Assembly: GCF_900099825.1 (NCBI RefSeq)
Contig: NZ_LT629693.1
Location: 7,079,001 to 7,143,000, forward strand
Source of the DNA: Bradyrhizobium ottawaense
Lineage (GTDB): Bacteria; Pseudomonadota; Alphaproteobacteria; Rhizobiales; Xanthobacteraceae
Direction: 5' to 3'
Length of the DNA: 64,000 nucleotides
Shown: positions 1 through 64,000 of the stretch, piece by piece
How positions within the stretch are numbered: position 1 is the stretch's first letter
How the letters are laid out: each line of letters starts with the position of its first letter
Translations under genes and position numbers: made by a program
Notes under the pieces: model-generated
What the model was told of the DNA's origin: nothing
The model's input: only the letters and a program-made list of their open reading frames with translations
The model's database searches: none

Positions 1-606
1 TTCAATGCGTCCGCTTTCCGCACATGCGACCAGCATCGTCCCCACCGTGAAGTGGAAGCAGTTGTAGATGGCTACCGCGCTAGCATGGGGCAGGGTTCTG
101 ATCAGTTCGTTGATGTACTCTTCGGCTACGCTGTCGTAATTCTTGCTGATGATGGGGCCCCATCGCAAAGAGTTCGCCAGGCGCGCGACAAGTTGGGCAT
201 AGTTCTTCCAACCTTCGCCGTGCCGGCTCGATCTCTCGATGAACGGCCAAACGTATCCTTCGATCAAGAGTTCCAGCGGGATCGGTCCGCCGCGGGCGTC
301 GTTCCGATAGCGCTCTAAAGCGTTGAGGCGCAGTTCGCCCATCACCGCCGCACGCCGTTCGATAACCTTCTCGAACAAGCTCTCTTTCGGTCCGAAATGA
401 TGCGCAATGTTGGCGAGCTGAACGTCGGCCTCGGCGGCGACGTCGCGGAGCGCGGTGCCATCATAGCCTTTGTAGGCGAACACCCGCTCGGCCGCGTCGA
501 GTATCCGTTCCCGGGTCCCGTCGGCGCTTGGCCGCTGGATTGCGCCCGAAAGCGCGGGCTCCGGCGTGGATCGCTTGCGGGACGCGGCGCCGCCTGGCTT
601 CTTCAC
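1..606 (-). CDS. TetR-family transcriptional regulator (3' end beyond window)
   Basis: Read from a GTG at 604-606, the minus strand is open to the window edge (202 codons), so the C-terminus is missing. After a basic, disordered N-tail, residues about 32-80 form a TetR helix-turn-helix (RERILDAAERVFAYKGYDG, then ANIAHHFGPKESLF). The remainder looks like the all-helical ligand-binding domain. The gene diverges from the alpha/beta hydrolase at 778, and a 16-bp palindrome lies just upstream of each gene, the normal arrangement for an autoregulated TetR repressor controlling its neighbour. The GTG start is chosen because no ATG opens this frame before the HTH. The inducer is unknown; a substrate of the hydrolase is a fair guess. 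Confidence 0.85.
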   Translation of the reverse strand, partial: MKKPGGAASRKRSTPEPALSGAIQRPSADGTRERILDAAERVFAYKGYDGTALRDVAAEADVQLANIAHHFGPKESLFEKVIERRAAVMGELRLNALERYRNDARGGPIPLELLIEGYVWPFIERSSRHGEGWKNYAQLVARLANSLRWGPIISKNYDSVAEEYINELIRTLPHASAVAIYNCFHFTVGTMLVACAESGRIE

Positions 607-626
607 GGCCTATTCCATTGAAATAA

Positions 627-642
627 TTGAACGATCGATCAA
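627..642. promoter_or_regulatory. Palindromic operator 1 of the TetR/hydrolase divergon
   Basis: TTGAACGATCGATCAA is a 16-bp inverted repeat with one mismatched pair, 20 bp upstream of the GTG of the TetR gene. Together with the second copy at 739-754 it gives a shared pattern TTGAWC-N4-GWTCAA. Both are preceded by AAATAA. Size and position fit a TetR-dimer operator; binding is inferred. Confidence 0.7.
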
Positions 643-738
643 GTCGATTGCGGGTTCGATTTCTGCAGGTTGCTCCGGATAATACCCAAGCAGATTTGGA
701 TGTCCATCAGTCTTGACTCACTTATCAAGAAGAAATAA

Positions 739-754
739 TTGATCATATGTTCAA
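739..754. promoter_or_regulatory. Palindromic operator 2 of the TetR/hydrolase divergon
   Basis: TTGATCATATGTTCAA is a second 16-bp inverted repeat related to the one at 627-642, 23 bp upstream of the hydrolase start codon and just before its ribosome binding site (GGGAGG, about 765-770). Occupation here would block transcription of the hydrolase. Confidence 0.7.
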
Positions 755-777
755 ATAAATCCTAGGGAGGATCAGCC

Positions 778-1722
778 GTGAAAAGGGAAGTCGAGTTTCG
801 AAGTGAAGGAACGCTGGTACGCGCAACGCTCGTTCTCCCGGATGCAGCGAGGGGCCCCGTACCGGCCGTGGTGATGGGTGGTGGCTGGTGTTACGTCAAA
901 GAGATCGTGATGCCGCACTACGCCAAGGCGATCGTCGCCGCCGGCGCCGCCGTCTTGATGTTCGACTACCGGCACTCGGGCGCGAGCGAGGGTGAACCCC
1001 GTCAGTTGATCGACCCGGCCAGACAGATCGAAGATTTCAAGAACGCGGTCACGTTCGTGTCCGGCCTTCCCGAGATTGATGCAGACCGCATCGGCGTCTG
1101 GGGTATTTCGTACGCTGGCGGTCACGTGCTGGCGGTCGGTGCCACCGACCCTCGCGTCAAATGCGTCATCTCGAATATTCCGGTCGTCGACGGATATGAG
1201 AACATGCGTCGCGTCCATGGGTCGACGCGCTTCAACGACCTTCAGAAGCTGATCATGGAGGACCGGGTTGCTCGCGCGCGAGACGGCAACGCCGGAGGGC
1301 GCATGCCGATGTCGTCGCTCAAGCCGTCCGATGAGCTTTCGACTTGGCCGTTCGCGCTGATTCACGAAATCTTCCACGATATCAAGGAGCGGGAAGCGCC
1401 CCTCCATGAGCATTGGAGCACGATCTCGTCGACCGAGATGCTGATGTCCTACAACGTCTTCCCGTTCGCCGAACGGATCTACAACACACCGGTGATGATG
1501 GTCGTGGCAGAGGGCGACGAAATCACGCTGTGGGATCTGGAGATCAAGGCGTTCAATTCGATTCCGTCGTCGCAGAAAGAACTGGTCGTGATCCCGCATG
1601 TCTCGCACATGAGCCTTTACTCGCAACAGACTGATCTGCAGATCGCCGGTGCCGCGGCCGCCAGGTTCGTCCGCAAACACCTGGTCGAGAAATCGAAGGC
1701 CACAGCGGCGCGTGCCGCCTGA
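778..1722 (+). CDS. Alpha/beta hydrolase (dienelactone-hydrolase-like)
   Basis: A 314-residue cytoplasmic alpha/beta hydrolase starting at GTG 778, with GGGAGG about 8 bases upstream. The nucleophile elbow is GISYAG with Ser111, an oxyanion-type MGGGW strand-loop is at about 33-37, the likely acid is Asp247 (AEGDE) and the likely base His277 (HVSHMSLY), so the catalytic triad is complete. The fold resembles the DLH / acyl-peptidase-like hydrolases that act on small esters or lactones. It has no signal peptide. It is divergent from the TetR gene and has a palindrome next to its promoter, so it is probably induced by its own substrate. The substrate cannot be read from sequence. Confidence 0.8.
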   Translation: MKREVEFRSEGTLVRATLVLPDAARGPVPAVVMGGGWCYVKEIVMPHYAKAIVAAGAAVLMFDYRHSGASEGEPRQLIDPARQIEDFKNAVTFVSGLPEIDADRIGVWGISYAGGHVLAVGATDPRVKCVISNIPVVDGYENMRRVHGSTRFNDLQKLIMEDRVARARDGNAGGRMPMSSLKPSDELSTWPFALIHEIFHDIKEREAPLHEHWSTISSTEMLMSYNVFPFAERIYNTPVMMVVAEGDEITLWDLEIKAFNSIPSSQKELVVIPHVSHMSLYSQQTDLQIAGAAAARFVRKHLVEKSKATAARAA

Positions 1723-1808
1723 CAGCGGACGGAGGAGCGCGCGCGTTCCGAAGGCAGCGCGGCGGTAATGCATGCTGAGTTCCAGGTCTGGTCGGGCAGT
1801 TGCGAAAG

Positions 1809-2546
1809 ATGTCGGAGACGAACTTGGTTCCAAAGATCGACGCAATCATCGCCGGCAAGTCGCGCGCGCGCCAGGAAGTTCAGACTTGGGAAGATCGCCG
1901 CGCATCAGCGGTGATGCGTAAGCTTTCCGTAGACGGCTCCAATATGTCCCGTTTGGAGAGACGACGCGCGCTGCTCGCACGCAAGCTGGCGTTGGGCCAT
2001 AGCGGCATTCGAGAAACCTTGCGACGGGAGCTGAGTTGGTCGGCGCGAATTGCGCGATTGACGGCTACACTGTCCGGCGGGCGGCGAAAACTCAGCGCTT
2101 GCGACCTCGTCGTTGGACGCGGTTCGGCCGACGCATTTTGCGAGTGGTTTCGAGAGCGAACGCGACAAGGCGATGAACCGCCGATGCTTGATGCCTGTCC
2201 GGATCACTACATCATCGCAACTGGTTCCGACGGGAAGCAGGTTGTCGTGGAGACGACGGGAGGCGCGCCCTTCGCCTCAGAATTCGTCATTGACTATTCC
2301 GATAGCCGCGGCATCCAAACTGCACTCGACCCGACGTGTCCTTTTCGAATCGTCGGCACGGCGAGACTCAAGGATGGCGTCAGTGTCGGTGGTGTTTGCC
2401 ATCAGTTCAGACAAGAAGGAGAGGGATTCCGAGCGAAATTGAGCGTCGAATTCCCCGTGATGGTCCTCCCATATATGATTGCGGAACATCGCTGGCATTT
2501 GGCAGCTGAGTTTTCCAATTGGATCGAAACGGCTAGTGCCTCATGA
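1809..2546 (+). CDS. Uncharacterised protein, 245 residues
   Basis: I do not recognise this protein. The first ~90 residues are strongly basic and probably helical (runs such as LERRRALLARKLAL). The C-terminal ~140 residues look like an alternating beta domain (DHYIIATG, KQVVVETTGG, EFVIDYSDS, FRAKLSVEFPVMVLPYMIAEH). There is no signal peptide or membrane segment. The ATG at 1809 is used; a TTG three codons earlier is an alternative, and no clear Shine-Dalgarno sequence precedes either. It follows the hydrolase by 86 bp on the same strand and may share its transcript. Codon usage resembles the neighbours, which supports it being real. Confidence 0.55.
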   Translation: MSETNLVPKIDAIIAGKSRARQEVQTWEDRRASAVMRKLSVDGSNMSRLERRRALLARKLALGHSGIRETLRRELSWSARIARLTATLSGGRRKLSACDLVVGRGSADAFCEWFRERTRQGDEPPMLDACPDHYIIATGSDGKQVVVETTGGAPFASEFVIDYSDSRGIQTALDPTCPFRIVGTARLKDGVSVGGVCHQFRQEGEGFRAKLSVEFPVMVLPYMIAEHRWHLAAEFSNWIETASAS

Positions 2547-2652
2547 GCGATGCAGTGCGAGGCCGGAGGCGTTGGAAAGCAAGCGCACGTCGCCGGCGCG
2601 CAATGGCAAAGGGATTTCCTCGTGGCCAATCGGCTCACTTCGTTTGCGCTAT

Positions 2653-3576
2653 CTACTCCTTTGCCGCAATCCAAATTCCTGGATCCGAGTTCTTGCGAAT
2701 ATGATTGAACAAGAAATCCGTGAAGACCCTGATTTTGGCCGGCAGCCGGACGCGGTTCTGGTAGGCGATGTTCATCGCGAGCAGCGGCAGCTCCCAGTCC
2801 ATCAGTACGGGCACGAGGTTGCCGGCCGAAATGTCGTTATGCACGATGTAGAGCGGCTGAATCAGGATGCCGAGGCCCCCGAGAGCGGCGCCGCGGATCA
2901 CTTGGCCGTCATTGCTGTCGAGCGTCGGCGCGATACGGACAATCTGCGTCGCGCTGCCCTTGCTGAGCCGCAGCGAGTAGGGATCGTTTGCGAGGTTGTA
3001 GATAAGCATGTCGTGGCGCGCGAGGTCGGCTGGATGTTCCGGCCGGCCGTGGCTCGCAAGATAGGACGGGGCTGCCGCCAGCACGCGTCGCATCTGGCCG
3101 ATGCGTCGGACGATGATGTTGGAGTCCGGCTCCTGCTCCCTCGTACGGATGGCGACGTCGATGCCAGCCTCGATGAAATCGGGATAGCGGTTGGCGGCGA
3201 TGATCTGAACGCCGAGGTTTGGATAGAGCGCGCGAAACGCGGGCAGCATCGGCGCTATGTAGATCATCGCGAACGACAGCGAACTCGTGACGCGCAGCAT
3301 ACCCTTCGGCGACAGCGCGCGGTCGCTCACCGCGTCCTCGGCTTCCGCGAGTTCGTTCAGCAGCGTGCTGCAACGCTGCAGAAACTCCTGCCCTGCTTCC
3401 GTCAGCCATTGCCGGCGCGTGTTGCGCTCGATCAGGCGGACCGCAAGCCGCTCCTCCAAGGCACTGAGGTGACGGCTCGCTGCCGCGTTCGACATTCGCA
3501 ATGTCTCGGCGGCCCTGGAGAGACTGCCGAGTTCGGCCGTCTTGGAGAAAACCTCAAGCTGCAGCAGTCGGTCCAT
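2653..3576 (-). CDS. LysR-family transcriptional regulator
   Basis: A 307-residue LysR regulator. An N-terminal winged HTH (about residues 1-60: LLQLEVFSKTAELGSLSRAA, then SNAAASRHLSALEERL) is followed by a periplasmic-binding-protein-like co-inducer domain. It diverges from the hydroxyquinol-type operon that starts with the Dabb gene at 3683, with 106 bp between, the classical LysR arrangement. It is therefore the likely activator of the catabolic operon, probably responding to a ring-cleavage intermediate (inference). Confidence 0.88.
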   Translation of the reverse strand: MDRLLQLEVFSKTAELGSLSRAAETLRMSNAAASRHLSALEERLAVRLIERNTRRQWLTEAGQEFLQRCSTLLNELAEAEDAVSDRALSPKGMLRVTSSLSFAMIYIAPMLPAFRALYPNLGVQIIAANRYPDFIEAGIDVAIRTREQEPDSNIIVRRIGQMRRVLAAAPSYLASHGRPEHPADLARHDMLIYNLANDPYSLRLSKGSATQIVRIAPTLDSNDGQVIRGAALGGLGILIQPLYIVHNDISAGNLVPVLMDWELPLLAMNIAYQNRVRLPAKIRVFTDFLFNHIRKNSDPGIWIAAKE

Positions 3577-3682
3577 TGTTGCTCAAATCGGAAAAGAGAC
3601 TTACAAAGTTTGTTCTTTATTTCCGCGTGGCGCAAGACAAAATACGCCCAACAAGTAAGCGACAGGCGAGGAAATCAAGGAA
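3577..3682. promoter_or_regulatory. Divergent control region, LysR / catabolic operon
   Basis: The 106-bp gap between the divergent LysR gene and the Dabb gene contains a perfect 11-bp palindrome, ACAAAGTTTGT, at 3603-3613 in a short AT-rich patch. This is a candidate LysR recognition site; a strict T-N11-A box is not evident. Confidence 0.4.
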
Positions 3683-4006
3683 ATGTCGGGTCCGATCAAG
3701 CACATCGTGATGTGGAGGCTGCGCGGAGAAACGCCCGCAGAGCAAGCTGCGGCCCGGACAAAGGTCAAGACCCTCTTCGAGGGCCTCAGGGGGCGGATCG
3801 ACGGTCTCACTTGCATGGAAGTCGGCGTCGACGTCAGCGATGTCGATTACGCCTGCGACGTGGTTCTGGTCTCGGAATTTACCGACAGCGCTGCCCTAAA
3901 GGCCTATGCGACCCATCCGGAACATCTGCGCGTGCGGGAGGAGCTTGGCGACTTGCGGATTGGCCGTTTTCAGGTCGATTATCCCATCAAAGAGACCGGC
4001 GCATGA
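3683..4006 (+). CDS. Dabb-domain (stress-responsive alpha/beta barrel) protein
   Basis: A 107-residue single-domain protein. The opening IKHIVMWRL and the later DYACDVVLVSEFTDSAALKAY, then HPEHLRVREEL are typical of Dabb ferredoxin-like dimers. Some Dabb proteins are small ring-modifying or cyclase-like enzymes, others have no known activity. It is the first gene of the operon and its stop overlaps the ATG of the maleylacetate reductase (ATGA), so the two are translationally coupled. A role in handling an aromatic intermediate is inferred from context only. Confidence 0.75.
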   Translation: MSGPIKHIVMWRLRGETPAEQAAARTKVKTLFEGLRGRIDGLTCMEVGVDVSDVDYACDVVLVSEFTDSAALKAYATHPEHLRVREELGDLRIGRFQVDYPIKETGA

Positions 4007-5082
4007 TCGGTTCGTTCACCTTTGAAAATCTGCCTTGCCGTGTCGTGTTCGGCAGCGGGACGCTTAGTGTGGCCAAGGCGGAAATCGAACGGTTCGGCGG
4101 TAAGCGCGCGCTGGTGCTGACGACGCCGCAGCAGGAGGCGCAAGGTAAGCACCTCGGCGCGGCACTCGGCCCGCTCTATGCGGGAATCTTCTCCGGAGCC
4201 ACTATGCATACGCCGGTCGAGGTGACCGAGCAGGCGCTTACGGCGATGAAGTCATACGAGGCTGACTGCGTCGTATCGCTTGGCGGCGGATCCACAACGG
4301 GTCTCGGCAAGGCGTTGGCCTTACGCACTGGCATCAATCAGCTCTGCATTCCCACCACCTATGCCGGCTCGGAGATGACGCCGATCCTCGGCGAAACAAA
4401 GGCCGGGCTCAAGACCACGGTACGCGACCCGGCGGTGCTACCGGAGACGGTGATCTACGACGTCGACCTGACGCTGACGCTGCCCGCGGGATTAGCCGCC
4501 ACCTCCGGCATCAACGCGATCGCGCATGCGGTGGAGGCGCTCTACGCCCGCGACACCAATCCCGTAATCTCGCTCATGGCCGAGGAAGGCATCCGGGCAC
4601 TCGCCGGCGCACTGCCCGCGATTGCCGCCAAGCCTGAGGATCGGGCGGCCCGCAGCGAAGCGCTCTACGGCGCTTGGCTGTGCGGCGTGTGCCTTGGGAC
4701 CGTCGGCATGGCGCTGCATCACAAGCTCTGCCACACGCTCGGCGGCACGTTTGATCTCCCGCATGCCGAGACGCACACCATCGTGCTGCCGCATGCGCTG
4801 ACCTACAACGCGCCAACGGTGCCTGAAGCGATGGCGCGGATCTCGCGCGCGACCGGCACCGCGGATGCGGCGCAAGGTCTCTATGATCTCGCCAAGCGGC
4901 TCGGCGCAAAACTGGCGCTGCGCGACATCGGCATGCCCGAAGCAGGCATTGACAAGGCGGCCGACCTCGCCGTGACCAATGCCTACTGGAATCCGCGTCC
5001 GCTCGAGCGCAACGCCATCCGCGACCTGATCGCCCGCGCATGGGCCGGCGATCCGCCGGTCACGACAAAAGCGGCGGCCTGA
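4003..5082 (+). CDS. Maleylacetate reductase
   Basis: A 359-residue iron-type alcohol dehydrogenase family protein. The order of motifs matches maleylacetate reductases: LPCRVVFGSG near the N-terminus, the nucleotide-binding SLGGGSTTGLGKA, PTTYAGSEMTPI, and the DLPHAETHTIVLPHAL segment. The reaction is NAD(P)H reduction of maleylacetate to 3-oxoadipate, the step after hydroxyquinol ring cleavage, which fits the hydroxyquinol 1,2-dioxygenase at 7400. The ATG overlaps the previous stop by four bases; the longer open frame upstream is not coding. Confidence 0.9.
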   Translation: MIGSFTFENLPCRVVFGSGTLSVAKAEIERFGGKRALVLTTPQQEAQGKHLGAALGPLYAGIFSGATMHTPVEVTEQALTAMKSYEADCVVSLGGGSTTGLGKALALRTGINQLCIPTTYAGSEMTPILGETKAGLKTTVRDPAVLPETVIYDVDLTLTLPAGLAATSGINAIAHAVEALYARDTNPVISLMAEEGIRALAGALPAIAAKPEDRAARSEALYGAWLCGVCLGTVGMALHHKLCHTLGGTFDLPHAETHTIVLPHALTYNAPTVPEAMARISRATGTADAAQGLYDLAKRLGAKLALRDIGMPEAGIDKAADLAVTNAYWNPRPLERNAIRDLIARAWAGDPPVTTKAAA

Positions 5083-5087
5083 TCGAC

Positions 5088-6461
5088 ATGCGGCGAACCC
5101 TCATCAAATCCGCGACGATCATCAGCATGGATGATGGGCTCGGCGATTTCGTTGCCGGTGATCTGCTGGTGGAGGGTAATCGTATCGTCGATCTGCGCCC
5201 GGAAATTGACCTTGGCAGCGGCGCGATTGAGACCGAGATCCTGGACGGTGAGGGACGCATCGTCATACCCGGCTTGATCAACGCCCATATGCACACCTGG
5301 CAGACGGCGTTACGGGGCTTTGCCGCCAATTGGACGCTCCCGGAATATTTCCGCCGCATGCATGCGGGGCTCGCGACCGTTTTCCGGCCCGACGACATCT
5401 ACATCGCGACGCTGGTCGGCGCGCTGAACCAGATCAATAGCGGCGTCACCACGCTGGTCGACTGGTGCCACAACAATCCGACACCTGATCATACCGACGC
5501 CGCGGTGCGCGGCCTGATCGAGAGCGGCATCCGCGCCGCCTTCTTCCACGGTTCGCCGAAGCCTGAGCCCAAGCCGGGCGAGCCGCACTTCTCAGAGATG
5601 CCGCACCCGCGCCGCGAGGTGGAGCGGTTGCTGGCAGGCCCCTTTGCCGACCAGAACGGTCTCGTCACGCTTGGGCTTGCCATTCTCGGCCCGCATTACT
5701 CGACGCTGGATGTCGCGATGCATGATTTCCGCCTGGCGCGGGAATTCAACCTGATCGCATCGATGCATCAGGGCGGCGGCCCCGCAAAGACACTCGGCGG
5801 TTGGGAGAAGCTGATCGAGGCCGGCCTCGTCGGCCCGGGCGTCAACATTGTCCATGGCAATGACCTGCCAGACGATCTCCTGCAGCGCCTCGTCGATCTC
5901 GGCGTGTCGTTCTCGGTGACGCCGGAGAACGAGATGATCCAGGGCCACGGCTTTCCGATCACCGGGCGGCTGCTCCAGCGCGGCGTTCGTCCCACGATCG
6001 GCATCGATCTCGAATCCGTGCTGGCCGGCGACCTCTTCTCGGCCGGACGCGTCGCGCTGTCGATGCAGCGCGCGCTCGACAATGCGGAGGCGCGCAAGAC
6101 CGGCGGAACCATTCCGGCGACGACCACAATCCCCGTACGCGAGGCGCTGCGCTGGGTGACGACCGAGGGCGCGCGCATGCTCGGCCGCGAGGATCAGATC
6201 GGCTCGCTCACGCCGGGGAAGCTGGCCGATCTCGTCATCATCAATGCGTCCGACCTCAATCTCTTTCCGGTGCACGATCCCGTCGCCACCGTCGTGATGC
6301 AGACCAGCCTCGCCAATATCGAGGCTGTCATGATCGGCGGCAGCTGGAAGAAGCGGAACGGCCGGCTGCTGGTTGACGGGCTGGATCACAAGAAGGAGCT
6401 GCTGGCGCAATCCGGCCGGCGGCTGGTGCAGGACATCGAACGACAGGAACGCGCCGCCTGA
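5088..6461 (+). CDS. Amidohydrolase (TRZ/ATZ, cytosine-deaminase-like)
   Basis: A 457-residue amidohydrolase of the chlorohydrolase/deaminase type. Metal ligands can be followed: NAHMHT (HxH) at about residue 66, HQGGG, VHGND, and Asp in IGIDLES. N- and C-terminal strands form the small beta sandwich. Start ATG 5088 lies 5 bp after the maleylacetate reductase stop. Family members hydrolyse C-N or C-Cl bonds of heterocycles and purine-like rings. In a ring-cleavage operon this suggests an N-containing or halogenated growth substrate; the true substrate is unknown. Confidence 0.85.
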   Translation: MRRTLIKSATIISMDDGLGDFVAGDLLVEGNRIVDLRPEIDLGSGAIETEILDGEGRIVIPGLINAHMHTWQTALRGFAANWTLPEYFRRMHAGLATVFRPDDIYIATLVGALNQINSGVTTLVDWCHNNPTPDHTDAAVRGLIESGIRAAFFHGSPKPEPKPGEPHFSEMPHPRREVERLLAGPFADQNGLVTLGLAILGPHYSTLDVAMHDFRLAREFNLIASMHQGGGPAKTLGGWEKLIEAGLVGPGVNIVHGNDLPDDLLQRLVDLGVSFSVTPENEMIQGHGFPITGRLLQRGVRPTIGIDLESVLAGDLFSAGRVALSMQRALDNAEARKTGGTIPATTTIPVREALRWVTTEGARMLGREDQIGSLTPGKLADLVIINASDLNLFPVHDPVATVVMQTSLANIEAVMIGGSWKKRNGRLLVDGLDHKKELLAQSGRRLVQDIERQERAA

Positions 6462-6481
6462 GGCGCCAATGGACAACTTGA

Positions 6482-7384
6482 ATGACAGAAGCTTCCAAAA
6501 ACGTCGCCTTTATCGGAATCGGCAAGATGGGCCTGCCGATGGCAGTACTGGTTGCCAAGGCCGGCTTCGCCGTCACCGCCTTCGACCAGAGCGCCACGCG
6601 ACTTGCTGAAGCGCGCGCGCAAGGCATTTCTAGTGCGGCCTCGCCTTTCGAAGCCGTGAGCGGCAAGGCCGCCGTGATGACGTCCTTGCCGGATGATGCG
6701 GCCTTGCGCGCAGTCATGCTGGGCCCGACCGGCCTAATTGATGCGATGGCGCCGAAGGCCGTCCTGATCGAGACCAGCACCGTCAGCGCGGAGGCCTCTG
6801 CCGAGGTCGCCACGGCCGCACAGGCGCGCGGTCTCGCTTACCTGCGTGCGCCAGTGTCCGGAAATGCCAGCATCGTCCATACGGGCGCGCTGTCCTGCTT
6901 CGTCTCCGGCCCGAAGGACGCCTTCGACAGCGCCAAGCCGCTATTCTCTGCCTTCACGCGCGCGCAGACCTATCTCGGGCCGAGCGAGGAAGCGCGCTAC
7001 GCAAAACTCGCGGTCAATCTGATGATCGCGGTCTCGGCCGCGATGATGGCCGAAAGCCTCGCTCTGGCACGCAAGGGCGGCATCGGCTGGCAGGACATTT
7101 TGAAGGTGCTGGACGACAGCGCGATCGCTTCGCCCATGGTGAAGTACAAGACCGCGCCGCTTCGAACCCGCGATTTCGAGTCGTCGTTCTCCTGCAAACA
7201 GATGGCAAAGGACCTCGACCTCATCCTCGGTGCAGGCCATGCCGTCGGCGTGCCGCTGCAGCTTGCCGCGCAGGTGCGCGAAACCTACGGCGCGCTGGTC
7301 GCGCAGGGCGACGGCGAGACTGACTTCATCGCAACCGTCAAGCATCTTGAACGGCTGTCCGGCCTTGGCGAGCCCAAACTGTGA
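6482..7384 (+). CDS. NAD(P)-dependent 3-hydroxyisobutyrate-dehydrogenase-family oxidoreductase
   Basis: A 300-residue beta-hydroxyacid dehydrogenase. The N-terminal Rossmann motif IGIGKMGLPMA is at about residues 11-21, a substrate-loop equivalent is LRAPVSGNASIVHTGALS, and the catalytic Lys lies in AKLAVNLMIAVSAAMMAE. The C-terminal helical domain is complete. It starts 20 bp after the amidohydrolase and precedes the dioxygenase by 15 bp. The family oxidises 3-hydroxyacids or reduces semialdehydes; its place in this pathway cannot be fixed from sequence. Confidence 0.87.
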   Translation: MTEASKNVAFIGIGKMGLPMAVLVAKAGFAVTAFDQSATRLAEARAQGISSAASPFEAVSGKAAVMTSLPDDAALRAVMLGPTGLIDAMAPKAVLIETSTVSAEASAEVATAAQARGLAYLRAPVSGNASIVHTGALSCFVSGPKDAFDSAKPLFSAFTRAQTYLGPSEEARYAKLAVNLMIAVSAAMMAESLALARKGGIGWQDILKVLDDSAIASPMVKYKTAPLRTRDFESSFSCKQMAKDLDLILGAGHAVGVPLQLAAQVRETYGALVAQGDGETDFIATVKHLERLSGLGEPKL

Positions 7385-7399
7385 TCGAGGGAGGCACAA

Positions 7400-8275
7400 T
7401 TGCGTAACTTCAACGAAAACACGATTACCGATGCAGCGCTCGAACGCATCGCCGGCACAACCGATCCGCGCGTCAAGCAAGTCAGCGAGGCGCTGGTCCG
7501 GCACCTCCACGCCTTCGTGCGCGAGATCCGCCCGACCCAGACGGAATGGGAATACGGCATCGACTTCCTGACCCGCACCGGACACATGTGCGACGACAAG
7601 CGCCAGGAGTTCATCCTGCTGTCGGATACGCTCGGCGTGTCCATGCTGGTCGACGCGATCAATCATCCGGTGCCGGAAGGCGCGACCGAAACGACTGTGC
7701 TCGGTCCGTTTTTCGTCCAGGCCGCTCCCGAGAAACAGAACGGCGACGACATCTCCGGCTCGATGGAGGGCGATCCCATGATCGTCACCGGCTCGGTTTC
7801 GACCGTCGATGGGCGACCGCTCGCGGGCGCCGTGGTCGACGTCTGGCATTCCGACAATGATGGCTATTACGACGTGCAGCAGCTCGACGACATCGGCGAT
7901 CTGGCGATGCGCGCGCGGTTTCGCACCGACACCAATGGCCGTTTCCATTTCTGGTCGATTAAGCCGGCGGCCTACCCGATTCCGCATGACGGGCCGGTCG
8001 GCGACATGCTGGAAGCGCAGGGGCGTCATCCCTGGCGACCTGCACACGTGCACTTCATGATCTCGGCTCCCGGTTTCGAGCAGCTCGTGACGCACGTGTT
8101 CGTAGCCGGCGATGAATATCTCGACTCCGACGTGGTTTTCGGCGTCAAGGACAGCCTGATCCGAGATTTCGCGCGCTGCCCGCCCGGTCGCGCGCCGGAT
8201 GGACGCGTGATGGACGCAAAGTATTTCCATCTCAACTATGATTTTGGTCTGAAGCAAGTAGCGAGCAGCGCGTAG
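7400..8275 (+). CDS. Hydroxyquinol 1,2-dioxygenase (intradiol)
   Basis: A 291-residue intradiol ring-cleavage dioxygenase. An N-terminal helical dimerisation part (WEYGIDFLTRTGHMCDDKRQEF) precedes the beta-sandwich catalytic domain. Fe(III) ligands are visible as Tyr in DNDGYYDVQ, Tyr in AAYPIPHDG, and the two His of HPWRPAHVHFM. It would cleave hydroxyquinol (benzene-1,2,4-triol) to maleylacetate, the substrate of the reductase at 4003. The start is TTG 7400, preceded by GAGGGAGG. Length and motif order fit hydroxyquinol rather than catechol or protocatechuate enzymes. Confidence 0.9.
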   Translation: MRNFNENTITDAALERIAGTTDPRVKQVSEALVRHLHAFVREIRPTQTEWEYGIDFLTRTGHMCDDKRQEFILLSDTLGVSMLVDAINHPVPEGATETTVLGPFFVQAAPEKQNGDDISGSMEGDPMIVTGSVSTVDGRPLAGAVVDVWHSDNDGYYDVQQLDDIGDLAMRARFRTDTNGRFHFWSIKPAAYPIPHDGPVGDMLEAQGRHPWRPAHVHFMISAPGFEQLVTHVFVAGDEYLDSDVVFGVKDSLIRDFARCPPGRAPDGRVMDAKYFHLNYDFGLKQVASSA

Positions 8276-8344
8276 GCAGCCTGAGCCGAAGATGGCGAAA
8301 CGGACCGACAAGAGTCCGCACAAGAACATAGACGGAGAGAAACC

Positions 8345-9736
8345 ATGGGACCGCGGGTCAGCACAGCCGAATTGGCTGAACGCCTTGCAAACTTGATCGG
8401 CCCGCGCGCGAGCGTGGCGCGGGGCGTGCTGGATCAGCACGGCCAGAGCGAATCCTATTACCGCGCGCTGCCGCCGGACATCGTTGTCTTTCCGGAGACG
8501 ACGCAGGAGGTCGCAGAGATCGTCAAGCTCTGCGCCAACGCGGGCATGCCGATCGTGCCGTTCGGCGCCGGTACCTCGCTGGAAGGCAATGCGGCCTCGG
8601 TCGAGGGCGGCGTCTGCTTCGACTTCGCACGCATGAACAAGGTTCTGGCGGTGCATGACAGCGACATGAATGTCGTAGTTCAGCCCGGCATTACACGAAA
8701 ACAGCTCAACGCAGAGCTCCGCGGCACCGGCCTGTTCTTCCCGATCGATCCCGGTGCGGATGCGTCGATCGGCGGCATGAGCTCGACGCGAGCGTCCGGC
8801 ACCATGGCAGTACGCTACGGCACGATGAAGGATAACGTCATGGCGCTTGAAGTGGTGTTGGCGGACGGGCGGGTGATCCGCACCGGCAAGCGCGCCCGCA
8901 AATCCTCCGCCGGCTATGACCTGACGCGGCTGTTCGTCGGCGCGGAAGGCACGCTCGGCCTCATCACCGAAATCACCCTGAAACTGCATCCACTGCCCCA
9001 GGCGATCTCGGCCGCGGTCTGCAGCTTCGACACCTTGCACAACGCGGTGGATACGGCTATCGCCGTGATCCAGGCGGCCATTCCTGTGGCACGCGTCGAG
9101 CTCCTCGACGACGTCATGATGCGCGGCATCAATGCCTACTCCAAGCTCGGTTATCGCGAGGCGCCGACGCTGTTCTTTGAATTCCACGGCTCGGAGACGT
9201 CTGTTGCGGAACAGGCCGAGCTGGCACAGGCGATTGCCACCGAATTTGGCGGCCGCGGCTTTGAGTGGGCCAAGGCGCCGGAAGACCGCAGCCGGCTCTG
9301 GCATGCCCGTGATAACACGCTCTATGCGGGTCTCGGCCTGCGGCCCGGCGCGCGCGCCGTCATCACCGATATCTGCGTCCCGATCTCGCGGCTCGCCAAA
9401 TGCCTGACGGACACGCGCCGCGATGCGGATGAACACGGTTTTACAGCGCCAATTGTAGGCCATGTCGGCGACGGTAATTTTCATATGTTGATCCTTGTCG
9501 ATCCGGCAAAGCCCGGGGAGATCGACAGCGCCAAAGCGCTCCAGGCCCGCATGGTTGCCCGCGCCATCGCGATGGACGGTACCTGCACCGGCGAGCATGG
9601 CATCGGGCTCGGCAAGATCGACTTTCTCGCCGACGAACTGGGTGAGGCTGTCGACGTGATGCGGTCGATCAAGACGGCGCTCGATCCGAACGGATTGATG
9701 AATCCCGGCAAGATCTTTGCGGGGGTACGCCCATGA
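8345..9736 (+). CDS. FAD-linked oxidase (GlcD / D-lactate dehydrogenase type)
   Basis: A 463-residue FAD-binding PCMH-type oxidoreductase. FAD-binding stretches are VPFGAGTSLEGNAAS, then DPGADASIGGMSSTRASGT, and RLFVGAEGTLGLITE. The C-terminal FAD-oxidase domain has GHVGDGNFHM and CTGEHGIGLGK, typical of glycolate/D-lactate dehydrogenases. It probably oxidises a 2-hydroxyacid in the pathway and passes electrons to the respiratory chain. The stop overlaps the ATG of the transporter ATPase (ATGA), so catabolism and uptake genes are one transcript. No membrane anchor is seen. Confidence 0.87.
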   Translation: MGPRVSTAELAERLANLIGPRASVARGVLDQHGQSESYYRALPPDIVVFPETTQEVAEIVKLCANAGMPIVPFGAGTSLEGNAASVEGGVCFDFARMNKVLAVHDSDMNVVVQPGITRKQLNAELRGTGLFFPIDPGADASIGGMSSTRASGTMAVRYGTMKDNVMALEVVLADGRVIRTGKRARKSSAGYDLTRLFVGAEGTLGLITEITLKLHPLPQAISAAVCSFDTLHNAVDTAIAVIQAAIPVARVELLDDVMMRGINAYSKLGYREAPTLFFEFHGSETSVAEQAELAQAIATEFGGRGFEWAKAPEDRSRLWHARDNTLYAGLGLRPGARAVITDICVPISRLAKCLTDTRRDADEHGFTAPIVGHVGDGNFHMLILVDPAKPGEIDSAKALQARMVARAIAMDGTCTGEHGIGLGKIDFLADELGEAVDVMRSIKTALDPNGLMNPGKIFAGVRP

Positions 9737-11271
9737 GCACGGCATTGAAGATGGCCGTTCAGAGTTCCGACGAGCAATCCGCAACGCCGCTGCTCGAGCT
9801 ACGCGGCATCAGCAAGGAGTTTCCAGGCGTCAAGGCGCTGGATGACGTGTCCTTTGCCCTCTACCCCGGCGAAGTGCACATGCTCCTAGGCGAGAATGGC
9901 GCGGGCAAGTCGAGCCTTATGAAGGTTCTGTGCGGCGCCTACAGGGCTGACGACGGCGAGTTCTTCTACAAGGGCGAGAAGGTCGCGATCGCCTCGACTG
10001 CGGATGCGCAGAAGCTCGGCATCGCCGTGATCTTCCAGGAATTCTCGTTAGTTCCGTATCTGGATATTGCGCAGAACATTTTCCTAGGCCGCGAGCCGAA
10101 AGGCCTCATTCCCGGTACCATCGACCGCCGCAAGATCCTGGCCGACGCGAAGCGCGTACTGGATTCGATCGGCTTCGCCATCGATCCCTCCGTCACGGTA
10201 AATACCCTCGGAGTGGCGCAGCAACAGATGGTCGAGATCGCGAAAGCGATCAGCCAGAACGCGCGCATCCTGGTCATGGATGAACCCACCGCAGCGCTCT
10301 CCGATCGCGAGACCGAGCTGCTGTTTGCGCTGATCACGCGGCTGAAGGCCGATGGCGTGTCCATCGTCTATATCTCGCACCGCATGGCCGAGGTGTTCGC
10401 GCTCGGCGACCGCATCACGGTTCTGCGCGACGGCCGCCGCATCGATGGCGTTCGCCCGGCCGACGTCACGCCAGACCAGCTGGTCCGCATGATGGTCGGC
10501 CGCACCGTCGATATGACCTATCCGCGCAATTTTGCCGAACGGCCTGGCGAGGTGCTGCTCCAGGTGAAGGGCGTAACCTCGCCGACCGGAATTTTCGACA
10601 TCAACATCGAGGTGCGTCGGGGCGAGATCGTCGGCCTCTGCGGCCTGGTCGGGTCGGGCCGCAGCGAGGTCGCACGCGCCATCTTCGGCGCTGATCCGAC
10701 GACATCTGGCGAGATCATCTTTGACGGTAAGCCGATCTCCGGCGAGCCCGACGTCGCCGCCCGGCACGGCATTGCCTTGATCCCTGAAAGCCGAAAGAGC
10801 GAGGGCCTCGCGCTGCTTCGCTCCGTCGGCGACAATCTCGTGGTCTCGGCGCTTCGAAAGCTGTTTCCGAGAGGTCTATTCGATCCGCGAAGCAGCCAGC
10901 GCACGGCCGACGGTTTGATCCGGCAGCTCCGCATCGCGACCCCAAGTGCGCGTCAAGCCGTCGGTCTGCTGTCCGGCGGCAACCAGCAGAAGGTTGTGAT
11001 CGGCAAGTGGCTTGCGGCCGGGGCAAAGCTCTTCATCTTCGACGAACCGACACGCGGCGTTGACGTCGGTGCCAAATCGGAAATCTTCGCGCTGATCGAC
11101 CGCCTTGTCGGCGAAGGTGCTGCCGCGCTGATGATCTCATCGGAGCAAGTAGAGATCTGCCACGTCTGCGACCGCGCCTATGTGATGCGTGAAGGTCGAA
11201 TCGCCGGCCACCTGTCACGAACCGAATTGACCGAGGAGAACATCGTGCGAATGGGGATGCATCATGCGTGA
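9733..11271 (+). CDS. Sugar-type (CUT2) ABC importer, double ATPase subunit
   Basis: A 512-residue RbsA/MglA-type protein with two fused ABC domains. Domain 1 has Walker A GENGAGKS, signature-like LGVAQQQ and Walker B LVMDEPTAALSD. Domain 2 has the degenerate Walker A GLVGSGRSE usual for this family, signature LSGGNQQKV and Walker B IFDEPTRGVD. It powers uptake through the two permeases that follow (8-bp and 4-bp overlaps). CUT2 systems carry pentoses, autoinducer-like and other small polar solutes; here an aromatic or cyclic precursor is likely from context. Confidence 0.93.
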   Translation: MSTALKMAVQSSDEQSATPLLELRGISKEFPGVKALDDVSFALYPGEVHMLLGENGAGKSSLMKVLCGAYRADDGEFFYKGEKVAIASTADAQKLGIAVIFQEFSLVPYLDIAQNIFLGREPKGLIPGTIDRRKILADAKRVLDSIGFAIDPSVTVNTLGVAQQQMVEIAKAISQNARILVMDEPTAALSDRETELLFALITRLKADGVSIVYISHRMAEVFALGDRITVLRDGRRIDGVRPADVTPDQLVRMMVGRTVDMTYPRNFAERPGEVLLQVKGVTSPTGIFDINIEVRRGEIVGLCGLVGSGRSEVARAIFGADPTTSGEIIFDGKPISGEPDVAARHGIALIPESRKSEGLALLRSVGDNLVVSALRKLFPRGLFDPRSSQRTADGLIRQLRIATPSARQAVGLLSGGNQQKVVIGKWLAAGAKLFIFDEPTRGVDVGAKSEIFALIDRLVGEGAAALMISSEQVEICHVCDRAYVMREGRIAGHLSRTELTEENIVRMGMHHA

Positions 11272-12214
11272 AGCCGCGGTCGTTTCACAATCCAATCCGT
11301 TACAGCGCATTCCTGGTGTCGCTTTCGTGCTGGTCGCGCTGATTGCCGTGTTCGGTGCTGTCGCGCCGGGCTTCCTCTCGGTCGCCAATCTTTCCAACGT
11401 GCTGGTGCAGTCGACCATCCTGACCATGCTCGCGCTGCCGATGACGCTGATCATCATGACCGAAGGACTCGACCTCTCAATGGGCGCAGTCCTGACGCTC
11501 ACCTCGCTCTGCGTCGCCATCGTATCAGTGGCGACCAAGTCAATGCTGCTCGGCCTTGGCGCCGGCGTCCTCGTGGGCGTCGCCTTCGGCGCGGTCAATG
11601 GCTCGCTGGTCGCGATCCTCGGCATTCCGCCGTTCGTGGCAACGCTGGGCACCCTCGGCGTGGCACAAGGCCTGTCACTCATTGTCTCCGACGGCCAAAG
11701 CGTGGTCGGCATCCCCCACAGTGTGCGTGATATCTACTCGTCGAAACTCCTTAGCGTGCCAGTACCGATCGTGATGGCGCTGGTAACCTACGCTGCATTT
11801 CACGCTCTGCTCTACCACACACGCTTTGGTACCTACATTTTCGCGCTCGGCGGAAATCGTGAAGCGCTGAGATTTGCCGGCCTTTCGCCCAACAAGCTTC
11901 TGATCGCGGTCTATGCGCTCGGCGGCATGATGGCCGGTATCGCAGGGCTTCTCATGACCGCGCGCATGAACTCGGGGCACCCGACCGCAGGCCTTGGGCT
12001 GGAATTCGACGCGATCGCGGCAGTCGCGGTCGGCGGCACCTCGTTCGAGCGCGGCAATGGCTGGCTGCTCGGCACCGTGCTTGGCGTTATCGCCGTCGGG
12101 GTACTGCGCAACGGGCTCAACCTCATCTCGCTGCCGTCCTCGGTGCAGGTCGCGAGTGTCGGCATCCTCGTCATTGTCGCGCTGTTCCTGGATGGTCTAC
12201 GGAGCCGGTCATGA
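11264..12214 (+). CDS. CUT2-type ABC importer permease 1
   Basis: A 316-residue RbsC-like inner-membrane permease with about eight to ten hydrophobic segments. The family motif EGLDLSMGAV at about 66-75 and the AVAVGGTSFERGNG cytoplasmic loop at about 253-266 are present. It overlaps the ATPase gene by 8 bp and the next permease by 4 bp, so the two permeases probably form a heterodimer. Confidence 0.92.
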   Translation: MREAAVVSQSNPLQRIPGVAFVLVALIAVFGAVAPGFLSVANLSNVLVQSTILTMLALPMTLIIMTEGLDLSMGAVLTLTSLCVAIVSVATKSMLLGLGAGVLVGVAFGAVNGSLVAILGIPPFVATLGTLGVAQGLSLIVSDGQSVVGIPHSVRDIYSSKLLSVPVPIVMALVTYAAFHALLYHTRFGTYIFALGGNREALRFAGLSPNKLLIAVYALGGMMAGIAGLLMTARMNSGHPTAGLGLEFDAIAAVAVGGTSFERGNGWLLGTVLGVIAVGVLRNGLNLISLPSSVQVASVGILVIVALFLDGLRSRS

Positions 12215-13188
12215 CCAACATCACCAAAGAGGCCATTGCGCCGCCGCGATCTTTCCTGTCGCAGGACGCAATCCAGCTGTTCTATCGACTCCTCGCGGCA
12301 CTCCTGATCTGCGCCGTGCTCGCCGCCGTCAGCGACTCCTTCCTGAGCCTTGGCAACATCCTCAACGTCCTCAGGCAGGCGAGTTTGACCTTTTTCATCG
12401 CCTCGGGCCTGACGCTGGTCGTGCTCACCGCCGGCCTCGACCTCTCGGTAGGCGCCAATGTCGCGCTCTCCGCCTGCATTGCCGGCACGGTGATCCACAA
12501 GACCGGCTCACCGGCCCTCGGCATTCTCACCGGACTTGCCTGCGGCGGCATCGTCGGGCTCCTCAATGGCGTCATGGTCACGGCGCTGCGTATCCCCTCG
12601 TTCATCGCCACCTACGGCATGCTCTGGGTGCTGAACGGACTAACGTACTGGTACATGGCCGGCGAAACCATCCATGGCTTCCCCGCAGGATTCCGCCAGA
12701 TCGGCAGCGGCTACCTATTCGGCCTACCCATTCCGGTCTATCTGCTGCTGGTGTTCCTTGCGATCGGCACGCTATTCGCACAGCGGACGATATGGGGACA
12801 GCAAATTTACGCGATCGGCGCCAATCCCGTCGCCGCGCGTCTCTCTGGCATTCCGGTCGCACGGCGGCTGCTGCTTGTCTATGCTGTCTCCGGCACGATG
12901 GCGGGACTCGCCTCGATCATCTTCCTGTCGCGGTTGAATTCGGCCGAGGCCGATATCGGTGAGAGCCTGACTCTGCCGGCGATTGCGGCCGTGCTGATCG
13001 GCGGCACCTCGCTGTTTGGCGGCGTCGGCACCATGTTCGGCACCTTCATCGGCGCGCTGATCCTGACGCTGGTGCTGAACGGCATGAACCTCCTGTCGGT
13101 GAGTGCCAATTGGCAGCCGCTCGTTACAGGTATCATCGTCGTTGTCGCCGTTTGGCTGGACATGAAGACCGGCCGCCGGACGCAATGA
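12211..13188 (+). CDS. CUT2-type ABC importer permease 2
   Basis: A 325-residue RbsC-like permease. Hydrophobic segments run through the whole length. TAGLDLSVGANVALS and AAVLIGGTSLFGGVG match the conserved membrane and coupling-loop motifs. The ATG overlaps the preceding stop (ATGA). It forms the translocation path with the gene before it; the binding protein follows 43 bp later. Confidence 0.92.
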   Translation: MTNITKEAIAPPRSFLSQDAIQLFYRLLAALLICAVLAAVSDSFLSLGNILNVLRQASLTFFIASGLTLVVLTAGLDLSVGANVALSACIAGTVIHKTGSPALGILTGLACGGIVGLLNGVMVTALRIPSFIATYGMLWVLNGLTYWYMAGETIHGFPAGFRQIGSGYLFGLPIPVYLLLVFLAIGTLFAQRTIWGQQIYAIGANPVAARLSGIPVARRLLLVYAVSGTMAGLASIIFLSRLNSAEADIGESLTLPAIAAVLIGGTSLFGGVGTMFGTFIGALILTLVLNGMNLLSVSANWQPLVTGIIVVVAVWLDMKTGRRTQ

Positions 13189-13231
13189 GTTCTCGAGCAA
13201 TCCAACAAACCAGACGAGGGATGGAGATAAC

Positions 13232-14206
13232 ATGAAACAGAAACTGAGCTACCTGGCACTGCCGCTGATCTTGGCGGCTGCATTCACGACGCAGGCGCGC
13301 GCCGACGGCGAGACCATCGCCGTCTTCACCAAGAACCAAACCAACCCGTTTTTCCAGACTGTACGCGTTGGCGCCGACAACATGGCGAAATCACTGAACG
13401 CCAAGACGCTGCAATACATCCCCACCAAGCCGGACTCGATCCCCGAGCAGCTCAGCCAGATCGAGGACGTCGTGGTGAAGAAACCGAGCGCCATCGTCTT
13501 CACGCCGGTCGACTACAAGGCGATGGTTCCTGGGGTCGAGAAGATCAACGACGCCAAGATCCCGGTCGTCAACATCACCGACCGTTCGGCCGGCGGCAAC
13601 TTCGTCTCGTTCGTCGGCGCTGATGACTACAGCCTCGGGTTGGAGACGGCGCGCTATCTACTGAAGACGCTCGGCGGCAAGGGCAACATCGTTATCATTG
13701 AAGGCGTCAAGGGCTCGCTGACCAATATCGATCGCGTGCGCGGCTTCAACGACGCGCTGAAGGAAAATCCGGGCGCAAAGCTCTTGGCGTCACAGCCTGG
13801 CAATTACCAGCGGCTGCAGGCGCTCCAGGTGATGGAGAACCTGACGCAGTCCAATTCACAGATCGACGGCGTGCTTGCCGCCAACGACGCCATGGCAATC
13901 GGTGCGATCGAGGCGCTCGATGGCGCCAATCGCAAGGCGCAGGTGATTGGTATCAACGGTACAAAGGAAGCGATCGACGCCATCAAGACCGGCAAGCTGC
14001 TCGCAAGCGGTGACTATAATGGCTTCACGCAAGGTTGCCTCGGCACGATGATGGCAATCCGAAACCTGCGCGACCAGCCCGTCGTCAAGGAGATCGTGTT
14101 GAAACCGACCGTCATCACCAAGGACAATTTCCAGCCCTTCGATGTGCCGCTGGAACAGCGGTCCTGCCCGACCTTCGAGGAAGCCGGCAAGCTCGGCAGC
14201 AACTAA
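13232..14206 (+). CDS. CUT2-type ABC importer periplasmic binding protein
   Basis: A 324-residue RbsB-like solute receptor. A signal peptide (KQKLSYLALPLILAAAFTTQARA) is followed by the opening strand TIAVFTKNQTNPFFQ typical of ribose-type receptors. Later segments (GVLAANDAMAIGAIEAL, KTGKLLASGDYNGFTQG) complete the Peripla_BP_4 fold. GGGATGGAGATAAC before the ATG holds the ribosome binding site. It determines substrate choice for the importer. A terminator-like hairpin follows. Confidence 0.92.
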   Translation: MKQKLSYLALPLILAAAFTTQARADGETIAVFTKNQTNPFFQTVRVGADNMAKSLNAKTLQYIPTKPDSIPEQLSQIEDVVVKKPSAIVFTPVDYKAMVPGVEKINDAKIPVVNITDRSAGGNFVSFVGADDYSLGLETARYLLKTLGGKGNIVIIEGVKGSLTNIDRVRGFNDALKENPGAKLLASQPGNYQRLQALQVMENLTQSNSQIDGVLAANDAMAIGAIEALDGANRKAQVIGINGTKEAIDAIKTGKLLASGDYNGFTQGCLGTMMAIRNLRDQPVVKEIVLKPTVITKDNFQPFDVPLEQRSCPTFEEAGKLGSN

Positions 14207-14230
14207 GCCCCACATGCTCATCAAACCCCG

Positions 14231-14260
14231 GACGGCCGTTCGCGGCGGCCGTCTCATTTT
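14231..14260 (+). terminator. Hairpin after the importer binding-protein gene
   Basis: GACGGCCG and CGGCCGTC form a perfect 8-bp stem around a 7-base loop, followed by TCATTTT. It lies 24 bp after the stop of the binding protein and just before the YciI gene, so it is either an intrinsic terminator or an mRNA-stabilising hairpin that lowers expression of the last gene. Confidence 0.6.
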
Positions 14261-14275
14261 CAGATTGGAGTTCTC

Positions 14276-14563
14276 ATGCTGTTTGCCATTCACGCCCTCG
14301 ATCGCGAGGGCGCGCTCCCGACTAGGCTCGCCAACTACGACGCGCATAAGGCCTTCCTCGGCGACACTTCGCGCTTCGGCGTCAAGATCGTAATGTCCGG
14401 TCCGCTCGTCTCCGACGACGGCGAGGGGATGATCGGCAGCCTGTTCCTGATCGAGGCTCCCGGCCGTGCCGAAGTTGAAACGTTCAACCGCGCGGATCCC
14501 TTTGCCGCTGCAGGAATCTGGGAGAAGGTAACGATAACTGGGTTTATACGTCGGCAGGGCTGA
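14276..14563 (+). CDS. YciI-like protein
   Basis: A 95-residue YciI-family ferredoxin-like protein (LFAIHALDREGALPTRLANY, then HKAFLGD and VKIVMSGPLVSDDGEGMIGS). TTGGAG at about 14265 is its ribosome binding site. YciI proteins are small dimers, some with hydrolase-like His/Asp sites in aromatic pathways. As the last gene of the catabolic operon it may assist one of the intermediates; no reaction is proven. Confidence 0.78.
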   Translation: MLFAIHALDREGALPTRLANYDAHKAFLGDTSRFGVKIVMSGPLVSDDGEGMIGSLFLIEAPGRAEVETFNRADPFAAAGIWEKVTITGFIRRQG

Positions 14564-14791
14564 GGAGCTTTGAATGCACGGGCGAGGGTACTCAGGATCG
14601 TCAGGGCGCCGAGTCGGCGTGGCACGCAGACAAGGTTACGCTGAACTCTGACCGTGCTGATTGACCGCATGTCGATACCACGGCTGACAGCCGGCAAGTC
14701 CCACCAATCATGCCTTGGCGATTAGCGGCCATCTTGAATGACTGTGTCGTGGGGGCCTCGCCGGGGGTGTTGTCCTAGGAATAGGGACGCA

Positions 14792-15706
14792 ATGAATCAG
14801 AAGCAGCTCGATTATTTCATTCGCATCGCCGAGCTTGGCAGCTTTCGCAGGGCCTCTGAGGCGCTGAGGATCGCCCAGCCCGCGCTGACGCGCCAAATCC
14901 AGCGGCTTGAGCAAGATCTGGGCGTGCAGCTCTTCTTCCGGGGAGGGCGCGGGATCATCCTTACCAACGCCGGTGAGCTGTTGCTGGAGCGTGCCCAATT
15001 TATCCAGCGACAGACAGAGCAGGCCATGGCTGATGTCCGCTCCGAGGGCAGCGTTCCGCGTGGCTCGGTATCGCTGGGTGTTCCCGGATCGATCGCGAAC
15101 GTTTTGTTCAAGCCGCTCGTTGAGACGTATCTGCGACTTTATCCTGGTGTGCGTCTGCGGCTTTACGATGGTGTCGCCCACCTTCGTGACCAACTCTTGT
15201 CCGGGGTGCTTGATCTCGCAATTCTGCCGACAGGCCGCGTGCTGACCGAGGCGGGCATCGGCAGCGTCACACTGGTGCGCGAGCAGGTCTATCTTGCGGG
15301 TCCCCCTGGTGAGTTCGCCGTTGGGTCGAATTGCATGCTGGCTGACGTGGTGCGGCTGCCACTGGTTGCGGCGGGCGGTGCAAGTTCGATGACCGCCAGG
15401 CTTGAGGCTAGTGCGCTCAGCGTTGGACAGGAGCTCGAGTTCAGAGTTGAAACTGAGAATCTCCCCGTCCTAAAAGAATTGATCCGCGCAGGCATCGGCT
15501 ATTCGGTGTTACCCTATTGCGCCGTTTGCGGAGACGACGAGCGGGGTTACCTCTCTTTGTGCCGAGTCGAGGACTGTAGTCTGGATCGTGTACTCGGATG
15601 GCGAACCGACCGTCCGTTAACGCCGGCTGTTCGAGCCATGGTGACGCTGATCCGTGAGCAAGTCGAGAAGCTGAAGCAACAGGGCGCCTTCGGCCGGTGC
15701 GACTGA
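14792..15706 (+). CDS. LysR-family transcriptional regulator
   Basis: A 304-residue LysR protein starting at ATG 14792 (NQKQLDYFIRIAELGSF), with the HTH running through RRASEALRIAQPALTRQIQRLEQDLGVQLF. A CbbR/CysB-type effector domain follows. It has the features of the regulators that control aromatic or hydrolase genes. The gene stands alone: 228 bp after YciI and 374 bp before the CocE hydrolase, both on the same strand. Its target is not obvious. Confidence 0.87.
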   Translation: MNQKQLDYFIRIAELGSFRRASEALRIAQPALTRQIQRLEQDLGVQLFFRGGRGIILTNAGELLLERAQFIQRQTEQAMADVRSEGSVPRGSVSLGVPGSIANVLFKPLVETYLRLYPGVRLRLYDGVAHLRDQLLSGVLDLAILPTGRVLTEAGIGSVTLVREQVYLAGPPGEFAVGSNCMLADVVRLPLVAAGGASSMTARLEASALSVGQELEFRVETENLPVLKELIRAGIGYSVLPYCAVCGDDERGYLSLCRVEDCSLDRVLGWRTDRPLTPAVRAMVTLIREQVEKLKQQGAFGRCD

Positions 15707-16080
15707 GCACTCTTGGCGATGCTCGCCATCAGCCTCTGATCCAAGGCGATGCCAAAGAGGCATCGGTCAAATAGTCATTAAGTATTGGATTACGACATCA
15801 GACACCCATAGCGTCTCCTCGACAAGGCAAAGGGACTGCCTGGACCTTCTGAGGCAAGTCTAGAGCTGAAACCGCCAGAAATCTCCGTGCATGTAGATGG
15901 GAAATGGCGAGCACAGGGCAGGAAAATGCTTGAAATCGCCGCGTCCAATGGCGTAGCCGGACTGCTTCACTAAAACTCTGATCCTGCGTCGGTACGCTGA
16001 CAAAGCCAACTCCAACAAATCGAGATCATCATCGTGCTTCCGCGGGAGTGCGACCGTAGAGATGCGGATGGGAGGCTGAA
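15707..16080. other. 374-bp stretch without a convincing gene
   Basis: It holds a 7-bp perfect stem CGATGCC/GGCATCG at 15747-15765 (possible weak terminator of the LysR gene, no T-run) and an open stretch of about 36 codons at 15865-15972 ending at TAA (…VHVDGKWRAQGRKML…) without a start codon, which may be the tail of a decayed gene. The rest is featureless except for the upstream region of the next gene. Confidence 0.4.
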
Positions 16081-17832
16081 ATGACGACGAAGAGCGAAGT
16101 CCGCGACGGCATGCGGGTCGAATGGGATGTCGAAATTGAGATGCCCGACGGCGTCATCCTGCGTTGCGACATCTTCAGGCCGCTCGGTGAGGAGCTTGTT
16201 CCGGCGCTAATGACCTATGGTCCATATGGCAAGGGTCTTGCCTGGCAGGACGGTTACCAGACGGCGTGGGAAATCCTCGAGAGAGACAATCCTGACGCGG
16301 TCGCTAATACGTCGAACGTTTATCAGTGTTGGGAGGTACCCGATCCGGAGAAATGGGTTCCCGATGGTTACGCGCTCGTCCGTGTCGATTCCCGCGGAGC
16401 GGGGCGATCTGAAGGTTTCCTCGCTGTCAGCAGTCCGCAGGAGACGCAAGACATGTACGACTGCGTCGGGTGGCTCGCGCGCCAGCCCTGGTGCAGCGGC
16501 AAGATTGGAATGAACGGCATCTCGTACTACGGCGCTAACCAGTGGAGGGTTGCCGCCAAGCGCCCACCCCATCTTGCGGCAATCTGCATCTGGGAAGGTT
16601 ATTCCGACAGCTATCGAGAAGCATCCCGTCACGGCGGTATATTCTGCACGTTCGGAAAGAACTGGTTCAATATCCAGGTTCTGACGCTCCAGCACGGGCT
16701 GGGCGATCGCGGCCGGCGCAGCCGCGTGACGGGTGAAACGGTTTGCGGGCCTGAAACTTTCACCGACGAAGAATTGGCACGCAATCGCGTTGTCAGTCGC
16801 GGCCTCCTCGCTCATCCACTAGAGGATGCCTCTCATCGCGCGGCAAACGGGGATCTATCGGCTGTAGAAGTTCCGCTGCTTTCAGCTGCGAACTGGGGAG
16901 GTCAGGGCCTGCATCTGCGCGGCAATGTCGAAGGTTATCTCGGGGCAGCCTCAAAGAAGAAGTGGCTTGCGTTTCACGGCGGCGCGCATTGGGCAGAGTT
17001 CTATACCGACTATGGCGTCGCCATGCAGAAGCGTTTTTTCGGCCACTTCCTCAAAGGGGAACGCACAGGCTGGGAGGATCAGCCTCCGATCCAGATGCAG
17101 ATCAGGCGCCCCGGTGAAACAAAATTCGCCGTGCGGCATGAAAACGAGTGGCCGCTGGGCCGTACCCAATGGACGAAGTTTTACCTCGATTTCGAACGCA
17201 TGGCGCTGACGATCGAACCGTCAAAAGTGGCGAGCAAGCTCGACTACCAGGCGATGGGCGAAGGATTGACTTTCAAGACGGCGCCATTCGAGACCGAAAC
17301 CGAGATCACGGGACCGGTTGCGAACCGCCTGCTGCTCTCCTCGAAAACCGTCGACGCCGATGTCTTCCTTGTCCTGCGGCTGTTCGATACCGACGATCGC
17401 GAGGTCACGTTCTTCGGCGCGGTCGAGCCGCATGCACCGATAGGACAGGGCTGGCTGCGCGCGTCGCATCGGAAACTCGATCAAGCGAAGACGACGCCTT
17501 ATCGTCCATACCATAGCCATGACGAGCTGCAGCCGCTCATACCTGACGTTCCGGTTCAACTCGATGTCGAAATTTGGCCAACCTGCATCGTAGTTCCGAA
17601 AGGCTATCGCATCGGCCTGACTGTTTTGGGGCGCGACTATGAATGGGACGGGGCTGCCGCGTTCCTGTCAACCGCGAAAAACATGCTGAAAGGCTCGGGC
17701 CCCTTCCTTCACGATGATCCGGAAGATCGTCCGTCAGACATTTTTGGAGGAACCAATACGCTTCACTTCGATCCCGGAAATCCGGCATTCGTGCTGCTGC
17801 CGGTTATTCCTTCGTCCGATGCCGCTCGCTGA
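16081..17832 (+). CDS. CocE/NonD-family serine hydrolase
   Basis: A 583-residue X-Pro-dipeptidyl-peptidase-like / cocaine-esterase-like hydrolase. The alpha/beta hydrolase part carries DGYALVRVDSRGAG, the nucleophile elbow GMNGISYYGAN (Ser about 146) and a late His in FHGGAHWAEFY. From about residue 370 a jelly-roll C-terminal domain follows (NRLLLSSKTVDADVFLVLRL). The family cleaves esters or amides of bulky substrates. It has no signal peptide. It sits in front of a LivK-type binding protein, which suggests uptake and hydrolysis of the same compound. Confidence 0.85.
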   Translation: MTTKSEVRDGMRVEWDVEIEMPDGVILRCDIFRPLGEELVPALMTYGPYGKGLAWQDGYQTAWEILERDNPDAVANTSNVYQCWEVPDPEKWVPDGYALVRVDSRGAGRSEGFLAVSSPQETQDMYDCVGWLARQPWCSGKIGMNGISYYGANQWRVAAKRPPHLAAICIWEGYSDSYREASRHGGIFCTFGKNWFNIQVLTLQHGLGDRGRRSRVTGETVCGPETFTDEELARNRVVSRGLLAHPLEDASHRAANGDLSAVEVPLLSAANWGGQGLHLRGNVEGYLGAASKKKWLAFHGGAHWAEFYTDYGVAMQKRFFGHFLKGERTGWEDQPPIQMQIRRPGETKFAVRHENEWPLGRTQWTKFYLDFERMALTIEPSKVASKLDYQAMGEGLTFKTAPFETETEITGPVANRLLLSSKTVDADVFLVLRLFDTDDREVTFFGAVEPHAPIGQGWLRASHRKLDQAKTTPYRPYHSHDELQPLIPDVPVQLDVEIWPTCIVVPKGYRIGLTVLGRDYEWDGAAAFLSTAKNMLKGSGPFLHDDPEDRPSDIFGGTNTLHFDPGNPAFVLLPVIPSSDAAR

Positions 17833-17970
17833 TCTTGTTGGCGGTCTCCGGACGAGGATTCACTGAAAACTCTGAAGCAAACGCGTGATCGACGATCCGA
17901 ACAAGACATCTAGTCAGACGACGTATGGTCGCTCCGCCGCGCCACCCGTATTGAATGGGAGAATAATTCG

Positions 17971-19194
17971 ATGATCCGTTTTACGTCCAAACTCGCCGCA
18001 ATTGCGGCCGCCATCGTGTTGCTTGCGGAAAGTAGTGCGCTTGCCCAGACAAAGTACGATACCGGTGCGAACGACACCGAGATTAAGATTGGCAATACCG
18101 GCCCATACAGCGGCCCGGCTTCGGCTTATGGCATCGTCGGCAAGACCGAGGAAGCCTATTTCAGGATGATCAATGATCGGGGTGGCGTCAAAGGCCGCAA
18201 GATCAACTTCATTTCTTATGACGACACTTACAGCCCGCCCAAGACGGTGGAGCAGACCCGCAAGCTCGTAGAGAGCGATGAGGTGCTGTTGATCTTCAAT
18301 CCGCTCGGCACGCCGACCCAGTCGGCGGTGCAGAAGTACATGAACGCGAAGAAGGTCCCGCAACTTTTCATCGCGTCCGGCGCCAGCAAGTGGGACGATG
18401 CCGGGCAATTTCCTTGGACTATGGGCTTTCAGCCGAGCTATCGCGCGGAGGCGCGAATTTTTGCCAAGTATATCCTGGCCAACAAGCCTGATGGCAAGGT
18501 CGCGGTGTTCTACGCGAATGACGATTTCGGCAAGGATTATGTCGCCGGGCTGAAGGATATCCTCGGCGACAACTCCTCAAGGATTATCATCGCCGAGGAA
18601 AGTTACGAGAACAGCGAGCCCAGCATCGACTCTCACATCGTCAAGCTGAAGGGCACCGGCGCCGACGTACTGGTCAACATCTCCACGCCGAAGTTCGCCG
18701 CGCAGGCCATCAAGAAGATGCATGAGATCGGCTGGAGGCCAATCCATTTGATGACCGACGCGTCAATTTCGATCGGTACGGTGATGCAGCCGGCCGGCCT
18801 CGATGCCTCTGAGGGTATCCTCTCGGCAGGCTTCCTGAAGGATGCGTCTGACCCGCAATGGAAAGATGATGCCGGCATGAAGAAGTTCATGTCTTTCGTT
18901 GAAAAGTACATGCCGGGCGCCAATGTCGCCGACTCAAATCTGGCTTACGGTTACACTGCCGCACAGACCATGGTGTATGTGCTCGAACAGTGCGGAGACG
19001 ACCTTACCCGAGTCAACATCATGAAACAGGCGACCAGCATCAAGAACTTTGTTCCGGATATGCTGATCACAGGCATTCACGTCAAGACTAGTGCGGCGGA
19101 CTTCGCGCCAATCGAACAACTCAAGATTATGAAGTTTTCGAACGGAAAATGGGATCTTTTCGGGGACGTGATCAGCGTCGAGACGGAACGCTAG
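17971..19194 (+). CDS. Branched-chain-amino-acid-type ABC substrate-binding protein
   Basis: A 407-residue LivK/Peripla_BP_6 receptor. A signal peptide (KLAAIAAAIVLLAESSALAQ) is followed by the family opening EIKIGNTGPYSGPASAYG and YFRMINDRGGVKGRKI. The ATPases and permeases of a Liv system are absent nearby, so this is an orphan receptor in the window. It follows the CocE hydrolase by 138 bp on the same strand. Orphan receptors of this type in rhizobia often bind aromatic acids or amides rather than amino acids (family knowledge). Confidence 0.88.
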   Translation: MIRFTSKLAAIAAAIVLLAESSALAQTKYDTGANDTEIKIGNTGPYSGPASAYGIVGKTEEAYFRMINDRGGVKGRKINFISYDDTYSPPKTVEQTRKLVESDEVLLIFNPLGTPTQSAVQKYMNAKKVPQLFIASGASKWDDAGQFPWTMGFQPSYRAEARIFAKYILANKPDGKVAVFYANDDFGKDYVAGLKDILGDNSSRIIIAEESYENSEPSIDSHIVKLKGTGADVLVNISTPKFAAQAIKKMHEIGWRPIHLMTDASISIGTVMQPAGLDASEGILSAGFLKDASDPQWKDDAGMKKFMSFVEKYMPGANVADSNLAYGYTAAQTMVYVLEQCGDDLTRVNIMKQATSIKNFVPDMLITGIHVKTSAADFAPIEQLKIMKFSNGKWDLFGDVISVETER

Positions 19195-19492
19195 AGGACG
19201 ATCGAACAGGAGAACCTTCGCTACGCCAATATTACGTCGCATATACTGCCGCTCTGGGGTCTCTGATGATGGCGGGTTGAATGGATCGGATATGCCCGAC
19301 GAACCTCTGCTTATGTAGCCCTCGGTGAAATGCGGGTGGCCTTCAGGCATGCTTTCGATGCTCAATTCGCGGTATCACCCCCGCATCGACCGGCCGATTA
19401 GGGCCGCCCCAAGGTCACACCGCCTATGCGCTATTGAGAACCCATGATCAGTTTGAAGACGTTGGCCGCTTTAGGTCAAAGACTTCGTGCCA
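19195..19492. other. Intergenic region left of the insertion sequence
   Basis: About 300 bp between the binding-protein gene and the left IS end. I see no gene, RNA or convincing terminator in it. Confidence 0.4.
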
Positions 19493-21043
19493 ATGACCGC
19501 TCTTGGCGGATTGTGTTGAGGAAGTCGGCGAACTAATCGTTCGGGATAGATCGAAGAGACAGGCGCGCGCGGGTTCTCTGGTGCTTTAAGCGGGTTTCAA
19601 AGCGGGCGGCAGGATCAGCTTTGCCAGCTTTCGGAGGTTCTGGGCGGTGGCCGCCAGGAGGAACTCGTCCCGAGCACCAAAGGGGCCTCTCAGCCTGAGG
19701 CGATCGAGGCGCAGGATACGCTTCAGGTGGGCGAACAGCATCTCGATCTTCTTCCGTTCACGCCGCGACGTCACGTAGGCCTCAGTCTTGGCGATATCGC
19801 GCGCGACGTCTCGGGCGTTCTCGTAAATTGAACGCGGGACCTTGCGAGCAGGCATTTTCGGACAACACCGTGGCTTCAGCTCGCAGCCGTCGCAGTCATA
19901 CTTGCTGGCGCGATAGAGCAGTGTTGCTCCGTCGTTCACCAGAGTGCCGGTAGAGGTCAGCACCGTGCCGGCTGGACAGAGGTAGATATCGGCTTGCTGA
20001 TCATAGTTGAAGTCTCCGCGCGAGAACGTCCCATCGTCGCGGGCCGACTTGTCGAACACTGGAATGTGCGGCTCGATCGCGCGCTCGTTGACCAGCCATC
20101 CCAGCATCTCGGCTGACCCGTAGGCACTGTCGGCGGCCAGGCGCTCGGGACAGAGCCCGAGGCGCTCTTCGGTGCGCTCAATCATTGTGCGTGCCGCACC
20201 GGCCTCGGCCTGCCGGATAGCTCGCGTCGCCTCGACATCGACGATGATCGCCGCCTTCAGGTCGATCAGATAGTTGTCGGCGTAGGCAAAGAAGGCATGT
20301 CCTTTGTGAGCGCCGGTCCATTGTGCGGCCGGATCCGACCTGGAGATGAACTTCGGTACCGTCTCGCTGGCTGCGCCCCAGGCAGCCTCATCCAGGGTAT
20401 CGAGATATTCCCGGACGGATCGGCGCGTCCTGGCGATGGCCTTCCAGTCGACATCATCAGACCCGGCGGCAGAGCGCTGCTTGTTGGCATCGGCAGCAAT
20501 CAGGCTGGCATCGACCGCAAAGGCAGCCCCGTCGACCAGCCCCTCGGCCATGCAGCGCCGGACCACGGTCTCGAACAGCTTTCGCAGCAGATCGCAATCG
20601 CGGAAGCGGCCATGCCTATTCTTGGAGAAGGTCGAGTGGTCCGGCACCTCGCCATCGAGCCCGAGCCGGCAGAACCAGCGGTAGGCGAGGTTCAGGTGCA
20701 CCTCTTCGCACAGCCGCCGTTCGGAGCGAATGCCGTAGCAGTAGCCAACCAGCAACATCCGGACGAGCAGTTCGGGATCAATCGAAGGCCGGCCGGTCGA
20801 GCTATAAAATGGCGCCAGATGGCCTCGAACCTCTGACAAATCGACAAAGCGATCAATCGACCTCAGCAAATGGCCGGCCGGAACATGTCGCTCAAGTGAG
20901 AACTCGTAAAACAGTGCCGCCTGATCGACCTGCCGAGGACCCATCATCGACTCAAATCTCCACCCACTAAGGGGAAATGAATCAGCGATCTTCTTCGACT
21001 TCAACAGTCGAGTTTTTCAACACAATCGGCGCAAAGCGGACAT
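19493..21043 (-). mobile_element. IS1182-like insertion sequence
   Basis: Imperfect inverted repeats bound this 1.55-kb element. The left end begins ATGACCGCTCTTGGCGGATT; the reverse complement of the right end begins ATGTCCGCTTTGCGCCGATT; both continue TGTGTTGA and remain alignable for about 35 bp. The transposase gene fills the interior on the minus strand. I see no clear target duplication. The right end lies 31 bp from the stop codon of the RND gene, so no gene is broken. A related solo end is found at 48019-48058. Confidence 0.82.
19586..21004 (-). CDS. IS1182-family transposase
   Basis: A 472-residue DDE transposase. The N-terminal DUF772-type domain (GRPSIDPELLVRMLLVGYCYGIRSERRL, here split by description only) leads to the catalytic DDE_Tnp_1 domain with Asp in FAVDASLIAADAN, Asp in RLAADSAYGSAEML and Glu in RRERKKIEMLFAHLKRILRL. 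A Cys-rich strip (YDCDGCELKPRCCP) lies before the last block. The reading frame is intact, so the element could still be active. The ATG at 21004 may be preceded by the real one nearer RFESMMGPRQ; the family usually begins close to that point. Confidence 0.88.
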   Translation of the reverse strand: MKSKKIADSFPLSGWRFESMMGPRQVDQAALFYEFSLERHVPAGHLLRSIDRFVDLSEVRGHLAPFYSSTGRPSIDPELLVRMLLVGYCYGIRSERRLCEEVHLNLAYRWFCRLGLDGEVPDHSTFSKNRHGRFRDCDLLRKLFETVVRRCMAEGLVDGAAFAVDASLIAADANKQRSAAGSDDVDWKAIARTRRSVREYLDTLDEAAWGAASETVPKFISRSDPAAQWTGAHKGHAFFAYADNYLIDLKAAIIVDVEATRAIRQAEAGAARTMIERTEERLGLCPERLAADSAYGSAEMLGWLVNERAIEPHIPVFDKSARDDGTFSRGDFNYDQQADIYLCPAGTVLTSTGTLVNDGATLLYRASKYDCDGCELKPRCCPKMPARKVPRSIYENARDVARDIAKTEAYVTSRRERKKIEMLFAHLKRILRLDRLRLRGPFGARDEFLLAATAQNLRKLAKLILPPALKPA

Positions 21044-21074
21044 CGGCCAAAGCTAATGTTAAGCGCTGTCATTC

Positions 21075-24000
21075 TTACGGCATTTGTCGAGTTGCAGCTT
21101 TCATCTGGAACGCCTTGGCCCTGATCGTAGTCATGAAGCTGACGAGCCGTTCCATGTAGAGATAGATCACCGGCGTTGTGTACAGCGTCAACAATTGTGA
21201 GACGCAGAGACCGCCGACGATCGCGATGCCGAGTGGACGCCGCAGTTCCGATCCGACACCGGTGCCGAGTGCCAGAGGCAGCGCGCCGAGCAACGCACAG
21301 AGCGTTGTCATGGTGATGGGCCTGAACCGCAGGATGCAGGCCTGGATGATGGCTTGCCTCGGCGACACCCCACCTCGCTCCGCCGTGAGCGCGAAATCGA
21401 TCATCATGATGGCATTCTTCTTGACGATGCCGATCAGGAGAATGATGCCGACCAGGCCCATGACATCGAGCTGCCCACCCGCCAGCATGAGCGCTGCGAG
21501 GGCGCCGACGCCGGCCGACGGGAGCGTCGACAAGATCGTGAGTGGGTGCACCACGCTCTCGTAGAGAACGCCGAGCACGATGTAGACTGCTACCAAGGCG
21601 GCTAAGATCAGCAGGGGCTGAGTGGCCAACGAGGCTTGAAACGCCTGGGCTGTGCCCTGGAAGCCGGTTTTAATGGTAGGGGGCATGCCGATCCTTGTCT
21701 TCATCGTGTTCACGGCCGTTACCGCCTCTCCAAGCGCTACATTGGGCGCGAGATTGAAGCTGAGCGTGACCGAGGGGAACAGGCTCTGATGATTGATCGC
21801 CAGCGGCGCAACGGACGTGCCGACCTTTGCGAATGTGCTGAGCGGGATCTGCTTGCCGGCGTTGTTTCCGACATAGATGTTATCAAGCGCGCCGGTATCG
21901 ACCCTGAACCTGGGATCGACCTCCATCACGATCTTGTGCTGGTCGAGCTGGGTGAAGATGGTCGCGACTTGCCGCTGACCAAATGCATCGTACAGCGTAT
22001 CGTCGATCGCCTGGGGGGTGACGCCGAGACGGCTGGCCGTGTCGCGGTCGATCACGATGCTGGCGTGGGGGGCGGCTGACTGAAGATCGCTCGCGACATC
22101 GCGGATCTCAGGCAGCTTGCGCAGTTCGCCAGCCATGGTGTCGGCCCATTGATACAATTCGGGAAGATTGGGATCCTGCAGCGTGTACTGAAACTGAGTC
22201 TGCGTCATCCGTCCGCCCACGTTGATGCCCTGCACGGCCTGCATGGCGAGACTCACCCCGGTCATTCCGGACATCTGCTTGCGGATCCGCGCGATCACCT
22301 GGTCGGCCGTTGCCGAACGGTCCGACTGTGGCTTCAGGACGATCTGCAGATTGCCGGTGTTCATGAGCCCCGAGCCGCCGAGGTTGGAACGGACGGTGGC
22401 GACCGCCGGGTCTTTCATGATGAGGTCGACCACGCCCTCCTGTTTGGCGGCCATGGCCTCGAACGAGATATCCTGCGCAGCCTGTGTGGAGCCCGAGATC
22501 AGCCCGAGATCCTGCTGCGGGAAAAAACCTTTCGGGATGACGACAAAGAGATAGGCCGTCAACGTCAGCGTCGCCGCGAAGGACAGCATCACCAGGACCG
22601 GACGGGCGATGATGCTGAGCAAGGACCGCTTGTATCCGGCTTCGAACAGAGCGAACCCCCGTTCCAGAGCACGAGATACCAGGCCGCGGCGGGCTTCGGG
22701 CAGGTGGCCTCGAATCATCAGAGCGCACATCATGGGCGTCAGGGTCAGCGAGACGATGGCCGAGATGATCAGCGCCACCGACACCGTGATCGAGAACTCC
22801 CGGAAAAGCCGACCAACCATTCCGCTCATCAAGAGAAGCGGGATGAATACTGCGATGAGCGACACCGTCATGGACACGACCGTGAAGCCGATTTCGCTTG
22901 CACCCTTGAGTGTCGCCGCCATGGGTGAAGCGCCCTCCTCGACATGGCGCATAATGTTCTCGATCACGACGATGGCGTCGTCGACCACGAAGCCAACGGC
23001 GATGGTCAGCCCCATGAGCGAGATGTTGTCGAGGCTGTAGCCAAGCACATACATAATTCCGAACGTGCCGATCAGGGACACCGGAATGGTCACGGCTGGG
23101 ATAATCGTCGCGCTGAGGCTCTTCAGGAACAGATAGATGGTCAGCACCACGAGGCCGATCGTGATCAACAGCGTTCTCTGCACGTCGTTGACCGCGGCCT
23201 GCACCGCGACGGTCGAATCACCTACCGTGGTCACCTGGACGGAGGGTGGAAGCCGTAGCCGCAGCGCTGGCAGCGCCGCTCTCACGCCCTTGACCACATC
23301 GACCGCGTTGGCGCCGGGTTGGAGGTGCACGTCGATCGTGACGGCCTTCCGGCTATTGTACCAGGCGCCCATCGTGATGTTCTCGACGCTGTCGATAGCG
23401 CGTCCGATGTCGCTGATCCGCACCGGCGAGCCGTTGCGGTAAGCGATGATGGCTGTGTTTGCATTCGTCGAGGTGAGGAGTTGATCGTTGGCGTCCAGCG
23501 TGACGGAACGCTGGCTGCCATTAAGGGTGCCTTTCGGGCCGTTGGTGGTGGCGACCCCGAGAGCCGCGCGGATGTCTTCAAGGCTCAGGCCCATGGATGC
23601 GATCTTCATCGGATCAAGTTGGATCCGAATCGCCGATTTCGATGATCCGGGCATGTCCACAAAACCGGCGCCCGGGATCTGGGACAGGGTTTGCGCCACG
23701 AGATTGGTGGCGTCATCCATCACTTTCGGCAGCGGGATGGTGTCCGACTGCATCACGATGGAGATTGCGGTGAACTGGGCAGGATTGACTTTATGATAGG
23801 TCGGCGGATTGGGCATCGTCTTCGGCAAAAGCCCGCTTGCCGCATTGATGGCGGTCTGGACATCCTGAGCAGCGCCATCGATATTCCGGTTGAGGTCGAA
23901 CTGCAGCGTCAGGTTCGACGTGCCGAGCGTGCTCGTGGACGTCATCTGCGCAACGCCCGGGATGTTGGCGAACTGCTGCTCGAGCGGACTCGCAACCGTG

Positions 24001-24182
24001 GCCGCCATGGTTTCGGCATCGGCACCTGGCAGGGTCGCCTGAATCGCGATGGTCGGAAAATCGACCTGCGGCAGCGAAGATACCGGTAACAGCAGATAGG
24101 CGACAGCGCCCACCAGAATTACGCCGAGGGTCAGAAGCGCAGTGGCAACGGGACGCTCGACGAATCGCTTCGAGATGTTCAC
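21075..24182 (-). CDS. RND efflux permease (MdtB/MdtC-like, HAE1)
   Basis: A 1035-residue inner-membrane proton antiporter. It opens with NISKRFVERPVATALLTLG, and has the VGFVVDDAIVVIENI helix with the conserved proton-relay Asp pair at about residues 400-410, two large periplasmic loops and twelve transmembrane segments. LPGADAETMAATVASPLEQQ is typical of MdtB/C-like pumps. It follows its adaptor by 33 bp on the same strand. No outer-membrane channel gene is adjacent, so it probably uses a TolC-type protein encoded elsewhere. Probable exports are dyes, bile-salt-like compounds or plant phenolics (inference). Confidence 0.92.
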   Translation of the reverse strand: MNISKRFVERPVATALLTLGVILVGAVAYLLLPVSSLPQVDFPTIAIQATLPGADAETMAATVASPLEQQFANIPGVAQMTSTSTLGTSNLTLQFDLNRNIDGAAQDVQTAINAASGLLPKTMPNPPTYHKVNPAQFTAISIVMQSDTIPLPKVMDDATNLVAQTLSQIPGAGFVDMPGSSKSAIRIQLDPMKIASMGLSLEDIRAALGVATTNGPKGTLNGSQRSVTLDANDQLLTSTNANTAIIAYRNGSPVRISDIGRAIDSVENITMGAWYNSRKAVTIDVHLQPGANAVDVVKGVRAALPALRLRLPPSVQVTTVGDSTVAVQAAVNDVQRTLLITIGLVVLTIYLFLKSLSATIIPAVTIPVSLIGTFGIMYVLGYSLDNISLMGLTIAVGFVVDDAIVVIENIMRHVEEGASPMAATLKGASEIGFTVVSMTVSLIAVFIPLLLMSGMVGRLFREFSITVSVALIISAIVSLTLTPMMCALMIRGHLPEARRGLVSRALERGFALFEAGYKRSLLSIIARPVLVMLSFAATLTLTAYLFVVIPKGFFPQQDLGLISGSTQAAQDISFEAMAAKQEGVVDLIMKDPAVATVRSNLGGSGLMNTGNLQIVLKPQSDRSATADQVIARIRKQMSGMTGVSLAMQAVQGINVGGRMTQTQFQYTLQDPNLPELYQWADTMAGELRKLPEIRDVASDLQSAAPHASIVIDRDTASRLGVTPQAIDDTLYDAFGQRQVATIFTQLDQHKIVMEVDPRFRVDTGALDNIYVGNNAGKQIPLSTFAKVGTSVAPLAINHQSLFPSVTLSFNLAPNVALGEAVTAVNTMKTRIGMPPTIKTGFQGTAQAFQASLATQPLLILAALVAVYIVLGVLYESVVHPLTILSTLPSAGVGALAALMLAGGQLDVMGLVGIILLIGIVKKNAIMMIDFALTAERGGVSPRQAIIQACILRFRPITMTTLCALLGALPLALGTGVGSELRRPLGIAIVGGLCVSQLLTLYTTPVIYLYMERLVSFMTTIRAKAFQMKAATRQMP

Positions 24183-24215
24183 AGGAGCTTACCTTCAATA
24201 GGCGGGATGTCGGAT

Positions 24216-25460
24216 CTACTGTGCCGCGCTGGTCCGATCGGCGATCTTCTGGGGACCGGCATCGTTCGGCAAAATGGACACTTTCAGGCCCGGCTTCAGG
24301 CTGTATTGGCCATCTGTGACCACCGTCTCGCCTGCACTCAACCCGGAAGCGATGATTGTCGTGTCTCCGGCCACGCGCGCAACCGTGACCGGGCGTTGGG
24401 CCAAAGTCATGTCCGGCTGCACGAGGTAGACGTATGAACCGCTCGTCGACTGCTGCACGGTGCTGGACGGGACGGTGACGACGTCCGACAGCAGCAAGCT
24501 CTGGATCGACGCGTTGACGAATTGACCGGGCTTGAGCACGTGGTCGTTGTTCGGAAACGTCGCCTTGAGTTTAATGGTCGCGGTAGTCGGATCGATGTGA
24601 TTGTCAACGAGGCTCAGATCACCGGTGGCGAGCAGCCGAACATTGTCGGGCGATCGCGCCGTTACCGGGACGATAGATGTCGGCCGGCCCACTGCCCAAT
24701 GACCGATGGCTTCGGAGGGCACCGTAAAAACCACCGAAATCGGCTCGAGCTGATTGATGACCACCAGGCCGGGATCGGACGGAGTGATCATGTTGCCCGC
24801 ATCGATCATCCGGATTCCGGCGATGCCGCTGATCGGCGAGGTGATCGTGGCAAAGTCGAACTGGGTCCTGGCGGTTTCGATCGCTGCCTGATCGGCCAGG
24901 ATCGTGGCCTGCAATCCAGCGAGCTGGAATTTTTGCGTGTCGAGAGACTGGCCCGTCGCAAAGCCCTTTTGCGCGAGGCTGGTGATGCGCTGGAGATCGG
25001 CGTTCGTGTTGTTGAGTTGCGCCTGGTCCTTGGCCAGGTTGGCCTCGGCCTGATGCAGCGGCGACAGGAATGGCCGGGGGTCGATGTGCGCCAGCTCGTC
25101 GCCGGCGTGGACAAGCTGCCCCTCCGTGAAGACGATGTCGCTGATCTGGCCGCTCACGCGCGGTTTGACAGTCACGCTGTTGAAAGGCTGAACCGTGCCG
25201 AGCCCGGTCACATAGATCGGTACGTTCTGCGTTTTGGCTTGTGCGGCCTTTACGCCGAGAATTGTAGCGGAGATCGAAGGCGGCGGCGCGCCGGTGGCAG
25301 TTGCCTTGTTATGGATGGTGGCGTAAGCGCCATAGCCGGTGCCGCCAAGAAGCGCCAGGATCACGATGGTCCGCAACCGATGACGTTGTGGTCGCGGCAA
25401 CGCGATGGCGGGGCTGCCTGCCTCGTCGCCAATGTCCTTTGCAAAAGATCGGTCGGTCAT
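24216..25460 (-). CDS. RND efflux adaptor (MdtA-like membrane fusion protein)
   Basis: A 414-residue periplasmic adaptor. An N-terminal membrane anchor (LRTIVILALLGGTGYGAYATI) is followed by lipoyl halves (VTVKPRVSGQISDIVFTEGQ and later FATITSPISGIAGIRMIDAG) flanking a coiled-coil hairpin, then beta-barrel and membrane-proximal domains. GGAG five bases before ATG 25460 supports this start over an ATG five codons upstream. It links the RND pump encoded just downstream to an outer-membrane channel. Confidence 0.9.
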   Translation of the reverse strand: MTDRSFAKDIGDEAGSPAIALPRPQRHRLRTIVILALLGGTGYGAYATIHNKATATGAPPPSISATILGVKAAQAKTQNVPIYVTGLGTVQPFNSVTVKPRVSGQISDIVFTEGQLVHAGDELAHIDPRPFLSPLHQAEANLAKDQAQLNNTNADLQRITSLAQKGFATGQSLDTQKFQLAGLQATILADQAAIETARTQFDFATITSPISGIAGIRMIDAGNMITPSDPGLVVINQLEPISVVFTVPSEAIGHWAVGRPTSIVPVTARSPDNVRLLATGDLSLVDNHIDPTTATIKLKATFPNNDHVLKPGQFVNASIQSLLLSDVVTVPSSTVQQSTSGSYVYLVQPDMTLAQRPVTVARVAGDTTIIASGLSAGETVVTDGQYSLKPGLKVSILPNDAGPQKIADRTSAAQ

Positions 25461-25577
25461 CGTTCTCCAATCCACCGGATGGGTCTGATAGCGTCGCTCT
25501 CAGGCAAAGTAGGCCGGAGCAAGTCCAACCTGACGGATCGGGGGTAGAACGCGCGTCGCCCAAGGATGAAATCGGTT

Positions 25578-26288
25578 TTAATCAGCCCCCTGGTCCGGTT
25601 GTTCCGCGGTGTCGTCAGGCTCCCGGATCATGTAGCCGGCGCCTGGGACCGTTCGGATCAACGGATAAGAGAAACCCTCATCGATTTTTTTTCGCAGCCG
25701 GTGGATATGCATGTCGACGATGTTGCCACGTGCCTCGAAATCATAATCCCAGGCGGCTTCCAGCAGCATGGAGCGCGTAACGACCTGGCCGGCGTGGCGG
25801 ACCAACTGTTCCAGCAGCAGGAATTCGCGACGTTGGAGCGTTACCGGCCGTCCCGCCCGTAATACGGTCCGGCTGACTGTGTCGAGTTCCAGGTCGCCAA
25901 CCCGCAGCACCGCAAGGCGTCGCGAGCGATCGGCCCGGCGGCCAAGCGCCTCGAGGCGCGCCAGGAGTTCCACGAAGACGTAGGGCTTGGTGAGATAGTC
26001 GTCGCACCCGGCGCGCATTCCCTCCACGCGATCGGCCGTGCTCGCGACGGCGCTCAGCATCAGTACCGGAAGGCGGGGGTCATGCTCGCGCAGGCGCCGG
26101 ACCAGGGTCAGGCCATCCATCGCCGGCAGCATGCGGTCGAGGACGAGTGCTTCGTAGATGCCTTCGAGCGCCATCGCCAGCGCGGTTTCGCCATCGGCGA
26201 CGCGATCCACGATATGACCACTCTCGATGAGGCCCCGCACCAGGTAATTCGCGGTGCGATCATCGTCTTCGGCAACCAGGATCCGCAC
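25578..26288 (-). CDS. OmpR-family response regulator
   Basis: A 236-residue two-domain regulator. The receiver has acidic DDD at 8-10, phospho-acceptor Asp in ALVLDRMLP at about 51, Ser in MLSAV and Lys in YLTKPY. The C-terminal winged helix (QRREFLLLEQLVRHAGQVVT, then IVDMHIHRLRKKID) is complete. It lies upstream of the adaptor/RND genes on the same strand (102-bp gap) and diverges from a second regulator plus kinase at 26382. It has no kinase of its own in this cluster. Confidence 0.9.
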   Translation of the reverse strand: MRILVAEDDDRTANYLVRGLIESGHIVDRVADGETALAMALEGIYEALVLDRMLPAMDGLTLVRRLREHDPRLPVLMLSAVASTADRVEGMRAGCDDYLTKPYVFVELLARLEALGRRADRSRRLAVLRVGDLELDTVSRTVLRAGRPVTLQRREFLLLEQLVRHAGQVVTRSMLLEAAWDYDFEARGNIVDMHIHRLRKKIDEGFSYPLIRTVPGAGYMIREPDDTAEQPDQGAD

Positions 26289-26381
26289 CCGCGTGCCTTT
26301 CTTAAACTGGATTTCATGTGTGGTAGATGGGCGCTTTGCTCTCTATATGGCAAACAGGTCCAGGTCCTTTGGAGAAGAAGC
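26289..26381. promoter_or_regulatory. Divergent promoter region between two response regulators
   Basis: 93 bp separate the two divergent regulators, and it must hold the promoters for the RND/adaptor side and the kinase side. I do not see a clear direct-repeat OmpR-type box by eye. GGAGAAGAAGC is the ribosome binding site of the right-hand gene. Confidence 0.35.
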
Positions 26382-27065
26382 ATGGCCAGGGTGCTGGTAG
26401 TTGAAGATGATGTCCAGACCGCCGCGGAGATTGCGGCGGCACTGGGCGATTCCGGCTTCGACGTCGATTGCGCCCATACCGGCCGCGAGGGATTGCTCAA
26501 AGCGGGCGCGGACACGTATGAGGCCATCGTGCTGGACCGCATGCTGCCCGGCGGCGTGGACGGCCTTGCGGTTCTCTCGACGCTTCGCACGGTCGGGATC
26601 GAGGCGCCGGTTCTCATCCTCAGCGCTTTGTCTGCGGTGGACGAGCGGGTGCGAGGACTCCGCGCCGGTGGCGACGACTACCTGACCAAGCCCTTCGAAT
26701 TTCTAGAGCTGACTGCCCGGATCGAGGTTCTGGTACGGCGCCAGGCGATCCCGCAGCGGGAGACGATGCTCCGGGTCGGCGACCTGGAGCTCGACCTTCT
26801 GAGCCGCGAAGTGCGCCGCGCCGGTCGGCCCGTCGAGCTGTTGCCGCGAGAGTACCATCTGCTCGAGTATCTCATGCGGCAACCGAAACAGGTTGTGACG
26901 CGGACGATGCTGTTCGAAGAGGTCTGGGGATATCATTACGACGAGCGCACGAACGTCATCGACGTGCATATTGGCAAGCTCCGCCGGAAGCTCGACGAAG
27001 GCGGGTTGCCGTCCCTGATCCATACCGTGCGCAGCTCCGGGTATGTTCTCCGTGCGGCTGAATGA
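26382..27065 (+). CDS. OmpR-family response regulator
   Basis: A 227-residue response regulator starting at ATG 26382 behind GGAG. Receiver landmarks: EDD at 8-10, phospho-acceptor Asp in IVLDRMLPGG, Ser/Ala in LILSAL, Lys in YLTKPFEF. The winged helix ends with NVIDVHIGKLRRKLDEG. It overlaps the histidine kinase gene by 23 bp, so the two are one operon and a cognate pair. It is related to, but clearly distinct from, the divergent regulator at 25578. Confidence 0.92.
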   Translation: MARVLVVEDDVQTAAEIAAALGDSGFDVDCAHTGREGLLKAGADTYEAIVLDRMLPGGVDGLAVLSTLRTVGIEAPVLILSALSAVDERVRGLRAGGDDYLTKPFEFLELTARIEVLVRRQAIPQRETMLRVGDLELDLLSREVRRAGRPVELLPREYHLLEYLMRQPKQVVTRTMLFEEVWGYHYDERTNVIDVHIGKLRRKLDEGGLPSLIHTVRSSGYVLRAAE

Positions 27066-28449
27066 TCTCCGGCGCACGACGAGCTTTCGGCTCGCGCTGC
27101 TGTTTCTTGCGCTGTTCGGAGCGGCGTCCCTGACTCTGTTCGGTTTCCTCTACTGGCAAACCGCCGGTTACTTGAAAAGCGGGACGGACGAATGGCTCGC
27201 CAGGGAGATCAGGAGCCTGGTCGCAGCAAGCCCCTCGCAGCTCATCGAACATCTGCAGGAGCACGCCGCGCACGATCCCGGGGCGAACCGTCCGTTCGCT
27301 TTGTTCGATGCCGCCGGGAACAAGGTCGAGGGCAATCTGGCAAACCTGCCGACATCCTCGCTGCCGTCGGACCGTCCCTTCGAGTTCAGCCTGAACCGAG
27401 GCGGCGAGGCGGTGCCGTTCCGGGGCCTGGCGCGCCGGCTGCCGTCGGGGAACATTGTCCTCGTCAGTCAGAATGTGTGGGAGATGCACGAATTCCGTGA
27501 ACTGCTGCTCGGTGCCATGACTTGGGGCGGCCTGCTGGTTCTCATCATGGGGCTGGCGGGCGCGGCTGCGATCGGCGCCGGGTCGGTGCGCCGCATCGAT
27601 GAGGTCACCGGTGCCATCGAGCGCATCGTCAAGGGCAATTTAGCCGGGCGCCTCCCGACCCGGGGGACCGCCGGCGATCTCGACCGGCTGGTCGAAGTCG
27701 TCAATGGAATGCTGGACGACATCGAGCGGCTGATGCACGAAGTGAAGGGCGTGAGCGATGCAGTCGCGCACGATTTGCGCACGCCGCTGACGCGGCTGCT
27801 CGCCGGCCTTGAGCGGGCGGGCCGGCGCGCCGCCTCGGTCGACGAATACGCGGCCGCCGTCGATGAGGCGATTGGCGAGACCAAGGCCGTTCTTTCGACA
27901 TTTGGCGCAATGCTGCGCATCTCCGAAGTCGAGGACGGCGCGCGGCGCGCTGGCTTCAAGACGTTGGATCTTGCCGCCATCGCGGCCGATGTAACGGAGT
28001 TCTATCAGCCGCTGGCTGAGGCCAAGCGCGTGTCGTTCTCGCTGAAAGACGAGAACACCGGGTCGGGTAGGATCGCTGGCGATCCAAGTCTGCTGTTCGA
28101 GGCAATCGGCAACCTGGTGGACAATGCGATCAAGTTTACGCCTTCGGGGGGCCGAGTTACGGTGCGCGTCTTTTGCGAGAATGAAAGGCTCGGCATCATC
28201 GTGGCCGATACCGGACCCGGCATCCCCGCAGAGGAACGCGAGGCTGTGCTGCGGCGCTTCTATCGCGCAGAGAGGAGCCGCCACACCCCTGGGAGTGGAC
28301 TGGGGCTCAGCCTCGTGGCGGCCGTGGCCAGGCTGCACGGCCTCGATCTCGTCATCGAAGATGCCAAGCCGGGCTGCCGCGTGACACTGCGGCGAGAGAG
28401 TAACTCGACTTGGCCGAGCCTCGCTGTGGCAGCAACGCAGTGGGACTAG
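27043..28449 (+). CDS. Sensor histidine kinase
   Basis: A 468-residue membrane kinase. Transmembrane segment 1 (FRLALLFLALFGAASLTLFGFLY is the core region; about residues 15-37) and segment 2 (GLLVLIMGLAGAAAIGAG) flank a periplasmic sensor of about 115 residues. HAMP follows, then the H-box SDAVAHDLRTPLTRL, N-box AIGNLVDNAIKFTP and G-box VADTGPGIPAEE. It belongs with the overlapping regulator at 26382. The neighbouring RND pump suggests a role in sensing an exported compound or envelope damage. A GTG at 27052 is an alternative start. Confidence 0.9.
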   Translation: MFSVRLNDLRRTTSFRLALLFLALFGAASLTLFGFLYWQTAGYLKSGTDEWLAREIRSLVAASPSQLIEHLQEHAAHDPGANRPFALFDAAGNKVEGNLANLPTSSLPSDRPFEFSLNRGGEAVPFRGLARRLPSGNIVLVSQNVWEMHEFRELLLGAMTWGGLLVLIMGLAGAAAIGAGSVRRIDEVTGAIERIVKGNLAGRLPTRGTAGDLDRLVEVVNGMLDDIERLMHEVKGVSDAVAHDLRTPLTRLLAGLERAGRRAASVDEYAAAVDEAIGETKAVLSTFGAMLRISEVEDGARRAGFKTLDLAAIAADVTEFYQPLAEAKRVSFSLKDENTGSGRIAGDPSLLFEAIGNLVDNAIKFTPSGGRVTVRVFCENERLGIIVADTGPGIPAEEREAVLRRFYRAERSRHTPGSGLGLSLVAAVARLHGLDLVIEDAKPGCRVTLRRESNSTWPSLAVAATQWD

Positions 28450-28961
28450 CGGCAGCGGCAGGTGAGCGTGCTTTCCGGCGCGGCTCACCGGTGGGCCGTG
28501 GACCGTGATCTAGTCGAGATGGCGGCCGGCTTCTGATCGAAGCGTTATCAATCCAGGCCGTGTCTATTTATGCCCGTGCTAGTGAAGTTGTGAACGGCTG
28601 CTTTTGTGAAGGTTTGCGGATGGCGGCCCATGAAGGTGGCGCGGTGGTCACGGGGGCCGGCGTACGCAAACCTCCAGGGGAGGAAACCGCGGGAGGCGTG
28701 GCGAGGTGGTGCGTCAGGCGCTATGGGGATTTAGCTGCTGCCGGTCTTTTGCCGAGGTGGGTTGGGAGCTTTCTCGGCAGGCGATCGCGGGCGCTACGAA
28801 GCGGGTCGGCCGGTTGCAAGGAGCAGAATCGGAGTTGCGCGGCGGTGATGGAATGAGACGGCGACTATCGTGAGCAGCGCGACGGCGAGCATGGTCATTG
28901 CCGACCGATAGCCGGCGCAGCGGAACTGCAGCACTGGGATGTTGCATCGAACGTGATCTGA
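28450..28961. other. 512-bp region between kinase and IS91 transposase
   Basis: No supported gene. It is GC-rich with a purine-rich + strand and probably includes the terminus of the IS91-type element, whose exact end (a GTTC-type target is usual) I cannot place by eye. Confidence 0.35.
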
Positions 28962-30179
28962 TCATGATGTGTCGATTCTGATCGTGGCAGGGGCTGCGGC
29001 GGGACGGGTGCGCGGTGAGCATCCGCGCTGGAACCTCTCGATGATAATCATGCGACCGCCGCAGCACGGGCACGGCTGCGATAGCGGCTTGGGTTCCTCA
29101 GTCTCGGCGCGCCTTGTATCCGCGGCCTCGGGCTGTGCCGTTGATGGGTCGAGCAATCGGCGCGCTCGGACGATGTTACCGGCGCGGGTGCCGCTGGCGA
29201 GCAGGCCGTAGTGGCGGATGCGGTGGAAGCCGTGCGGCAGGACGTGGGTCAGGAATCTGCGGATGAACTCGGCGGTACCGAGTGTCATGACCTTCTGGCG
29301 ATCACGACCTTCGGTGCGATAGTCCTTCCATCGGAAGGTGACGCCGTTGCGGTCGCAGGCAATCAATCTGCTGTTGGCGATGGCGACACGGTGGGTATAG
29401 CGCGACAGATAGGCCAAAACGGCCTGTGGCCCGCCGAACGGGCGCTTGGCATAGACCACCCATTCGACACGGCGCAATGGGGCGAGATACGCGACGAACG
29501 CCTGTGCGTCAGCGAGGGCGGCGTGGCCGCCGAAGAACTTCAGGTGGCCGGCTTTGTGGGCCGCGATCAGCTTCTCCAGGAACAGTCGGCGGAACAGGCG
29601 AGAGAGCACGCGCACCGGCAGGAAAAAGCCGGGCCGGCACGCCACCCAGCGCTCGCCGTCGAATGAGATTCCGCCGCCCGGCACGATCATGTGCACGTGC
29701 GGATGATGGGTCATGGCGGAGCCCCAGGTATGGAGGACCGAGGTGATGCCGACGCGGGCGCCGAGGTGCTTGGGGTCGGCTGCGATGGTGATCAGGGTCT
29801 CGGCGGATGCCTTGAACAGCAAATCATAAATGACAGCCTTGTTCTGGTAGGCGATGTCGGCGACGGCCGCCGGCAGTGTGAACACGACATGATAGTACGG
29901 CACCGGCAGCAGGTCGGTCTCGCGCGCGGCCAGCCAGTCCTTTGCTGCCGCGCCCTGGCACTTCGGGCAGTGCCGGTTGCGGCAACTATTGTACGAGATC
30001 TGGCTGTGCGCGCACTGCTCGCAGCGCGCGACATGCCCACCGAGGGCCGCCGTGCGGCAGTTCTCGATCGCCGACATCACCTTGAGTTGGCCGAGGCTCA
30101 CATGGCCGGCATTGGCCCGGCGCCATGCCGGGCCGTGGCCGCGGAAGATATCCGCGACCTCCAGCGATGGACGCGACAC
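28962..30179 (-). CDS. IS91-family transposase (HUH, Y2)
   Basis: A 405-residue rolling-circle transposase. N-terminal zinc-finger-like Cys/His cluster: RCEQCAHS, then NSCRNRHCPKCQ. The HUH metal motif is HHPHVHMIVPGGG at about 158-170. The two catalytic tyrosines are in AYLSRYTHRVA (YxxxY). A second Cys pair (PCPCCGG) is near the C-terminus. The frame is intact, so transposase activity is plausible even though the companion recombinase is broken. Confidence 0.92.
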   Translation of the reverse strand: MSRPSLEVADIFRGHGPAWRRANAGHVSLGQLKVMSAIENCRTAALGGHVARCEQCAHSQISYNSCRNRHCPKCQGAAAKDWLAARETDLLPVPYYHVVFTLPAAVADIAYQNKAVIYDLLFKASAETLITIAADPKHLGARVGITSVLHTWGSAMTHHPHVHMIVPGGGISFDGERWVACRPGFFLPVRVLSRLFRRLFLEKLIAAHKAGHLKFFGGHAALADAQAFVAYLAPLRRVEWVVYAKRPFGGPQAVLAYLSRYTHRVAIANSRLIACDRNGVTFRWKDYRTEGRDRQKVMTLGTAEFIRRFLTHVLPHGFHRIRHYGLLASGTRAGNIVRARRLLDPSTAQPEAADTRRAETEEPKPLSQPCPCCGGRMIIIERFQRGCSPRTRPAAAPATIRIDTS

Positions 30180-30189
30180 GCGCCGCGCT

Positions 30190-31066
30190 TCAGGCGGGCG
30201 GTTCGGCGCCCTCCCTGAGCTTGGTTGTAATGCGATCGAACGGGCTCACGATCTCCCGGATGGTCTTGGTGGCGACACGCGTATAGAGCGCGGTGGTGTC
30301 GAGCTTGGCATGTCCCAACAAGACCTGGATGACCCTGATATCGGTGTTCTGCTCCAGAAGATGCGTCGCAAAGCTGTGTCGCAGGGTGTGCGGGGACACC
30401 TGCTTGCCGATCTCGGCCATCTGGGCCGCGGTATCGCAGGCGCGCCTGAGCTGGCGCGCTGACATCGGGTTGACCGGGTTCATTCCGGGAAACAGCCACC
30501 CCTGTGGACGTGCCGCGTTGTACCAGGCGCGCAACAGCTCGAGCAGATGCGGCGAAAGCATAACGTAGCGGTCTTTGTGGCCCTTGCCCTGTTCGATCCG
30601 GATCACCATGCGCTTGCTGTCGATGTCGGATACCTTCAGCGCGACCACCTCGGACACGCGCAATCCGGCTCCATAGGCTACACTCAATGCCGCCTTGTAT
30701 TTGAGCTCCGGTGCCGCATCGAGAAAGCGGGCGACTTCTTCCGGGCTCAGGACCACCGGCAGCTTGCGGGGCAACGTGGATAAACTGGGTGTGGTTCACG
30801 ATGTCGGCGCGCCCGAGCGTGATCTTGAAAAAGAACCGCAGTGTCGAGACGCTTTGGTTTGAGGGTCGGAACGCCGGCACCGCTCGTCGCCAGATGGAGC
30901 TGATAGCGGCGTACGTCTTCGAAGCTCGCCGTGTCGGGCGAGCGGCCGAGGAAGGCAGCGAAGTGCTTGACCCTCTGCACGTAGTCATGTTGGGTCTTCG
31001 GCGCGAACAGGACGCCCCGCCGCGCTATCGTGTTGGCTGTGCTGCCAGCCGCAGGCGCCCTACCGC
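30190..31066 (-). pseudogene. Tyrosine recombinase of IS91-type element, frameshifted
   Basis: The catalytic half reads well (AYGAGLRVSEV, HTLRHSFATHLLE, LGHAKLDTTALYTRV with the Tyr nucleophile), and the N-terminal core-binding half is visible in other frames (APKTQHDYVQRVKHFAAFLG). Two one-base insertions separate them, one near 30858-30860 (within a T run on the + strand) and one near 30773. Both shift in the same direction, so the product would be truncated. The start region is also poorly conserved. Either a true pseudogene or two homopolymer-type sequence errors. Confidence 0.82.
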
Positions 31067-31150
31067 GCGAGCGGTTTAGTCCTGTGGCGCAAAGCGGACG
31101 TTCGCCAAATCAGAATCTGGTGCGATTTGTCGGAAGACTCGGTCGAACGT

Positions 31151-31750
31151 TCAGTTGCGATTTGCCCCTTGCCTACCGACGGGCGGTTCGAGCGTGACCT
31201 CCTTCAAGCGATCGCCACTGGCGATGACGACCACGAAGTTTAGTTTGCCATCCTGGCTCATTAGACCTCCGGCAAGAGCGCTTCCCGCCGCAGCTTTCTC
31301 GGCGATGCGTACGGCGTCAGACAGCTCTTGTTCAACTGACCTCAGGGCAATGATGTTGCCCAGATCCTCTAGGTCGAGCTCCGTCAGCGATGACGAAATT
31401 TCCTTTTCCGTAACGCCTCCCGTGTTCGCATCTATGACATTCTCCCAGATTCGCTCATTTTTTACCGTCCGCACTCGATAAACCGGCGGACCGGATATCT
31501 CCAAGCTAATGTCGGCGGCCCTTGAACCGTCATGTAAATGCTCGGCGATCGCTACCGCCTGACTCAGTGGAATTTTTATGGTGCGAAGTTGCTTGAGCAA
31601 GCGACGGTTCATTGCCTCCTCGGCCTCGCGTTGAGCGGCTACGCCCGAATTTGCGGCGTTCAAAATTGCATGGGTGACATCGGCTATCGCGCCCGTAGGA
31701 GCAAGCGTGGCGAACCAGATGATAATCGCTAATAATCGCTTCTTGGACAT
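31151..31750 (-). CDS. Secreted PepSY-like protein
   Basis: A 199-residue exported protein. ATG 31750 is chosen because it begins a good signal peptide (KKRLLAIIIWFATLAPTGAIA) and AGGA lies 9-12 bases upstream; an upstream ATG nine codons earlier is possible. The mature part has a helix (IPLSQAVAIAEHLHDG) then strands ending YRVRTVKNERIWENVIDANTGGV, the helix-strand pattern of PepSY domains, and a second weaker copy (LSDAVRIAEKAAAG then KLNFVVVIASGDRLKEV). PepSY domains act as inhibitory or regulatory modules in the envelope. It closes the small minus-strand operon starting at 32905. Confidence 0.65.
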   Translation of the reverse strand: MSKKRLLAIIIWFATLAPTGAIADVTHAILNAANSGVAAQREAEEAMNRRLLKQLRTIKIPLSQAVAIAEHLHDGSRAADISLEISGPPVYRVRTVKNERIWENVIDANTGGVTEKEISSSLTELDLEDLGNIIALRSVEQELSDAVRIAEKAAAGSALAGGLMSQDGKLNFVVVIASGDRLKEVTLEPPVGRQGANRN

Positions 31751-31792
31751 GAGGTAGATCCTGAGACGCTTGGTCAAGATTGACCGGTGGCT

Positions 31793-32542
31793 TTACTGGT
31801 GTGTGTCGAAACTCCGATGCCGATCAGATCGCCGCCGCTTCTCGGACCGAGTCTGAGCGAAATTGCGCTGTGATTCCAACGCGAGGCCTAACCGCCTCCT
31901 GCTTGAGCCCGCTGGATCGGAAGCTCCCGGACCTAATTGCGCCAACGTTTCACGGACACGGGGCGAGATTGCGGAGTTCCCGTCACTCGCATCGGCTTGC
32001 TCGGACAATGACGTGGGCGGCTGTCGTACAGCATCGGCGACATCAGAGCTGAGCGGCGGCGAGGGGGCAGTGGCAATCTCCTTGCCCGGAAGCATAGACG
32101 GGAATGTGGGCTGGCTGGTATCGATGATAACTGTTTCCGGTCGCTTCAGGTCGGAGGTGATCCGGATCGGCGGTCGCGTAAAATGCGATTCGATGAGCTT
32201 GCTTGGCGGCGGCGGGGATAGCAGGGAATCAGCTGCAAAAAGCAGCACGAGCAACGTCCCGCCGACCCAGAGAAAATAATCCCGCAGCGGAATTTGAGAA
32301 TCGACTGTGCCGCGCGCACGCGTCGATAAGACGGATCTCGTGCTCACGGCGCCCGGCTCCCGCGCTGAAGTTTCTTCGGCGCGATCCAGGATCGCTCGTC
32401 GGCTGTTCGGCCTGATGTAGATGGCATGTGTTGTTTCCGTTTTGATTTCGGATGGTTCATGGCCGCGGTTGCAGGTGCGTAAGTTTGGCTTCGAGATGGC
32501 CACGCGTGCCGTGCCAGTCGTTCCTGGATCCGGGTCAATCAT
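31793..32542 (-). CDS. Single-pass membrane protein of unknown function
   Basis: About 249 residues from ATG 32542, which overlaps the end of the preceding 54-residue gene. A low-complexity N-terminal region precedes one clear transmembrane helix (YFLWVGGTLLVLLFAADSLL), followed by a Pro/Ser-rich periplasmic tail. Rhizobial genomes carry many small proteins with this 'RDYFLWVG...LLFAAD' segment, and none has a known function that I recall. The true start could be later, closer to the membrane helix. Confidence 0.55.
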   Translation of the reverse strand: MIDPDPGTTGTARVAISKPNLRTCNRGHEPSEIKTETTHAIYIRPNSRRAILDRAEETSAREPGAVSTRSVLSTRARGTVDSQIPLRDYFLWVGGTLLVLLFAADSLLSPPPPSKLIESHFTRPPIRITSDLKRPETVIIDTSQPTFPSMLPGKEIATAPSPPLSSDVADAVRQPPTSLSEQADASDGNSAISPRVRETLAQLGPGASDPAGSSRRRLGLALESQRNFAQTRSEKRRRSDRHRSFDTHQ

Positions 32543-32699
32543 GAGGGGTCCACACCGCGCGCTCCTCGGCCGGGTAAAGCTGGGCACCTCTGCGCACGAG
32601 CTCCGCCTCAATTATGTTGAATGCGAATTCAACGGGTACGAGCCAGACGTTGACCGAATAGATGATGCAATCGCGAGCGAGGAGGAGGGCTGACGTCAC
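32535..32699 (-). CDS. Small uncharacterised protein, 54 residues, GTG start
   Basis: GTG 32697-32699 overlaps the TGA of the upstream 69-residue gene (GTGA), and its own stop overlaps the start of the next gene. The sequence has a hydrophobic amphipathic first half (ALLLARDCIIYSVNVWLVPVEF) and an acidic/basic tail. The double overlap is the main evidence that this short frame is translated. Function unknown. Confidence 0.55.
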   Translation of the reverse strand: MTSALLLARDCIIYSVNVWLVPVEFAFNIIEAELVRRGAQLYPAEERAVWTPHD

Positions 32700-32905
32700 G
32701 AAGCGACCCTCCGCCACCGGGCTTGCCGCTTGATAGGCGCCGCCTTTCGATCGACGAACGCGTGCAGCCCGGCCAGCAACGATATAGTAACGCCCAGCAG
32801 CAAGCTCAGGCCTACGAGAGCCAGAGCCACGATCAGGTTCAGGGATGCGACTGCAAGCCCCGGCCACGGATTTTCCTTTGCGAGCGACCACAAAAGTGTT
32901 GACAT
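32696..32905 (-). CDS. Small membrane protein, 69 residues
   Basis: One long hydrophobic segment (VASLNLIVALALVGLSLLLG at about 19-38) and a basic C-terminus. It is the first gene of the compact minus-strand operon running to 31151. A near-perfect copy of the 21-bp palindrome seen at 35229 and 42235 lies 15 bp upstream of its start, so the operon is probably repressed by the same TetR protein. Function unknown. Confidence 0.65.
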   Translation of the reverse strand: MSTLLWSLAKENPWPGLAVASLNLIVALALVGLSLLLGVTISLLAGLHAFVDRKAAPIKRQARWRRVAS

Positions 32906-32919
32906 TCTTCGCCTCCGAA

Positions 32920-32940
32920 ATAAACTAAACCGTATAGTTC
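32920..32940. promoter_or_regulatory. 21-bp palindromic operator, copy A
   Basis: Matches the perfect copy at 42235 (arms TAAACTATAC and GTATAGTTTA around a central C) at 19 of 21 positions. It lies between the divergent small-protein operons (minus from 32905, plus from 33080). Probable TetR site; see 35229 and 42235. Confidence 0.8.
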
Positions 32941-33079
32941 ATATAAATCCCGAGCCGCCGGATGTGTCAAGAGCGAAGACTCACAAGCTCGTGTTCAGGC
33001 AGGTCGACGGGCGGGAAATCGGAGCGAGACGCTGCGTTCGCGTTCGAACGCGCGATGCCCAGCAGAAGAAAGGATTCTA

Positions 33080-33367
33080 ATGTTCAAGTACACCTTAGTC
33101 GTCATGCTGGCGGCGTTGTTTGGCAATGGGACTGCCATTGCGCAGGAGAACCGCGGCACGGCCGAGCAGAGGGCCGCCTGCGCGCCTGACGCCTTCCGGC
33201 TGTGCCTTAGCTACATCCCCGACGCCACCAATGTGGAGGCCTGTCTCAGGCAAAGAAAGTCAGACCTGAGTGATGCTTGCAGAGCCGTCTTCGATCGCGC
33301 TGCGGAAGCGGCTTCAGTCAGGACAATAGGATCGCCCCGCTATCGCGGCGCGAGAGATGAGGAATGA
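33080..33367 (+). CDS. Small secreted Cys-containing protein
   Basis: A 95-residue protein with a signal peptide (KYTLVVMLAALFGNGTAIA) and a mature part with four Cys in a helical pattern (RAACAPDAFRLCLSYIPD, VEACLRQRKSDLSDACRAVF), spaced C-x7-C and C-x10-C. This resembles short periplasmic helical-hairpin proteins with two disulfides. It is first of a + strand set (33080, 33372, 33821) divergent from the 32905 operon, with the palindrome at 32920 between. Function unknown. Confidence 0.65.
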   Translation: MFKYTLVVMLAALFGNGTAIAQENRGTAEQRAACAPDAFRLCLSYIPDATNVEACLRQRKSDLSDACRAVFDRAAEAASVRTIGSPRYRGARDEE

Positions 33368-33371
33368 TCGC

Positions 33372-33809
33372 ATGAACACGATCTATGCTCCCGCATTCGC
33401 CGCGTTCGGAGGCTCGGCCTTCGGAGCGATCTCCACGATTCTAACTGGATGGGTGACTCGGCGCCGCAGGCTTCGCGAGCGTCACTATGCCCGGTCGATT
33501 TCCAAGCGCGAGCGGCTCTATCGAAGCTTCATCGAGGAGGCCTCCCGGGTCTACGCCGACGCGCTCGTCAGCGACAAATCCGAGATTCCGCAGCTGGTCA
33601 ATCTGTATGCGCTCATAGGGCGGATGAGGGTTCTGTCCAGCGATCAAGTGGTTCGAGCCGCGGAGCGGGCAGGTCGCCTGATCATCGAAACCTACCTGTC
33701 ACCGAATCGCGAATTTGGCGATCTGCCTGAGTTTCTGGAGGAAATGGATCCCTTGCGTGGCTTCGGGGAAGCCTGCCGACGCGAATTGCATTCGATCCCA
33801 TCTCATTGA
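33372..33809 (+). CDS. Small membrane-anchored protein, 145 residues
   Basis: ATG 33372 is used, since GAGGAA sits about 10 bases upstream; an in-frame ATG five codons earlier has none. A hydrophobic N-terminus (APAFAAFGGSAFGAISTILTGWV) is followed by a very basic, helical cytoplasmic part (RRRRLRERHYARSISKRERLY, described in two pieces) with likely coiled-coil character. It starts 4 bp after the previous gene, so it is in the same operon. Not recognised beyond that. Confidence 0.6.
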   Translation: MNTIYAPAFAAFGGSAFGAISTILTGWVTRRRRLRERHYARSISKRERLYRSFIEEASRVYADALVSDKSEIPQLVNLYALIGRMRVLSSDQVVRAAERAGRLIIETYLSPNREFGDLPEFLEEMDPLRGFGEACRRELHSIPSH

Positions 33810-33820
33810 GGTCCCAAGCG

Positions 33821-34474
33821 ATGCAGGAACGCATATCTCAGGCCGGATCGCTGTGCATTCGTCAGCGAATCGTACAAGCAGCGATCCGATTGCACCGTCA
33901 AATCGGGTTCAAGAAGACTACCGTCGCCGATATCGCTCGCGGTGCGGCGATGTCGCCCGCCAACGTCTACCGCTTCTTCCCTTCGAAGCAGGCGATCGAA
34001 GAGGCGGTCGTGACGGATTTGTTCGAACAGGTCACCGCGGCCGCAACGCTTGCGGCTCTCTTGAGCGGTTCGGCTCTGGAGCGTCTAACGGCCACTTTGA
34101 GCGCAATCTCGCAGCTGCACGAACATCGGCTGGAGAACGACAGCAAACTACACGAATTGGTCGCTACGGCGGCACGCGAGAACTGGGCAGTCGCGCTGTC
34201 TTACGCAGACCGGATCCGGGGGCTTGTGCGCACGATCATTACTGGCGGACAGGCGAGCGGCGAACTGCGACCGGGAAGTCCGATGGCGATGACGTGTTGC
34301 CTGCTTGAAGCAATGGACGGATATCTCAATCCGTCGCGGATCAACAAGGCTACCGTTCGGCCCACGTTTGACGAGATGATGGATTTCTGCGCAAGCGCCC
34401 TGCATCACGTACCGTGGGTTCAGTCGATCGACCTGGCCGCCGACTTAAGTCCCCAAGCCGTGGCGCAAGGATAG
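33821..34474 (+). CDS. TetR-family transcriptional regulator
   Basis: A 217-residue TetR protein. HTH at about residues 12-60: RIVQAAIRLHRQIGFKKTTV and MSPANVYRFFPSKQAIEEAV. A C-terminal TetR_C-like domain follows. It starts 11 bp after the 33372 gene and probably belongs to its operon. It converges on the second TetR gene at 34492 (17-bp gap). Either of the two could be the protein that binds the 21-bp palindromes; the convergent one is better placed. Confidence 0.87.
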   Translation: MQERISQAGSLCIRQRIVQAAIRLHRQIGFKKTTVADIARGAAMSPANVYRFFPSKQAIEEAVVTDLFEQVTAAATLAALLSGSALERLTATLSAISQLHEHRLENDSKLHELVATAARENWAVALSYADRIRGLVRTIITGGQASGELRPGSPMAMTCCLLEAMDGYLNPSRINKATVRPTFDEMMDFCASALHHVPWVQSIDLAADLSPQAVAQG

Positions 34475-34491
34475 CGAGCGGGGTGGCTGAT

Positions 34492-35154
34492 TCACGGCCT
34501 CCAGTCTGCCTCGCAAGCCGCAAGAAAGAAATTGACCCGTTCGTGCAGGAACGTCGGCAGCTCTTTTTTGAGATCCTTCAGGTCCTCACCCATCAGAGAT
34601 CTCATAAGCATCGGAAGCAGGATGAGATCCATGAACATCTGAGCGGTCGCTACGCTCCGCTTTGCGCTGAACGGTCCTTTAGGTGAGCGCGCGACCTTCT
34701 GCGTTGCGTCGTTCAAGAGCTGCGATACTGCCCCAGCCGCACGGTCGCGCGCCGCGTCGTGAACATTTCGGCTCAATTCGGGAAATCGCCGCGCCTCGGC
34801 GATCGTCGCGCGCGTGAGGTCCAACGTGTCCTCGACGAATCTCCCCACGATCTCGATGCCGAGATTGGTGAGCTTTTCCTGGATGGTGCGGCCTGCCGGC
34901 GTGAACCCCTCGAAATCTGTCAATCCGCTGATGGTCCGGGCCACCACAGCCACGAACAGCGCCTCCTTACCCGGGAAATGCGCATAGATGGTCGGTTTGC
35001 TCGCGGGGGCCAATTCGGAGATGTCGTCGATGCTGGCGCTCCGAAAACCTTTCTCGAGAAAAAGCTGCTGGGCCGCATCGAGAATCCGCGCCTGGACGTC
35101 GCCGGCCAGGTCCTTGGGCGGTCTGCCGCGTTTCGGGCTTTTGTTCTTTGCCAT
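34492..35154 (-). CDS. TetR-family repressor, likely reader of the 21-bp palindromes
   Basis: A 220-residue AcrR/TetR protein. The N-terminus is basic (KNKSPKRGRPPKDLAG), then the HTH (ARILDAAQQLFLEKGFRSAS, then ASKPTIYAHFPGKEALFVAV). The C-terminal domain is of the AefR/RutR-like helical type. ATG 35154 has AGGA upstream; a GTG one codon earlier is also possible. It diverges from the kinase-like/RND operon at 35373, and a 21-bp palindrome lies 75 bp upstream of its start. That geometry and the repeat at 32920 and 42235 make it the best candidate repressor. Confidence 0.88.
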   Translation of the reverse strand: MAKNKSPKRGRPPKDLAGDVQARILDAAQQLFLEKGFRSASIDDISELAPASKPTIYAHFPGKEALFVAVVARTISGLTDFEGFTPAGRTIQEKLTNLGIEIVGRFVEDTLDLTRATIAEARRFPELSRNVHDAARDRAAGAVSQLLNDATQKVARSPKGPFSAKRSVATAQMFMDLILLPMLMRSLMGEDLKDLKKELPTFLHERVNFFLAACEADWRP

Positions 35155-35228
35155 CACCGTTTCCTAATCACGAGTTTGTGCGCGTCTAGATCCCACTTGA
35201 CACGCCTGGGAGAGAAATGCAATGAAAA

Positions 35229-35249
35229 GAAAATATACGGTATAGTTTA
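35229..35249. promoter_or_regulatory. 21-bp palindromic operator, copy B
   Basis: Reverse-orientation copy of the palindrome, matching the perfect one at 42235 at 19 of 21 positions (right arm GTATAGTTTA intact). It lies between the TetR gene (start 35154) and the divergent operon starting at 35373, as expected for autoregulation plus pump control. Confidence 0.82.
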
Positions 35250-35372
35250 ATTTGACTTCGACGCAGACGGGCCCTGTTCGCTCGGTCTGCGCCAGCTCAT
35301 CCGGATAACCGGCTGACCGCCAACATGCGGGTTCGGCCGGCCACCCATCCGGCTCAACCTGAGGAGATTGTC

Positions 35373-36242
35373 GTGACTGTGTGCAGCCCGGATTCGCCAA
35401 TTGTGGAGCAGGGCCTTCTGCTGCGCGAATTGAATCACCGGATCAATAGCGGGCTCGCCTCGGCGATCAACCTTGTTGCGGCCGCGGCGGTCCGGGTCGA
35501 CGGGGCCGAGGCCAAGCACGCCCTAAGCGACGTGGTCGAACTGTTGCATGGTTATGCCGATGTGCAACAGGCGCTCGCAATGCCCAAGGGCAAGGCGCTG
35601 ATCGACGCCGCGATATATGTCCGCATGATGGGCTCCGCCCTGCGCCGTTCGTTGCTGGACCCGATGAATATCCGGCTTTCGGTCGCAACCGAATCGCTTC
35701 CGCTCGAACCGGAGCGATGCCGGCGGCTCGGATTGATCGTCCACGGGCTGGTAACCGAGGCCGCGAAGCATGCGTGTTTCGAGGCGCGGACCGGAGAAAT
35801 CAGGGTCAAGCTGACACGAATCGGGGCGGTGGCAAATTGCGTCGTCCTGGACAACGGGTCGCGGCCGGCATGGGGCGCCACGGGGCGGGGACTGAGGATC
35901 AGCAAGGATCTTGCCAAGGGCCTCGGCGGCCGCGTCGAGCACGGCTCCGGCAATGAATTCACGTCCGTCGTTCTCTCGTTTCCGCTGTCAGAGCGTGAGC
36001 GACCGGTGAACGGTGCGATGGCGAAGCGTCGCATCATACGGTCGCCTCGCCGGCCGCGTGTCAGCCCATCCGATGCCGCGGCACGCTTCACAGGTGCAAG
36101 CTCCCCGGATCGGGACAGCCGCCCCGTTGCAACACGATCGGATCCGATTCCGGCTCGCGGGGCCCAGCCGGTCTCTGCCCGTCCAGCGGCGGACGCGCTG
36201 CGCGAGTTGTTGTCACCTGCTAACCCGATGGACTTGCTATGA
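35373..36242 (+). CDS. HisKA_2/HWE-type kinase-like protein without sensor domain
   Basis: A 289-residue protein starting at GTG 35373, 7 bases after GAGGAG. An H-box-like LLLRELNHRINSGLASAINL (His about 26) is followed by an HATPase-like domain (LIVHGLVTEAAKHACF, then ATGRGLRISKDLAKGLGGRV). The N-box Asn that normally binds Mg is Glu here (VTEAAKHA), so ATP use is uncertain. The last ~80 residues are basic and low-complexity. No input domain is present. Its stop overlaps the ATG of the first adaptor gene, so it is translated with the pump; a signalling or scaffolding role is inferred. Confidence 0.7.
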   Translation: MTVCSPDSPIVEQGLLLRELNHRINSGLASAINLVAAAAVRVDGAEAKHALSDVVELLHGYADVQQALAMPKGKALIDAAIYVRMMGSALRRSLLDPMNIRLSVATESLPLEPERCRRLGLIVHGLVTEAAKHACFEARTGEIRVKLTRIGAVANCVVLDNGSRPAWGATGRGLRISKDLAKGLGGRVEHGSGNEFTSVVLSFPLSERERPVNGAMAKRRIIRSPRRPRVSPSDAAARFTGASSPDRDSRPVATRSDPIPARGAQPVSARPAADALRELLSPANPMDLL

Positions 36243-37372
36243 AACATCATGCTGCGTACCACACCGAAATCGATCAAGCGGCCCGCAAACGCAGGCTGAG
36301 GGGTGCTGGTGGCCTGGCGGCCGCGTTTGTCGCAATCGCGCTGAGTGGCTGTAATGATCATGCCGCTGCTCCCGTCACGCGCGCTGCGATCGTGCACACG
36401 GAGATCGTGCAGCCCCGTGACCGACAAGCCTCCGTCACCCTGACCGGCGAAATCCAGGCCCGTTTTCGCGCAGAGCTCTCGTTCCGCGTCAGCGGACGTG
36501 TGCTCGCACGCTATGTCGATGTCGGCGCGCACGTCGAGGCCGGCGAAGTCCTGGCTCTGCTCGATCCAGCAGAGCAGCAGGCCGACGTTGATGCCGCGTC
36601 CGCGGCGGTGCTGGCCGCAGAATCCCAGCTGCGCGTGGCCAAGGTAACCTTCGAACGGCAGAAGGCGCTGATCGCCAGCGGTTTTACCACGCGGACGGTC
36701 TACGATCAGGCGCAGGAAGGTTTGCGAACCGCAGAAGGTGCGCTTGAGGCAGCAAAAGCGGAGCTCGGAACGTCGAAAGACGCTCTCGGCCATACCGCGC
36801 TGCGCGCCGAAGCGGCAGGCGTGGTCACCGCGCGCAATCTGGAAGTCGGCCAGGTCGTACAGGCCGCGCAGCCCGTTTTCTCCCTGGCGCAGGACGGGGA
36901 ACGCGATGCCGTGTTTGACATCTACGAATCCCTCTTGTTTGGCGATCTCGATGACAGCCGCGTATCGCTGGCGCTTGTCTCCGACACAGGCGTGACGGCG
37001 AGGGGGCATGTCAGGGAAGTCTCGCCCGCGATTGACGCGAAGAGCGCGACCATCCGCGTCAAGGTTGCCATCCATGATCCATCGGCGGCGATGACGCTTG
37101 GAAGCGCCGTTGCAGGAACCGTCAAAGCGAAAGCCCAGCAGCAGATCGCATTGCCCTGGAGTGCATTGGCGGCGGCGGGATCGAAGCCTGCGGTTTGGAT
37201 CGTCGATCCGGCGACCAAAACGGCTGCGCTCAAGCCGGTGACGATCGGCGGTTATGAAGCCCGTGAAGTGCTGATCAAGGCGGGCCTCGAGCCAGGTGAG
37301 CGCGTCGTTATCGATGGCGGCAAGCTGCTGAGCGTTGGCCAGGCTGTGACAGATGAGGGAGACCCGTCATGA
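36239..37372 (+). CDS. RND adaptor lipoprotein 1
   Basis: A 377-residue membrane fusion protein. A long N-terminal leader ends at a lipobox (IALSGC, Cys about 38), so it is a lipid-anchored adaptor. Lipoyl halves (LSFRVSGRVLARYVDVGAHV and ALRAEAAGVVTARNLEVGQV) flank the hairpin, then beta-barrel. Overlaps of 4 bp at both ends couple it to the kinase-like gene and to a second adaptor. Pumps with two different adaptors (for example TriABC of Pseudomonas) need both for activity. Confidence 0.9.
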   Translation: MKHHAAYHTEIDQAARKRRLRGAGGLAAAFVAIALSGCNDHAAAPVTRAAIVHTEIVQPRDRQASVTLTGEIQARFRAELSFRVSGRVLARYVDVGAHVEAGEVLALLDPAEQQADVDAASAAVLAAESQLRVAKVTFERQKALIASGFTTRTVYDQAQEGLRTAEGALEAAKAELGTSKDALGHTALRAEAAGVVTARNLEVGQVVQAAQPVFSLAQDGERDAVFDIYESLLFGDLDDSRVSLALVSDTGVTARGHVREVSPAIDAKSATIRVKVAIHDPSAAMTLGSAVAGTVKAKAQQQIALPWSALAAAGSKPAVWIVDPATKTAALKPVTIGGYEAREVLIKAGLEPGERVVIDGGKLLSVGQAVTDEGDPS

Positions 37373-38445
37373 AGAGACGCGCCATGATTGCAACCGGCAC
37401 GTTCGTATCCGCGCTGGTGCTGGCTGGATGTCAGCAGGACGCGAAAGCGCCCGAGCCTGTGCGACCCGTGCTGTCGATGGTCCTTGAGCCGAGCCGCACG
37501 GACGGCATCGTCGCCGTTGGCGTGGTTGAGCCGCAGTACAGGACCAATCTCGCATTCCGCGTCTTGGGACGTCTGACCGGGCGTCCTGTCTCCGTTGGTG
37601 ACCTCGTCAGCGAAGGACAAACTGTCGGTGTGATCGATTCCACGGCCCTGGAGCTTGCGGTACGCTCGGCTAAGGCTGAGCTCTCGAAGGCGGAAGCGCT
37701 GCTGGCGACTGCGAGGGCGACGGAGGATCGGCAGCGAGCCCTGATCACAACCGACGCCACCACAAAGCAGACACTGGACAATGCCGAGCAGGCGCGGGCC
37801 GGTGCCGCCGCGTCGGTGGCGCACGCACAGGCGAACTTGATCAAGGCCACGGAGCAACGGGGCTATGCCCAGCTCAAGGCCGATTTCGCCGGCGTCGTCA
37901 CTGCGGTGGGCGCAGAAGTCGGACAGGTAGTCTCCCCTGGCCAAAATGTCGTAACTGTCGCAAGGCCCGACATCAGGGAGGCGGTGGTCGATATCGGGGA
38001 AGATTTCCCGGTGCCGCTTGAAATTGGCTTGCCATTCACAGTCGGCTTGCAGCTGCTCCCCGCCGTGCAGGTCGACGGCAAGGTTCGCGAGATCGCCCCC
38101 CAGGCAGACCCCGTGACGCGCCTGCGGCGAGTCCGCATCGCCCTGAACAATCCCCCTGAAAGCTTCCGCCTCGGCACGACCGTTACGGCGCAGCTCGGCG
38201 AAGCGAAAAGTCCGACATTGCGCGTCCCCGCCTCGGCGGTGCTCGCCAAGGATGGCGCGAATTTCGTCTGGGTCGTCGAACAGCCCGCGAACACCGTCTC
38301 GCTGCGCAAGGTCGATCTCGCCGGCGACCCCGCAGGTGCCCGCGTCGCCGGCGGGCTCGCCCCCGGCGCGCGCATCGTGACCGCCGGAATCCATAGCCTC
38401 AAGCCAGGACAACAAGTCCGTATCGAACAGGATCAGAAGCCATGA
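37369..38445 (+). CDS. RND adaptor lipoprotein 2
   Basis: A 358-residue adaptor with a lipobox (ALVLAGC, Cys about 22). Lipoyl motif LAFRVLGRLTGRPVSVGDLV, alpha hairpin with several Ala/Glu heptads, second lipoyl half LKADFAGVVTAVGAEVGQVV, then barrel and membrane-proximal strands. It is a paralogue of the preceding gene but well diverged. Four-base overlaps on both sides place it in the same coupled operon. Confidence 0.9.
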   Translation: MKRRAMIATGTFVSALVLAGCQQDAKAPEPVRPVLSMVLEPSRTDGIVAVGVVEPQYRTNLAFRVLGRLTGRPVSVGDLVSEGQTVGVIDSTALELAVRSAKAELSKAEALLATARATEDRQRALITTDATTKQTLDNAEQARAGAAASVAHAQANLIKATEQRGYAQLKADFAGVVTAVGAEVGQVVSPGQNVVTVARPDIREAVVDIGEDFPVPLEIGLPFTVGLQLLPAVQVDGKVREIAPQADPVTRLRRVRIALNNPPESFRLGTTVTAQLGEAKSPTLRVPASAVLAKDGANFVWVVEQPANTVSLRKVDLAGDPAGARVAGGLAPGARIVTAGIHSLKPGQQVRIEQDQKP

Positions 38446-41400
38446 AGTCGTTCAACCTTTCCGACTGGGCGCTCCGCCATCGTTCGCTCGTCTGGTATTT
38501 CATGTTCGCCTTCATGGCGGCCGGCCTCTTTGCCTATCTTCAGCTGGGCCGTCAGGAGGATCCCGACTTCACCATCAAGACCATGGTGATCCAGGCACAG
38601 TGGCCGGGCGCATCGCCCGAAGAGATGACGCGCCAGGTCACCGACAGGATCGAAAAGAAGCTCGAGGAACTGGAATCGCTGTACTACACCAAGAGCGTGA
38701 CGGTCGCGGGCCAGACCACCGTATTCGTCTATCTGCGAGACACCACAAAGGCTGCTGACGTCAAGCCGACCTGGGTCCGCGTCCGCAACATGATTGCGGA
38801 TATCAAGGGCGAATTCCCGCAAGGGGTGATCGGGCCGGGCTTCAACGATCGCTTCGGCGACGTGTTCGGCAACATCTATGCCTTCACCAGCGACGGCTTG
38901 ACCCAGCGTCAGCTGCGCGACGAGGTCGAAGGTATCCGCGCCAAGGTCTTGACCGTGCCTGACGTGGGCAAGGTCGACATTCTCGGCGCGCAGGACGAAG
39001 TGATCTATCTCGAATTCTCCACCCGGAAGATCGCGGCCCTTGGCCTCGACGTCCACTCGATCATGGCCTCCCTGCAGGGACAAAACGCGGTCGCGCCGTC
39101 CGGCGTGTTCCAGGAGGGGCTCGAGCGGATCAGCGTGCGGGTGAACGGCCGGTTCACGTCGGAGGCAAGCCTGAACGCGGTCAATCTCCGGATCAACGAC
39201 CGCTTCTTTCCGCTGACTGACGTCGCGACTATCACGCGCGGTTATGCCGACCCGGCCAAGACCTTGTTCAGGTACAACGGACAGCCCGCGATCGGGCTTG
39301 CCATCGGCATGAAGTCCGGCGCAAACCTGCTTCACTTCGGCGAGGCGCTGAAGGAGGAAATGTCAAAGGTCATTGCCGACCTGCCGATCGGCGTCGGCGT
39401 TCATCTGGTCGCCGATCAGCCGGTCGTCGTCGAGCATGCCGTCTCGAGCTTCACCGAAGCGCTGTTCGAGGCCGTGGTCATCGTTCTCGCTATCAGCTTT
39501 CTCAGCTTGGGCATGCGCGCCGGGCTCGTCGTCGCAATTGCAATCCCGCTGGTTCTCGCCATTACCTTCGTGGTGATGAACTATGCCGGCATTTCATTGC
39601 AGAGAATTTCGCTGGGCGCATTGATCATCGCGCTCGGCCTTCTGGTCGATGACGCCATGATTGCCGTCGAAATGATGGTGGCCCGGCTGGAGGTCGGCGA
39701 TCCCCTCGAAAAGGCGGCGACTCACGTCTATGCGTCGACCGCATTTCCGATGCTTACGGGCACGCTCGTCACCGTCGCGGGCTTCATCCCGATTGGGCTG
39801 AACAGCAGTAATGCCGGCGAATTTACCTTCACCCTGTTCGTGGTGATTGCGGTCTCCCTGATCGTGTCGTGGATCGTCGCGGTGCTGTTCACGCCGCTGC
39901 TCGGCGTCACCATCCTGCCCGCAAAGATGAAGGGCCGCCATGAGGAGAAGGGCCGGCTGGCGCAGATGTTCGCTCGCCTGCTGCTCGTCTGCATGCATCA
40001 CCGTTGGATCACCGTCGGCGTGACGGTTGCAGCCTTCTTCGTCGCGTTGTTCGGCATGACTTTCGTGCAGCAGCAGTTCTTTCCCTCGTCGGACCGTGAC
40101 GAGCTGGTGATCGACTGGAATCTCCCACAGAACGCTTCAATTGCGGAAACCAATGCGCAGATGGCGCGCTTCGAGCGCGAACAGCTGCAGGGCAATGGCT
40201 CCGTGGAGCATTGGTCGACTTATGTCGGCACCGGCGCGCCGCGGTTTGTGCTGTCGTTCGACGTGCAGACGGCCAATGCATGGTTTGGCCAGCAAGTGGT
40301 TGTGACCAAGGGCGGCATAAAGGCGCGCGACCTCGTCAAGGCGCAATTCGAGGAATATCTGCGTAAGACGTTTCCAGGCACCGACACCTACGTCAAGTTG
40401 CTCGAGGTCGGCCCGCCCGTGGGGCGTCCCGTGCAGTATCGCGTCAGCGGGCCAGACATCGCGAAGGTAAGGGATCTCTCGCAGGCACTCGCCGGCATCG
40501 TCCGGAGCAATCCCGATCTCGGCAACGTCGTGTTCGACTGGATGGAGCCTGCGCGCGTCGTCAAGGTCGACGTTCTCCAGGACAAGGCCCGCCAGCTCGG
40601 CGTGACGTCGGAAGACATCGCCACGGCTGTGAACTCGGTGCTCGAGGGTACCCCGATCACACAGGTTCGCGACAGCATCTATCTCGTCAATGTCACGGGA
40701 CGGGCGACCGCGGTCGAGCGCGACTCGATCGATACGCTCCGGGATCTGCAGTTGGCCGGGCAGGGCGGGCAGTCGGTGCCCCTCGGGGCCGTGGCCAATC
40801 TGCGCTATGAGATCGAGCAGCCGACGATCTGGCGCCGCGCCCGCATTCCCACGATCACGCTGAAGGCTGGCATCGTCACCAACGTCCAGCCGAAGACAAT
40901 CATGGATCAGTTGGCGCCGAGGGTGGCGGAGTTCGGCAAAGCACTGCCGGCGGGTTATTCGGTGGCGATCGGCGGCGCCGTGGAGGAAAGCGCCAAGAGC
41001 CAGTCGCCGATCGTGGCCGTCGTTCCGCTGATGCTGTTCGTCATGGCCACGGTCCTGATGATTCAGCTGCAGAGCTTCCATCGCCTGTTCCTGGTGTTTG
41101 CGGTCGCGCCGCTTGCCGTGATCGGCGTCGTCATGGCCATGCTGCCGAGCGGCGCGCCGCTTGGGTTCGTCGCCATCCTCGGCGTGTTGGCACTGATCGG
41201 CATCCTGGTCCGAAACTCGGTGATCCTCATCGTGCAAATCGAGGATCTGAGGAAGGACGGGCGCCCGGCCTGGGATGCCGTTGCGGAAGCGACCGAGCAT
41301 CGCATGCGGCCAATCCTGCTGACGGCGGCCGCCGCAAGTCTCGCGCTGATTCCGATCGCGCGCGAGATCTTCTGGGGCCCGATGGCCTACGCGATGATGG

Positions 41401-41594
41401 GCGGCATCATTGTCGGCACGCTGCTGACGCTGTTGTTCCTGCCGGCGCTCTATGTGGCGTGGTTCCGGATCCACCCTGTTCACGACGATTGCGGGCCAGT
41501 GCAAGAGGCCGTTGAACCGACGCACGACACCCATTCGTCGAACCCGACTCTCGCGCCGGCCGCGCCGGTGCCAGTCCTTGAAACGCAAATCTAA
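38442..41594 (+). CDS. RND efflux permease (TriC-like)
   Basis: A 1050-residue inner-membrane transporter. Starts KSFNLSDWALRHRSLVWYF; has the QWPGASPEEMTRQVTDRIE porter segment, the ALGLLVDDAMIAVEMMVAR helix with the proton-relay Asp pair, and a second set of six helices ending MMGGIIVGTLLTLLFLPALY. The first periplasmic loop and the two-adaptor operon are like TriC-type pumps. The C-terminus carries a Pro/Ala-rich cytoplasmic tail. ATG overlaps the previous stop. Confidence 0.93.
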   Translation: MKSFNLSDWALRHRSLVWYFMFAFMAAGLFAYLQLGRQEDPDFTIKTMVIQAQWPGASPEEMTRQVTDRIEKKLEELESLYYTKSVTVAGQTTVFVYLRDTTKAADVKPTWVRVRNMIADIKGEFPQGVIGPGFNDRFGDVFGNIYAFTSDGLTQRQLRDEVEGIRAKVLTVPDVGKVDILGAQDEVIYLEFSTRKIAALGLDVHSIMASLQGQNAVAPSGVFQEGLERISVRVNGRFTSEASLNAVNLRINDRFFPLTDVATITRGYADPAKTLFRYNGQPAIGLAIGMKSGANLLHFGEALKEEMSKVIADLPIGVGVHLVADQPVVVEHAVSSFTEALFEAVVIVLAISFLSLGMRAGLVVAIAIPLVLAITFVVMNYAGISLQRISLGALIIALGLLVDDAMIAVEMMVARLEVGDPLEKAATHVYASTAFPMLTGTLVTVAGFIPIGLNSSNAGEFTFTLFVVIAVSLIVSWIVAVLFTPLLGVTILPAKMKGRHEEKGRLAQMFARLLLVCMHHRWITVGVTVAAFFVALFGMTFVQQQFFPSSDRDELVIDWNLPQNASIAETNAQMARFEREQLQGNGSVEHWSTYVGTGAPRFVLSFDVQTANAWFGQQVVVTKGGIKARDLVKAQFEEYLRKTFPGTDTYVKLLEVGPPVGRPVQYRVSGPDIAKVRDLSQALAGIVRSNPDLGNVVFDWMEPARVVKVDVLQDKARQLGVTSEDIATAVNSVLEGTPITQVRDSIYLVNVTGRATAVERDSIDTLRDLQLAGQGGQSVPLGAVANLRYEIEQPTIWRRARIPTITLKAGIVTNVQPKTIMDQLAPRVAEFGKALPAGYSVAIGGAVEESAKSQSPIVAVVPLMLFVMATVLMIQLQSFHRLFLVFAVAPLAVIGVVMAMLPSGAPLGFVAILGVLALIGILVRNSVILIVQIEDLRKDGRPAWDAVAEATEHRMRPILLTAAAASLALIPIAREIFWGPMAYAMMGGIIVGTLLTLLFLPALYVAWFRIHPVHDDCGPVQEAVEPTHDTHSSNPTLAPAAPVPVLETQI

Positions 41595-41604
41595 AACGGA
41601 GACT

Positions 41605-42114
41605 ATGATGTCCAGGAAGACACTCTTGACGCTGTCCGTCAGCGTGACGCTCGCAACGATTTCGTTGGCGCCGACCGCGGTGTTTGCGCAATTTCCCGGT
41701 CCGCCTCCAATGGGGCCGGGCGGTCCTCCGCCGATCGCGGCCGGCGGTCCTCCCGCATTCGCAAGTCCACCTCCCATGGGGCCCGGCGGTGCGGGCCATG
41801 CCGGCCTTGGCGGTCCGGCTCCTCGGTTGGGTCCTCGCGGCGATCTAAGGGCGCTTGGCGGCGTCCGCGCCGGCGGTCGTGACGGACCCACGGTTGCACG
41901 CTCGGTCCAGGCTCGCTCTGCATTGGTCAGCGACAGCCGTTCCGGAAGCTTCAGCCATGGCTATGGCGGGCGGCGTTACGGCTATGGTGCAGCAGCCTAT
42001 GCCGCTGGAGCGTATGCCGGCTATGCCTATGGCAACTCGAGCGGTGACAATTATTCCGATAGCGACTGCTACTACGCCTACCGCCACCACCAACGCGTTC
42101 TGGTTTGCAACTAA
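41605..42114 (+). CDS. Secreted Pro/Gly-rich protein
   Basis: A 169-residue exported protein. Signal peptide (KTLLTLSVSVTLATISLAPTAVFA), then a repetitive PPPMGPGG/GGPPAFA segment, an Arg-rich linker and a Tyr/Gly-rich region (YGGRRYGYGAAAYAAGAYAG) ending in a short Cys pair (DCYYAYRHHQRVLVCN). Such tails are common in small rhizobial envelope proteins of unknown function. It begins 10 bp after the RND gene. Adjacent ATG codons at 41605 and 41608; the second is better spaced from GGAG. Confidence 0.65.
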   Translation: MMSRKTLLTLSVSVTLATISLAPTAVFAQFPGPPPMGPGGPPPIAAGGPPAFASPPPMGPGGAGHAGLGGPAPRLGPRGDLRALGGVRAGGRDGPTVARSVQARSALVSDSRSGSFSHGYGGRRYGYGAAAYAAGAYAGYAYGNSSGDNYSDSDCYYAYRHHQRVLVCN

Positions 42115-42233
42115 CAATCACGGACCTTGGCGTTGCGTCTGTCCAGTTGGTTGGGACAACAACGTCTGGCGAACGTAGGACTTAATCAGTTCCAGCACGA
42201 GCTTGTGAACGCGCTCGTTTGACAAAGTCATTT

Positions 42234-42256
42234 ATAAACTATACCGTATAGTTTAT
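42234..42256. promoter_or_regulatory. Perfect palindromic operator, copy C
   Basis: A perfect inverted repeat with 11-bp arms (ATAAACTATAC and GTATAGTTTAT) around one central C, 79 bp upstream of the patatin gene. It is the parent form of the copies at 32920 and 35229, and therefore links the lipid/ketone-body operon to the TetR regulator at 34492. Confidence 0.85.
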
Positions 42257-42335
42257 TAAATCAAAGACCGCTACGACCGCGCTCTGGACAGAACGAGTGC
42301 GGGTTTGAGCAATCGCAAATCAAGGGCACCGAACC

Positions 42336-43487
42336 ATGAACTTTCAGCCTCGACCCCACCTCACGACCGCCGACCGGCGCCCGCCGTTCGATTGCATAGC
42401 GCTGCTGTTACAGGGCGGCGGCGCTCTGGGGGCTTACCAGGGAGGCGTCTACGAGGCCCTGGCCGAAGCCAACATCCATCCCGATTGGATTGCCGGCATT
42501 TCGATTGGAGCGATTAACGCTGCAATTATCGCTGGCAATCCTCCCAATTCCCGAGTTGACCGGCTTCGCGAGTTTTGGACGCAGGTGACGTTGGACGCGC
42601 CGTTCACCGATTTGATGAATAGCGATCACACCCGCAATTTTCTCAATCAGGTGAATGCGAGCTTTGCGGCGGTGTTTGGCGCAAACGGATTTTTTTCTGC
42701 GCGGCCACTGGCGCCGTGGCTGCAAGCGGGTGGAACGCTTGCCGCCACGAGCATCTACGACACGAGGGCGTTGAAGACGACACTGGAGCGCCTCGTCGAT
42801 TTCGATCGTATCAACGCCGGTATGACGCGGTTCAGCGCAGGTGCCGTCAATGTGAGGACCGGCAATCTGGTCTATTTCGACACGGCCACGCACACGATTC
42901 GGCCCGAGCACATCCTGGCGAGTGGGGCGCTGCCGCCGGGCTTTCCGGCGGTCGAAATCGATGGCGAACATTATTGGGATGGCGGCCTCGTATCCAACAC
43001 TCCATTGCAGTGGGTGATCGAGTGTGGCGCCCGTCAGGACACGCTTGTGTTTCAGGTCGATCTCTGGAGCGCGCGCGGCCAGATTCCGCGCAATATGGCC
43101 GACGTCGTCACGCGTCAAAAGGAGATTCAATACTCGAGCCGCACGCGAGCGAGCACAGACCAGTTCAAAAGCCTGCACCGGTTACAGCGAGAGTTGGCGG
43201 CTCTCTTGAGCAGGCTGCCAGAAGATCTGCGCGAGCAAGAGGACGTCAGGCTGCTCAGGACGGCTGCCTCTCACAACGTGCACAGCCTCGTCCACCTGAT
43301 CTATCGCGCGCGGGACTACGAAGGCCACTCCAAGGACTACGAGTTCTCCCGCCTCTCGATGCAGGATCATTGGCGCGCCGGTTATCACGATGCGTTGCGC
43401 ACCCTTCGTCATCCCGAGGTGCTGGCCCGCCCGACCAGCGCGGACGGCGTCTCCACATTCGATCTTGAGCAGGATGGGCGCGAGTAG
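42336..43487 (+). CDS. Patatin-like phospholipase
   Basis: A 383-residue patatin-family lipid acyl hydrolase. The oxyanion hole [11 protein letters not shown] is at about 28-38, the nucleophile in GISIGAIN (Ser about 57) and the catalytic Asp in YWDGGLVSN at about 213. The C-terminal part (from about 290) matches the DUF3734 extension found in bacterial patatins next to acetoacetate decarboxylase and 3-hydroxybutyrate dehydrogenase. It has no signal peptide. It could release hydroxyacyl or fatty acids, or act on polyhydroxybutyrate-related material (inference). Confidence 0.9.
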
Positions 43488-43521
43488 GCCAGGCCGGTCA
43501 TTCCAGTCACAGGAGAATTCA

Positions 43522-44313
43522 ATGCACGAGAATGAAGTGGTGAGGCGGGCGTTCGCGATGCCGCTCACCAATCCGGCCTATCCGCCGGGACCGTATCGCT
43601 TCGTCAACCGTGAATACCTGATCATCACCTATCGCACCGACCCGGCGAAGCTGCGATCGGTTGTTCCGGCTCCGCTCGAACTTGATGAACGCGAAGCGCT
43701 GGTCAAATACGAATTCATCCGCATGCCGGATTCCAATGGTTTTGGCGACTACACCGAGAGCGGCCAAGTCATCCCGGTGTCGTTCCGCGGTCGCAGGGGC
43801 GGCTATACCCACTGCATGTTCCTGAACGATGAGGGACCGATCGCGGGCGGCCGGGAACTCTGGGGCTTTCCGAAAAAGCTCGGCCAGCCGACGTTGCGGA
43901 CCGAGATCGATACGCTCATCGGCACTCTGGATTACGGTCCGTTGCGGGTAGCAACCGGCACGATGGGATACAAGCACCGCGAAGCCGACCTGGCGCAAGT
44001 CAAGGCCGCTCTCGAGGAGCCGAACTTCCTTCTCAAAATTATTCCGCACGTCGACGGCACTCCGCGGATCTGCGAGCTTGTCGAATATCACCTTGAGCAG
44101 CTTGTCTTGAAAGGGGCGTGGACCGGACCCGCGGCTCTCGCCTTGACGCCTCACGCCCTGGCGTCCGTGGCCGATTTGCCGGTTCTCGAGATCGTGTCCG
44201 CGATCCACATCCGCGCAGACCTTACCTTGGGGCTGGGCAAGGTCGTTCACGACTACCTGCAACAGCCGGTTCGACGCCCGGTCCGGAGCTACGAGAGAAG
44301 TCTGGTCACATGA
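43522..44313 (+). CDS. Acetoacetate decarboxylase
   Basis: A 263-residue ADC-family protein. The Schiff-base Lys lies in [13 protein letters not shown] at about residue 122, and the beta-barrel strands before and after are conserved ([35 protein letters not shown]). It converts acetoacetate to acetone and CO2. AGGAG precedes ATG 43522. It sits between patatin and 3-hydroxybutyrate dehydrogenase, a recurrent trio. Confidence 0.9.
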
Positions 44314-44398
44314 TGGGCGACCTCGATCGGCTGCGCGAGCCAGGAAGCAGCTCGGCGTCGAGCCGCAAGACCGTCACAGATCAACAAGGAAAGGCGAA

Positions 44399-45187
44399 AT
44401 GGATATTTTGAAAGGTAAAGTCGCAGTTGTGACCGGCTCGACCAGCGGCATCGGTCTCGCGTATGCGCGGGCGTTCGCGGGTGCTGGCGCCAACATCGTG
44501 CTCAACGGGATTGGAGCACCGGCCGATGTCGAAAAAACGCGGACTACAATCGAGAACGATTTCGGGGTGAAGGCCATCTATTCGCCCGCGAATATGGCTG
44601 AGCCAGTGGAAATCGCCAACATGATCTCGTTTGCCGAGAGGACGTTTGGTCGCGTGGACGTGCTCGTCAACAATGCCGGCATCCAGCATGTCTCGCCAAT
44701 CGAGGATTTTCCGGTCGAAAAGTGGGACGCGGTCATCGCAATCAACCTTTCCTCCGCGTTCCATGCGATCCATGCCGTCACTCCTGGCATGAAGCATCGA
44801 GGGTGGGGCCGTATCATCACCACGGCCTCGGCGCATTCGCTGGTCGCGTCTCCCTTCAAGTCGGCTTACGTCGCCGCGAAGCATGGCATCGTGGGACTCA
44901 CCAAGACGGTGGCGCTGGAGCTCGCCCGGTCGAAGATCACCTGCAACTGCATCAGCCCCGGCTACGTCTGGACGCCGCTGGTAGAGAAGCAGATCCCGAA
45001 CACGATGAGGGCGCGCAACATGGATAGGGATCAGGTGATCAACGACGTCCTGCTCGCGGCGCAGCCAACGAGGGAATTCGTCACGGTCGAGCAGGTAGCG
45101 TCGCTCGCGCTTTTTCTGTGTGGCGAAAGCGCCGCGCAAATCACCGGCGCCAACCTCTCTATCGACGGCGGCTGGACGGCCGCGTAG
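44399..45187 (+). CDS. bdhA: 3-hydroxybutyrate dehydrogenase (SDR)
   Basis: A 262-residue short-chain dehydrogenase. NAD motif TGSTSGIGLAYA at about 12-23, NNAGIQHVSPIEDF typical of D-3-hydroxybutyrate dehydrogenases, catalytic Ser in ASAHSLVAS, and Tyr-x3-Lys in SAYVAAKHG. It interconverts 3-hydroxybutyrate and acetoacetate, the substrate of the decarboxylase just upstream. The set thus directs hydroxybutyrate through acetoacetate to acetone or back to central metabolism. Confidence 0.9.
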   Translation: MDILKGKVAVVTGSTSGIGLAYARAFAGAGANIVLNGIGAPADVEKTRTTIENDFGVKAIYSPANMAEPVEIANMISFAERTFGRVDVLVNNAGIQHVSPIEDFPVEKWDAVIAINLSSAFHAIHAVTPGMKHRGWGRIITTASAHSLVASPFKSAYVAAKHGIVGLTKTVALELARSKITCNCISPGYVWTPLVEKQIPNTMRARNMDRDQVINDVLLAAQPTREFVTVEQVASLALFLCGESAAQITGANLSIDGGWTAA

Positions 45188-45334
45188 GGCCCGCCGAAAT
45201 GCACACTGGCTCTCAAAACGCACGGTGAAAGAAGATGGCCGACGAACAGCTGCGATAGACCAAGAGAAGACAACAATACCCAACACCTGCGACTGCCTTA
45301 CTGAACATCAACCAATTCCTCTGGAGAGAAGATC

Positions 45335-45697
45335 ATGAACAAGCGACTGATCGCGTATGTCATTGGCTGTACCTGCCTTACCCTGGCGACTGCTGCCGAA
45401 GCCCGAACCTCTTACGACGGTCCCTGGAATCTCGTCTTCGTTACGCAACGCGGAAGCTGCGATCCGACCTATAATTTCTCAGTGAACATAAGCGACGGCG
45501 TTGTGACGCATCCCAATCTGGTGAAGTTTAGCGGGTATGTCGGAAGATCGGGCGCGGTTCGCGCGTCGGTGACGGTCCACGACAAATACGCATCAGGGGC
45601 GGGGAGGCTGGCGCGAGACGCCGGCCGCGGGACCTGGAGCGGCCACGCAGGAGGTGGGCGCTGCTCGGGATATTGGACCGCGCAACGAAACAACTAG
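45335..45697 (+). CDS. Small secreted protein of unknown function
   Basis: A 120-residue exported protein with a signal peptide (LIAYVIGCTCLTLATAAEA) and a beta-rich mature part: YDGPWNLVFVTQRGSCDPTY, VVTHPNLVKFSGYVGRSGAV, and a C-terminal GRCSGYW. The two mature Cys probably bond. GGAGAG precedes the ATG. Similar proteins are common in rhizobia, without known role. It is 147 bp after bdhA. Confidence 0.65.
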   Translation: MNKRLIAYVIGCTCLTLATAAEARTSYDGPWNLVFVTQRGSCDPTYNFSVNISDGVVTHPNLVKFSGYVGRSGAVRASVTVHDKYASGAGRLARDAGRGTWSGHAGGGRCSGYWTAQRNN

Positions 45698-45716
45698 CAC
45701 GCAATCACCCCGAAGC

Positions 45717-45820
45717 CTCAAGGGCAGGCCGGGCCGAACGTGCTGTTCGAGGCTGGGCTGGCGATGGGCCGGCGTCCCGCTAAGACGGTGCCGGTCAGGC
45801 CTATCGGCCATATCTCTCGG
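45717..45820 (+). pseudogene. Fragment resembling a TIR-like nucleotide-binding protein
   Basis: A short open stretch without a start reads PNVLFEAGLAMGRRPAKTVP, matching the 'NV.FE.G...GR' helix of predicted TIR-like nucleotide-binding (CAP12-type) proteins. Nothing before or after continues the fold. It is best read as the residue of a lost gene, overlapped by the end of the minus-strand gene at 45801. Confidence 0.35.
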
Positions 45821-46103
45821 TTATCGCAGCCGCGACGAACTTTCTGCGTCCGGCACTGCCCGGTCTTGTGCCATGGGCGGCGCACCAGTCTGGGAATGTG
45901 GCGGGGTCGATATAAACACGCAGCACGACGTGTCCATAGGCCTTGAGCCCCTGCTCCATTTCCTCGGCCATCTTCAGCCATTCTTTCCAGCTCGGTGGCA
46001 TCTTGTCACCATCGTCGAAAAGTTGCAGCAACGCTGGATAATCTTCCTCCTTGATCCAATAGGCCCCGACTGCGGGAGGCAGATTATCCTCGGAATTCGT
46101 CAT
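45801..46103 (-). CDS. Small uncharacterised protein, 100 residues
   Basis: Starts ATG 46103 with GGGAGAA upstream. The sequence is well-behaved and mostly helical (YWIKEEDYPALLQLFDDG, WKEWLKMAEEMEQGLKAYG) with a strand VVLRVYIDPATFPDWC. I recall similar short proteins in rhizobia but no function. It stands alone in a region of decayed DNA. Confidence 0.65.
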   Translation of the reverse strand: MTNSEDNLPPAVGAYWIKEEDYPALLQLFDDGDKMPPSWKEWLKMAEEMEQGLKAYGHVVLRVYIDPATFPDWCAAHGTRPGSAGRRKFVAAAITERYGR

Positions 46104-46798
46104 ACGTGTTCTCCCTGCAGATGCTGCCTGTCACTGACACGATCGAGGCGGGTCGTCCGCCTCGAACTGCCGTAATCAGTGATTCGATCATTGATGAAAG
46201 TATCTCCGAATTGAAACGCTTCCCCTTGCAAAGTCGAGACCGCTGAACTTCCGCCGCATTCCCGGGATGCCGATGGCGGCGTAGGCATGTCAGTTCCTCC
46301 GCCATCCCACCCTCCGCGTCGCTCCATAACGAGCCGAAGACCATCGCGTCAAAACTTGACCTTTGTTCTCGCCCAAGCGGCCGTTTCTGATCGGCCGCTT
46401 ATGGCGCAAAGCTGCCGCCCGGTGAATGTTGGATTTGGAATGCCGATCTGCCGACAGATGCAGTCGTCCTCATAGTCCTTCGATCAGCGCCTAACTTTGG
46501 GCGTCGTTTGCGCGAAACACCGCCCCGCACCTGGGGGGATTCAATGAGACGTGTGTCCCGATCGGCCGCTTACGGCGGCGGGTTCAACCGATCGCTGCAA
46601 CACATTCTGTAAGGTTTTCAGCTGGGGTCTGATAGAGCAAGGAAGCACTATCTCCTAACCGAGCGGCCCGGGGTCTCGGAGATAGTTGCTTTGCCAGTGC
46701 CTTAAACCAGGGATCGGTCAGCGGGGTATAGGTCGGCTCTGGCACAATACCGTTAGGCCGCGCGCCGGCCAGTGCCGGTCCCCGAATAGCGGACAGCC
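46104..46798. other. 695-bp region of decayed DNA with hairpins
   Basis: No supported gene. A perfect 9-bp stem AAGCGGCCG/CGGCCGCTT lies at 46375-46400. The 18-mer GATCGGCCGCTTAYGGCG occurs at 46389-46406 and again at 46560-46577. A larger imperfect hairpin pairs AAGCACTATCTCC (46643-46655) with GGAGATAGTTGCTT (46678-46691). The repeats and neighbours suggest insertion-sequence remnants. Confidence 0.45.
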
Positions 46799-47985
46799 TC
46801 AGGCTTTGATGTCATTTGCGCTTTCGGCGGCAATAAGATGCGTGACTATCACCTCGGCCTTGAGGAAACGCCGCACGTGTTCCTGCAGCACGCGATCTGC
46901 ATTTGTCACCCGCTTGTGCTGACGGAGGTGCTCCAGCCACGAATCGAGCAAGAAGGTTTCTAAAAACCGGCCCTCGTCGGCGGTATCTTGGAAGATGGCC
47001 CACGCATAGGCGCCATCACGTTTGCGCTCGCGCGAAAGCGCTTCGAGCGCTGTAAGAAAAGCTTCGCGGCTGGCAGGGTCGATACGGTACTCGACGGTTA
47101 CCATGACTGGGCCTGCGTCGTTTTCGACTGCGTTCGTTACGATAGGTTCTGGCCAGTGCATGGACGGCGATAGATCGATGCCCGCGCCGGTCTGCAATTT
47201 CCAGCGTCGCGTCAGCGGTATCGCCAGAAGTGCGCCTGCGGCTGCGATGAAATGCGTAGGGGGTAGTCCCGTCAGGCCGGCCAGTTCCCCCCACAGCAAA
47301 CTGCCCGCGGTCATCGTTCCGAAAAAGGCCGTCACATACGTTGCAAGTCCACGACCGCGAACCCAGTCCGGCAGACCTGGGCCGACATATTAAGATTTGC
47401 GACAACCACAATCCATGACATCCCCGCGATCAGGCTTGCGCAAACGGCCACGACTGGTTCACGGGCAACTCCAAGCAGAACCAGCGTGATTGCGGTGCCA
47501 ACTTCGCCCAACGTCACCAGCCCGTTGGTACCGATTTTTGTCTTCAGACGCGGCAACATGAATGCGCAACCGACCGCGCCACACCCGATTGCGGCCAACA
47601 GGCCGCCGTAAAGTTCGGGACCGCCGCCGATCTGGTTGCGCGCCACGAGTGGAAGCAGCGCCCAGTACGCGCTGGCGAACAGGAAAAAGCTCACGGCACG
47701 CGGGAGAGTGGCCCGCAGACGCTGGTTGTTCAGGGAATAACGGATGCCAGTCCGGATGGCACTCTTGAAGCGTTCCACAGGAAGCGTGCGTAGATGCCCA
47801 TGAGAAGTCCGCCACCACAGAAACACGACGATCACACCGACGTTGCTGAATGCATCGACCCAGAACGGCGCGGCGATACCAAATCCTGCGATGATTACGC
47901 CCGCCAGCGCCGGACCCACGGCACGGCTAATATTAACGCCTACGCTATTGGCAGCCTGGAGCGTTGCAGCGATCGAGACGCCTAA
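46799..47985 (-). pseudogene. MFS exporter with C-terminal monooxygenase-like domain, truncated and frameshifted
   Basis: Remains of an MFS_3-type transporter. The first retained residues (AANSVGVNISRAVGPALAG) belong to the middle of such proteins, so the N-terminal ~140 residues are gone and the frame runs into a TGA near 47983. A frameshift near 47374-47380 (probably 4 bp lost) separates SWIVVVANLNMSAQV from TAFFGTMTAGSLLWGELAGL. After the last helices an ABM-like dimeric domain (VTVEYRIDPASREAFLTALE) is intact. Truncation point and the solo IS end at 48019 are adjacent, so IS activity probably removed the front. Confidence 0.82.
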
Positions 47986-48018
47986 GAATCAACTTTCGCG
48001 AGATTTTCGGTGCGGTTC

Positions 48019-48058
48019 GAGTTTCGACTTTTTCAACAGTATCGGCGCAAAGCGGACA
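48019..48058. repeat. Solo insertion-sequence end
   Basis: TTTCGACTTTTTCAACAGTA followed by TCGGCGCAAAGCGGACATT is nearly the same as the right end of the IS1182-like element at 21007-21043. No transposase is attached. It marks the boundary between the broken MFS gene and the alkylation island. The core GCGCAAAGCGGAC also occurs at 31087 beside the IS91-type element. Confidence 0.65.
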
Positions 48059-48247
48059 TTCAACCAACCCGCGAGGTCGGCTAAGTGCCCCATTTGCAGA
48101 CTTTCAGCGTCGCGGGCGATAAGGCCGATGGGGGAGGCATCCGAACTGGATTTCAGTTCTGAGATCAACGTGCGATCGGCGGCATCCAGTACAGTCCCCG
48201 ATCCTCTGGAATTCAAGCCGCTCCGACGGCTGCGCTCGGCAAACCGA

Positions 48248-48270
48248 TTTGGAAGGCAAGAACCGGAGTG
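48248..48270 (+). promoter_or_regulatory. Ada-box-like element 1 (for 48381)
   Basis: TTTGGAAGGCAAGAAC then CGGAGTG. It carries the shared 23-bp pattern: left half like ATTTGAAAGCAAG and CGGAG at fixed spacing. 110 bp before the 48381 start. Confidence 0.75.
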
Positions 48271-48380
48271 CGACGAGCCACGATTTCAGACCAAGTCGCT
48301 TCGCCCGCAGCGGCTCTTCTGGTCTGACGCCATCCGGCGCAGCCAAGGTGCCAGGCTGATGATGCCGGAGAACAGGAGAG

Positions 48381-49016
48381 ATGGCGCCCAACCGATCCGA
48401 AGATTTCCCATCGTTGCTGTTCGTGCACAACGACCATGAATTCATCATCACCGCGGTGCCCGATGGTGCCGACGTCTTGCTCCACATCGCCGATCAATAT
48501 GGCCGGATGCTGTTACCTGTTTCGACGAGAGTGCCGGGCACAAATGCGTGGCCAAGTGGCCGCCCGAACCATCGACTCATCGGTGTCGCAATGGCTGAAC
48601 TGCGGAGATCGGTCGAGCGCCTCGCCGGTGAGAAATTCCTGAATTTCCTGGAGACGCCGCGAGCGGCGAGCGACTTTCGATGGACCTCGGCCGAACTGGA
48701 AGCAGCAAAAACAATTGACTGGTCGAAACCCGCTGCGACGCTTGTTCACCAAGGATATTATTTCCTCATCGGCGCCTTCGTCACGCCGGAGCGGATGGTG
48801 ATTCTGCTGAGAGATCCGGATGGGCCTTTCGATGCGCCGATGTCCATTCCGAAGGAGTCGATGATGCGCTCGGAAGCGAAGGGCGGGGATCCGCTCGACT
48901 TCGGCGTCAATATCATGGTCGACCGAATCCGCGGTTGGAATGCGCCGCGTACCGAAGCGTTCGTCAGGGACACGCCTCGGCTCGTCGTGGACACGCCTTT
49001 CCACCGGCAAAATTGA
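48381..49016 (+). CDS. Uncharacterised protein, 211 residues (Ada-box controlled)
   Basis: AGGAGAG just before ATG 48381. No signal peptide, no membrane segment. Two similar-looking halves: FVHNDHEFIITAVPDGADVL near the start and LVHQGYYFLIGAFVTPERMV in the middle, each followed by a strand-rich segment, may be a duplicated alpha/beta fold, but I do not recognise a family. First gene of the alkylation island on its left side, with the Ada-box-like element 110 bp upstream. Confidence 0.65.
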   Translation: MAPNRSEDFPSLLFVHNDHEFIITAVPDGADVLLHIADQYGRMLLPVSTRVPGTNAWPSGRPNHRLIGVAMAELRRSVERLAGEKFLNFLETPRAASDFRWTSAELEAAKTIDWSKPAATLVHQGYYFLIGAFVTPERMVILLRDPDGPFDAPMSIPKESMMRSEAKGGDPLDFGVNIMVDRIRGWNAPRTEAFVRDTPRLVVDTPFHRQN

Positions 49017-49061
49017 TTCTACGTCAAGCGGACTGTTCTGAACCGATCGCCGATACTGCGA

Positions 49062-49436
49062 TCAATGCCTTCGAGGGCGTTGACCGAAGCCTGACAGGTG
49101 GGCCTCACCGAGTTCGTAGGACAATTCCTCGGTGAGAGAGAAGGATACGTTGAACCCCTCCGGCGTGCCGATCGTTAGGATGCGGAGGTTGTCCGGCCCT
49201 TCCTCGATCTGAAACTCTTCCGCCGGATAGGTGATGCGCGTCCGCGGGTCGCCGTGCGCCCGTTTCACGGCCGACGACGCTATCGTCGGCATCGTCATCA
49301 ACAGCGATGACAGCGTGTCGATGTTCATTATGGTGCCCACGGTCTGACCGGCGGAATCCTTGATGATCAATCTGACCGCCGTACCGTCGGCCGCCGTCTC
49401 GAAATTGATCAATCTGTCGATCTGAATGTCGGTCAT
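49062..49436 (-). CDS. Uncharacterised protein, 124 residues, paralogue of 50465
   Basis: Small soluble protein clearly related to the product of 50465: both have 'FETA-DGTAV-L', 'IxTLxxLLxTxPxxAS', 'GDPRTRI-YP' and 'ILT-GT-EGF-(V/I)SFSL-E-LS'. The conserved GDPRTRI segment is the best landmark. It is the last gene of a four-gene minus-strand operon (50173 to 49062) headed by Ada-box-like element at 50227. Unknown function, probably a small alpha/beta dimer. Confidence 0.7.
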   Translation of the reverse strand: MTDIQIDRLINFETAADGTAVRLIIKDSAGQTVGTIMNIDTLSSLLMTMPTIASSAVKRAHGDPRTRITYPAEEFQIEEGPDNLRILTIGTPEGFNVSFSLTEELSYELGEAHLSGFGQRPRRH

Positions 49437-49456
49437 TGTGACGTCTTCTCTTTAAG

Positions 49457-49618
49457 CTACGGGGCGCCGTTCCGGCCATTGGCGCCAGCGTCGCCTGGCG
49501 CACTTGTGCGACCGATCTGCATTACGGCCTCGCAGCCTGCGCGCGCCCGGCCGATCTCGGCGCTGCGGATGTCAGTTTCGACCGCGCACCTCCCACAGTT
49601 CAGCGCGACCGCCGACAT
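49457..49618 (-). CDS. Small Cys-containing protein, 53 residues
   Basis: ATG 49618 lies 7 bp after the stop of the CX3C lipoprotein gene and its stop lies 20 bp before the 49062-49436 gene, so spacing fits an operon member. LNCGRCAVETDIRSAEIGRA has a CxxC pair and a third Cys follows (AGCEAV). The tail is Gly/Ala-rich. Could be a short redox or metal-binding peptide; translation is not certain. Confidence 0.45.
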   Translation of the reverse strand: MSAVALNCGRCAVETDIRSAEIGRARAGCEAVMQIGRTSAPGDAGANGRNGAP

Positions 49619-49625
49619 GGGCGTT

Positions 49626-49859
49626 TCACTTCGCGCTCGCACAAGCGGCCTTGCAGGCGGATGCTGTCGCATTGCATTGCGCCACGCAGGCGCCGGACAA
49701 TCCGCAGTTCTGTGAACATGAGAAATTCGCGGAATCGCAGTTCGTCACGCATTCCTTCGGAGCCTGAGCCTGCGCCAGGTTGAAGCGCGTCGCCCCATTC
49801 CCGGCATGGCAAGCAGTGACCGTCAAGAAGATCGTGCAGATGAGAGCGACGTACTTCAT
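49626..49859 (-). CDS. Small Cys-rich lipoprotein with four CX3C motifs
   Basis: 77 residues. The leader KYVALICTIFLTVTAC ends in a lipobox-like Cys at about 17. The mature part has CVTNC, CSQNC, CVAQC and CKAAC, spaced by 6, 5 and 6 residues, as two twin-CX3C helical hairpins. Twin CX3C helices normally make disulfide-linked hairpins. It sits in an operon behind an Ada-box-like element, so a thiol-rich envelope protein would be made when Ada is methylated. Metal binding or trapping of electrophiles are possible roles (inference). Confidence 0.68.
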   Translation of the reverse strand: MKYVALICTIFLTVTACHAGNGATRFNLAQAQAPKECVTNCDSANFSCSQNCGLSGACVAQCNATASACKAACASAK

Positions 49860-49945
49860 CGAGCTTTTCCATGGCTAAACGCACGTTCGAGTACCCAGAG
49901 TGGCGCGAAACTTTATTCGGAACCGACTTGTGCTGCTGGTCTTTC

Positions 49946-50173
49946 CTATTTTTCATCGTCGCTCGCCGGCAGCGGTCCGCGCTGCGGCAACGCCGCGTTT
50001 CGCGCGTGCTCGAACCCCTTGGGATGGGGGCCGGACTGAATCATGCCGTCAATTCGCGTCACCGTATCGCATTGCGGTGCGGATGCCGTTCCCTCGCACA
50101 GCGCGAGCAGCTTGGGATGTAGTCCGTCACCGCGCGCAGCGGCGATCTCGAGCAGATCGAGGAATGACGTCAT
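49946..50173 (-). CDS. Small uncharacterised protein, 75 residues
   Basis: ATG 50173, GGAG about 13 bases upstream. MTSFLDLLEIAAARGDGLHP and KLLALCEGTASAPQCDTVTRI look like a helix followed by a short Cys-bridged loop (LCEG…PQCD). First gene of the minus-strand set ending at 49062; an Ada-box-like element lies 54 bp upstream. Function unknown. Confidence 0.55.
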   Translation of the reverse strand: MTSFLDLLEIAAARGDGLHPKLLALCEGTASAPQCDTVTRIDGMIQSGPHPKGFEHARNAALPQRGPLPASDDEK

Positions 50174-50226
50174 GTTCCGATGTCTCCAATGCGGGCCACG
50201 ATTCTCGGCGCGGCGTTCGCGGACCG

Positions 50227-50249
50227 CACTCCGATTCGTGACGTCGAAC
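50227..50249 (-). promoter_or_regulatory. Ada-box-like element 2 (for the 50173-49062 operon)
   Basis: On the minus strand GTTCGACGTCACGAAT then CGGAGTG. Left half is the weak form (TTCGAC), right half perfect. 54 bp before the 50173 start. Confidence 0.65.
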
Positions 50250-50311
50250 TCGGAAGAGCCGCACAGGGCGATCGGTTGTCGACACTTGTCGCGCTGTGGC
50301 ATGCTCCCGCG

Positions 50312-50334
50312 ATTTGAAAGCAAGAAACGGAGCG
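50312..50334 (+). promoter_or_regulatory. Ada-box-like element 3 (for 50465)
   Basis: ATTTGAAAGCAAGAAA then CGGAGCG, one of the closest matches to consensus, with GATTTGAAAGCAA close to the E. coli AAT-N6-GCAA form. About 130 bp before the 50465 start; TGTATTCTG about 28 bases after CGGAG could be the -10. Confidence 0.75.
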
Positions 50335-50464
50335 TGGCGCGGGAATCCCGGCCTGTATTCTGACCATGAACAACGAGCGGTGGCCGCGAGCGCATCATCT
50401 GGGCTGCCTAAGGCCCGACTGCGGCCGGCCGTGCTGCCAGGCTCGCAACATCGGAATAATCGTC

Positions 50465-50824
50465 ATGCGAGGAAATGTGGAGGTTCGCAGGTTGGTGGGC
50501 TTCGAAACCGCCAACGACGGGACAGCCGTCAAGTTGTTCGCCGAGGACGTCGCCGGCCGCGAGATGGCCATCAACATGAAGATCGAGACGTTGACCGCGT
50601 TGCTCGTCACGTTACCGAAGATGGCGTCCAAGGTCATCAAGCGATGGCAGGGCGATCCCAGAACGCGGATAGCCTATCCGCTGACCGACTTCCGCATGGA
50701 GCTGAGCCAGGACGGCCGCCGAATCCTCACGTTCGGGACGCAGGAAGGCTTCACGATCTCGTTCAGCCTTGGCGAACAGTTGTCGGAAAAAATGGGCCAC
50801 GCCCATCTGAAGAGTGACGGCTAG
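50465..50824 (+). CDS. Uncharacterised protein, 119 residues, paralogue of 49062
   Basis: ATG 50465 chosen because it begins where similarity with the 49062 product begins (RGNVEVRRLVGFETANDG against TDIQIDRLINFETAADG). Conserved blocks: IETLTALLVTLPKMASK, GDPRTRIAYP, RILTFGTQEGFTISFSLGEQ. Soluble, no known family. The two copies lie 1 kb apart on opposite strands, each behind its own Ada-box-like element, so both were kept under the same control after duplication. Confidence 0.7.
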   Translation: MRGNVEVRRLVGFETANDGTAVKLFAEDVAGREMAINMKIETLTALLVTLPKMASKVIKRWQGDPRTRIAYPLTDFRMELSQDGRRILTFGTQEGFTISFSLGEQLSEKMGHAHLKSDG

Positions 50825-50862
50825 GGAGCGAAAACCGACCAGCCGGCGATCGCTTTCCCGTC

Positions 50863-51318
50863 TTAGGATTTGGTAGTCTTGTAGGCATCGAGCGCAACGA
50901 CCCGATCATCGACGGCGGGCGATGCGACGGAGAACTGGTGGGCCATTGCCTCGCGACCCGTAGGATCGAGCCTAGTTCTGTTCGAGACCGTGATGTCGAT
51001 CGCAACGATGGCATTCGGGTCTTCCGCCGGATCCGCGATCCGGGCCTCATCGGCGCTACGGATGACCAGCCGCTCACCCTTAGGATCGGCTAGAGCCAGC
51101 AGACTGAGGCGCCGAAGCCCGACGCGCGCCAACGGCCAGTGTTCGATCAGAGCGGACCACTTTCCGTTGTCCTTCAAGATGCCGTTAAGAACGCCTTGGG
51201 AAATCGGATCGTCGGGAGCCAGGGCTCCGAGGCTGCCGATCACGTCCAACACATGTGGTCCGGACGGCAGCTCGACCATCAGACCCGTCTTGCCCCCATC
51301 GAATCGCACCAGCTTCAT
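50863..51318 (-). CDS. FAH-N-terminal-domain-like protein, 151 residues
   Basis: KLVRFDGGKTGLMVELPSGP followed by HVLDVIGSLG resembles the N-terminal domain that precedes fumarylacetoacetate hydrolase folds, and the order continues to KWSALIEHWP. The catalytic FAH domain is absent, so the protein is only the accessory half. An Ada-box-like element lies 57 bp upstream. Unknown role. Confidence 0.6.
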   Translation of the reverse strand: MKLVRFDGGKTGLMVELPSGPHVLDVIGSLGALAPDDPISQGVLNGILKDNGKWSALIEHWPLARVGLRRLSLLALADPKGERLVIRSADEARIADPAEDPNAIVAIDITVSNRTRLDPTGREAMAHQFSVASPAVDDRVVALDAYKTTKS

Positions 51319-51374
51319 GTTTCCCTCCGCAACGGACCGTGACGGTCAGACCATAGTCGGCGGCGGGAGATCAG

Positions 51375-51397
51375 AACTTCGGTTCTTATCTTCAAAC
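51375..51397 (-). promoter_or_regulatory. Ada-box-like element 4 (for 51318)
   Basis: On the minus strand GTTTGAAGATAAGAAC then CGAAGTT; the only copy with CGAAG instead of CGGAG. It is divergent from element 5, 34 bp away. Confidence 0.6.
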
Positions 51398-51431
51398 CGA
51401 AATCGGCGCGACCGCATGTCGCCGCCGGACG

Positions 51432-51454
51432 GTTTGAGGACATCAAACGGAGTG
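51432..51454 (+). promoter_or_regulatory. Ada-box-like element 5 (for methyltransferase 51549)
   Basis: GTTTGAGGACATCAAA then CGGAGTG. TCTAG begins 24 bases after the first base of CGGAG, a -10-like position shared with elements 7 and 12. Confidence 0.7.
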
Positions 51455-51548
51455 CGTATCGGGGCCGCGAGTCTAGCTTGCGCGACCATGTGTCTACCGT
51501 TTCCGACAGTGGGACCGGAGGATGTTTCGAAATGCGAGGAACAGGGTC

Positions 51549-52130
51549 ATGGACAGCCGGATCGGTCTCGAAGCGAGCTCGAGCTACGAAAACGAATATT
51601 TCCAGTTCATTTCGATGAAGGGAAAGCTCGGCATGGTTCTCGCCGCTGTCAGTCCGCGCGGCCTCTCGGCGTTGCTGCTCGGTGACGATCGAGAAGAGCT
51701 CGAGCGGGATCTTCGGCGCGAGTTCCCCGATGAGCAGCCGGTCAGCGGCGGTTACGGGCTTGAAGGCATCGGTTCGAGCATCGTCAGCTTTACCGAAGAT
51801 CCCCGCATCGGCGTTAGTCTGCCGCTGGACATGAGGGGCACGGCCTTTCAGAAGCGCGTCTGGGAAGAACTTCGATCCATCCCTCCCGGCGAACAGCGCA
51901 CCTATTCCGAAGTCGCGGGGCGGATAGGCATACCCGGCGATTCGTTCGCCATCGCTCAGACGTGCCTCGCCAATCGAATTGCGATTGCAATTCCATGTCA
52001 TCGGGTCATCGCGGACGACGGCGAAATCGGCGTCTACCGGTGGGGGCGCGAGCGCAAGCGCGCCCTTCTACGCGCCGAGGCCAACGCGCAGTTCGGCTCG
52101 AAATGCCCTCACTACGCGTTTCGGGACTGA
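51549..52130 (+). CDS. Methylated-DNA--protein-cysteine methyltransferase, Ada C-half paralogue (1)
   Basis: 193 residues. Same two-part layout as the C-terminal half of Ada: an RNase-H-like start (LGMVLAAVSPRGLSALLLGDD) and the methyltransferase core (PLDMRGTAFQKRVWEELRSI, then the acceptor site IPCHRVIADDG with Cys about 150). The arginine finger that flips the base is replaced: the helix reads PGDSFAIAQTCLANR where Ada has RAIASACAANK, so Arg is Phe. The acceptor Cys and hinge Asn are kept. Probably still accepts methyl groups, possibly with other preference. ATG 51549 is 95 bp after element 5. Confidence 0.88.
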   Translation: MDSRIGLEASSSYENEYFQFISMKGKLGMVLAAVSPRGLSALLLGDDREELERDLRREFPDEQPVSGGYGLEGIGSSIVSFTEDPRIGVSLPLDMRGTAFQKRVWEELRSIPPGEQRTYSEVAGRIGIPGDSFAIAQTCLANRIAIAIPCHRVIADDGEIGVYRWGRERKRALLRAEANAQFGSKCPHYAFRD

Positions 52131-52175
52131 ACGCGCGACGAGCGCGCGCACCGAGTTGAAGTTTCGGCGTGACCG

Positions 52176-52607
52176 CTAGTTGACGCGCGAAGCTGGAAAC
52201 GACGGCAGCTCGATCGACGTTCCGTCAGGATCGGTCAGGAAGAGTGGCGGCGAGCCGGACGACGGCGCTGGCGGACCTTCGAACACGAAACATACCCGCT
52301 GCGGATCGGGCAGCTTTATGGGTCGTCCGGAGGCGAGCAACATCACTCCGATCCCATTTCGACCCATCACGACGACCTGGCTGTCCGATCTTGCGACGGC
52401 ATTCCAATTCTCTTCGACGGCAAGGCCGATATTCCTGTGGTACCAATGAATGGATTTCTCCATGTCGGATACGAACACCACCACGTTGGGTGTCGTTGGA
52501 GCAGCCGTCATGCACGGACCCAATTCGGCCTCGACACTTTGGACCGATAGGCACCCGAGCACGACGATCACAGCGCCCCAGATAGGCCGCAACGCACGTC
52601 GGCTCAT
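52176..52607 (-). CDS. Exported glyoxalase/bleomycin-resistance-fold (VOC) protein
   Basis: 143 residues with a signal peptide (AVIVVLGCLSVQSVEA) and a single VOC half-barrel: TPNVVVFVSDMEKSIHWYHR near the start and PPLFLTDPDGTSIELPSFPA at the end, where DPDG and the terminal Glu fit the usual metal-site layout. Secretion is unusual for the family. An Ada-box-like element lies 59 bp upstream. Possible role in binding or detoxifying electrophiles outside the cytoplasm (inference). Confidence 0.75.
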   Translation of the reverse strand: MSRRALRPIWGAVIVVLGCLSVQSVEAELGPCMTAAPTTPNVVVFVSDMEKSIHWYHRNIGLAVEENWNAVARSDSQVVVMGRNGIGVMLLASGRPIKLPDPQRVCFVFEGPPAPSSGSPPLFLTDPDGTSIELPSFPASRVN

Positions 52608-52665
52608 GTTTCATTCTCTTTCATATGGATCGGTGCGCCAGCGTCGATCCGATGTCCGACGGGAT

Positions 52666-52688
52666 CACTCCGTTTTTTGCCTTTGAAT
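52666..52688 (-). promoter_or_regulatory. Ada-box-like element 6 (for the VOC gene)
   Basis: On the minus strand ATTCAAAGGCAAAAAA then CGGAGTG, 59 bp before the VOC start. Confidence 0.7.
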
Positions 52689-52715
52689 TGATCGTCGGCG
52701 CAGCGCGCCCTCCAT

Positions 52716-53303
52716 TCACCATCCGGGATAGAGCAGCAGCCGCCCCCAACTCGCGAGCGCGCCTCGTCGACGCATTTCCTCGATCGCGTCGGCCGCATGC
52801 CACGTGCATGGAACGCGGCGAAGCCAGCAGTTGTCCTTCTTCCCCCGATAGAGCCAGATTATCGAAGCCGCGAGCATCTGCTGGGCCGGCGTCATCGCGC
52901 GGTAGTCGGCTCGCCAGCGTTCCATGCCGGTCGGATCGACCGCGTCGGCGTAGTAGTCGTACCCGCGAGGGCGAATGGTGTGATGATGTCTTCCGGGGCC
53001 ATCGCTTGCGAACAGCGGCGCAAGCGCAAACCGCTCTATCGAAGCGCGAAGATGATCGTAGAACGGTGCCAGGCCGAAGAAGTTGGGCCTCCACGGCATC
53101 GCGTCCGTAAAGTCCGCGAAAACCGCAGCTTCCGCGTCGGTCATATCGAGCCGGGCTAGAACCAGTTGCGTCAGCCGATAGTCGGGGAATCGCTCCTTGG
53201 CGCGAGCGCTATCGAACGCGGAAAGTGCGAGCAGTGGCAGAACGATGCGATCGTTCGGTCGGTTGAAATTGTCCAGCTCCATCGAGCTCGGCTTGTCGCA
53301 CAT
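52716..53303 (-). CDS. Uncharacterised protein, 195 residues
   Basis: Soluble, helical and Arg/Trp-rich (RRRGALASWGRLLLYPGW at the C-terminus, SIIWLYRGKKDNCWLRRVPC before it). No signal peptide. I do not recognise a family. ATG 53303 is 67 bp after an Ada-box-like element, so it looks like its own regulated unit rather than operon filler. The VOC gene's element begins 27 bp beyond its stop. Confidence 0.62.
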   Translation of the reverse strand: MCDKPSSMELDNFNRPNDRIVLPLLALSAFDSARAKERFPDYRLTQLVLARLDMTDAEAAVFADFTDAMPWRPNFFGLAPFYDHLRASIERFALAPLFASDGPGRHHHTIRPRGYDYYADAVDPTGMERWRADYRAMTPAQQMLAASIIWLYRGKKDNCWLRRVPCTWHAADAIEEMRRRGALASWGRLLLYPGW

Positions 53304-53369
53304 CGGTTCGTCTTGTCGTTCGTGGAGAGACTAGGTGGGGTCCGGACTAGACGGGCTGCCCGACGCCCT

Positions 53370-53392
53370 CACTCCGATTTCTGCCGTCGAAT
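53370..53392 (-). promoter_or_regulatory. Ada-box-like element 7 (for 53303)
   Basis: On the minus strand ATTCGACGGCAGAAAT then CGGAGTG; TCTAG starts 25 bases after the first base of CGGAG, as in element 5. Confidence 0.7.
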
Positions 53393-53407
53393 CGCGAAAT
53401 CGTCGCA

Positions 53408-53659
53408 TCAGGCGAGGCGCGTCATCGTGGTGTCGGCCATAAGAAAGACTTCGCCGGTAACGAACCGCAGCTCGAGGTCGCCGTCATCGCGCGCGTGCCA
53501 TTCCGCGTATCCGTCGTTCACGAACTGGCTCAAGTACATCATGACCAGCGATTTCGCCGGATCGTCGCTGAAGCGCGCCACGACATCATCCACGCTCGCC
53601 AGGGTGCCGCAGGCCTCATTTCGCCCTATCTTGCCGTTGACCCCGCCGATACGGAACAT
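53408..53659 (-). CDS. Small uncharacterised protein, 83 residues
   Basis: Soluble and acidic, with a helix (VDDVVARFSDDPAKSLVMMY) and a strand pair (DLELRFVTGEVFLMADTTM). No family recognised. The Ada-box-like element at 53784, which overlaps the end of alkB, lies 125 bp upstream. Its stop is close to element 7 of the next gene, so each of these small genes has its own promoter. Confidence 0.6.
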   Translation of the reverse strand: MFRIGGVNGKIGRNEACGTLASVDDVVARFSDDPAKSLVMMYLSQFVNDGYAEWHARDDGDLELRFVTGEVFLMADTTMTRLA

Positions 53660-53783
53660 CGTCTGGAACTTCCTTGAGATGGGCCCCTGATGTGGGGATT
53701 ACCCGGCAATTTGTGCGAGAGCATCCATTATGCGGCCGAATTGCCGACTTCACCCTATGTCAAGCATGCATACCTGTTTGCGG

Positions 53784-53806
53784 CACTCCGGATATCATCT
53801 TCAAAT
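53784..53806 (-). promoter_or_regulatory. Ada-box-like element 8 (for 53659), overlapping alkB end
   Basis: On the minus strand ATTTGAAGATGATATC then CGGAGTG. The TGA of the alkB frame (53801-53803) lies inside it, so coding and control sequence share bases. Confidence 0.7.
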
Positions 53807-54474
53807 TCCTGAAGTCGCAACCGGATTATAAAGCTTGCGGAAGGTTAGATTGATGCGCATTCGGCCCAAGGTCGGATGCAAGCTCTCCTTCAGTTCCACT
53901 ACGCCATGGTAGCAAAGACGCGCGGGCCCGCCCCACACCGCGACGTCGCCATGGCGCAGTGCATACCTTCGGACGGGATCTTTTCGCCTCAGGCCACCGA
54001 ACTGGAACGTCGCTGGAAGCCGAGGGAAACGGATACGATCGGTCTTTCGAAGTCCCTCTCGTTCTTGTCCTGGTGCAACGACAGGCGGGCGCCCGGTTCG
54101 TATCGGTTGATCAAACAGGCGTCGGGCATAAAGCCACGGTAGCCCGCGGCTTCCGCCGCTGCGGTGGCCAGCCTACGGAAGCTTTCGGGCATGGGCGGCC
54201 ACCGCTCGCCGCTTTCGGGATCCAGAGCGTCGTAACGATATCCGCTGCGGTCGGTGACCCAACCGGCCGCGCCGCAGTTGGTCATCGCAACTGACATCAC
54301 GAACCCGCCGGGCGTCACCATATGCCGAAACGGCGAGCGGGCCGTGATGGCATCGAGGCCGATCAGAACGTTGCGTTCGAAAGCAAGGGCGGCGCCGCGC
54401 AACAGATACGCTCCCTCGGCGATGGTTGCCTGCGGCCGCTCTGAAGGGTCTATGGCATCGAACGGGTCATTCAT
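53801..54474 (-). pseudogene. alkB: AlkB 2-oxoglutarate/Fe(II) DNA dioxygenase, frameshifted
   Basis: The first 160 codons encode AlkB up to VSVSLG, including the iron ligands in LHQDKNE (HxD). Then the frame shifts; the rest is in the next frame: PATFQFGGLRRKDPVRRYAL, the distal His in CYHGVV, and RMRINLTFRKLYN with the two Arg that bind 2-oxoglutarate. One missing C (minus strand) near 54018 explains it. As written, the product ends at 53989 without distal His or Arg and would be inactive. A single-base sequence error is possible. ATG is 6 bp after the alkA stop (operon ada-alkA-alkB). Confidence 0.88.
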
Positions 54475-54480
54475 CGGGTG

Positions 54481-55230
54481 TCATCGACGCTTTGGTCCGA
54501 CTTGCTTCGATTCTGCCGGCCGTTTCGAATCCGCGTCTCGATCGCGTGGGATGCGCCAGAGATACCAGGCCGCAACGGTGCGGTGCGGCGCCCACTCCTT
54601 GCCGATTTCGCGGAGCTTGTTGGGTTTCGGAAGTTCGGCCAGGTTCTTGAGTTTGCGGTAGCCGTCGCGTACGCCGAAATCGTCGACAGGCAGGATGTCC
54701 ATGCGCTCCAGCGAGTACATGAGCAGCATTTCGACGGTCCACCTCCCGATTCCCTTGATCTTCGTGATGCGCTCGACGAGCTCCTCGTCCTCCATTCCGA
54801 CGGCGTCGCCTCGCGTCGGCACCAGTCCCGACAGCGCGCCGTGGGCGATCGCCTTGATCGTGGCGATCTTGGCCGCCGAGAAGCCGCAGGCGCGCAGCGC
54901 GTCGAAGTCGCTACGGAGGATGTTCTCCGGGGTCGGGAACGCGACGTCCGGATGCAGCGCCTTGAGCCGACCGATCATCGCGTCGCCCGCTTTGGCGGTG
55001 AGTTGCTGATATCCGATCGCCCGGACCAGCGCCTCATAGGGTTCGCGCGCGGCCTTGGGATCGTGGCGACACGGGCCGACCCGGGCGACCAGGTCGGCCC
55101 AGTCGGGATCGATCTTCCGGAGAAAGGCGACCGATTTGCTGTAGCGCGCGAAGGTGGCCATTGGTGCAGGGACGAGTGCTTTCGGGCGGTAGATAGTATT
55201 CTCGCCGATTTCGACGAGGTAGCGGGCCAT
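54481..55230 (-). CDS. alkA: DNA-3-methyladenine glycosylase II
   Basis: 249 residues, HhH-GPD superfamily. The hairpin-helix-hairpin (ITKIKGIGRWTVEMLLMYSL) and the catalytic Asp in ILPVDDFGVRDGYRKL are clear. Upstream helices (ALVRAIGYQQLTAKAGDAMI) match AlkA/MAG. It excises alkylated purines. It starts 8 bp after the ada stop and is followed by alkB, the same group as the E. coli adaptive response but in one operon here. Confidence 0.93.
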   Translation of the reverse strand: MARYLVEIGENTIYRPKALVPAPMATFARYSKSVAFLRKIDPDWADLVARVGPCRHDPKAAREPYEALVRAIGYQQLTAKAGDAMIGRLKALHPDVAFPTPENILRSDFDALRACGFSAAKIATIKAIAHGALSGLVPTRGDAVGMEDEELVERITKIKGIGRWTVEMLLMYSLERMDILPVDDFGVRDGYRKLKNLAELPKPNKLREIGKEWAPHRTVAAWYLWRIPRDRDADSKRPAESKQVGPKRR

Positions 55231-55238
55231 CGAAACGA

Positions 55239-56333
55239 TCAGCCCGCTGCGGCCGCGGTCTTGCGGGATTCTCGATCAAGCAGGACGCGCTTCCGCTCGA
55301 CCCCCCAAGCGTATCCGGAGAGCGAGCCGTCGTCCCTTACGACCCGATGGCAGGGAATCGCCACGGCAAGCTTGTTGGCCGCGCATGCGCTGGCGATGGC
55401 ACGGGCCGCTTTGGGTGCCCCGATCCGCCTGGCGACTTCCGCATAGGACACGGTCTGGCCAACGGGAATCTCCTGCAATGCCTGCCACACACGCTGCTGA
55501 AAGGCCGTTCCCCGGATATCCAAAGGAAGGCCGAGCCCGATCGCCGGCGCTTCGATGAAACCCACGACGCGCGCCACCAGCGCCTCATAGTTGGGATCGG
55601 CGCCGGCCAGCTCAGCCTTCGGGAAGCGATCTTGGAGATCGTGAACGAGTTTGTTCGGATCGTCGCCCAACAGGATGGCAGCGACGCCTTTTTCGCTCGA
55701 GGCGACCAGGATCGAGCCGAGCGACGTCTCGCCGACCGCGAAGCGAATTCTCTCGTTGACGCCACCCTCGCGATAACGGCTCGGCGTCATTCCCAGCATG
55801 TCGGTCGACTTGGCGTAGAAGCGGCCACTCGAATTGAAGCCGGCGTCGTACATGGCCCCGGTCACGCTGCTTCCCGTCTCAAGACACTGACGCACTTTTG
55901 CGGCCTGATGCGCCGCCGCGTAGTCCTTCGGCGTTAGTCCGGTGACGGCCTTGAAAACGCGGTGGAAATAGCTGGAGCTTCGCCCGACCTTGCCCGCAAG
56001 CTCGTCGAGCGAGGGTGGCTCCTCGTTCTCCTCGATGAGACGGCAGGCCTTGGCGACGAGCTTCGCGTTTTCGTCGTCGAGCGAAAGTCCGTCGGGATGG
56101 CACCGCTTGCATGAACGGAAGCCAGTGGCCTTGGCCGACGCCAGCGTGTCGTGTAGCGCGACGTTCTTGGGATTTGCGGTGCGAGAGGGGCACGACGGGC
56201 GGCAATAGACCCCCGTCGTCGTCACGGAATACCAGAATTGACCGTCGGCGGTCTTGTCTCGCGCCAAGACGCGCGCCCAGCGCGGGTCGTCGGCAACGCC
56301 AATCAATTTCAATTTGCTTTTGTCTGCGGTCAT
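55239..56333 (-). CDS. ada: Ada: methylation-activated regulator and DNA methyltransferase
   Basis: 364 residues, full length for Ada. The zinc domain has the four Cys (GVYCRPSCPS at 44/48 and SCKRCHPDG at 75/78); Cys44 is the expected methylphosphotriester acceptor that switches Ada into an activator. An AraC-type HTH follows (LAGKVGRSSSYFHRVFKAVT). The C-terminal half has the RNase-H-like start (SLGSILVASSEKGVAAILLG), arginine finger in KAARAIASAC and O6-methylguanine acceptor Cys328 in IPCHRV. ATG 56333 is chosen by comparison with the family; upstream ATGs lengthen only the tail. An Ada-box-like element (56399) lies 65 bp upstream, so it controls itself and alkA-alkB. Confidence 0.94.
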   Translation of the reverse strand: MTADKSKLKLIGVADDPRWARVLARDKTADGQFWYSVTTTGVYCRPSCPSRTANPKNVALHDTLASAKATGFRSCKRCHPDGLSLDDENAKLVAKACRLIEENEEPPSLDELAGKVGRSSSYFHRVFKAVTGLTPKDYAAAHQAAKVRQCLETGSSVTGAMYDAGFNSSGRFYAKSTDMLGMTPSRYREGGVNERIRFAVGETSLGSILVASSEKGVAAILLGDDPNKLVHDLQDRFPKAELAGADPNYEALVARVVGFIEAPAIGLGLPLDIRGTAFQQRVWQALQEIPVGQTVSYAEVARRIGAPKAARAIASACAANKLAVAIPCHRVVRDDGSLSGYAWGVERKRVLLDRESRKTAAAAG

Positions 56334-56398
56334 CACGGTTTCTCTCGGCTTCATCGGGTCGGTGGTGTGGGTCAATTTGCGGAATGGCGCCGAGATCG

Positions 56399-56421
56399 CT
56401 CTCCGATCCTTGCTTTCAAAT
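56399..56421 (-). promoter_or_regulatory. Ada-box-like element 9 (for ada-alkA-alkB)
   Basis: On the minus strand ATTTGAAAGCAAGGAT then CGGAGAG. Nearly identical to elements 3 and 14 over the left half. Confidence 0.78.
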
Positions 56422-56562
56422 CCGGACCCGCCGCCAGCTCCGGGACATTGGCGCTCAACGAGAGCGCCTAGCCACCCGATTTCCGAACAATCGAAGACAG
56501 GCCCGCCAAGGGTCGTCGCCCTGCATTTCCGGAGCGAGCTCATGCGATCTCAGTTTCCCAAA

Positions 56563-56585
56563 ATCTGGAAGCAGGAATCGGAGTG
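56563..56585 (+). promoter_or_regulatory. Ada-box-like element 10 (for chaC)
   Basis: ATCTGGAAGCAGGAAT then CGGAGTG, about 89 bp before the ChaC start. Confidence 0.68.
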
Positions 56586-56673
56586 TGCGCGGCCGACCTC
56601 GAATGTAGGTCGACGCTGTCTCCGTCACGGGCGGTCGGAGCGGATTTAATGGGGACGCCCGACGAGCATCGAT

Positions 56674-57414
56674 ATGAAAGCGGCAACCGCGGACACGACC
56701 ACGGCGAATCGGAGATCGTTCGCATTCTCAACCGACGTCAAGCCTCCGGTAGTTACCCGGTCTCTGCTGCAGGTCGGCGGCATGGCGGAGATCTACCTGA
56801 GGGACGCGCCGTACCTGCGGCTTCTGAGCGAGGAAGAACGCGAAGCCTCCCTCGACGCGATGTTGAGGGCGAAGCCCGAAGGCAGCGTATGGATCTTCGG
56901 CTACGGTTCGTTGATCTGGAATCCGGCGGTCAAATTCGTCGAACGACGCCTCGCAAAGGTCGAGGGATGGCATCGCTCGTTCTGCATGTCGATCGTCGCG
57001 GGTCGAGCTTCCCCCGCCTCACCGGGATTGATGTTGGGCCTGGACGGCGGCGGGGAATGCCTTGGAAGTGCTTTCCGGCTCGACGACGCCGACGTCCGTT
57101 CGGAATTGAGCCTGCTTTGGCGACGAGAAATGTTGTGTCGCGGAGCTTATGTCCCAAGGTGGTTGGAGCTCCGTGATGAAGACGGGGTGGGCTTCGGCCA
57201 TGCCGTCGCCTTCACGATCGATCCGGAGGGCGAAAAGTACGCCGGCAACGTGCCCGCTGAGGTCGCGGTGCGACGCCTGGCCTCTGCGTCGGGCGGGTTG
57301 GGATCTTGTGCGGACTATCTCTTTCAGACGCGAGACGGACTGCGCGCCCACGGCATTCCCGATCTTGCCCTCGAACACCTTGCCAACCGCGTCGAGATCG
57401 CCCTCGCGGCGTAA
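56674..57414 (+). CDS. ChaC-like gamma-glutamylcyclotransferase
   Basis: 246 residues. The glutathione-binding signature FGYGSLIWNP is at about 74-83, LSLLWRREMLCRGAY carries the conserved acidic/aromatic region, and the C-terminal CADYLFQT / LEHLANRVEI matches ChaC. ChaC enzymes break glutathione into 5-oxoproline and Cys-Gly. Its presence behind an Ada-box-like element suggests that alkylation stress changes glutathione turnover here. Start 56674 is the first ATG; an ATG at 36 codons later is closer to where family similarity begins. Confidence 0.85.
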   Translation: MKAATADTTTANRRSFAFSTDVKPPVVTRSLLQVGGMAEIYLRDAPYLRLLSEEEREASLDAMLRAKPEGSVWIFGYGSLIWNPAVKFVERRLAKVEGWHRSFCMSIVAGRASPASPGLMLGLDGGGECLGSAFRLDDADVRSELSLLWRREMLCRGAYVPRWLELRDEDGVGFGHAVAFTIDPEGEKYAGNVPAEVAVRRLASASGGLGSCADYLFQTRDGLRAHGIPDLALEHLANRVEIALAA

Positions 57415-57537
57415 GGAGGCGCGGGCCGCTGCGGCAGCGGCAGGTCGGGCCCAGAGCCGCAGCTCGAGTACGTCGTATCCAGACGGACAGCGGACGTGGT
57501 TGTGGGGCAGTCGTTTTCCGCGATGCGAGCTTCCATG

Positions 57538-57560
57538 ATTTGAGAACAAGGACCGGAGTG
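57538..57560 (+). promoter_or_regulatory. Ada-box-like element 11 (for methyltransferase 57618)
   Basis: ATTTGAGAACAAGGAC then CGGAGTG. TCTAG begins 24 bases after the first base of CGGAG, the same as in element 5. Confidence 0.75.
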
Positions 57561-57617
57561 TCCGTGGATCCGGAACGTCTAGCGTGAACGTCATGCTCAG
57601 CTAACGGGAGAAGGGCC

Positions 57618-58166
57618 ATGAACTTCGCGACACGCCTCGCCGACGGGGAAACGGCCAACGCGGCCGACATGATCGAATACGGAATCGACGGTTGCGATCT
57701 CGGAAATGTGCTGGTCGCACGCAGCAAGATTGGTGTCTGCGCGATCTTGCTGGGGGCGAACCAGGACGAGATGGAGCGGAGCCTCGCTGCGATCTTTCCG
57801 ATGAGCCTATTGGTCCCGAACAAGCCTCACGTTCGTGACGAGTTGGCTAAGGCGGTGCAGTTCATCGCGTCGCCGAAGGACGATCTTGATCTCGAGCTCG
57901 ACGTGCGCGGGACACCTTTTCAGCATCGCGTCTGGGACGCATTGCGCACCGTGAAATCCGGCCGGCCGGTTACTTACGCGCAGCTTGCCTGTCGGGTACA
58001 CGGACCGAAGTCTTTGCGCGCTATCGCGCAAGCCTGCTCGGAGAACCCAATCGCCCTCGCAATACCGTGCCATCGTGTCATGGGAAACAGCGGATCTACC
58101 TCTGGCTATCGCTGGGGCGTCGAGCGGAAGCGGGCGCTGGTGAATCGCGAAGTCGCCGCGGCGTAG
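57618..58166 (+). CDS. Methylated-DNA--protein-cysteine methyltransferase, Ada C-half paralogue (2)
   Basis: 182 residues. RNase-H-like start (LGNVLVARSKIGVCAILLGA), core ELDVRGTPFQHRVWDALRTV, arginine finger retained (PKSLRAIAQACSENP) and acceptor IPCHRVMGNSG with Cys about 151. Among the three stand-alone paralogues this is the only one with the canonical Arg. GGGAGAAG precedes ATG 57618; Ada-box-like element 11 is 57 bp upstream. Repairs O6-alkylguanine or O4-alkylthymine by irreversible transfer. Confidence 0.9.
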   Translation: MNFATRLADGETANAADMIEYGIDGCDLGNVLVARSKIGVCAILLGANQDEMERSLAAIFPMSLLVPNKPHVRDELAKAVQFIASPKDDLDLELDVRGTPFQHRVWDALRTVKSGRPVTYAQLACRVHGPKSLRAIAQACSENPIALAIPCHRVMGNSGSTSGYRWGVERKRALVNREVAAA

Positions 58167-58189
58167 TCGCTAGGCAGTCCCACGGCGCC

Positions 58190-58858
58190 CTAGTTTTTGA
58201 CGACCATGCACAGCCGATTCCAGCCGGTGAGCGCGGCTCCGATGCAGAGAGCGAGCGAGGCCGGCCAGGTCGGGTTTGGTAAAAACCCCAGGAAGGCGGC
58301 GGCGCCGCCGATCGAAAGCACGAACGAGCGATCGGCCTTACCCAAGGGACCTTCAACGCGGCGCCGGTCGCCGAACGCGAGGCCGGCCAGGCCGGCGAAT
58401 TCGCTCAGCACAACGAGCGCGATCACGATCGAGCCTTTTGCGACGGTGCAAGACGAGATGAACATCAATGGAAGAAATAAAGCGATCTCGGAAAGGATGT
58501 CGCCAGTCTCGTTCAGCACGCCACCCAAGCGGCTCTTTTGTCCGAACTCGACCGCCAACGTGCCGTCGAGCGAGGCGCAGGCGGTCCGGACGAGGACCCA
58601 CGTCGGAAGAATCCCGAAAAGCGCGGGCCTGTCGGGAAACGCACAGAGGACGGAGCCGACCGCGATCGATCCGGCCAACGACGCCAACGTCACTTGATTC
58701 GCTGTGACCCCGGTCCGCGCCAGCAGCGCCGCGACAGGATACAGCAGTCTTTTCAGCCTGGGTTTGAGGAAAGTCAGCGTCGTTCCCGTCAGAAACGTAG
58801 GTAGTTCGCGATCTCGGCGCCCGCGACGAGAATCGTCGTTGCCGCAGGATTGTCCCAT
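58190..58858 (-). CDS. CDP-alcohol phosphatidyltransferase-family membrane protein
   Basis: 222 residues with about five or six transmembrane segments. The family signature is at about 95-125: ACASLDGTLAVEFGQKSR then GGVLNETGD. Canonical DxxDGxxAR(x8)GxxxDxxxD is altered: first Asp is Ala, Arg is Val, third Asp is Asn; second and fourth Asp remain. An 'LNE..D' form is usual in YnjF-like relatives, but loss of AR is additional, so activity is uncertain. It starts 8 bp after the cytidylyltransferase gene. The pair would make and transfer a CDP-linked polar group. Confidence 0.82.
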   Translation of the reverse strand: MGQSCGNDDSRRGRRDRELPTFLTGTTLTFLKPRLKRLLYPVAALLARTGVTANQVTLASLAGSIAVGSVLCAFPDRPALFGILPTWVLVRTACASLDGTLAVEFGQKSRLGGVLNETGDILSEIALFLPLMFISSCTVAKGSIVIALVVLSEFAGLAGLAFGDRRRVEGPLGKADRSFVLSIGGAAAFLGFLPNPTWPASLALCIGAALTGWNRLCMVVKN

Positions 58859-58866
58859 CGCTGAAA

Positions 58867-59337
58867 TCAGGCGGCGATCGCGGCTTCGAGCGCCGCGACG
58901 TTGCGGGTCCGGGTCGCGATAGCGTCGATATTCTGCAAAGTCCGGCGGAGAGCGCTGCTCGAGGTGGCTTGTGTGTAGTGAAAATAGATCACGTCGACAC
59001 CTACTCTGGCGAAATCGCGCTCCAGCCTGTTGCCGTTTTCAGTTCCACGCCAGTCGTCGCCCTTGAACAACAGGTTGAAACGCAATTCCTTCCAGATCTC
59101 TATCTTGTCGTTCGTCATCGCGGCGTGCGCCATGTTCACGTACCGGACATTGCGAACGATCTCGAGTCGCTCGAGCAGCGGTATCACGGGCGTCACGCCT
59201 TTGTGTCGGATCAGCACGTCGTCCGCGACCACGCCGGCGATGAGATAGTCGCAGTTCTCCTTCGCCTGCCGTAGAATATTCAGGTGCCCGATATGGAAAA
59301 GATCGAAGGCGCCCGGCACGTACCCGATACGGATCAT
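58867..59337 (-). CDS. Glycerol-3-phosphate cytidylyltransferase-like protein
   Basis: 156 residues starting ATG 59337. The nucleotidyltransferase fold is complete: GAFDLFHIGHLNILRQAKEN with the HxGH motif at about 14-17, LIAGVVADD, and FKGDDWRGTE. The RTEGISTS loop of TagD-type enzymes is replaced by TQATSSSALRRTL. Probable reaction: CTP plus a polyol phosphate to a CDP-polyol. First gene of the two-gene operon; Ada-box-like element 12 lies 58 bp upstream. Unexpected in a DNA-repair regulon. Confidence 0.85.
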   Translation of the reverse strand: MIRIGYVPGAFDLFHIGHLNILRQAKENCDYLIAGVVADDVLIRHKGVTPVIPLLERLEIVRNVRYVNMAHAAMTNDKIEIWKELRFNLLFKGDDWRGTENGNRLERDFARVGVDVIYFHYTQATSSSALRRTLQNIDAIATRTRNVAALEAAIAA

Positions 59338-59395
59338 TGTAGTCGTCTCCCGATTTTCGCGTGATCTTGATGATGTCGGTCGACGGGCGTCGCAG

Positions 59396-59418
59396 CGCTC
59401 CGCTTCCTGCTCCCCAAT
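59396..59418 (-). promoter_or_regulatory. Ada-box-like element 12 (for 59337-58190 operon)
   Basis: On the minus strand ATTGGGGAGCAGGAAG then CGGAGCG, divergent from element 13 (56 bp away). Weaker left half. Confidence 0.6.
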
Positions 59419-59474
59419 TGAATTACTCCAATCGATCTGCGCCTCGTCGAAGCGGCGACGAGTCGGCGACATCG

Positions 59475-59497
59475 ATATGGGGGCAAGAAACGGAGTT
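59475..59497 (+). promoter_or_regulatory. Ada-box-like element 13 (for 59577)
   Basis: ATATGGGGGCAAGAAA then CGGAGTT, 80 bp before the SnoaL-like gene. Confidence 0.68.
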
Positions 59498-59576
59498 CGG
59501 GCGCACCCGCGCACGAATAGGCACGGGCGGCGTGATCACCTCTTCGGTGATCGCGGACAACCCGAAAGGCATTTAC

Positions 59577-60026
59577 ATGAGCTTGCAAGATGACAACAAG
59601 GCGATCGTCGGTCAGTGGTTCGATCGATTCTGGGGAAAGACCTTCGATGCGAGCGTGATCGAGCAGATCGCAGCGCCGGACATGCTGCTGAAGTATTCTC
59701 TGCACGAACCTCGCCGAGGGCGGGCGGATATCAAGAACTTCATCACCGATTTCCGCGCCGCATTCCCCGACCTGAACTTCTGGGGTACGGCCGATCTTCT
59801 CGCCGAGGGCGACTACGTCATCGGACAATGGGAAGGCGGCGGCACCCACACCGGACCGGCGTTCAAGGATTTCCTGGCTGGCAGCCTGTCTGCCAACACG
59901 GGCAAGACGATGCGCTTCACCGGCGTGACCATTCTCAAGCTGAAGGATGGCAAGATCGTCGAGGAAATCGGCCTCGATGACGGCGTCGCGTGTTTGACCC
60001 AGCTCGGCATCCTGAAGGCTGCCTAA
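59577..60026 (+). CDS. SnoaL/NTF2-like protein
   Basis: 149 residues. ATG 59577 begins SLQDDNKAIVGQWFDRFWGK, the usual N-terminal helix of SnoaL-like ester-cyclase/NTF2 folds; the sheet follows (VIGQWEGGGTHTGPAFKDF, TMRFTGVTILKLKDGKIVEE). Substrate unknown. It has its own Ada-box-like element and ends at a strong terminator. A cone-shaped pocket protein could bind a hydrophobic small molecule or damaged product (inference). Confidence 0.78.
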   Translation: MSLQDDNKAIVGQWFDRFWGKTFDASVIEQIAAPDMLLKYSLHEPRRGRADIKNFITDFRAAFPDLNFWGTADLLAEGDYVIGQWEGGGTHTGPAFKDFLAGSLSANTGKTMRFTGVTILKLKDGKIVEEIGLDDGVACLTQLGILKAA

Positions 60027-60034
60027 CTGCGTGA

Positions 60035-60064
60035 GGCCGTCGTTCGAAAGAACGGCGGCCTTTT
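60035..60064 (+). terminator. Rho-independent terminator
   Basis: GGCCGTCGTTC and GAACGGCGGCC pair over 11 bp (one G-T) around a GAAA tetraloop, followed by TTTT. It is 9 bp after the SnoaL-like gene stop. Confidence 0.9.
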
Positions 60065-60082
60065 GGCAAGCGTACGCTTGCC
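60065..60082. repeat. Perfect 18-bp palindrome
   Basis: GGCAAGCGTACGCTTGCC, directly abutting the T-run of the terminator. It could be an extra RNA hairpin or a protein site upstream of element 14; no second copy was noticed. Confidence 0.5.
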
Positions 60083-60232
60083 GACGATGAAATTCCGACC
60101 GAAATAGCTCGCCCCCTCGGATCCTGGTCGTTCGCTTCGGCGCCCGCGTCGCGCGCCTGGAGGTGAGATCGCGCTCAGCGTCGCGAAGCGACGGATATCC
60201 GGAGTGACCGTCGGGGCCATCGCAAAAAGCCA

Positions 60233-60255
60233 ATTTGAAAGCAAGGCACGGAGTG
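60233..60255 (+). promoter_or_regulatory. Ada-box-like element 14 (for 60308-61617)
   Basis: ATTTGAAAGCAAGGCA then CGGAGTG. With the preceding base it contains an exact AAT-N6-GCAA (60232-60244), as in the E. coli Ada box. 53 bp before the methyltransferase start. Confidence 0.8.
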
Positions 60256-60307
60256 GGGACGGGAGCAAAAGGGCAGATGCTCCGGATTGATACGGAGGAA
60301 TACTGTC

Positions 60308-60841
60308 ATGAATACGCCGGCCCCCAACACGACCGAGCCCGAGATCCTTCTTTTCGGCTATGGAGAAACCGAGCTCGGGCAGATCGTCGTGGCCGAAACC
60401 AGGCGCGGCGTTGCGGCGCTGTTCCTCGGCGAGGATCGAGCCAAGCTGTTCCGCGACCTGGAGCAGGCGTTTCCGTGCACGCGGCTCGTTCTCGATCAGG
60501 CCGCCCTTGAGACTACGATCAGCCGTGCCATCTCGATGATCGATACGCCGCGCGCCGCAGTCGAGTTGCCGCTCGATCTGCGTGGATCGCCCATCGAAAT
60601 GGCGGTCTGGAAGGCGTTGATGTCCATCCCGATCGGGGAAACACGGACATATGGCCAAATCGCAAAGAATTTGCCGATCGCGGCGACGGCTCAAGAGGTC
60701 GGTGCGGCTTGCGCCGCAAATCGCATTGCCGTCGCCGTGCCGTGCCACCGCGTCGTGAAGGCCGACGGATCGGTTGCCGGTTATCGTTGGGGCGTGAAGC
60801 GCAAGCTTCGATTGATCAATAGAGAGGGTATCGACCTATGA
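60308..60841 (+). CDS. Methylated-DNA--protein-cysteine methyltransferase, Ada C-half paralogue (3)
   Basis: 177 residues. LGQIVVAETRRGVAALFLGE start, core PLDLRGSPIEMAVWKALMSI, acceptor VPCHRVVKADG with Cys about 146. The arginine-finger helix reads AATAQEVGAACAANR, so Arg is Gln. The invariant Asn hinge is kept. GGAGG upstream of ATG 60308. It overlaps the next oxygenase gene by 4 bp (ATGA): direct coupling of a methyltransferase and a dioxygenase. Confidence 0.88.
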   Translation: MNTPAPNTTEPEILLFGYGETELGQIVVAETRRGVAALFLGEDRAKLFRDLEQAFPCTRLVLDQAALETTISRAISMIDTPRAAVELPLDLRGSPIEMAVWKALMSIPIGETRTYGQIAKNLPIAATAQEVGAACAANRIAVAVPCHRVVKADGSVAGYRWGVKRKLRLINREGIDL

Positions 60842-61617
60842 CCGCGAATGTGAGCCAAATGAAAAACGGGACTGAGAAGACCACCAAGGGAAACGGAGCC
60901 ACGGTGACGGCGGCGATTCAGGCGCGCGTGGAGCGCGTCGACTGGGAACGGATCTACGCCGATCTCGACGCCCAAGGTTGGGCCATCGCGCCGAAGCTTC
61001 TGACCCACGCGGAAGCCGATGCGGTCGTCGGCCTCTACCATCGGGGTGACGGCTTCCGGAGCCACGTCATCATGGGCCGGCACGGTTTCGGTCGCGGTGA
61101 GTACAAATACTTCAGCTATCCGCTGCCGCCGATCATCCAGGCGCTGCGGGCGGCGGCCTATCCCCATCTGGTGCCGGTCGCAAACAAATGGCACGAGCGC
61201 ATGAGCAAGGACGTGCGGTTCCCCGCGAATCATGCCGCATTCCTCGATCGCTGCCACAAGGCGGGCCAGGTCCGTCCTACGCCCCTTCTGCTGGAGTACG
61301 CGCCTGAAGACTACAACTGTCTTCACCGTGATCTGTATGGCGAGCACGTCTTTCCGATTCAGATCGCGATTCTGCTGGACCAGCCGGGCGAGGACTTTGA
61401 AGGGGGCGAGTTCGTCATGACCGAGCAACGCCCTCGGATGCAAACGCGCGCAATGGTCTTGCCCCTCAAGAAGGGGGACGCTGCCATCTTTGCCGTGAAC
61501 AGTCGACCGATGAAGGGTGTTCGTGGCGACTACCAGGTGAAGCTCAATCACGGCGTCAGCAAACTCTACTCGGGGAAACGCCATACGGTCGGCGTGATCT
61601 TCCACGACGCGACCTGA
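60838..61617 (+). CDS. 2-oxoglutarate/Fe(II) oxygenase of the DNA-damage type (PF09859-like)
   Basis: 259 residues. The iron site is CLHRDLYG (His163, Asp165) and a distal His follows (LNHGVSKLYSGKRHTVGVIF, with Arg for 2-oxoglutarate). QGWAIAPKLLTHAEADAVVG and NKWHERMSKDVRFP fit the family annotated as oxygenases acting on damaged DNA, distinct from AlkB itself. It is the second gene of the unit behind element 14. If the alkB frameshift is real, this could be the remaining oxidative demethylase in the region. Confidence 0.82.
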   Translation: MTANVSQMKNGTEKTTKGNGATVTAAIQARVERVDWERIYADLDAQGWAIAPKLLTHAEADAVVGLYHRGDGFRSHVIMGRHGFGRGEYKYFSYPLPPIIQALRAAAYPHLVPVANKWHERMSKDVRFPANHAAFLDRCHKAGQVRPTPLLLEYAPEDYNCLHRDLYGEHVFPIQIAILLDQPGEDFEGGEFVMTEQRPRMQTRAMVLPLKKGDAAIFAVNSRPMKGVRGDYQVKLNHGVSKLYSGKRHTVGVIFHDAT

Positions 61618-61867
61618 GTCGCATCAGAACGCCCGAATTATGATCGGGCTAAAATTCGATCTTAATGACGTGCGCTGATCGAAGGTATCCGGACTAGCCA
61701 TCTTGGGTTTGGGTCAACGCTGACCTGGTCGGAGCGTCCGCTTCTGGCGCGCAAAGCGGTCGTTGAGGTGTGGATAGATCTCGCATTAGCCGAAAGACCG
61801 AGGTCAGCTATGTGCCACACGGAAACTGCACCGACGGTACTCCTAGGCCCACAACTGAAATCGGAAA

Positions 61868-62683
61868 TTGTCCCGGCCGATGGCTCGCAAGGTGCTGACC
61901 AGCCTGAAATCGATTCTGAAGGATGCCCAGCGTCGCGGCAATGTTGCGCAGAACGTCGCCCGCGCTGTGGTGATCAAGAAGCGGACGGAGAACGTCAAGC
62001 TGAAGGTCGGCGTCGATATTCCGACGACGCAAGAGGTCGGGGTCATCATCGGCGCCGCGAAGGGACGCTGGAGGCCGGTCCTGATGACGGCGGCATTCGT
62101 CGGGCTCCGCGCTAGTGAGCTACGCGGGTTGCGCTGGAAAGATGTAGACTTGAAAGGGGAGAAGATTCACGTCCGGCAGCGCGCCGATCGTCTCAATCAG
62201 ATCGGCCGACCAAAGTCGGCCGCCGGCGATCGAGAGATCCCGCTGCGGCCCATCGTGCTCCAGACGTTGCGGGAATGGAAATTGGTCTGCCCCAAAGGTG
62301 ACCTCGGTCTAGTTTTCCCCAATGGCGATGGTGGGATTGAGAACCTGTCGAACATCCTGCAGCGAGGTTTTCAGCCGGCGCAGGTTACCGCGGGCGTCAT
62401 GGTCCCGGCCAAGGATGAGCACGGCAAGCCGCTTCGCGACGGGAATGGCAAGCCGGTCTTCGTGGCGAAATATTACGGAATACACTCGCTGAGGCACTTC
62501 CACGCCAGCTGGCTAATCAACCGAAAGGCCGACGGGGGGCTGGAGCTTCCGCCGAAGGAGGTTCAGACGCGACTGGGTCACAGCAGCATAACCATGACGT
62601 TGGACGTTTACGGTCATCTGTTTCCACGGGGCCGCGAGGATGTGGAAATTACCGACCTAGAGCGATCGCTGTCGCTTGCTTGA
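61868..62683 (+). CDS. Tyrosine recombinase (integrase), N-terminally truncated
   Basis: 271 residues from TTG 61868, which follows an in-frame stop at 61856. It begins inside the core-binding domain (MARKVLTSLKSILKDAQRRG), so about 100 or more N-terminal residues usual in these integrases are missing. The catalytic domain is complete: Arg in FVGLRASELRGLRW, HSLRHFHAS, and Tyr in LGHSSITMTLDVYGHLF. It ends 60 bp from a tRNA-Arg fragment, as expected for a genomic-island integrase beside its attachment site. Activity is unlikely. Confidence 0.8.
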   Translation: MSRPMARKVLTSLKSILKDAQRRGNVAQNVARAVVIKKRTENVKLKVGVDIPTTQEVGVIIGAAKGRWRPVLMTAAFVGLRASELRGLRWKDVDLKGEKIHVRQRADRLNQIGRPKSAAGDREIPLRPIVLQTLREWKLVCPKGDLGLVFPNGDGGIENLSNILQRGFQPAQVTAGVMVPAKDEHGKPLRDGNGKPVFVAKYYGIHSLRHFHASWLINRKADGGLELPPKEVQTRLGHSSITMTLDVYGHLFPRGREDVEITDLERSLSLA

Positions 62684-62744
62684 GTATAGGCGCGACATGA
62701 GTGCGACATAACGGCAAAAAATATAGCAAAATCAATGTAGTGCA

Positions 62745-62788
62745 TCGGAATCGAAATCCGATGCTCTATCCAGCTGAGCTACGAGCGC
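62745..62788 (-). tRNA. tRNA-Arg(UCG) gene, 5' half only
   Basis: On the minus strand: acceptor 5' strand GCGCTCG, TA, D-arm GCTCAGCTGGATAGAGC, A, and anticodon arm TCGGA-TTTCGAT-TCCGA with anticodon TCG. Sequence after the anticodon stem does not form a T-arm and lacks the acceptor complement, so the gene is cut at the anticodon stem. The break points at the integrase next to it. The other half was not found in the window. Confidence 0.75.
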
Positions 62789-62840
62789 TTGTGGTTCGGT
62801 CGATTATCAGACTTGGCCGGACAGGGCCAGCAGCGGGCGG

Positions 62841-63104
62841 TCAAAAGCAGGGGTGCCGCCGGCGGTCCTGACCGATATAGGCGGCCGCGCCCCGGTCGCA
62901 GTGGTTGGTCGAGGGGCCGTCATAATAGGCAAATGTGCCGGGCTGCGGGCCGGGACCGTAATTATGGAGGTAGCTGATCGGGTAAGGCAGCGGCCAGTAG
63001 TGGCGGTAATGATGGTGCCGGTAATGCCGCGCCTCGGCGAGGCTGGGCGCCAGGGCCGACACGGAAAGCAGGGCGGCGGCAATCAGAAACTTGGCTTTTG
63101 TCAT
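62841..63104 (-). CDS. Small secreted His/Tyr-rich protein
   Basis: 87 residues from ATG 63104 (GGAGA upstream). Signal peptide (TKAKFLIAAALLSVSALAPS) then RHYRHHHYRHYWPLPYP and a C-terminal NHCDRG…HPCF Cys pair. A common rhizobial envelope protein of unknown role; the His cluster could bind metal. Confidence 0.7.
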   Translation of the reverse strand: MTKAKFLIAAALLSVSALAPSLAEARHYRHHHYRHYWPLPYPISYLHNYGPGPQPGTFAYYDGPSTNHCDRGAAAYIGQDRRRHPCF

Positions 63105-63335
63105 CGCGATTCTCCGGAAGTCCTGCTGGAAACTACATTTTCGGCCGGTCTGGGTTCCATTTAGCGCGGAATGGGACGAAAAGCTGCGGGAAAACCGCCA
63201 CAGCGCGTCAATTTTTAGCCGCAACGGATGCTTAACGAATTACCAACACAGTCCGGCCAGAGTCCTGCGGTCAGGTCCGTTCCTTGAGGCCTGACCGCCC
63301 CGCGTCCGACAAGGCACCCCGGTTCCGATCGATCC

Positions 63336-63782
63336 ATGCGCATCACGTCCCTCATCCTTCTGGTCCTGACTGTCCTGGTCGCTGCGCCCGCGCGCGCCGA
63401 GCTGCACATCACACGCGACCACGGCGGCTACGTCGAGGAATACAAGGCCAAATATGCGCGCATCCGCGACCGCAAGGAACGCGTCATCATCGATGGCATC
63501 TGCAATTCGGCCTGCACGCTGGTGTTCGGCATCGTGCCGATGAACAAGATCTGCGTGACGCCGAAGGCCAGCCTCGGCTTCCACCAGGCCTATTACGACA
63601 AGGCCTTCACCTTCGGCATCAAGGTCACGAGCTTGGACGGGACGTCGGACCTGATGTCCTATTATCCCGACACCGTGAAGGACTGGATCCGCCGCAACGG
63701 CGGGCTCACCACCGAGATGAAGAAGATCAAGAACGGCAACGACCTCTGGAAGATCGTCGATCCCTGCCCGGAAGAGTGGTAG
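63336..63782 (+). CDS. Secreted ClpP/crotonase-fold-like protein
   Basis: 148 residues with a signal peptide (ITSLILLVLTVLVAAPARA). RVIIDGICNSACTLVFGIVP followed by ICVTPKASLGFHQAYYD matches the ClpP-like segment with the 'NSAC' serine position and a later His, seen in many short rhizobial periplasmic proteins. Proteolytic activity has not been shown for this group as far as I know. Confidence 0.72.
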   Translation: MRITSLILLVLTVLVAAPARAELHITRDHGGYVEEYKAKYARIRDRKERVIIDGICNSACTLVFGIVPMNKICVTPKASLGFHQAYYDKAFTFGIKVTSLDGTSDLMSYYPDTVKDWIRRNGGLTTEMKKIKNGNDLWKIVDPCPEEW

Positions 63783-63957
63783 CCGGGATTCACCGGCGCG
63801 ATCCCGTGACATGGTCTGGTGCCTCGCGTGGTTAAGCGAACCTGCCTGATCTCGGGAACATTGTGACCTGATCTTAACCCTTTCCCGCTAGTTTCGGGTC
63901 TCGTGGCGCGACCGCACAGCTTCGCGGTGGTCGCGCGCGGCGTAGCAAGGGCGTTTC

Positions 63958-64000
63958 ATGACTTCGACTGTCAATGGTTTCACGGCAAGCCAGATCGCCG
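63958..64000 (+). CDS. Start of an unidentified gene (cut by window end)
   Basis: ATG 63958 with AAGGG upstream; only 14 residues are visible (TSTVNGFTASQIA). The leader contains an 8-bp inverted repeat GCGCGACC/GGTCGCGC at 63906-63936. No identity can be given. Confidence 0.4.
   Translation, partial: MTSTVNGFTASQIA

Follow-up and report, generated by a model that had tools for sequence, protein, structure and literature searches.

A 13-kb island of DNA-repair and other genes in Bradyrhizobium ottawaense, predicted to be one Ada regulon with a tripartite operator

The window, by which we mean the whole stretch of 64,000 nucleotides of Bradyrhizobium ottawaense DNA that we analyzed, contains at 48248-61617 a block of about 13 kb with 20 genes, some of which are known DNA-repair genes and others not. 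Fourteen copies of one element lie in this island, on both strands, each ahead of a gene or operon. Judging from sequence comparisons, we are confident that the genes of the island form a single regulon under the Ada encoded there, and the element very probably serves as its operator. As read from its conserved positions, this operator unites the A- and B-boxes of the E. coli type with the X-box (CGG) of Cada2-type regulators, to which an Arg in the second HTH of Ada corresponds. The block and its elements point to a response to DNA-methylating chemicals that is far larger than the textbook one and can be transferred.

The island encodes one four-Cys Ada, AlkA, AlkB, three stand-alone methyltransferase halves, a PF09859 oxygenase, and 13 further genes, as follows:

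48381..49016, + strand: 211-aa protein (g01); ORF, no Pfam or NCBIfam match
49062..49436, - strand: paralogue A, 124 aa; 105 homologues, all lacking Pfam domains
49626..49859, - strand: small Cys-rich protein, 77 aa (putative CX3C lipoprotein of the first-pass annotation); ORF
49946..50173, - strand: 75-aa protein; relatives behind 8 elements at 7 other loci
50465..50824, + strand: paralogue B, 119 aa, start uncertain; 51% identity to paralogue A
50863..51318, - strand: 151-aa protein, weakly FAH-N-like; 248 homologues
51549..52130, + strand: MGMT1, stand-alone O6-methylguanine methyltransferase half 1, start uncertain; PF01035, E 2.6e-27
52176..52607, - strand: VOC/glyoxalase-family protein; PF00903, E 1.5e-6
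52716..53303, - strand: 195-aa protein; no Pfam match, relatives in L081 and L092 (54% identity)
53408..53659, - strand: 83-aa protein; 21 homologues
53989..54474, - strand: AlkB-type dioxygenase; PF13532, E 9.6e-34
54481..55230, - strand: AlkA-type glycosylase; PF00730, E 2e-13
55239..56333, - strand: Ada, regulator and repair protein; PF02805 (E 7.8e-29), PF12833, PF01035
56674..57414, + strand: ChaC family; PF04752, E 1.1e-31
57618..58166, + strand: MGMT2, stand-alone methyltransferase half 2; PF01035, E 2.3e-28
58190..58858, - strand: CDP-alcohol phosphatidyltransferase-like; below Pfam cut-off (17 vs 22 bits)
58867..59337, - strand: cytidylyltransferase; PF01467, E 3e-14
59577..60026, + strand: SnoaL-like protein; PF07366, E 2.3e-26
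60308..60841, + strand: MGMT3, stand-alone methyltransferase half 3, start uncertain; PF01035, E 4.5e-28
60838..61617, + strand: Oxygenase-NA, overlapping MGMT3; PF09859, E 6.5e-84

All of the repair genes named in the first-pass annotation are borne out by Pfam: Ada (Zn-binding, HTH_18, and methyltransferase domains), the AlkA-type HhH-GPD, the AlkB-type 2OG-FeII_Oxy_2, the three stand-alone PF01035 proteins, and the second oxygenase, which is Oxygenase-NA, score above the cut-offs. The annotation had put the genes of other kinds at about twelve; we count 13, among which ChaC (presumably a gamma-glutamyl cyclotransferase), SnoaL, CTP_transf_like, and Glyoxalase/VOC are also above the cut-offs, and its two paralogous genes are indeed similar. 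The CDP-alcohol transferase label stands as a resemblance, to PIP and archaetidylinositol-phosphate synthases (E 2.3e-13 and 3.6e-14), both matches being below the NCBIfam cut-offs as well. For the FAH-N-like label, the best PDB match of the 151-aa protein is YisK, which we take to be a member of the FAH family, but at E 0.23 and with a low-confidence model (pLDDT 66); no match reached E<=0.001. The model of paralogue A had a mean pLDDT of 55 and was left out of the fold search. For eight of the 20 island proteins, Pfam gave nothing at E<=0.1.

The 14 copies reported by the first-pass annotation were also found on recounting, 12 of them with a matrix that contains no window sequence. We used two matrices, one from 13 window sites and a window-free one from ada-upstream regions; an initial iterated matrix, which had spread to 35 loose sites, was set aside. 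The predicted Ada operators are listed with their window-free scores:

48248..48269, + strand: operator 1, 20.7; before the 211-aa gene
50228..50249, - strand: operator 2, 11.8; before the 75-aa protein
50312..50333, + strand: operator 3, 32.6; -10 candidate TATTCT; before paralogue B
51376..51397, - strand: operator 4, 13.1; -10 candidate TATGGT, offset 42; before the 151-aa protein
51432..51453, + strand: operator 5 (weak), 7.0, leave-one-out 23.2 with the window matrix; -10 candidate TAGCTT; before MGMT1
52667..52688, - strand: operator 6, 24.4; before VOC
53371..53392, - strand: operator 7, 17.4; before the 195-aa protein
53785..53806, - strand: operator 8 (weak), 6.8, leave-one-out 19.3; before the 83-aa protein
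56400..56421, - strand: operator 9, 31.2; 67 bp before the ada start, ahead of ada-alkA-alkB
56563..56584, + strand: operator 10, 14.9; before ChaC
57538..57559, + strand: operator 11, 29.7; -10 candidate TAGCGT; before MGMT2
59397..59418, - strand: operator 12 (weak), 10.9; before cytidylyltransferase-CDP-alcohol transferase
59475..59496, + strand: operator 13, 18.7; before SnoaL
60233..60254, + strand: operator 14, 33.6; before MGMT3-oxygenase

Twelve sites thus score 10.9-33.6, three of them just 10.9-13.1, and the remaining two (51432+ and 53785-) score 7.0 and 6.8. The single extra match in the window at 10 or above (57355-, 14.2) is antisense within ChaC and was taken as chance, and the best score in the window outside the island is 2.0. 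In 150 Markov copies of the window there were 39 chance matches at 10 or above (0.26 per window, the top one at 19.9), and 200 column-permuted matrices gave 0.135 matches per window, with a maximum of 3.

Equal frequency of the element across the genome, which the first-pass annotation had named as evidence against Ada control, is not what we found. In a pattern search of the 8.34-Mb genome, 10/10 sites with up to two mismatches fall within the island and a reversed-pattern control found none, some of this concentration being built in because the pattern was taken from the island's own copies. At up to three mismatches there are 26 sites (control 6), 13 in the island, including the antisense site, and 13 outside it; when the latter were rescored with the window-free matrix, two reached 10 (L017 at 14.5 and L019 at 11.1). 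The concentration in the genome and the Markov controls lead us to reject chance repeats.

The link between the element and Ada comes from other bacteria. Using the window's Ada as the query we fetched loci, the best 80 of 580, and from the regions upstream of ada in the 76 that are non-redundant, with the window sequence excluded, we obtained the motif ATTTGAAAGCAAGAACCGGAGT (29.5 bits), which is the same element as in the window. It scores at least 10 directly before ada in 65 of these best 80 loci. Among the 15 that score below 10 there, 10 have the element before a SnoaL gene ahead of ada, three have it further upstream (L100, L104, and L113), and two (L099 and L143) have no element upstream of ada. 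With the window-trained matrix at a threshold of 15, 78 of the same best 80 contain the element, 169 in total compared with 8 for the reversed matrix. Where a locus has a single element, it usually lies ahead of the four-Cys ada, and the element stays with its genes though gene order varies between islands. SnoaL-like genes have the element upstream in 32 loci and the 83-aa family has it immediately upstream in 10, both counting the window, and relatives of the 77-aa Cys-rich protein are preceded by it at L065 and L066; such counts of genes behind elements include one contig twice (L070 = L086).

The left half of the element resembles the proven Ada boxes of E. coli in a similar register. In 8-kb stretches of E. 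coli the best matrix matches were the alkA promoter (10.4 bits) and, weakly, the ada promoter (1.4, the next being -0.3); aidB was not recovered. In the motif upstream of ada, CGGAGT carries 1.2-1.5 bits per position, so that the operator extends beyond an A-box and B-box alone. Over 216 distinct elements, near-identical sites having been removed, TAnnnT occurs at +43..+48 (T.56, A.86, T.61), and from this fixed distance to the -10 box we place the element in the -35 position. In the window, TAnnnT near +43 is seen in only 4 of the 14 sites, and there we took whichever of offsets 40-46 fitted best, with no control.

The island Ada is the sole PF02805 match in the genome. The four Zn-binding columns, including the phosphotriester acceptor (C38 in E. 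coli), are Cys in 93-95 of 95 Ada sequences, and the acceptor Cys of the PCHR methyltransferase motif, C328, in all 95; this set leaves out 7 of the 100 loci L056-L155, which have no full-length Ada, and counts L070 = L086 twice. The R171 column in the second HTH is Arg in 94 of the 95, a number biased by the loci having been fetched with the window's Ada (best 80 of 580) and by the search peptide AMYDAGFN adjoining Arg171. We therefore also sampled across phyla with E. coli Ada, not the window's, as the query. Among the 26 of 60 promoters with a recognizable A+B half, CGG is in register in 17 of 19 with the Arg and in 0 of 7 without it, uncorrected for ancestry; the Arg-CGG link has exceptions in L188 and L197. 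Where that half is not recognizable (34/60), 25 have the Arg (8 with CGG) and 9 do not (3 with CGG). In family f34, 7 sequences have the Arg one residue earlier, and 6 have CGG in the best match.

On this reading, Cys44 of Ada, the equivalent of Cys38 in E. coli, would accept methyl groups from damaged DNA, and the methylated protein would bind the element and recruit RNA polymerase, the element standing in the -35 place about 20 bp before the -10 box. From that position we would expect the promoters to be silent when Ada is missing; methylation-dependent activation would follow by homology. Within the operator, the A-box-like ATT may be read by the Zn domain, the B-box GCAA by the first HTH, and the X-box CGG by the second HTH through Arg171, although its motif is GRFY rather than the RLHD of the Cada2 type. 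Ada control of the clustered genes, as the first-pass annotation proposed, is strongly supported computationally by an element that is conserved upstream of ada across phyla, has an E. coli-like left half, travels with its genes, and in the genus occurs together with this Ada. The proposal of some 20 controlled genes fits the 14 elements but needs qualifying, in that paralogue A and the putative CX3C gene have no element of their own in the window. Each transcription unit, including that of ada, has a predicted operator ahead of it, these two genes only if they are co-transcribed; paralogue A is perhaps transcribed from the element at 50228. Fourteen promoters could then serve all 20 genes, some singly and the rest through putative operons, namely ada-alkA-alkB, MGMT3-oxygenase, CTP-CDP-alcohol and, with less certainty, 75-aa/CX3C/paralogue A. 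It counts against this regulon that Brucella ada genes are reported to show no MMS induction (PMC6813329).

The elements could instead be bound by a Cada2-like regulator of the genus core, with HTH and methyltransferase but no Zn domain, that reads a B-box and an X-box. The genome does encode such a protein (G000:3856007-3856885, SRLHD), and Caulobacter Cada2 binds GCAA and CGG and controls a methyltransferase-half/2OG-oxygenase operon like MGMT3-oxygenase (PMC10957082). However, the Cada2-like gene is in all 26 genus genomes searched (in two pieces in G007), whereas element clusters occur only with the island Ada (14/117), apart from one two-site relic. GCAA-N3/4-CGG was not found upstream of the Cada2-like gene in any of 16 correctly framed loci (of 25), nor upstream of the window genome's own copy in a stricter-motif check, for which 2 of 25 loci, that copy's among them, were readable. 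No reader of the conserved A-half is known among proteins that lack the Zn domain, and single elements usually precede a four-Cys ada. We consider control by the core protein unlikely.

An alternative sigma factor promoter would likewise span the -35 region at a constant distance from the -10 box; yet the element, at 22-28 bp and 29.5 bits, is more than is usual for a -35, its left half is like an E. coli Ada box, the -10 is sigma70-like, and it precedes ada across phyla, which makes this reading very improbable. We give still less credence to a repair cluster without shared control whose promoters are similar by chance or descent from repeats. Some copies are degenerate, as that would predict, but all 10 genomic copies with up to two mismatches fall within 13 kb of an 8.34-Mb genome, and promoter geometry is fixed, the elements follow genes through rearrangement, and they are conserved before ada.

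The E. coli Ada regulon, with ada-alkB, alkA, and aidB, an A-box AAT, and a B-box GCAA, is the textbook four-gene system. Regulation by the island Ada would share with it a four-Cys Ada with both acceptor cysteines, AlkA, AlkB, and the register of the operator's left half. In contrast, the island has about 20 genes in one block, many of which do not figure in descriptions of the E. coli response, its operator has a further part, the CGG X-box, and occupies the -35 site, and its Ada has Arg171 where E. coli has Ser. No acyl-CoA dehydrogenase, which we take to be the AidB family, is among the Pfam matches of the island proteins. The predicted response is not simply that of E. coli, given the extra operator box, the location of the operator at -35, and the accessory nature of the block.

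The Caulobacter Cada2 regulon (Kamat et al. 2024, PMC10957082) also has a GCAA B-box with CGG and a methyltransferase-half/2OG-oxygenase operon, and the second-HTH Arg of the island Ada aligns with the Arg of RLHD. Cada2 lacks the Zn (A-box) domain that the island Ada has, its authors detected no A-box, its regulon has 6 genes, and its spacer is described as 3 bp, compared with 4 in the island operator when counted between GCAA and CGG. In Pseudomonas putida (PMC3788762), an ATT-N6-GCAA site similarly precedes alkA-ada and alkA is inducible; unlike the predicted island regulon, that one has few genes and alkB is not induced. The same paper reports that E. coli and P. putida Ada sites are not interchangeable, for which its authors blame spacing or small site differences; a tripartite operator might bear on this.

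Such an operator fits neither of the two types of regulation that the literature sets apart, the E. coli type (A+B) and the Cada2 type (B+X). In open-licence PMC literature we found neither an expanded Ada island nor a tripartite operator. We lean, with some caution, towards a third widespread class of adaptive response, in which a four-Cys Ada reads A+B+X with its Zn domain, HTH1, and HTH2. This class may be ancestral, E. coli Ada having lost the X-box contact and Cada2 the A-box domain, and in Bradyrhizobium and some relatives it would be packaged into transferable islands adding electrophile-detoxifying and other functions. With about 20 genes, 8 of them without a Pfam family and most with their own operator, candidate new alkylation-response functions can be listed from sequence alone.

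This Ada is present in 14 of 117 genus genomes, all 14 of which carry element clusters, and is therefore accessory; one of the other 103 has an element relic of two sites (the genus matches listed omit one single match, in G094). Two loci from two other species, L056 and L057, share 9.9 kb of the island at 98.1% in different flanks and with no other match of at least 250 bp, which points to horizontal transfer of the cassette, at least in these relatives. The non-repair genes VOC, ChaC, and SnoaL plausibly serve to clear electrophiles, as may the DJ-1, flavin reductase, and SDR that related islands also encode.

The genome is a single contig of 8.34 Mb, of which the window covers bases 7079001-7143000. 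All 20 genes that the first-pass annotation had placed between 48248 and 61617 were found there, as were its 14 copies of the repeated element, ahead of genes on both strands. Among the island proteins, Pfam backs Ada, AlkA, AlkB, Oxygenase-NA, ChaC, SnoaL, the cytidylyltransferase, the VOC protein and three methyltransferase halves, the CDP-alcohol transferase matches below threshold, and eight proteins belong to no Pfam family. The Ada zinc domain is present in a single copy in the whole genome, and four of its eight PF01035 matches are in the island.

To avoid circularity in identifying the element, we took 80 named loci encoding relatives of the island Ada (best 80 of 580), with Pseudomonadota, Myxococcota and Acidobacteria among their record titles, dropped near-identical ones to leave 76, and searched the regions upstream of ada for motifs with window sequence excluded. 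The motif was ATTTGAAAGCAAGAACCGGAGT (29.5 bits), and its window-free matrix scores at least 10 before ada in 65/80 loci. In 10 of the 15 lower-scoring loci, a SnoaL gene lies ahead of ada and the element stands in front of that gene; in 3 the element is further upstream, and in L099 and L143 none was found upstream of ada. In the window, 13 sites reach 10, namely 12 of the 14 elements and one at 57355, antisense in ChaC; the two remaining elements score 7.0 and 6.8, and there are no such sites in 1-48000. In E. coli K-12, the highest-scoring matches fall on the ada promoter in the ada stretch (ATTAAAGCGCAAG, 1.4 bits, runner-up -0.3) and on the alkA promoter in the alkA stretch (ATATGAAAGCAAAG, 10.4 bits); the aidB stretch gave nothing. 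Because the motif lies upstream of ada in other loci and has its best E. coli matches at the ada promoter (weakly) and the alkA promoter, we regard the element as very probably an extended Ada operator. The earlier observation and its main inference, that Ada controls the clustered genes, stand. The island would be a variant of the known Ada system, with binding and induction predicted.

With the pattern TTYGARNNCANRAAHCGGAGTG, derived from the island's own copies, all 10 genome matches at up to two mismatches are in the island, and the reversed pattern has none in the genome. Allowing three mismatches raises the count to 26, split evenly between the island (13) and the rest of the genome (13), with 6 for the control; when the outside sites are rescored with the window-free matrix, 2 of the 13 score 10 bits or more. 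A near-match, TTTGAAAGCAGAAATCGGGGGG, is conserved and recurrent in many genus genomes without the island, such as at loci L034 and L035.

We aligned 216 distinct elements scoring at least 15 bits from a scan of 95 sources (the window, 14 genus loci and the 80 named loci, best 80 of 580). Conservation runs from about -5 to +23 and resumes with TAnnnT, a -10 box that occupies +43 to +48; no TTGACA was seen in the alignment. Given this spacing, the element ends at the position of the -35 box, a geometry new here and that of an activator substituting for the -35. In the window, 4/14 promoters have TAnnnT near +43 to +48.

The operator would also be tripartite, with a counterpart in the protein, which is likewise new. 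Kamat et al. (2024; PMC10957082) split regulators into an E. coli type, with A-box, B-box and a zinc domain, and a Cada2 type, with B-box, X-box CGG, RLHD in a second HTH and no zinc domain; they report E. coli-like features for the EcAda-encoding organisms in their tabulation. In contrast to this split, the island Ada combines the zinc domain with an operator that carries ATT, GCAA and CGG. At the position of SSYY in the second HTH of E. coli Ada, the island protein shows GRFY, whose Arg aligns by eye with the Arg of SRLHD in the Cada2-like protein that this genome encodes:

G000:C1:3856007-3856885 (L159), Cada2-like regulator, genus-core

Arg occupies the Arg171 column in 94/95 aligned Adas, the exception being E. 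coli, in a set biased by being fetched with the island Ada (best 80 of 580). We also searched a phylum sample with E. coli Ada, which gave 60 promoters (59 of 299 genomes plus E. coli itself), 26 of them with a recognisable A+B half. Among those 26, CGG is in register in 17/19 with Arg vs 0/7 without, kinship ignored; the exceptions with Arg and no CGG are L188 and L197. In the 34 promoters lacking a recognisable A+B half, CGG occurs in 8/25 with Arg and 3/9 without, again ignoring kinship. Family f34 contributes seven TRALY/TRGAY sequences, in which the Arg sits one position earlier; for six of these, the best match contains CGG. The Ada proteins of L184, L186 and L187 have Ser or Asn in the Arg171 column, and upstream of ada the CGG is displaced by a single base (GCGGGT), which may reflect a contact with different spacing.

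The Cada2-like gene is present in 26/26 genus genomes searched (in two pieces in G007). Whereas the Caulobacter Cada2 protein is autoregulated, the genus gene has no recognisable B+X site upstream: GCAA-N3/4-CGG was found in 0/16 readable copies, and is absent before the window genome's own copy too.

Genes behind the elements were tabulated for 238 sites (threshold 12, plus the two weak window sites) in 94 of the 95 sources scanned, the named loci being the best 80 of 580. Gene starts were set by a simple rule, so some first-gene entries are likely false ORFs, and L070 and L086, being one contig, contribute twice to the tally, including to the marked rows. In the related islands L070 and L099, flavin reductase-like and DJ-1/PfpI proteins stand behind the element.

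First gene downstream of the element
Ada or methyltransferase: 117/238
SnoaL: 32/238
83-aa unknown: 10/238
75-aa unknown: 8/238
oxygenase: 8/238
151-aa protein: 7/238
flavin-reductase-like protein: 5/238 (L070 = L086 counted twice)
paralogues A/B: 4/238
cytidylyltransferase: 4/238
DJ-1/PfpI: 3/238 (L070 = L086 counted twice)
AlkA: 3/238
pairs or singletons: including TMEM175, SDR, EamA

We suggest that the non-repair genes may serve to remove electrophiles that alkylate, or to repair alkylated molecules of other kinds.

Island-type Ada occurs in 14/117 genus genomes, all 14 with element clusters, and one of the other 103 has a two-site relic (L072 in G043), perhaps a decayed island. Gene order and content vary between islands, and the elements stay with their genes. 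Because L056 and L057 have 9.9 kb in common at 98.1% identity, with no further match of at least 250 bp in their 20-kb stretches, we infer recent transfer in these relatives, also new here. The following features lie at the island edges:

47335-47919, minus strand, in region 46799-47919: MFS_3 transporter piece, left edge
61868-62683, plus strand: phage-type integrase (PF00589)
about 62741-62790, minus strand: putative 5' half of tRNA-Arg, read by eye, adjoining the integrase

The integrase and the tRNA-Arg half, where ARAGORN called no tRNA, suggest a tRNA-linked insertion at the right edge, and the MFS_3 transporter at the left may be broken. A further ORF in a different frame lies beside the MFS_3 piece (46799-47919, minus strand). 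At L072 and at L064 (in genome G096), two divergent elements lie between remnants of an unknown paralogue and the 75-aa gene.
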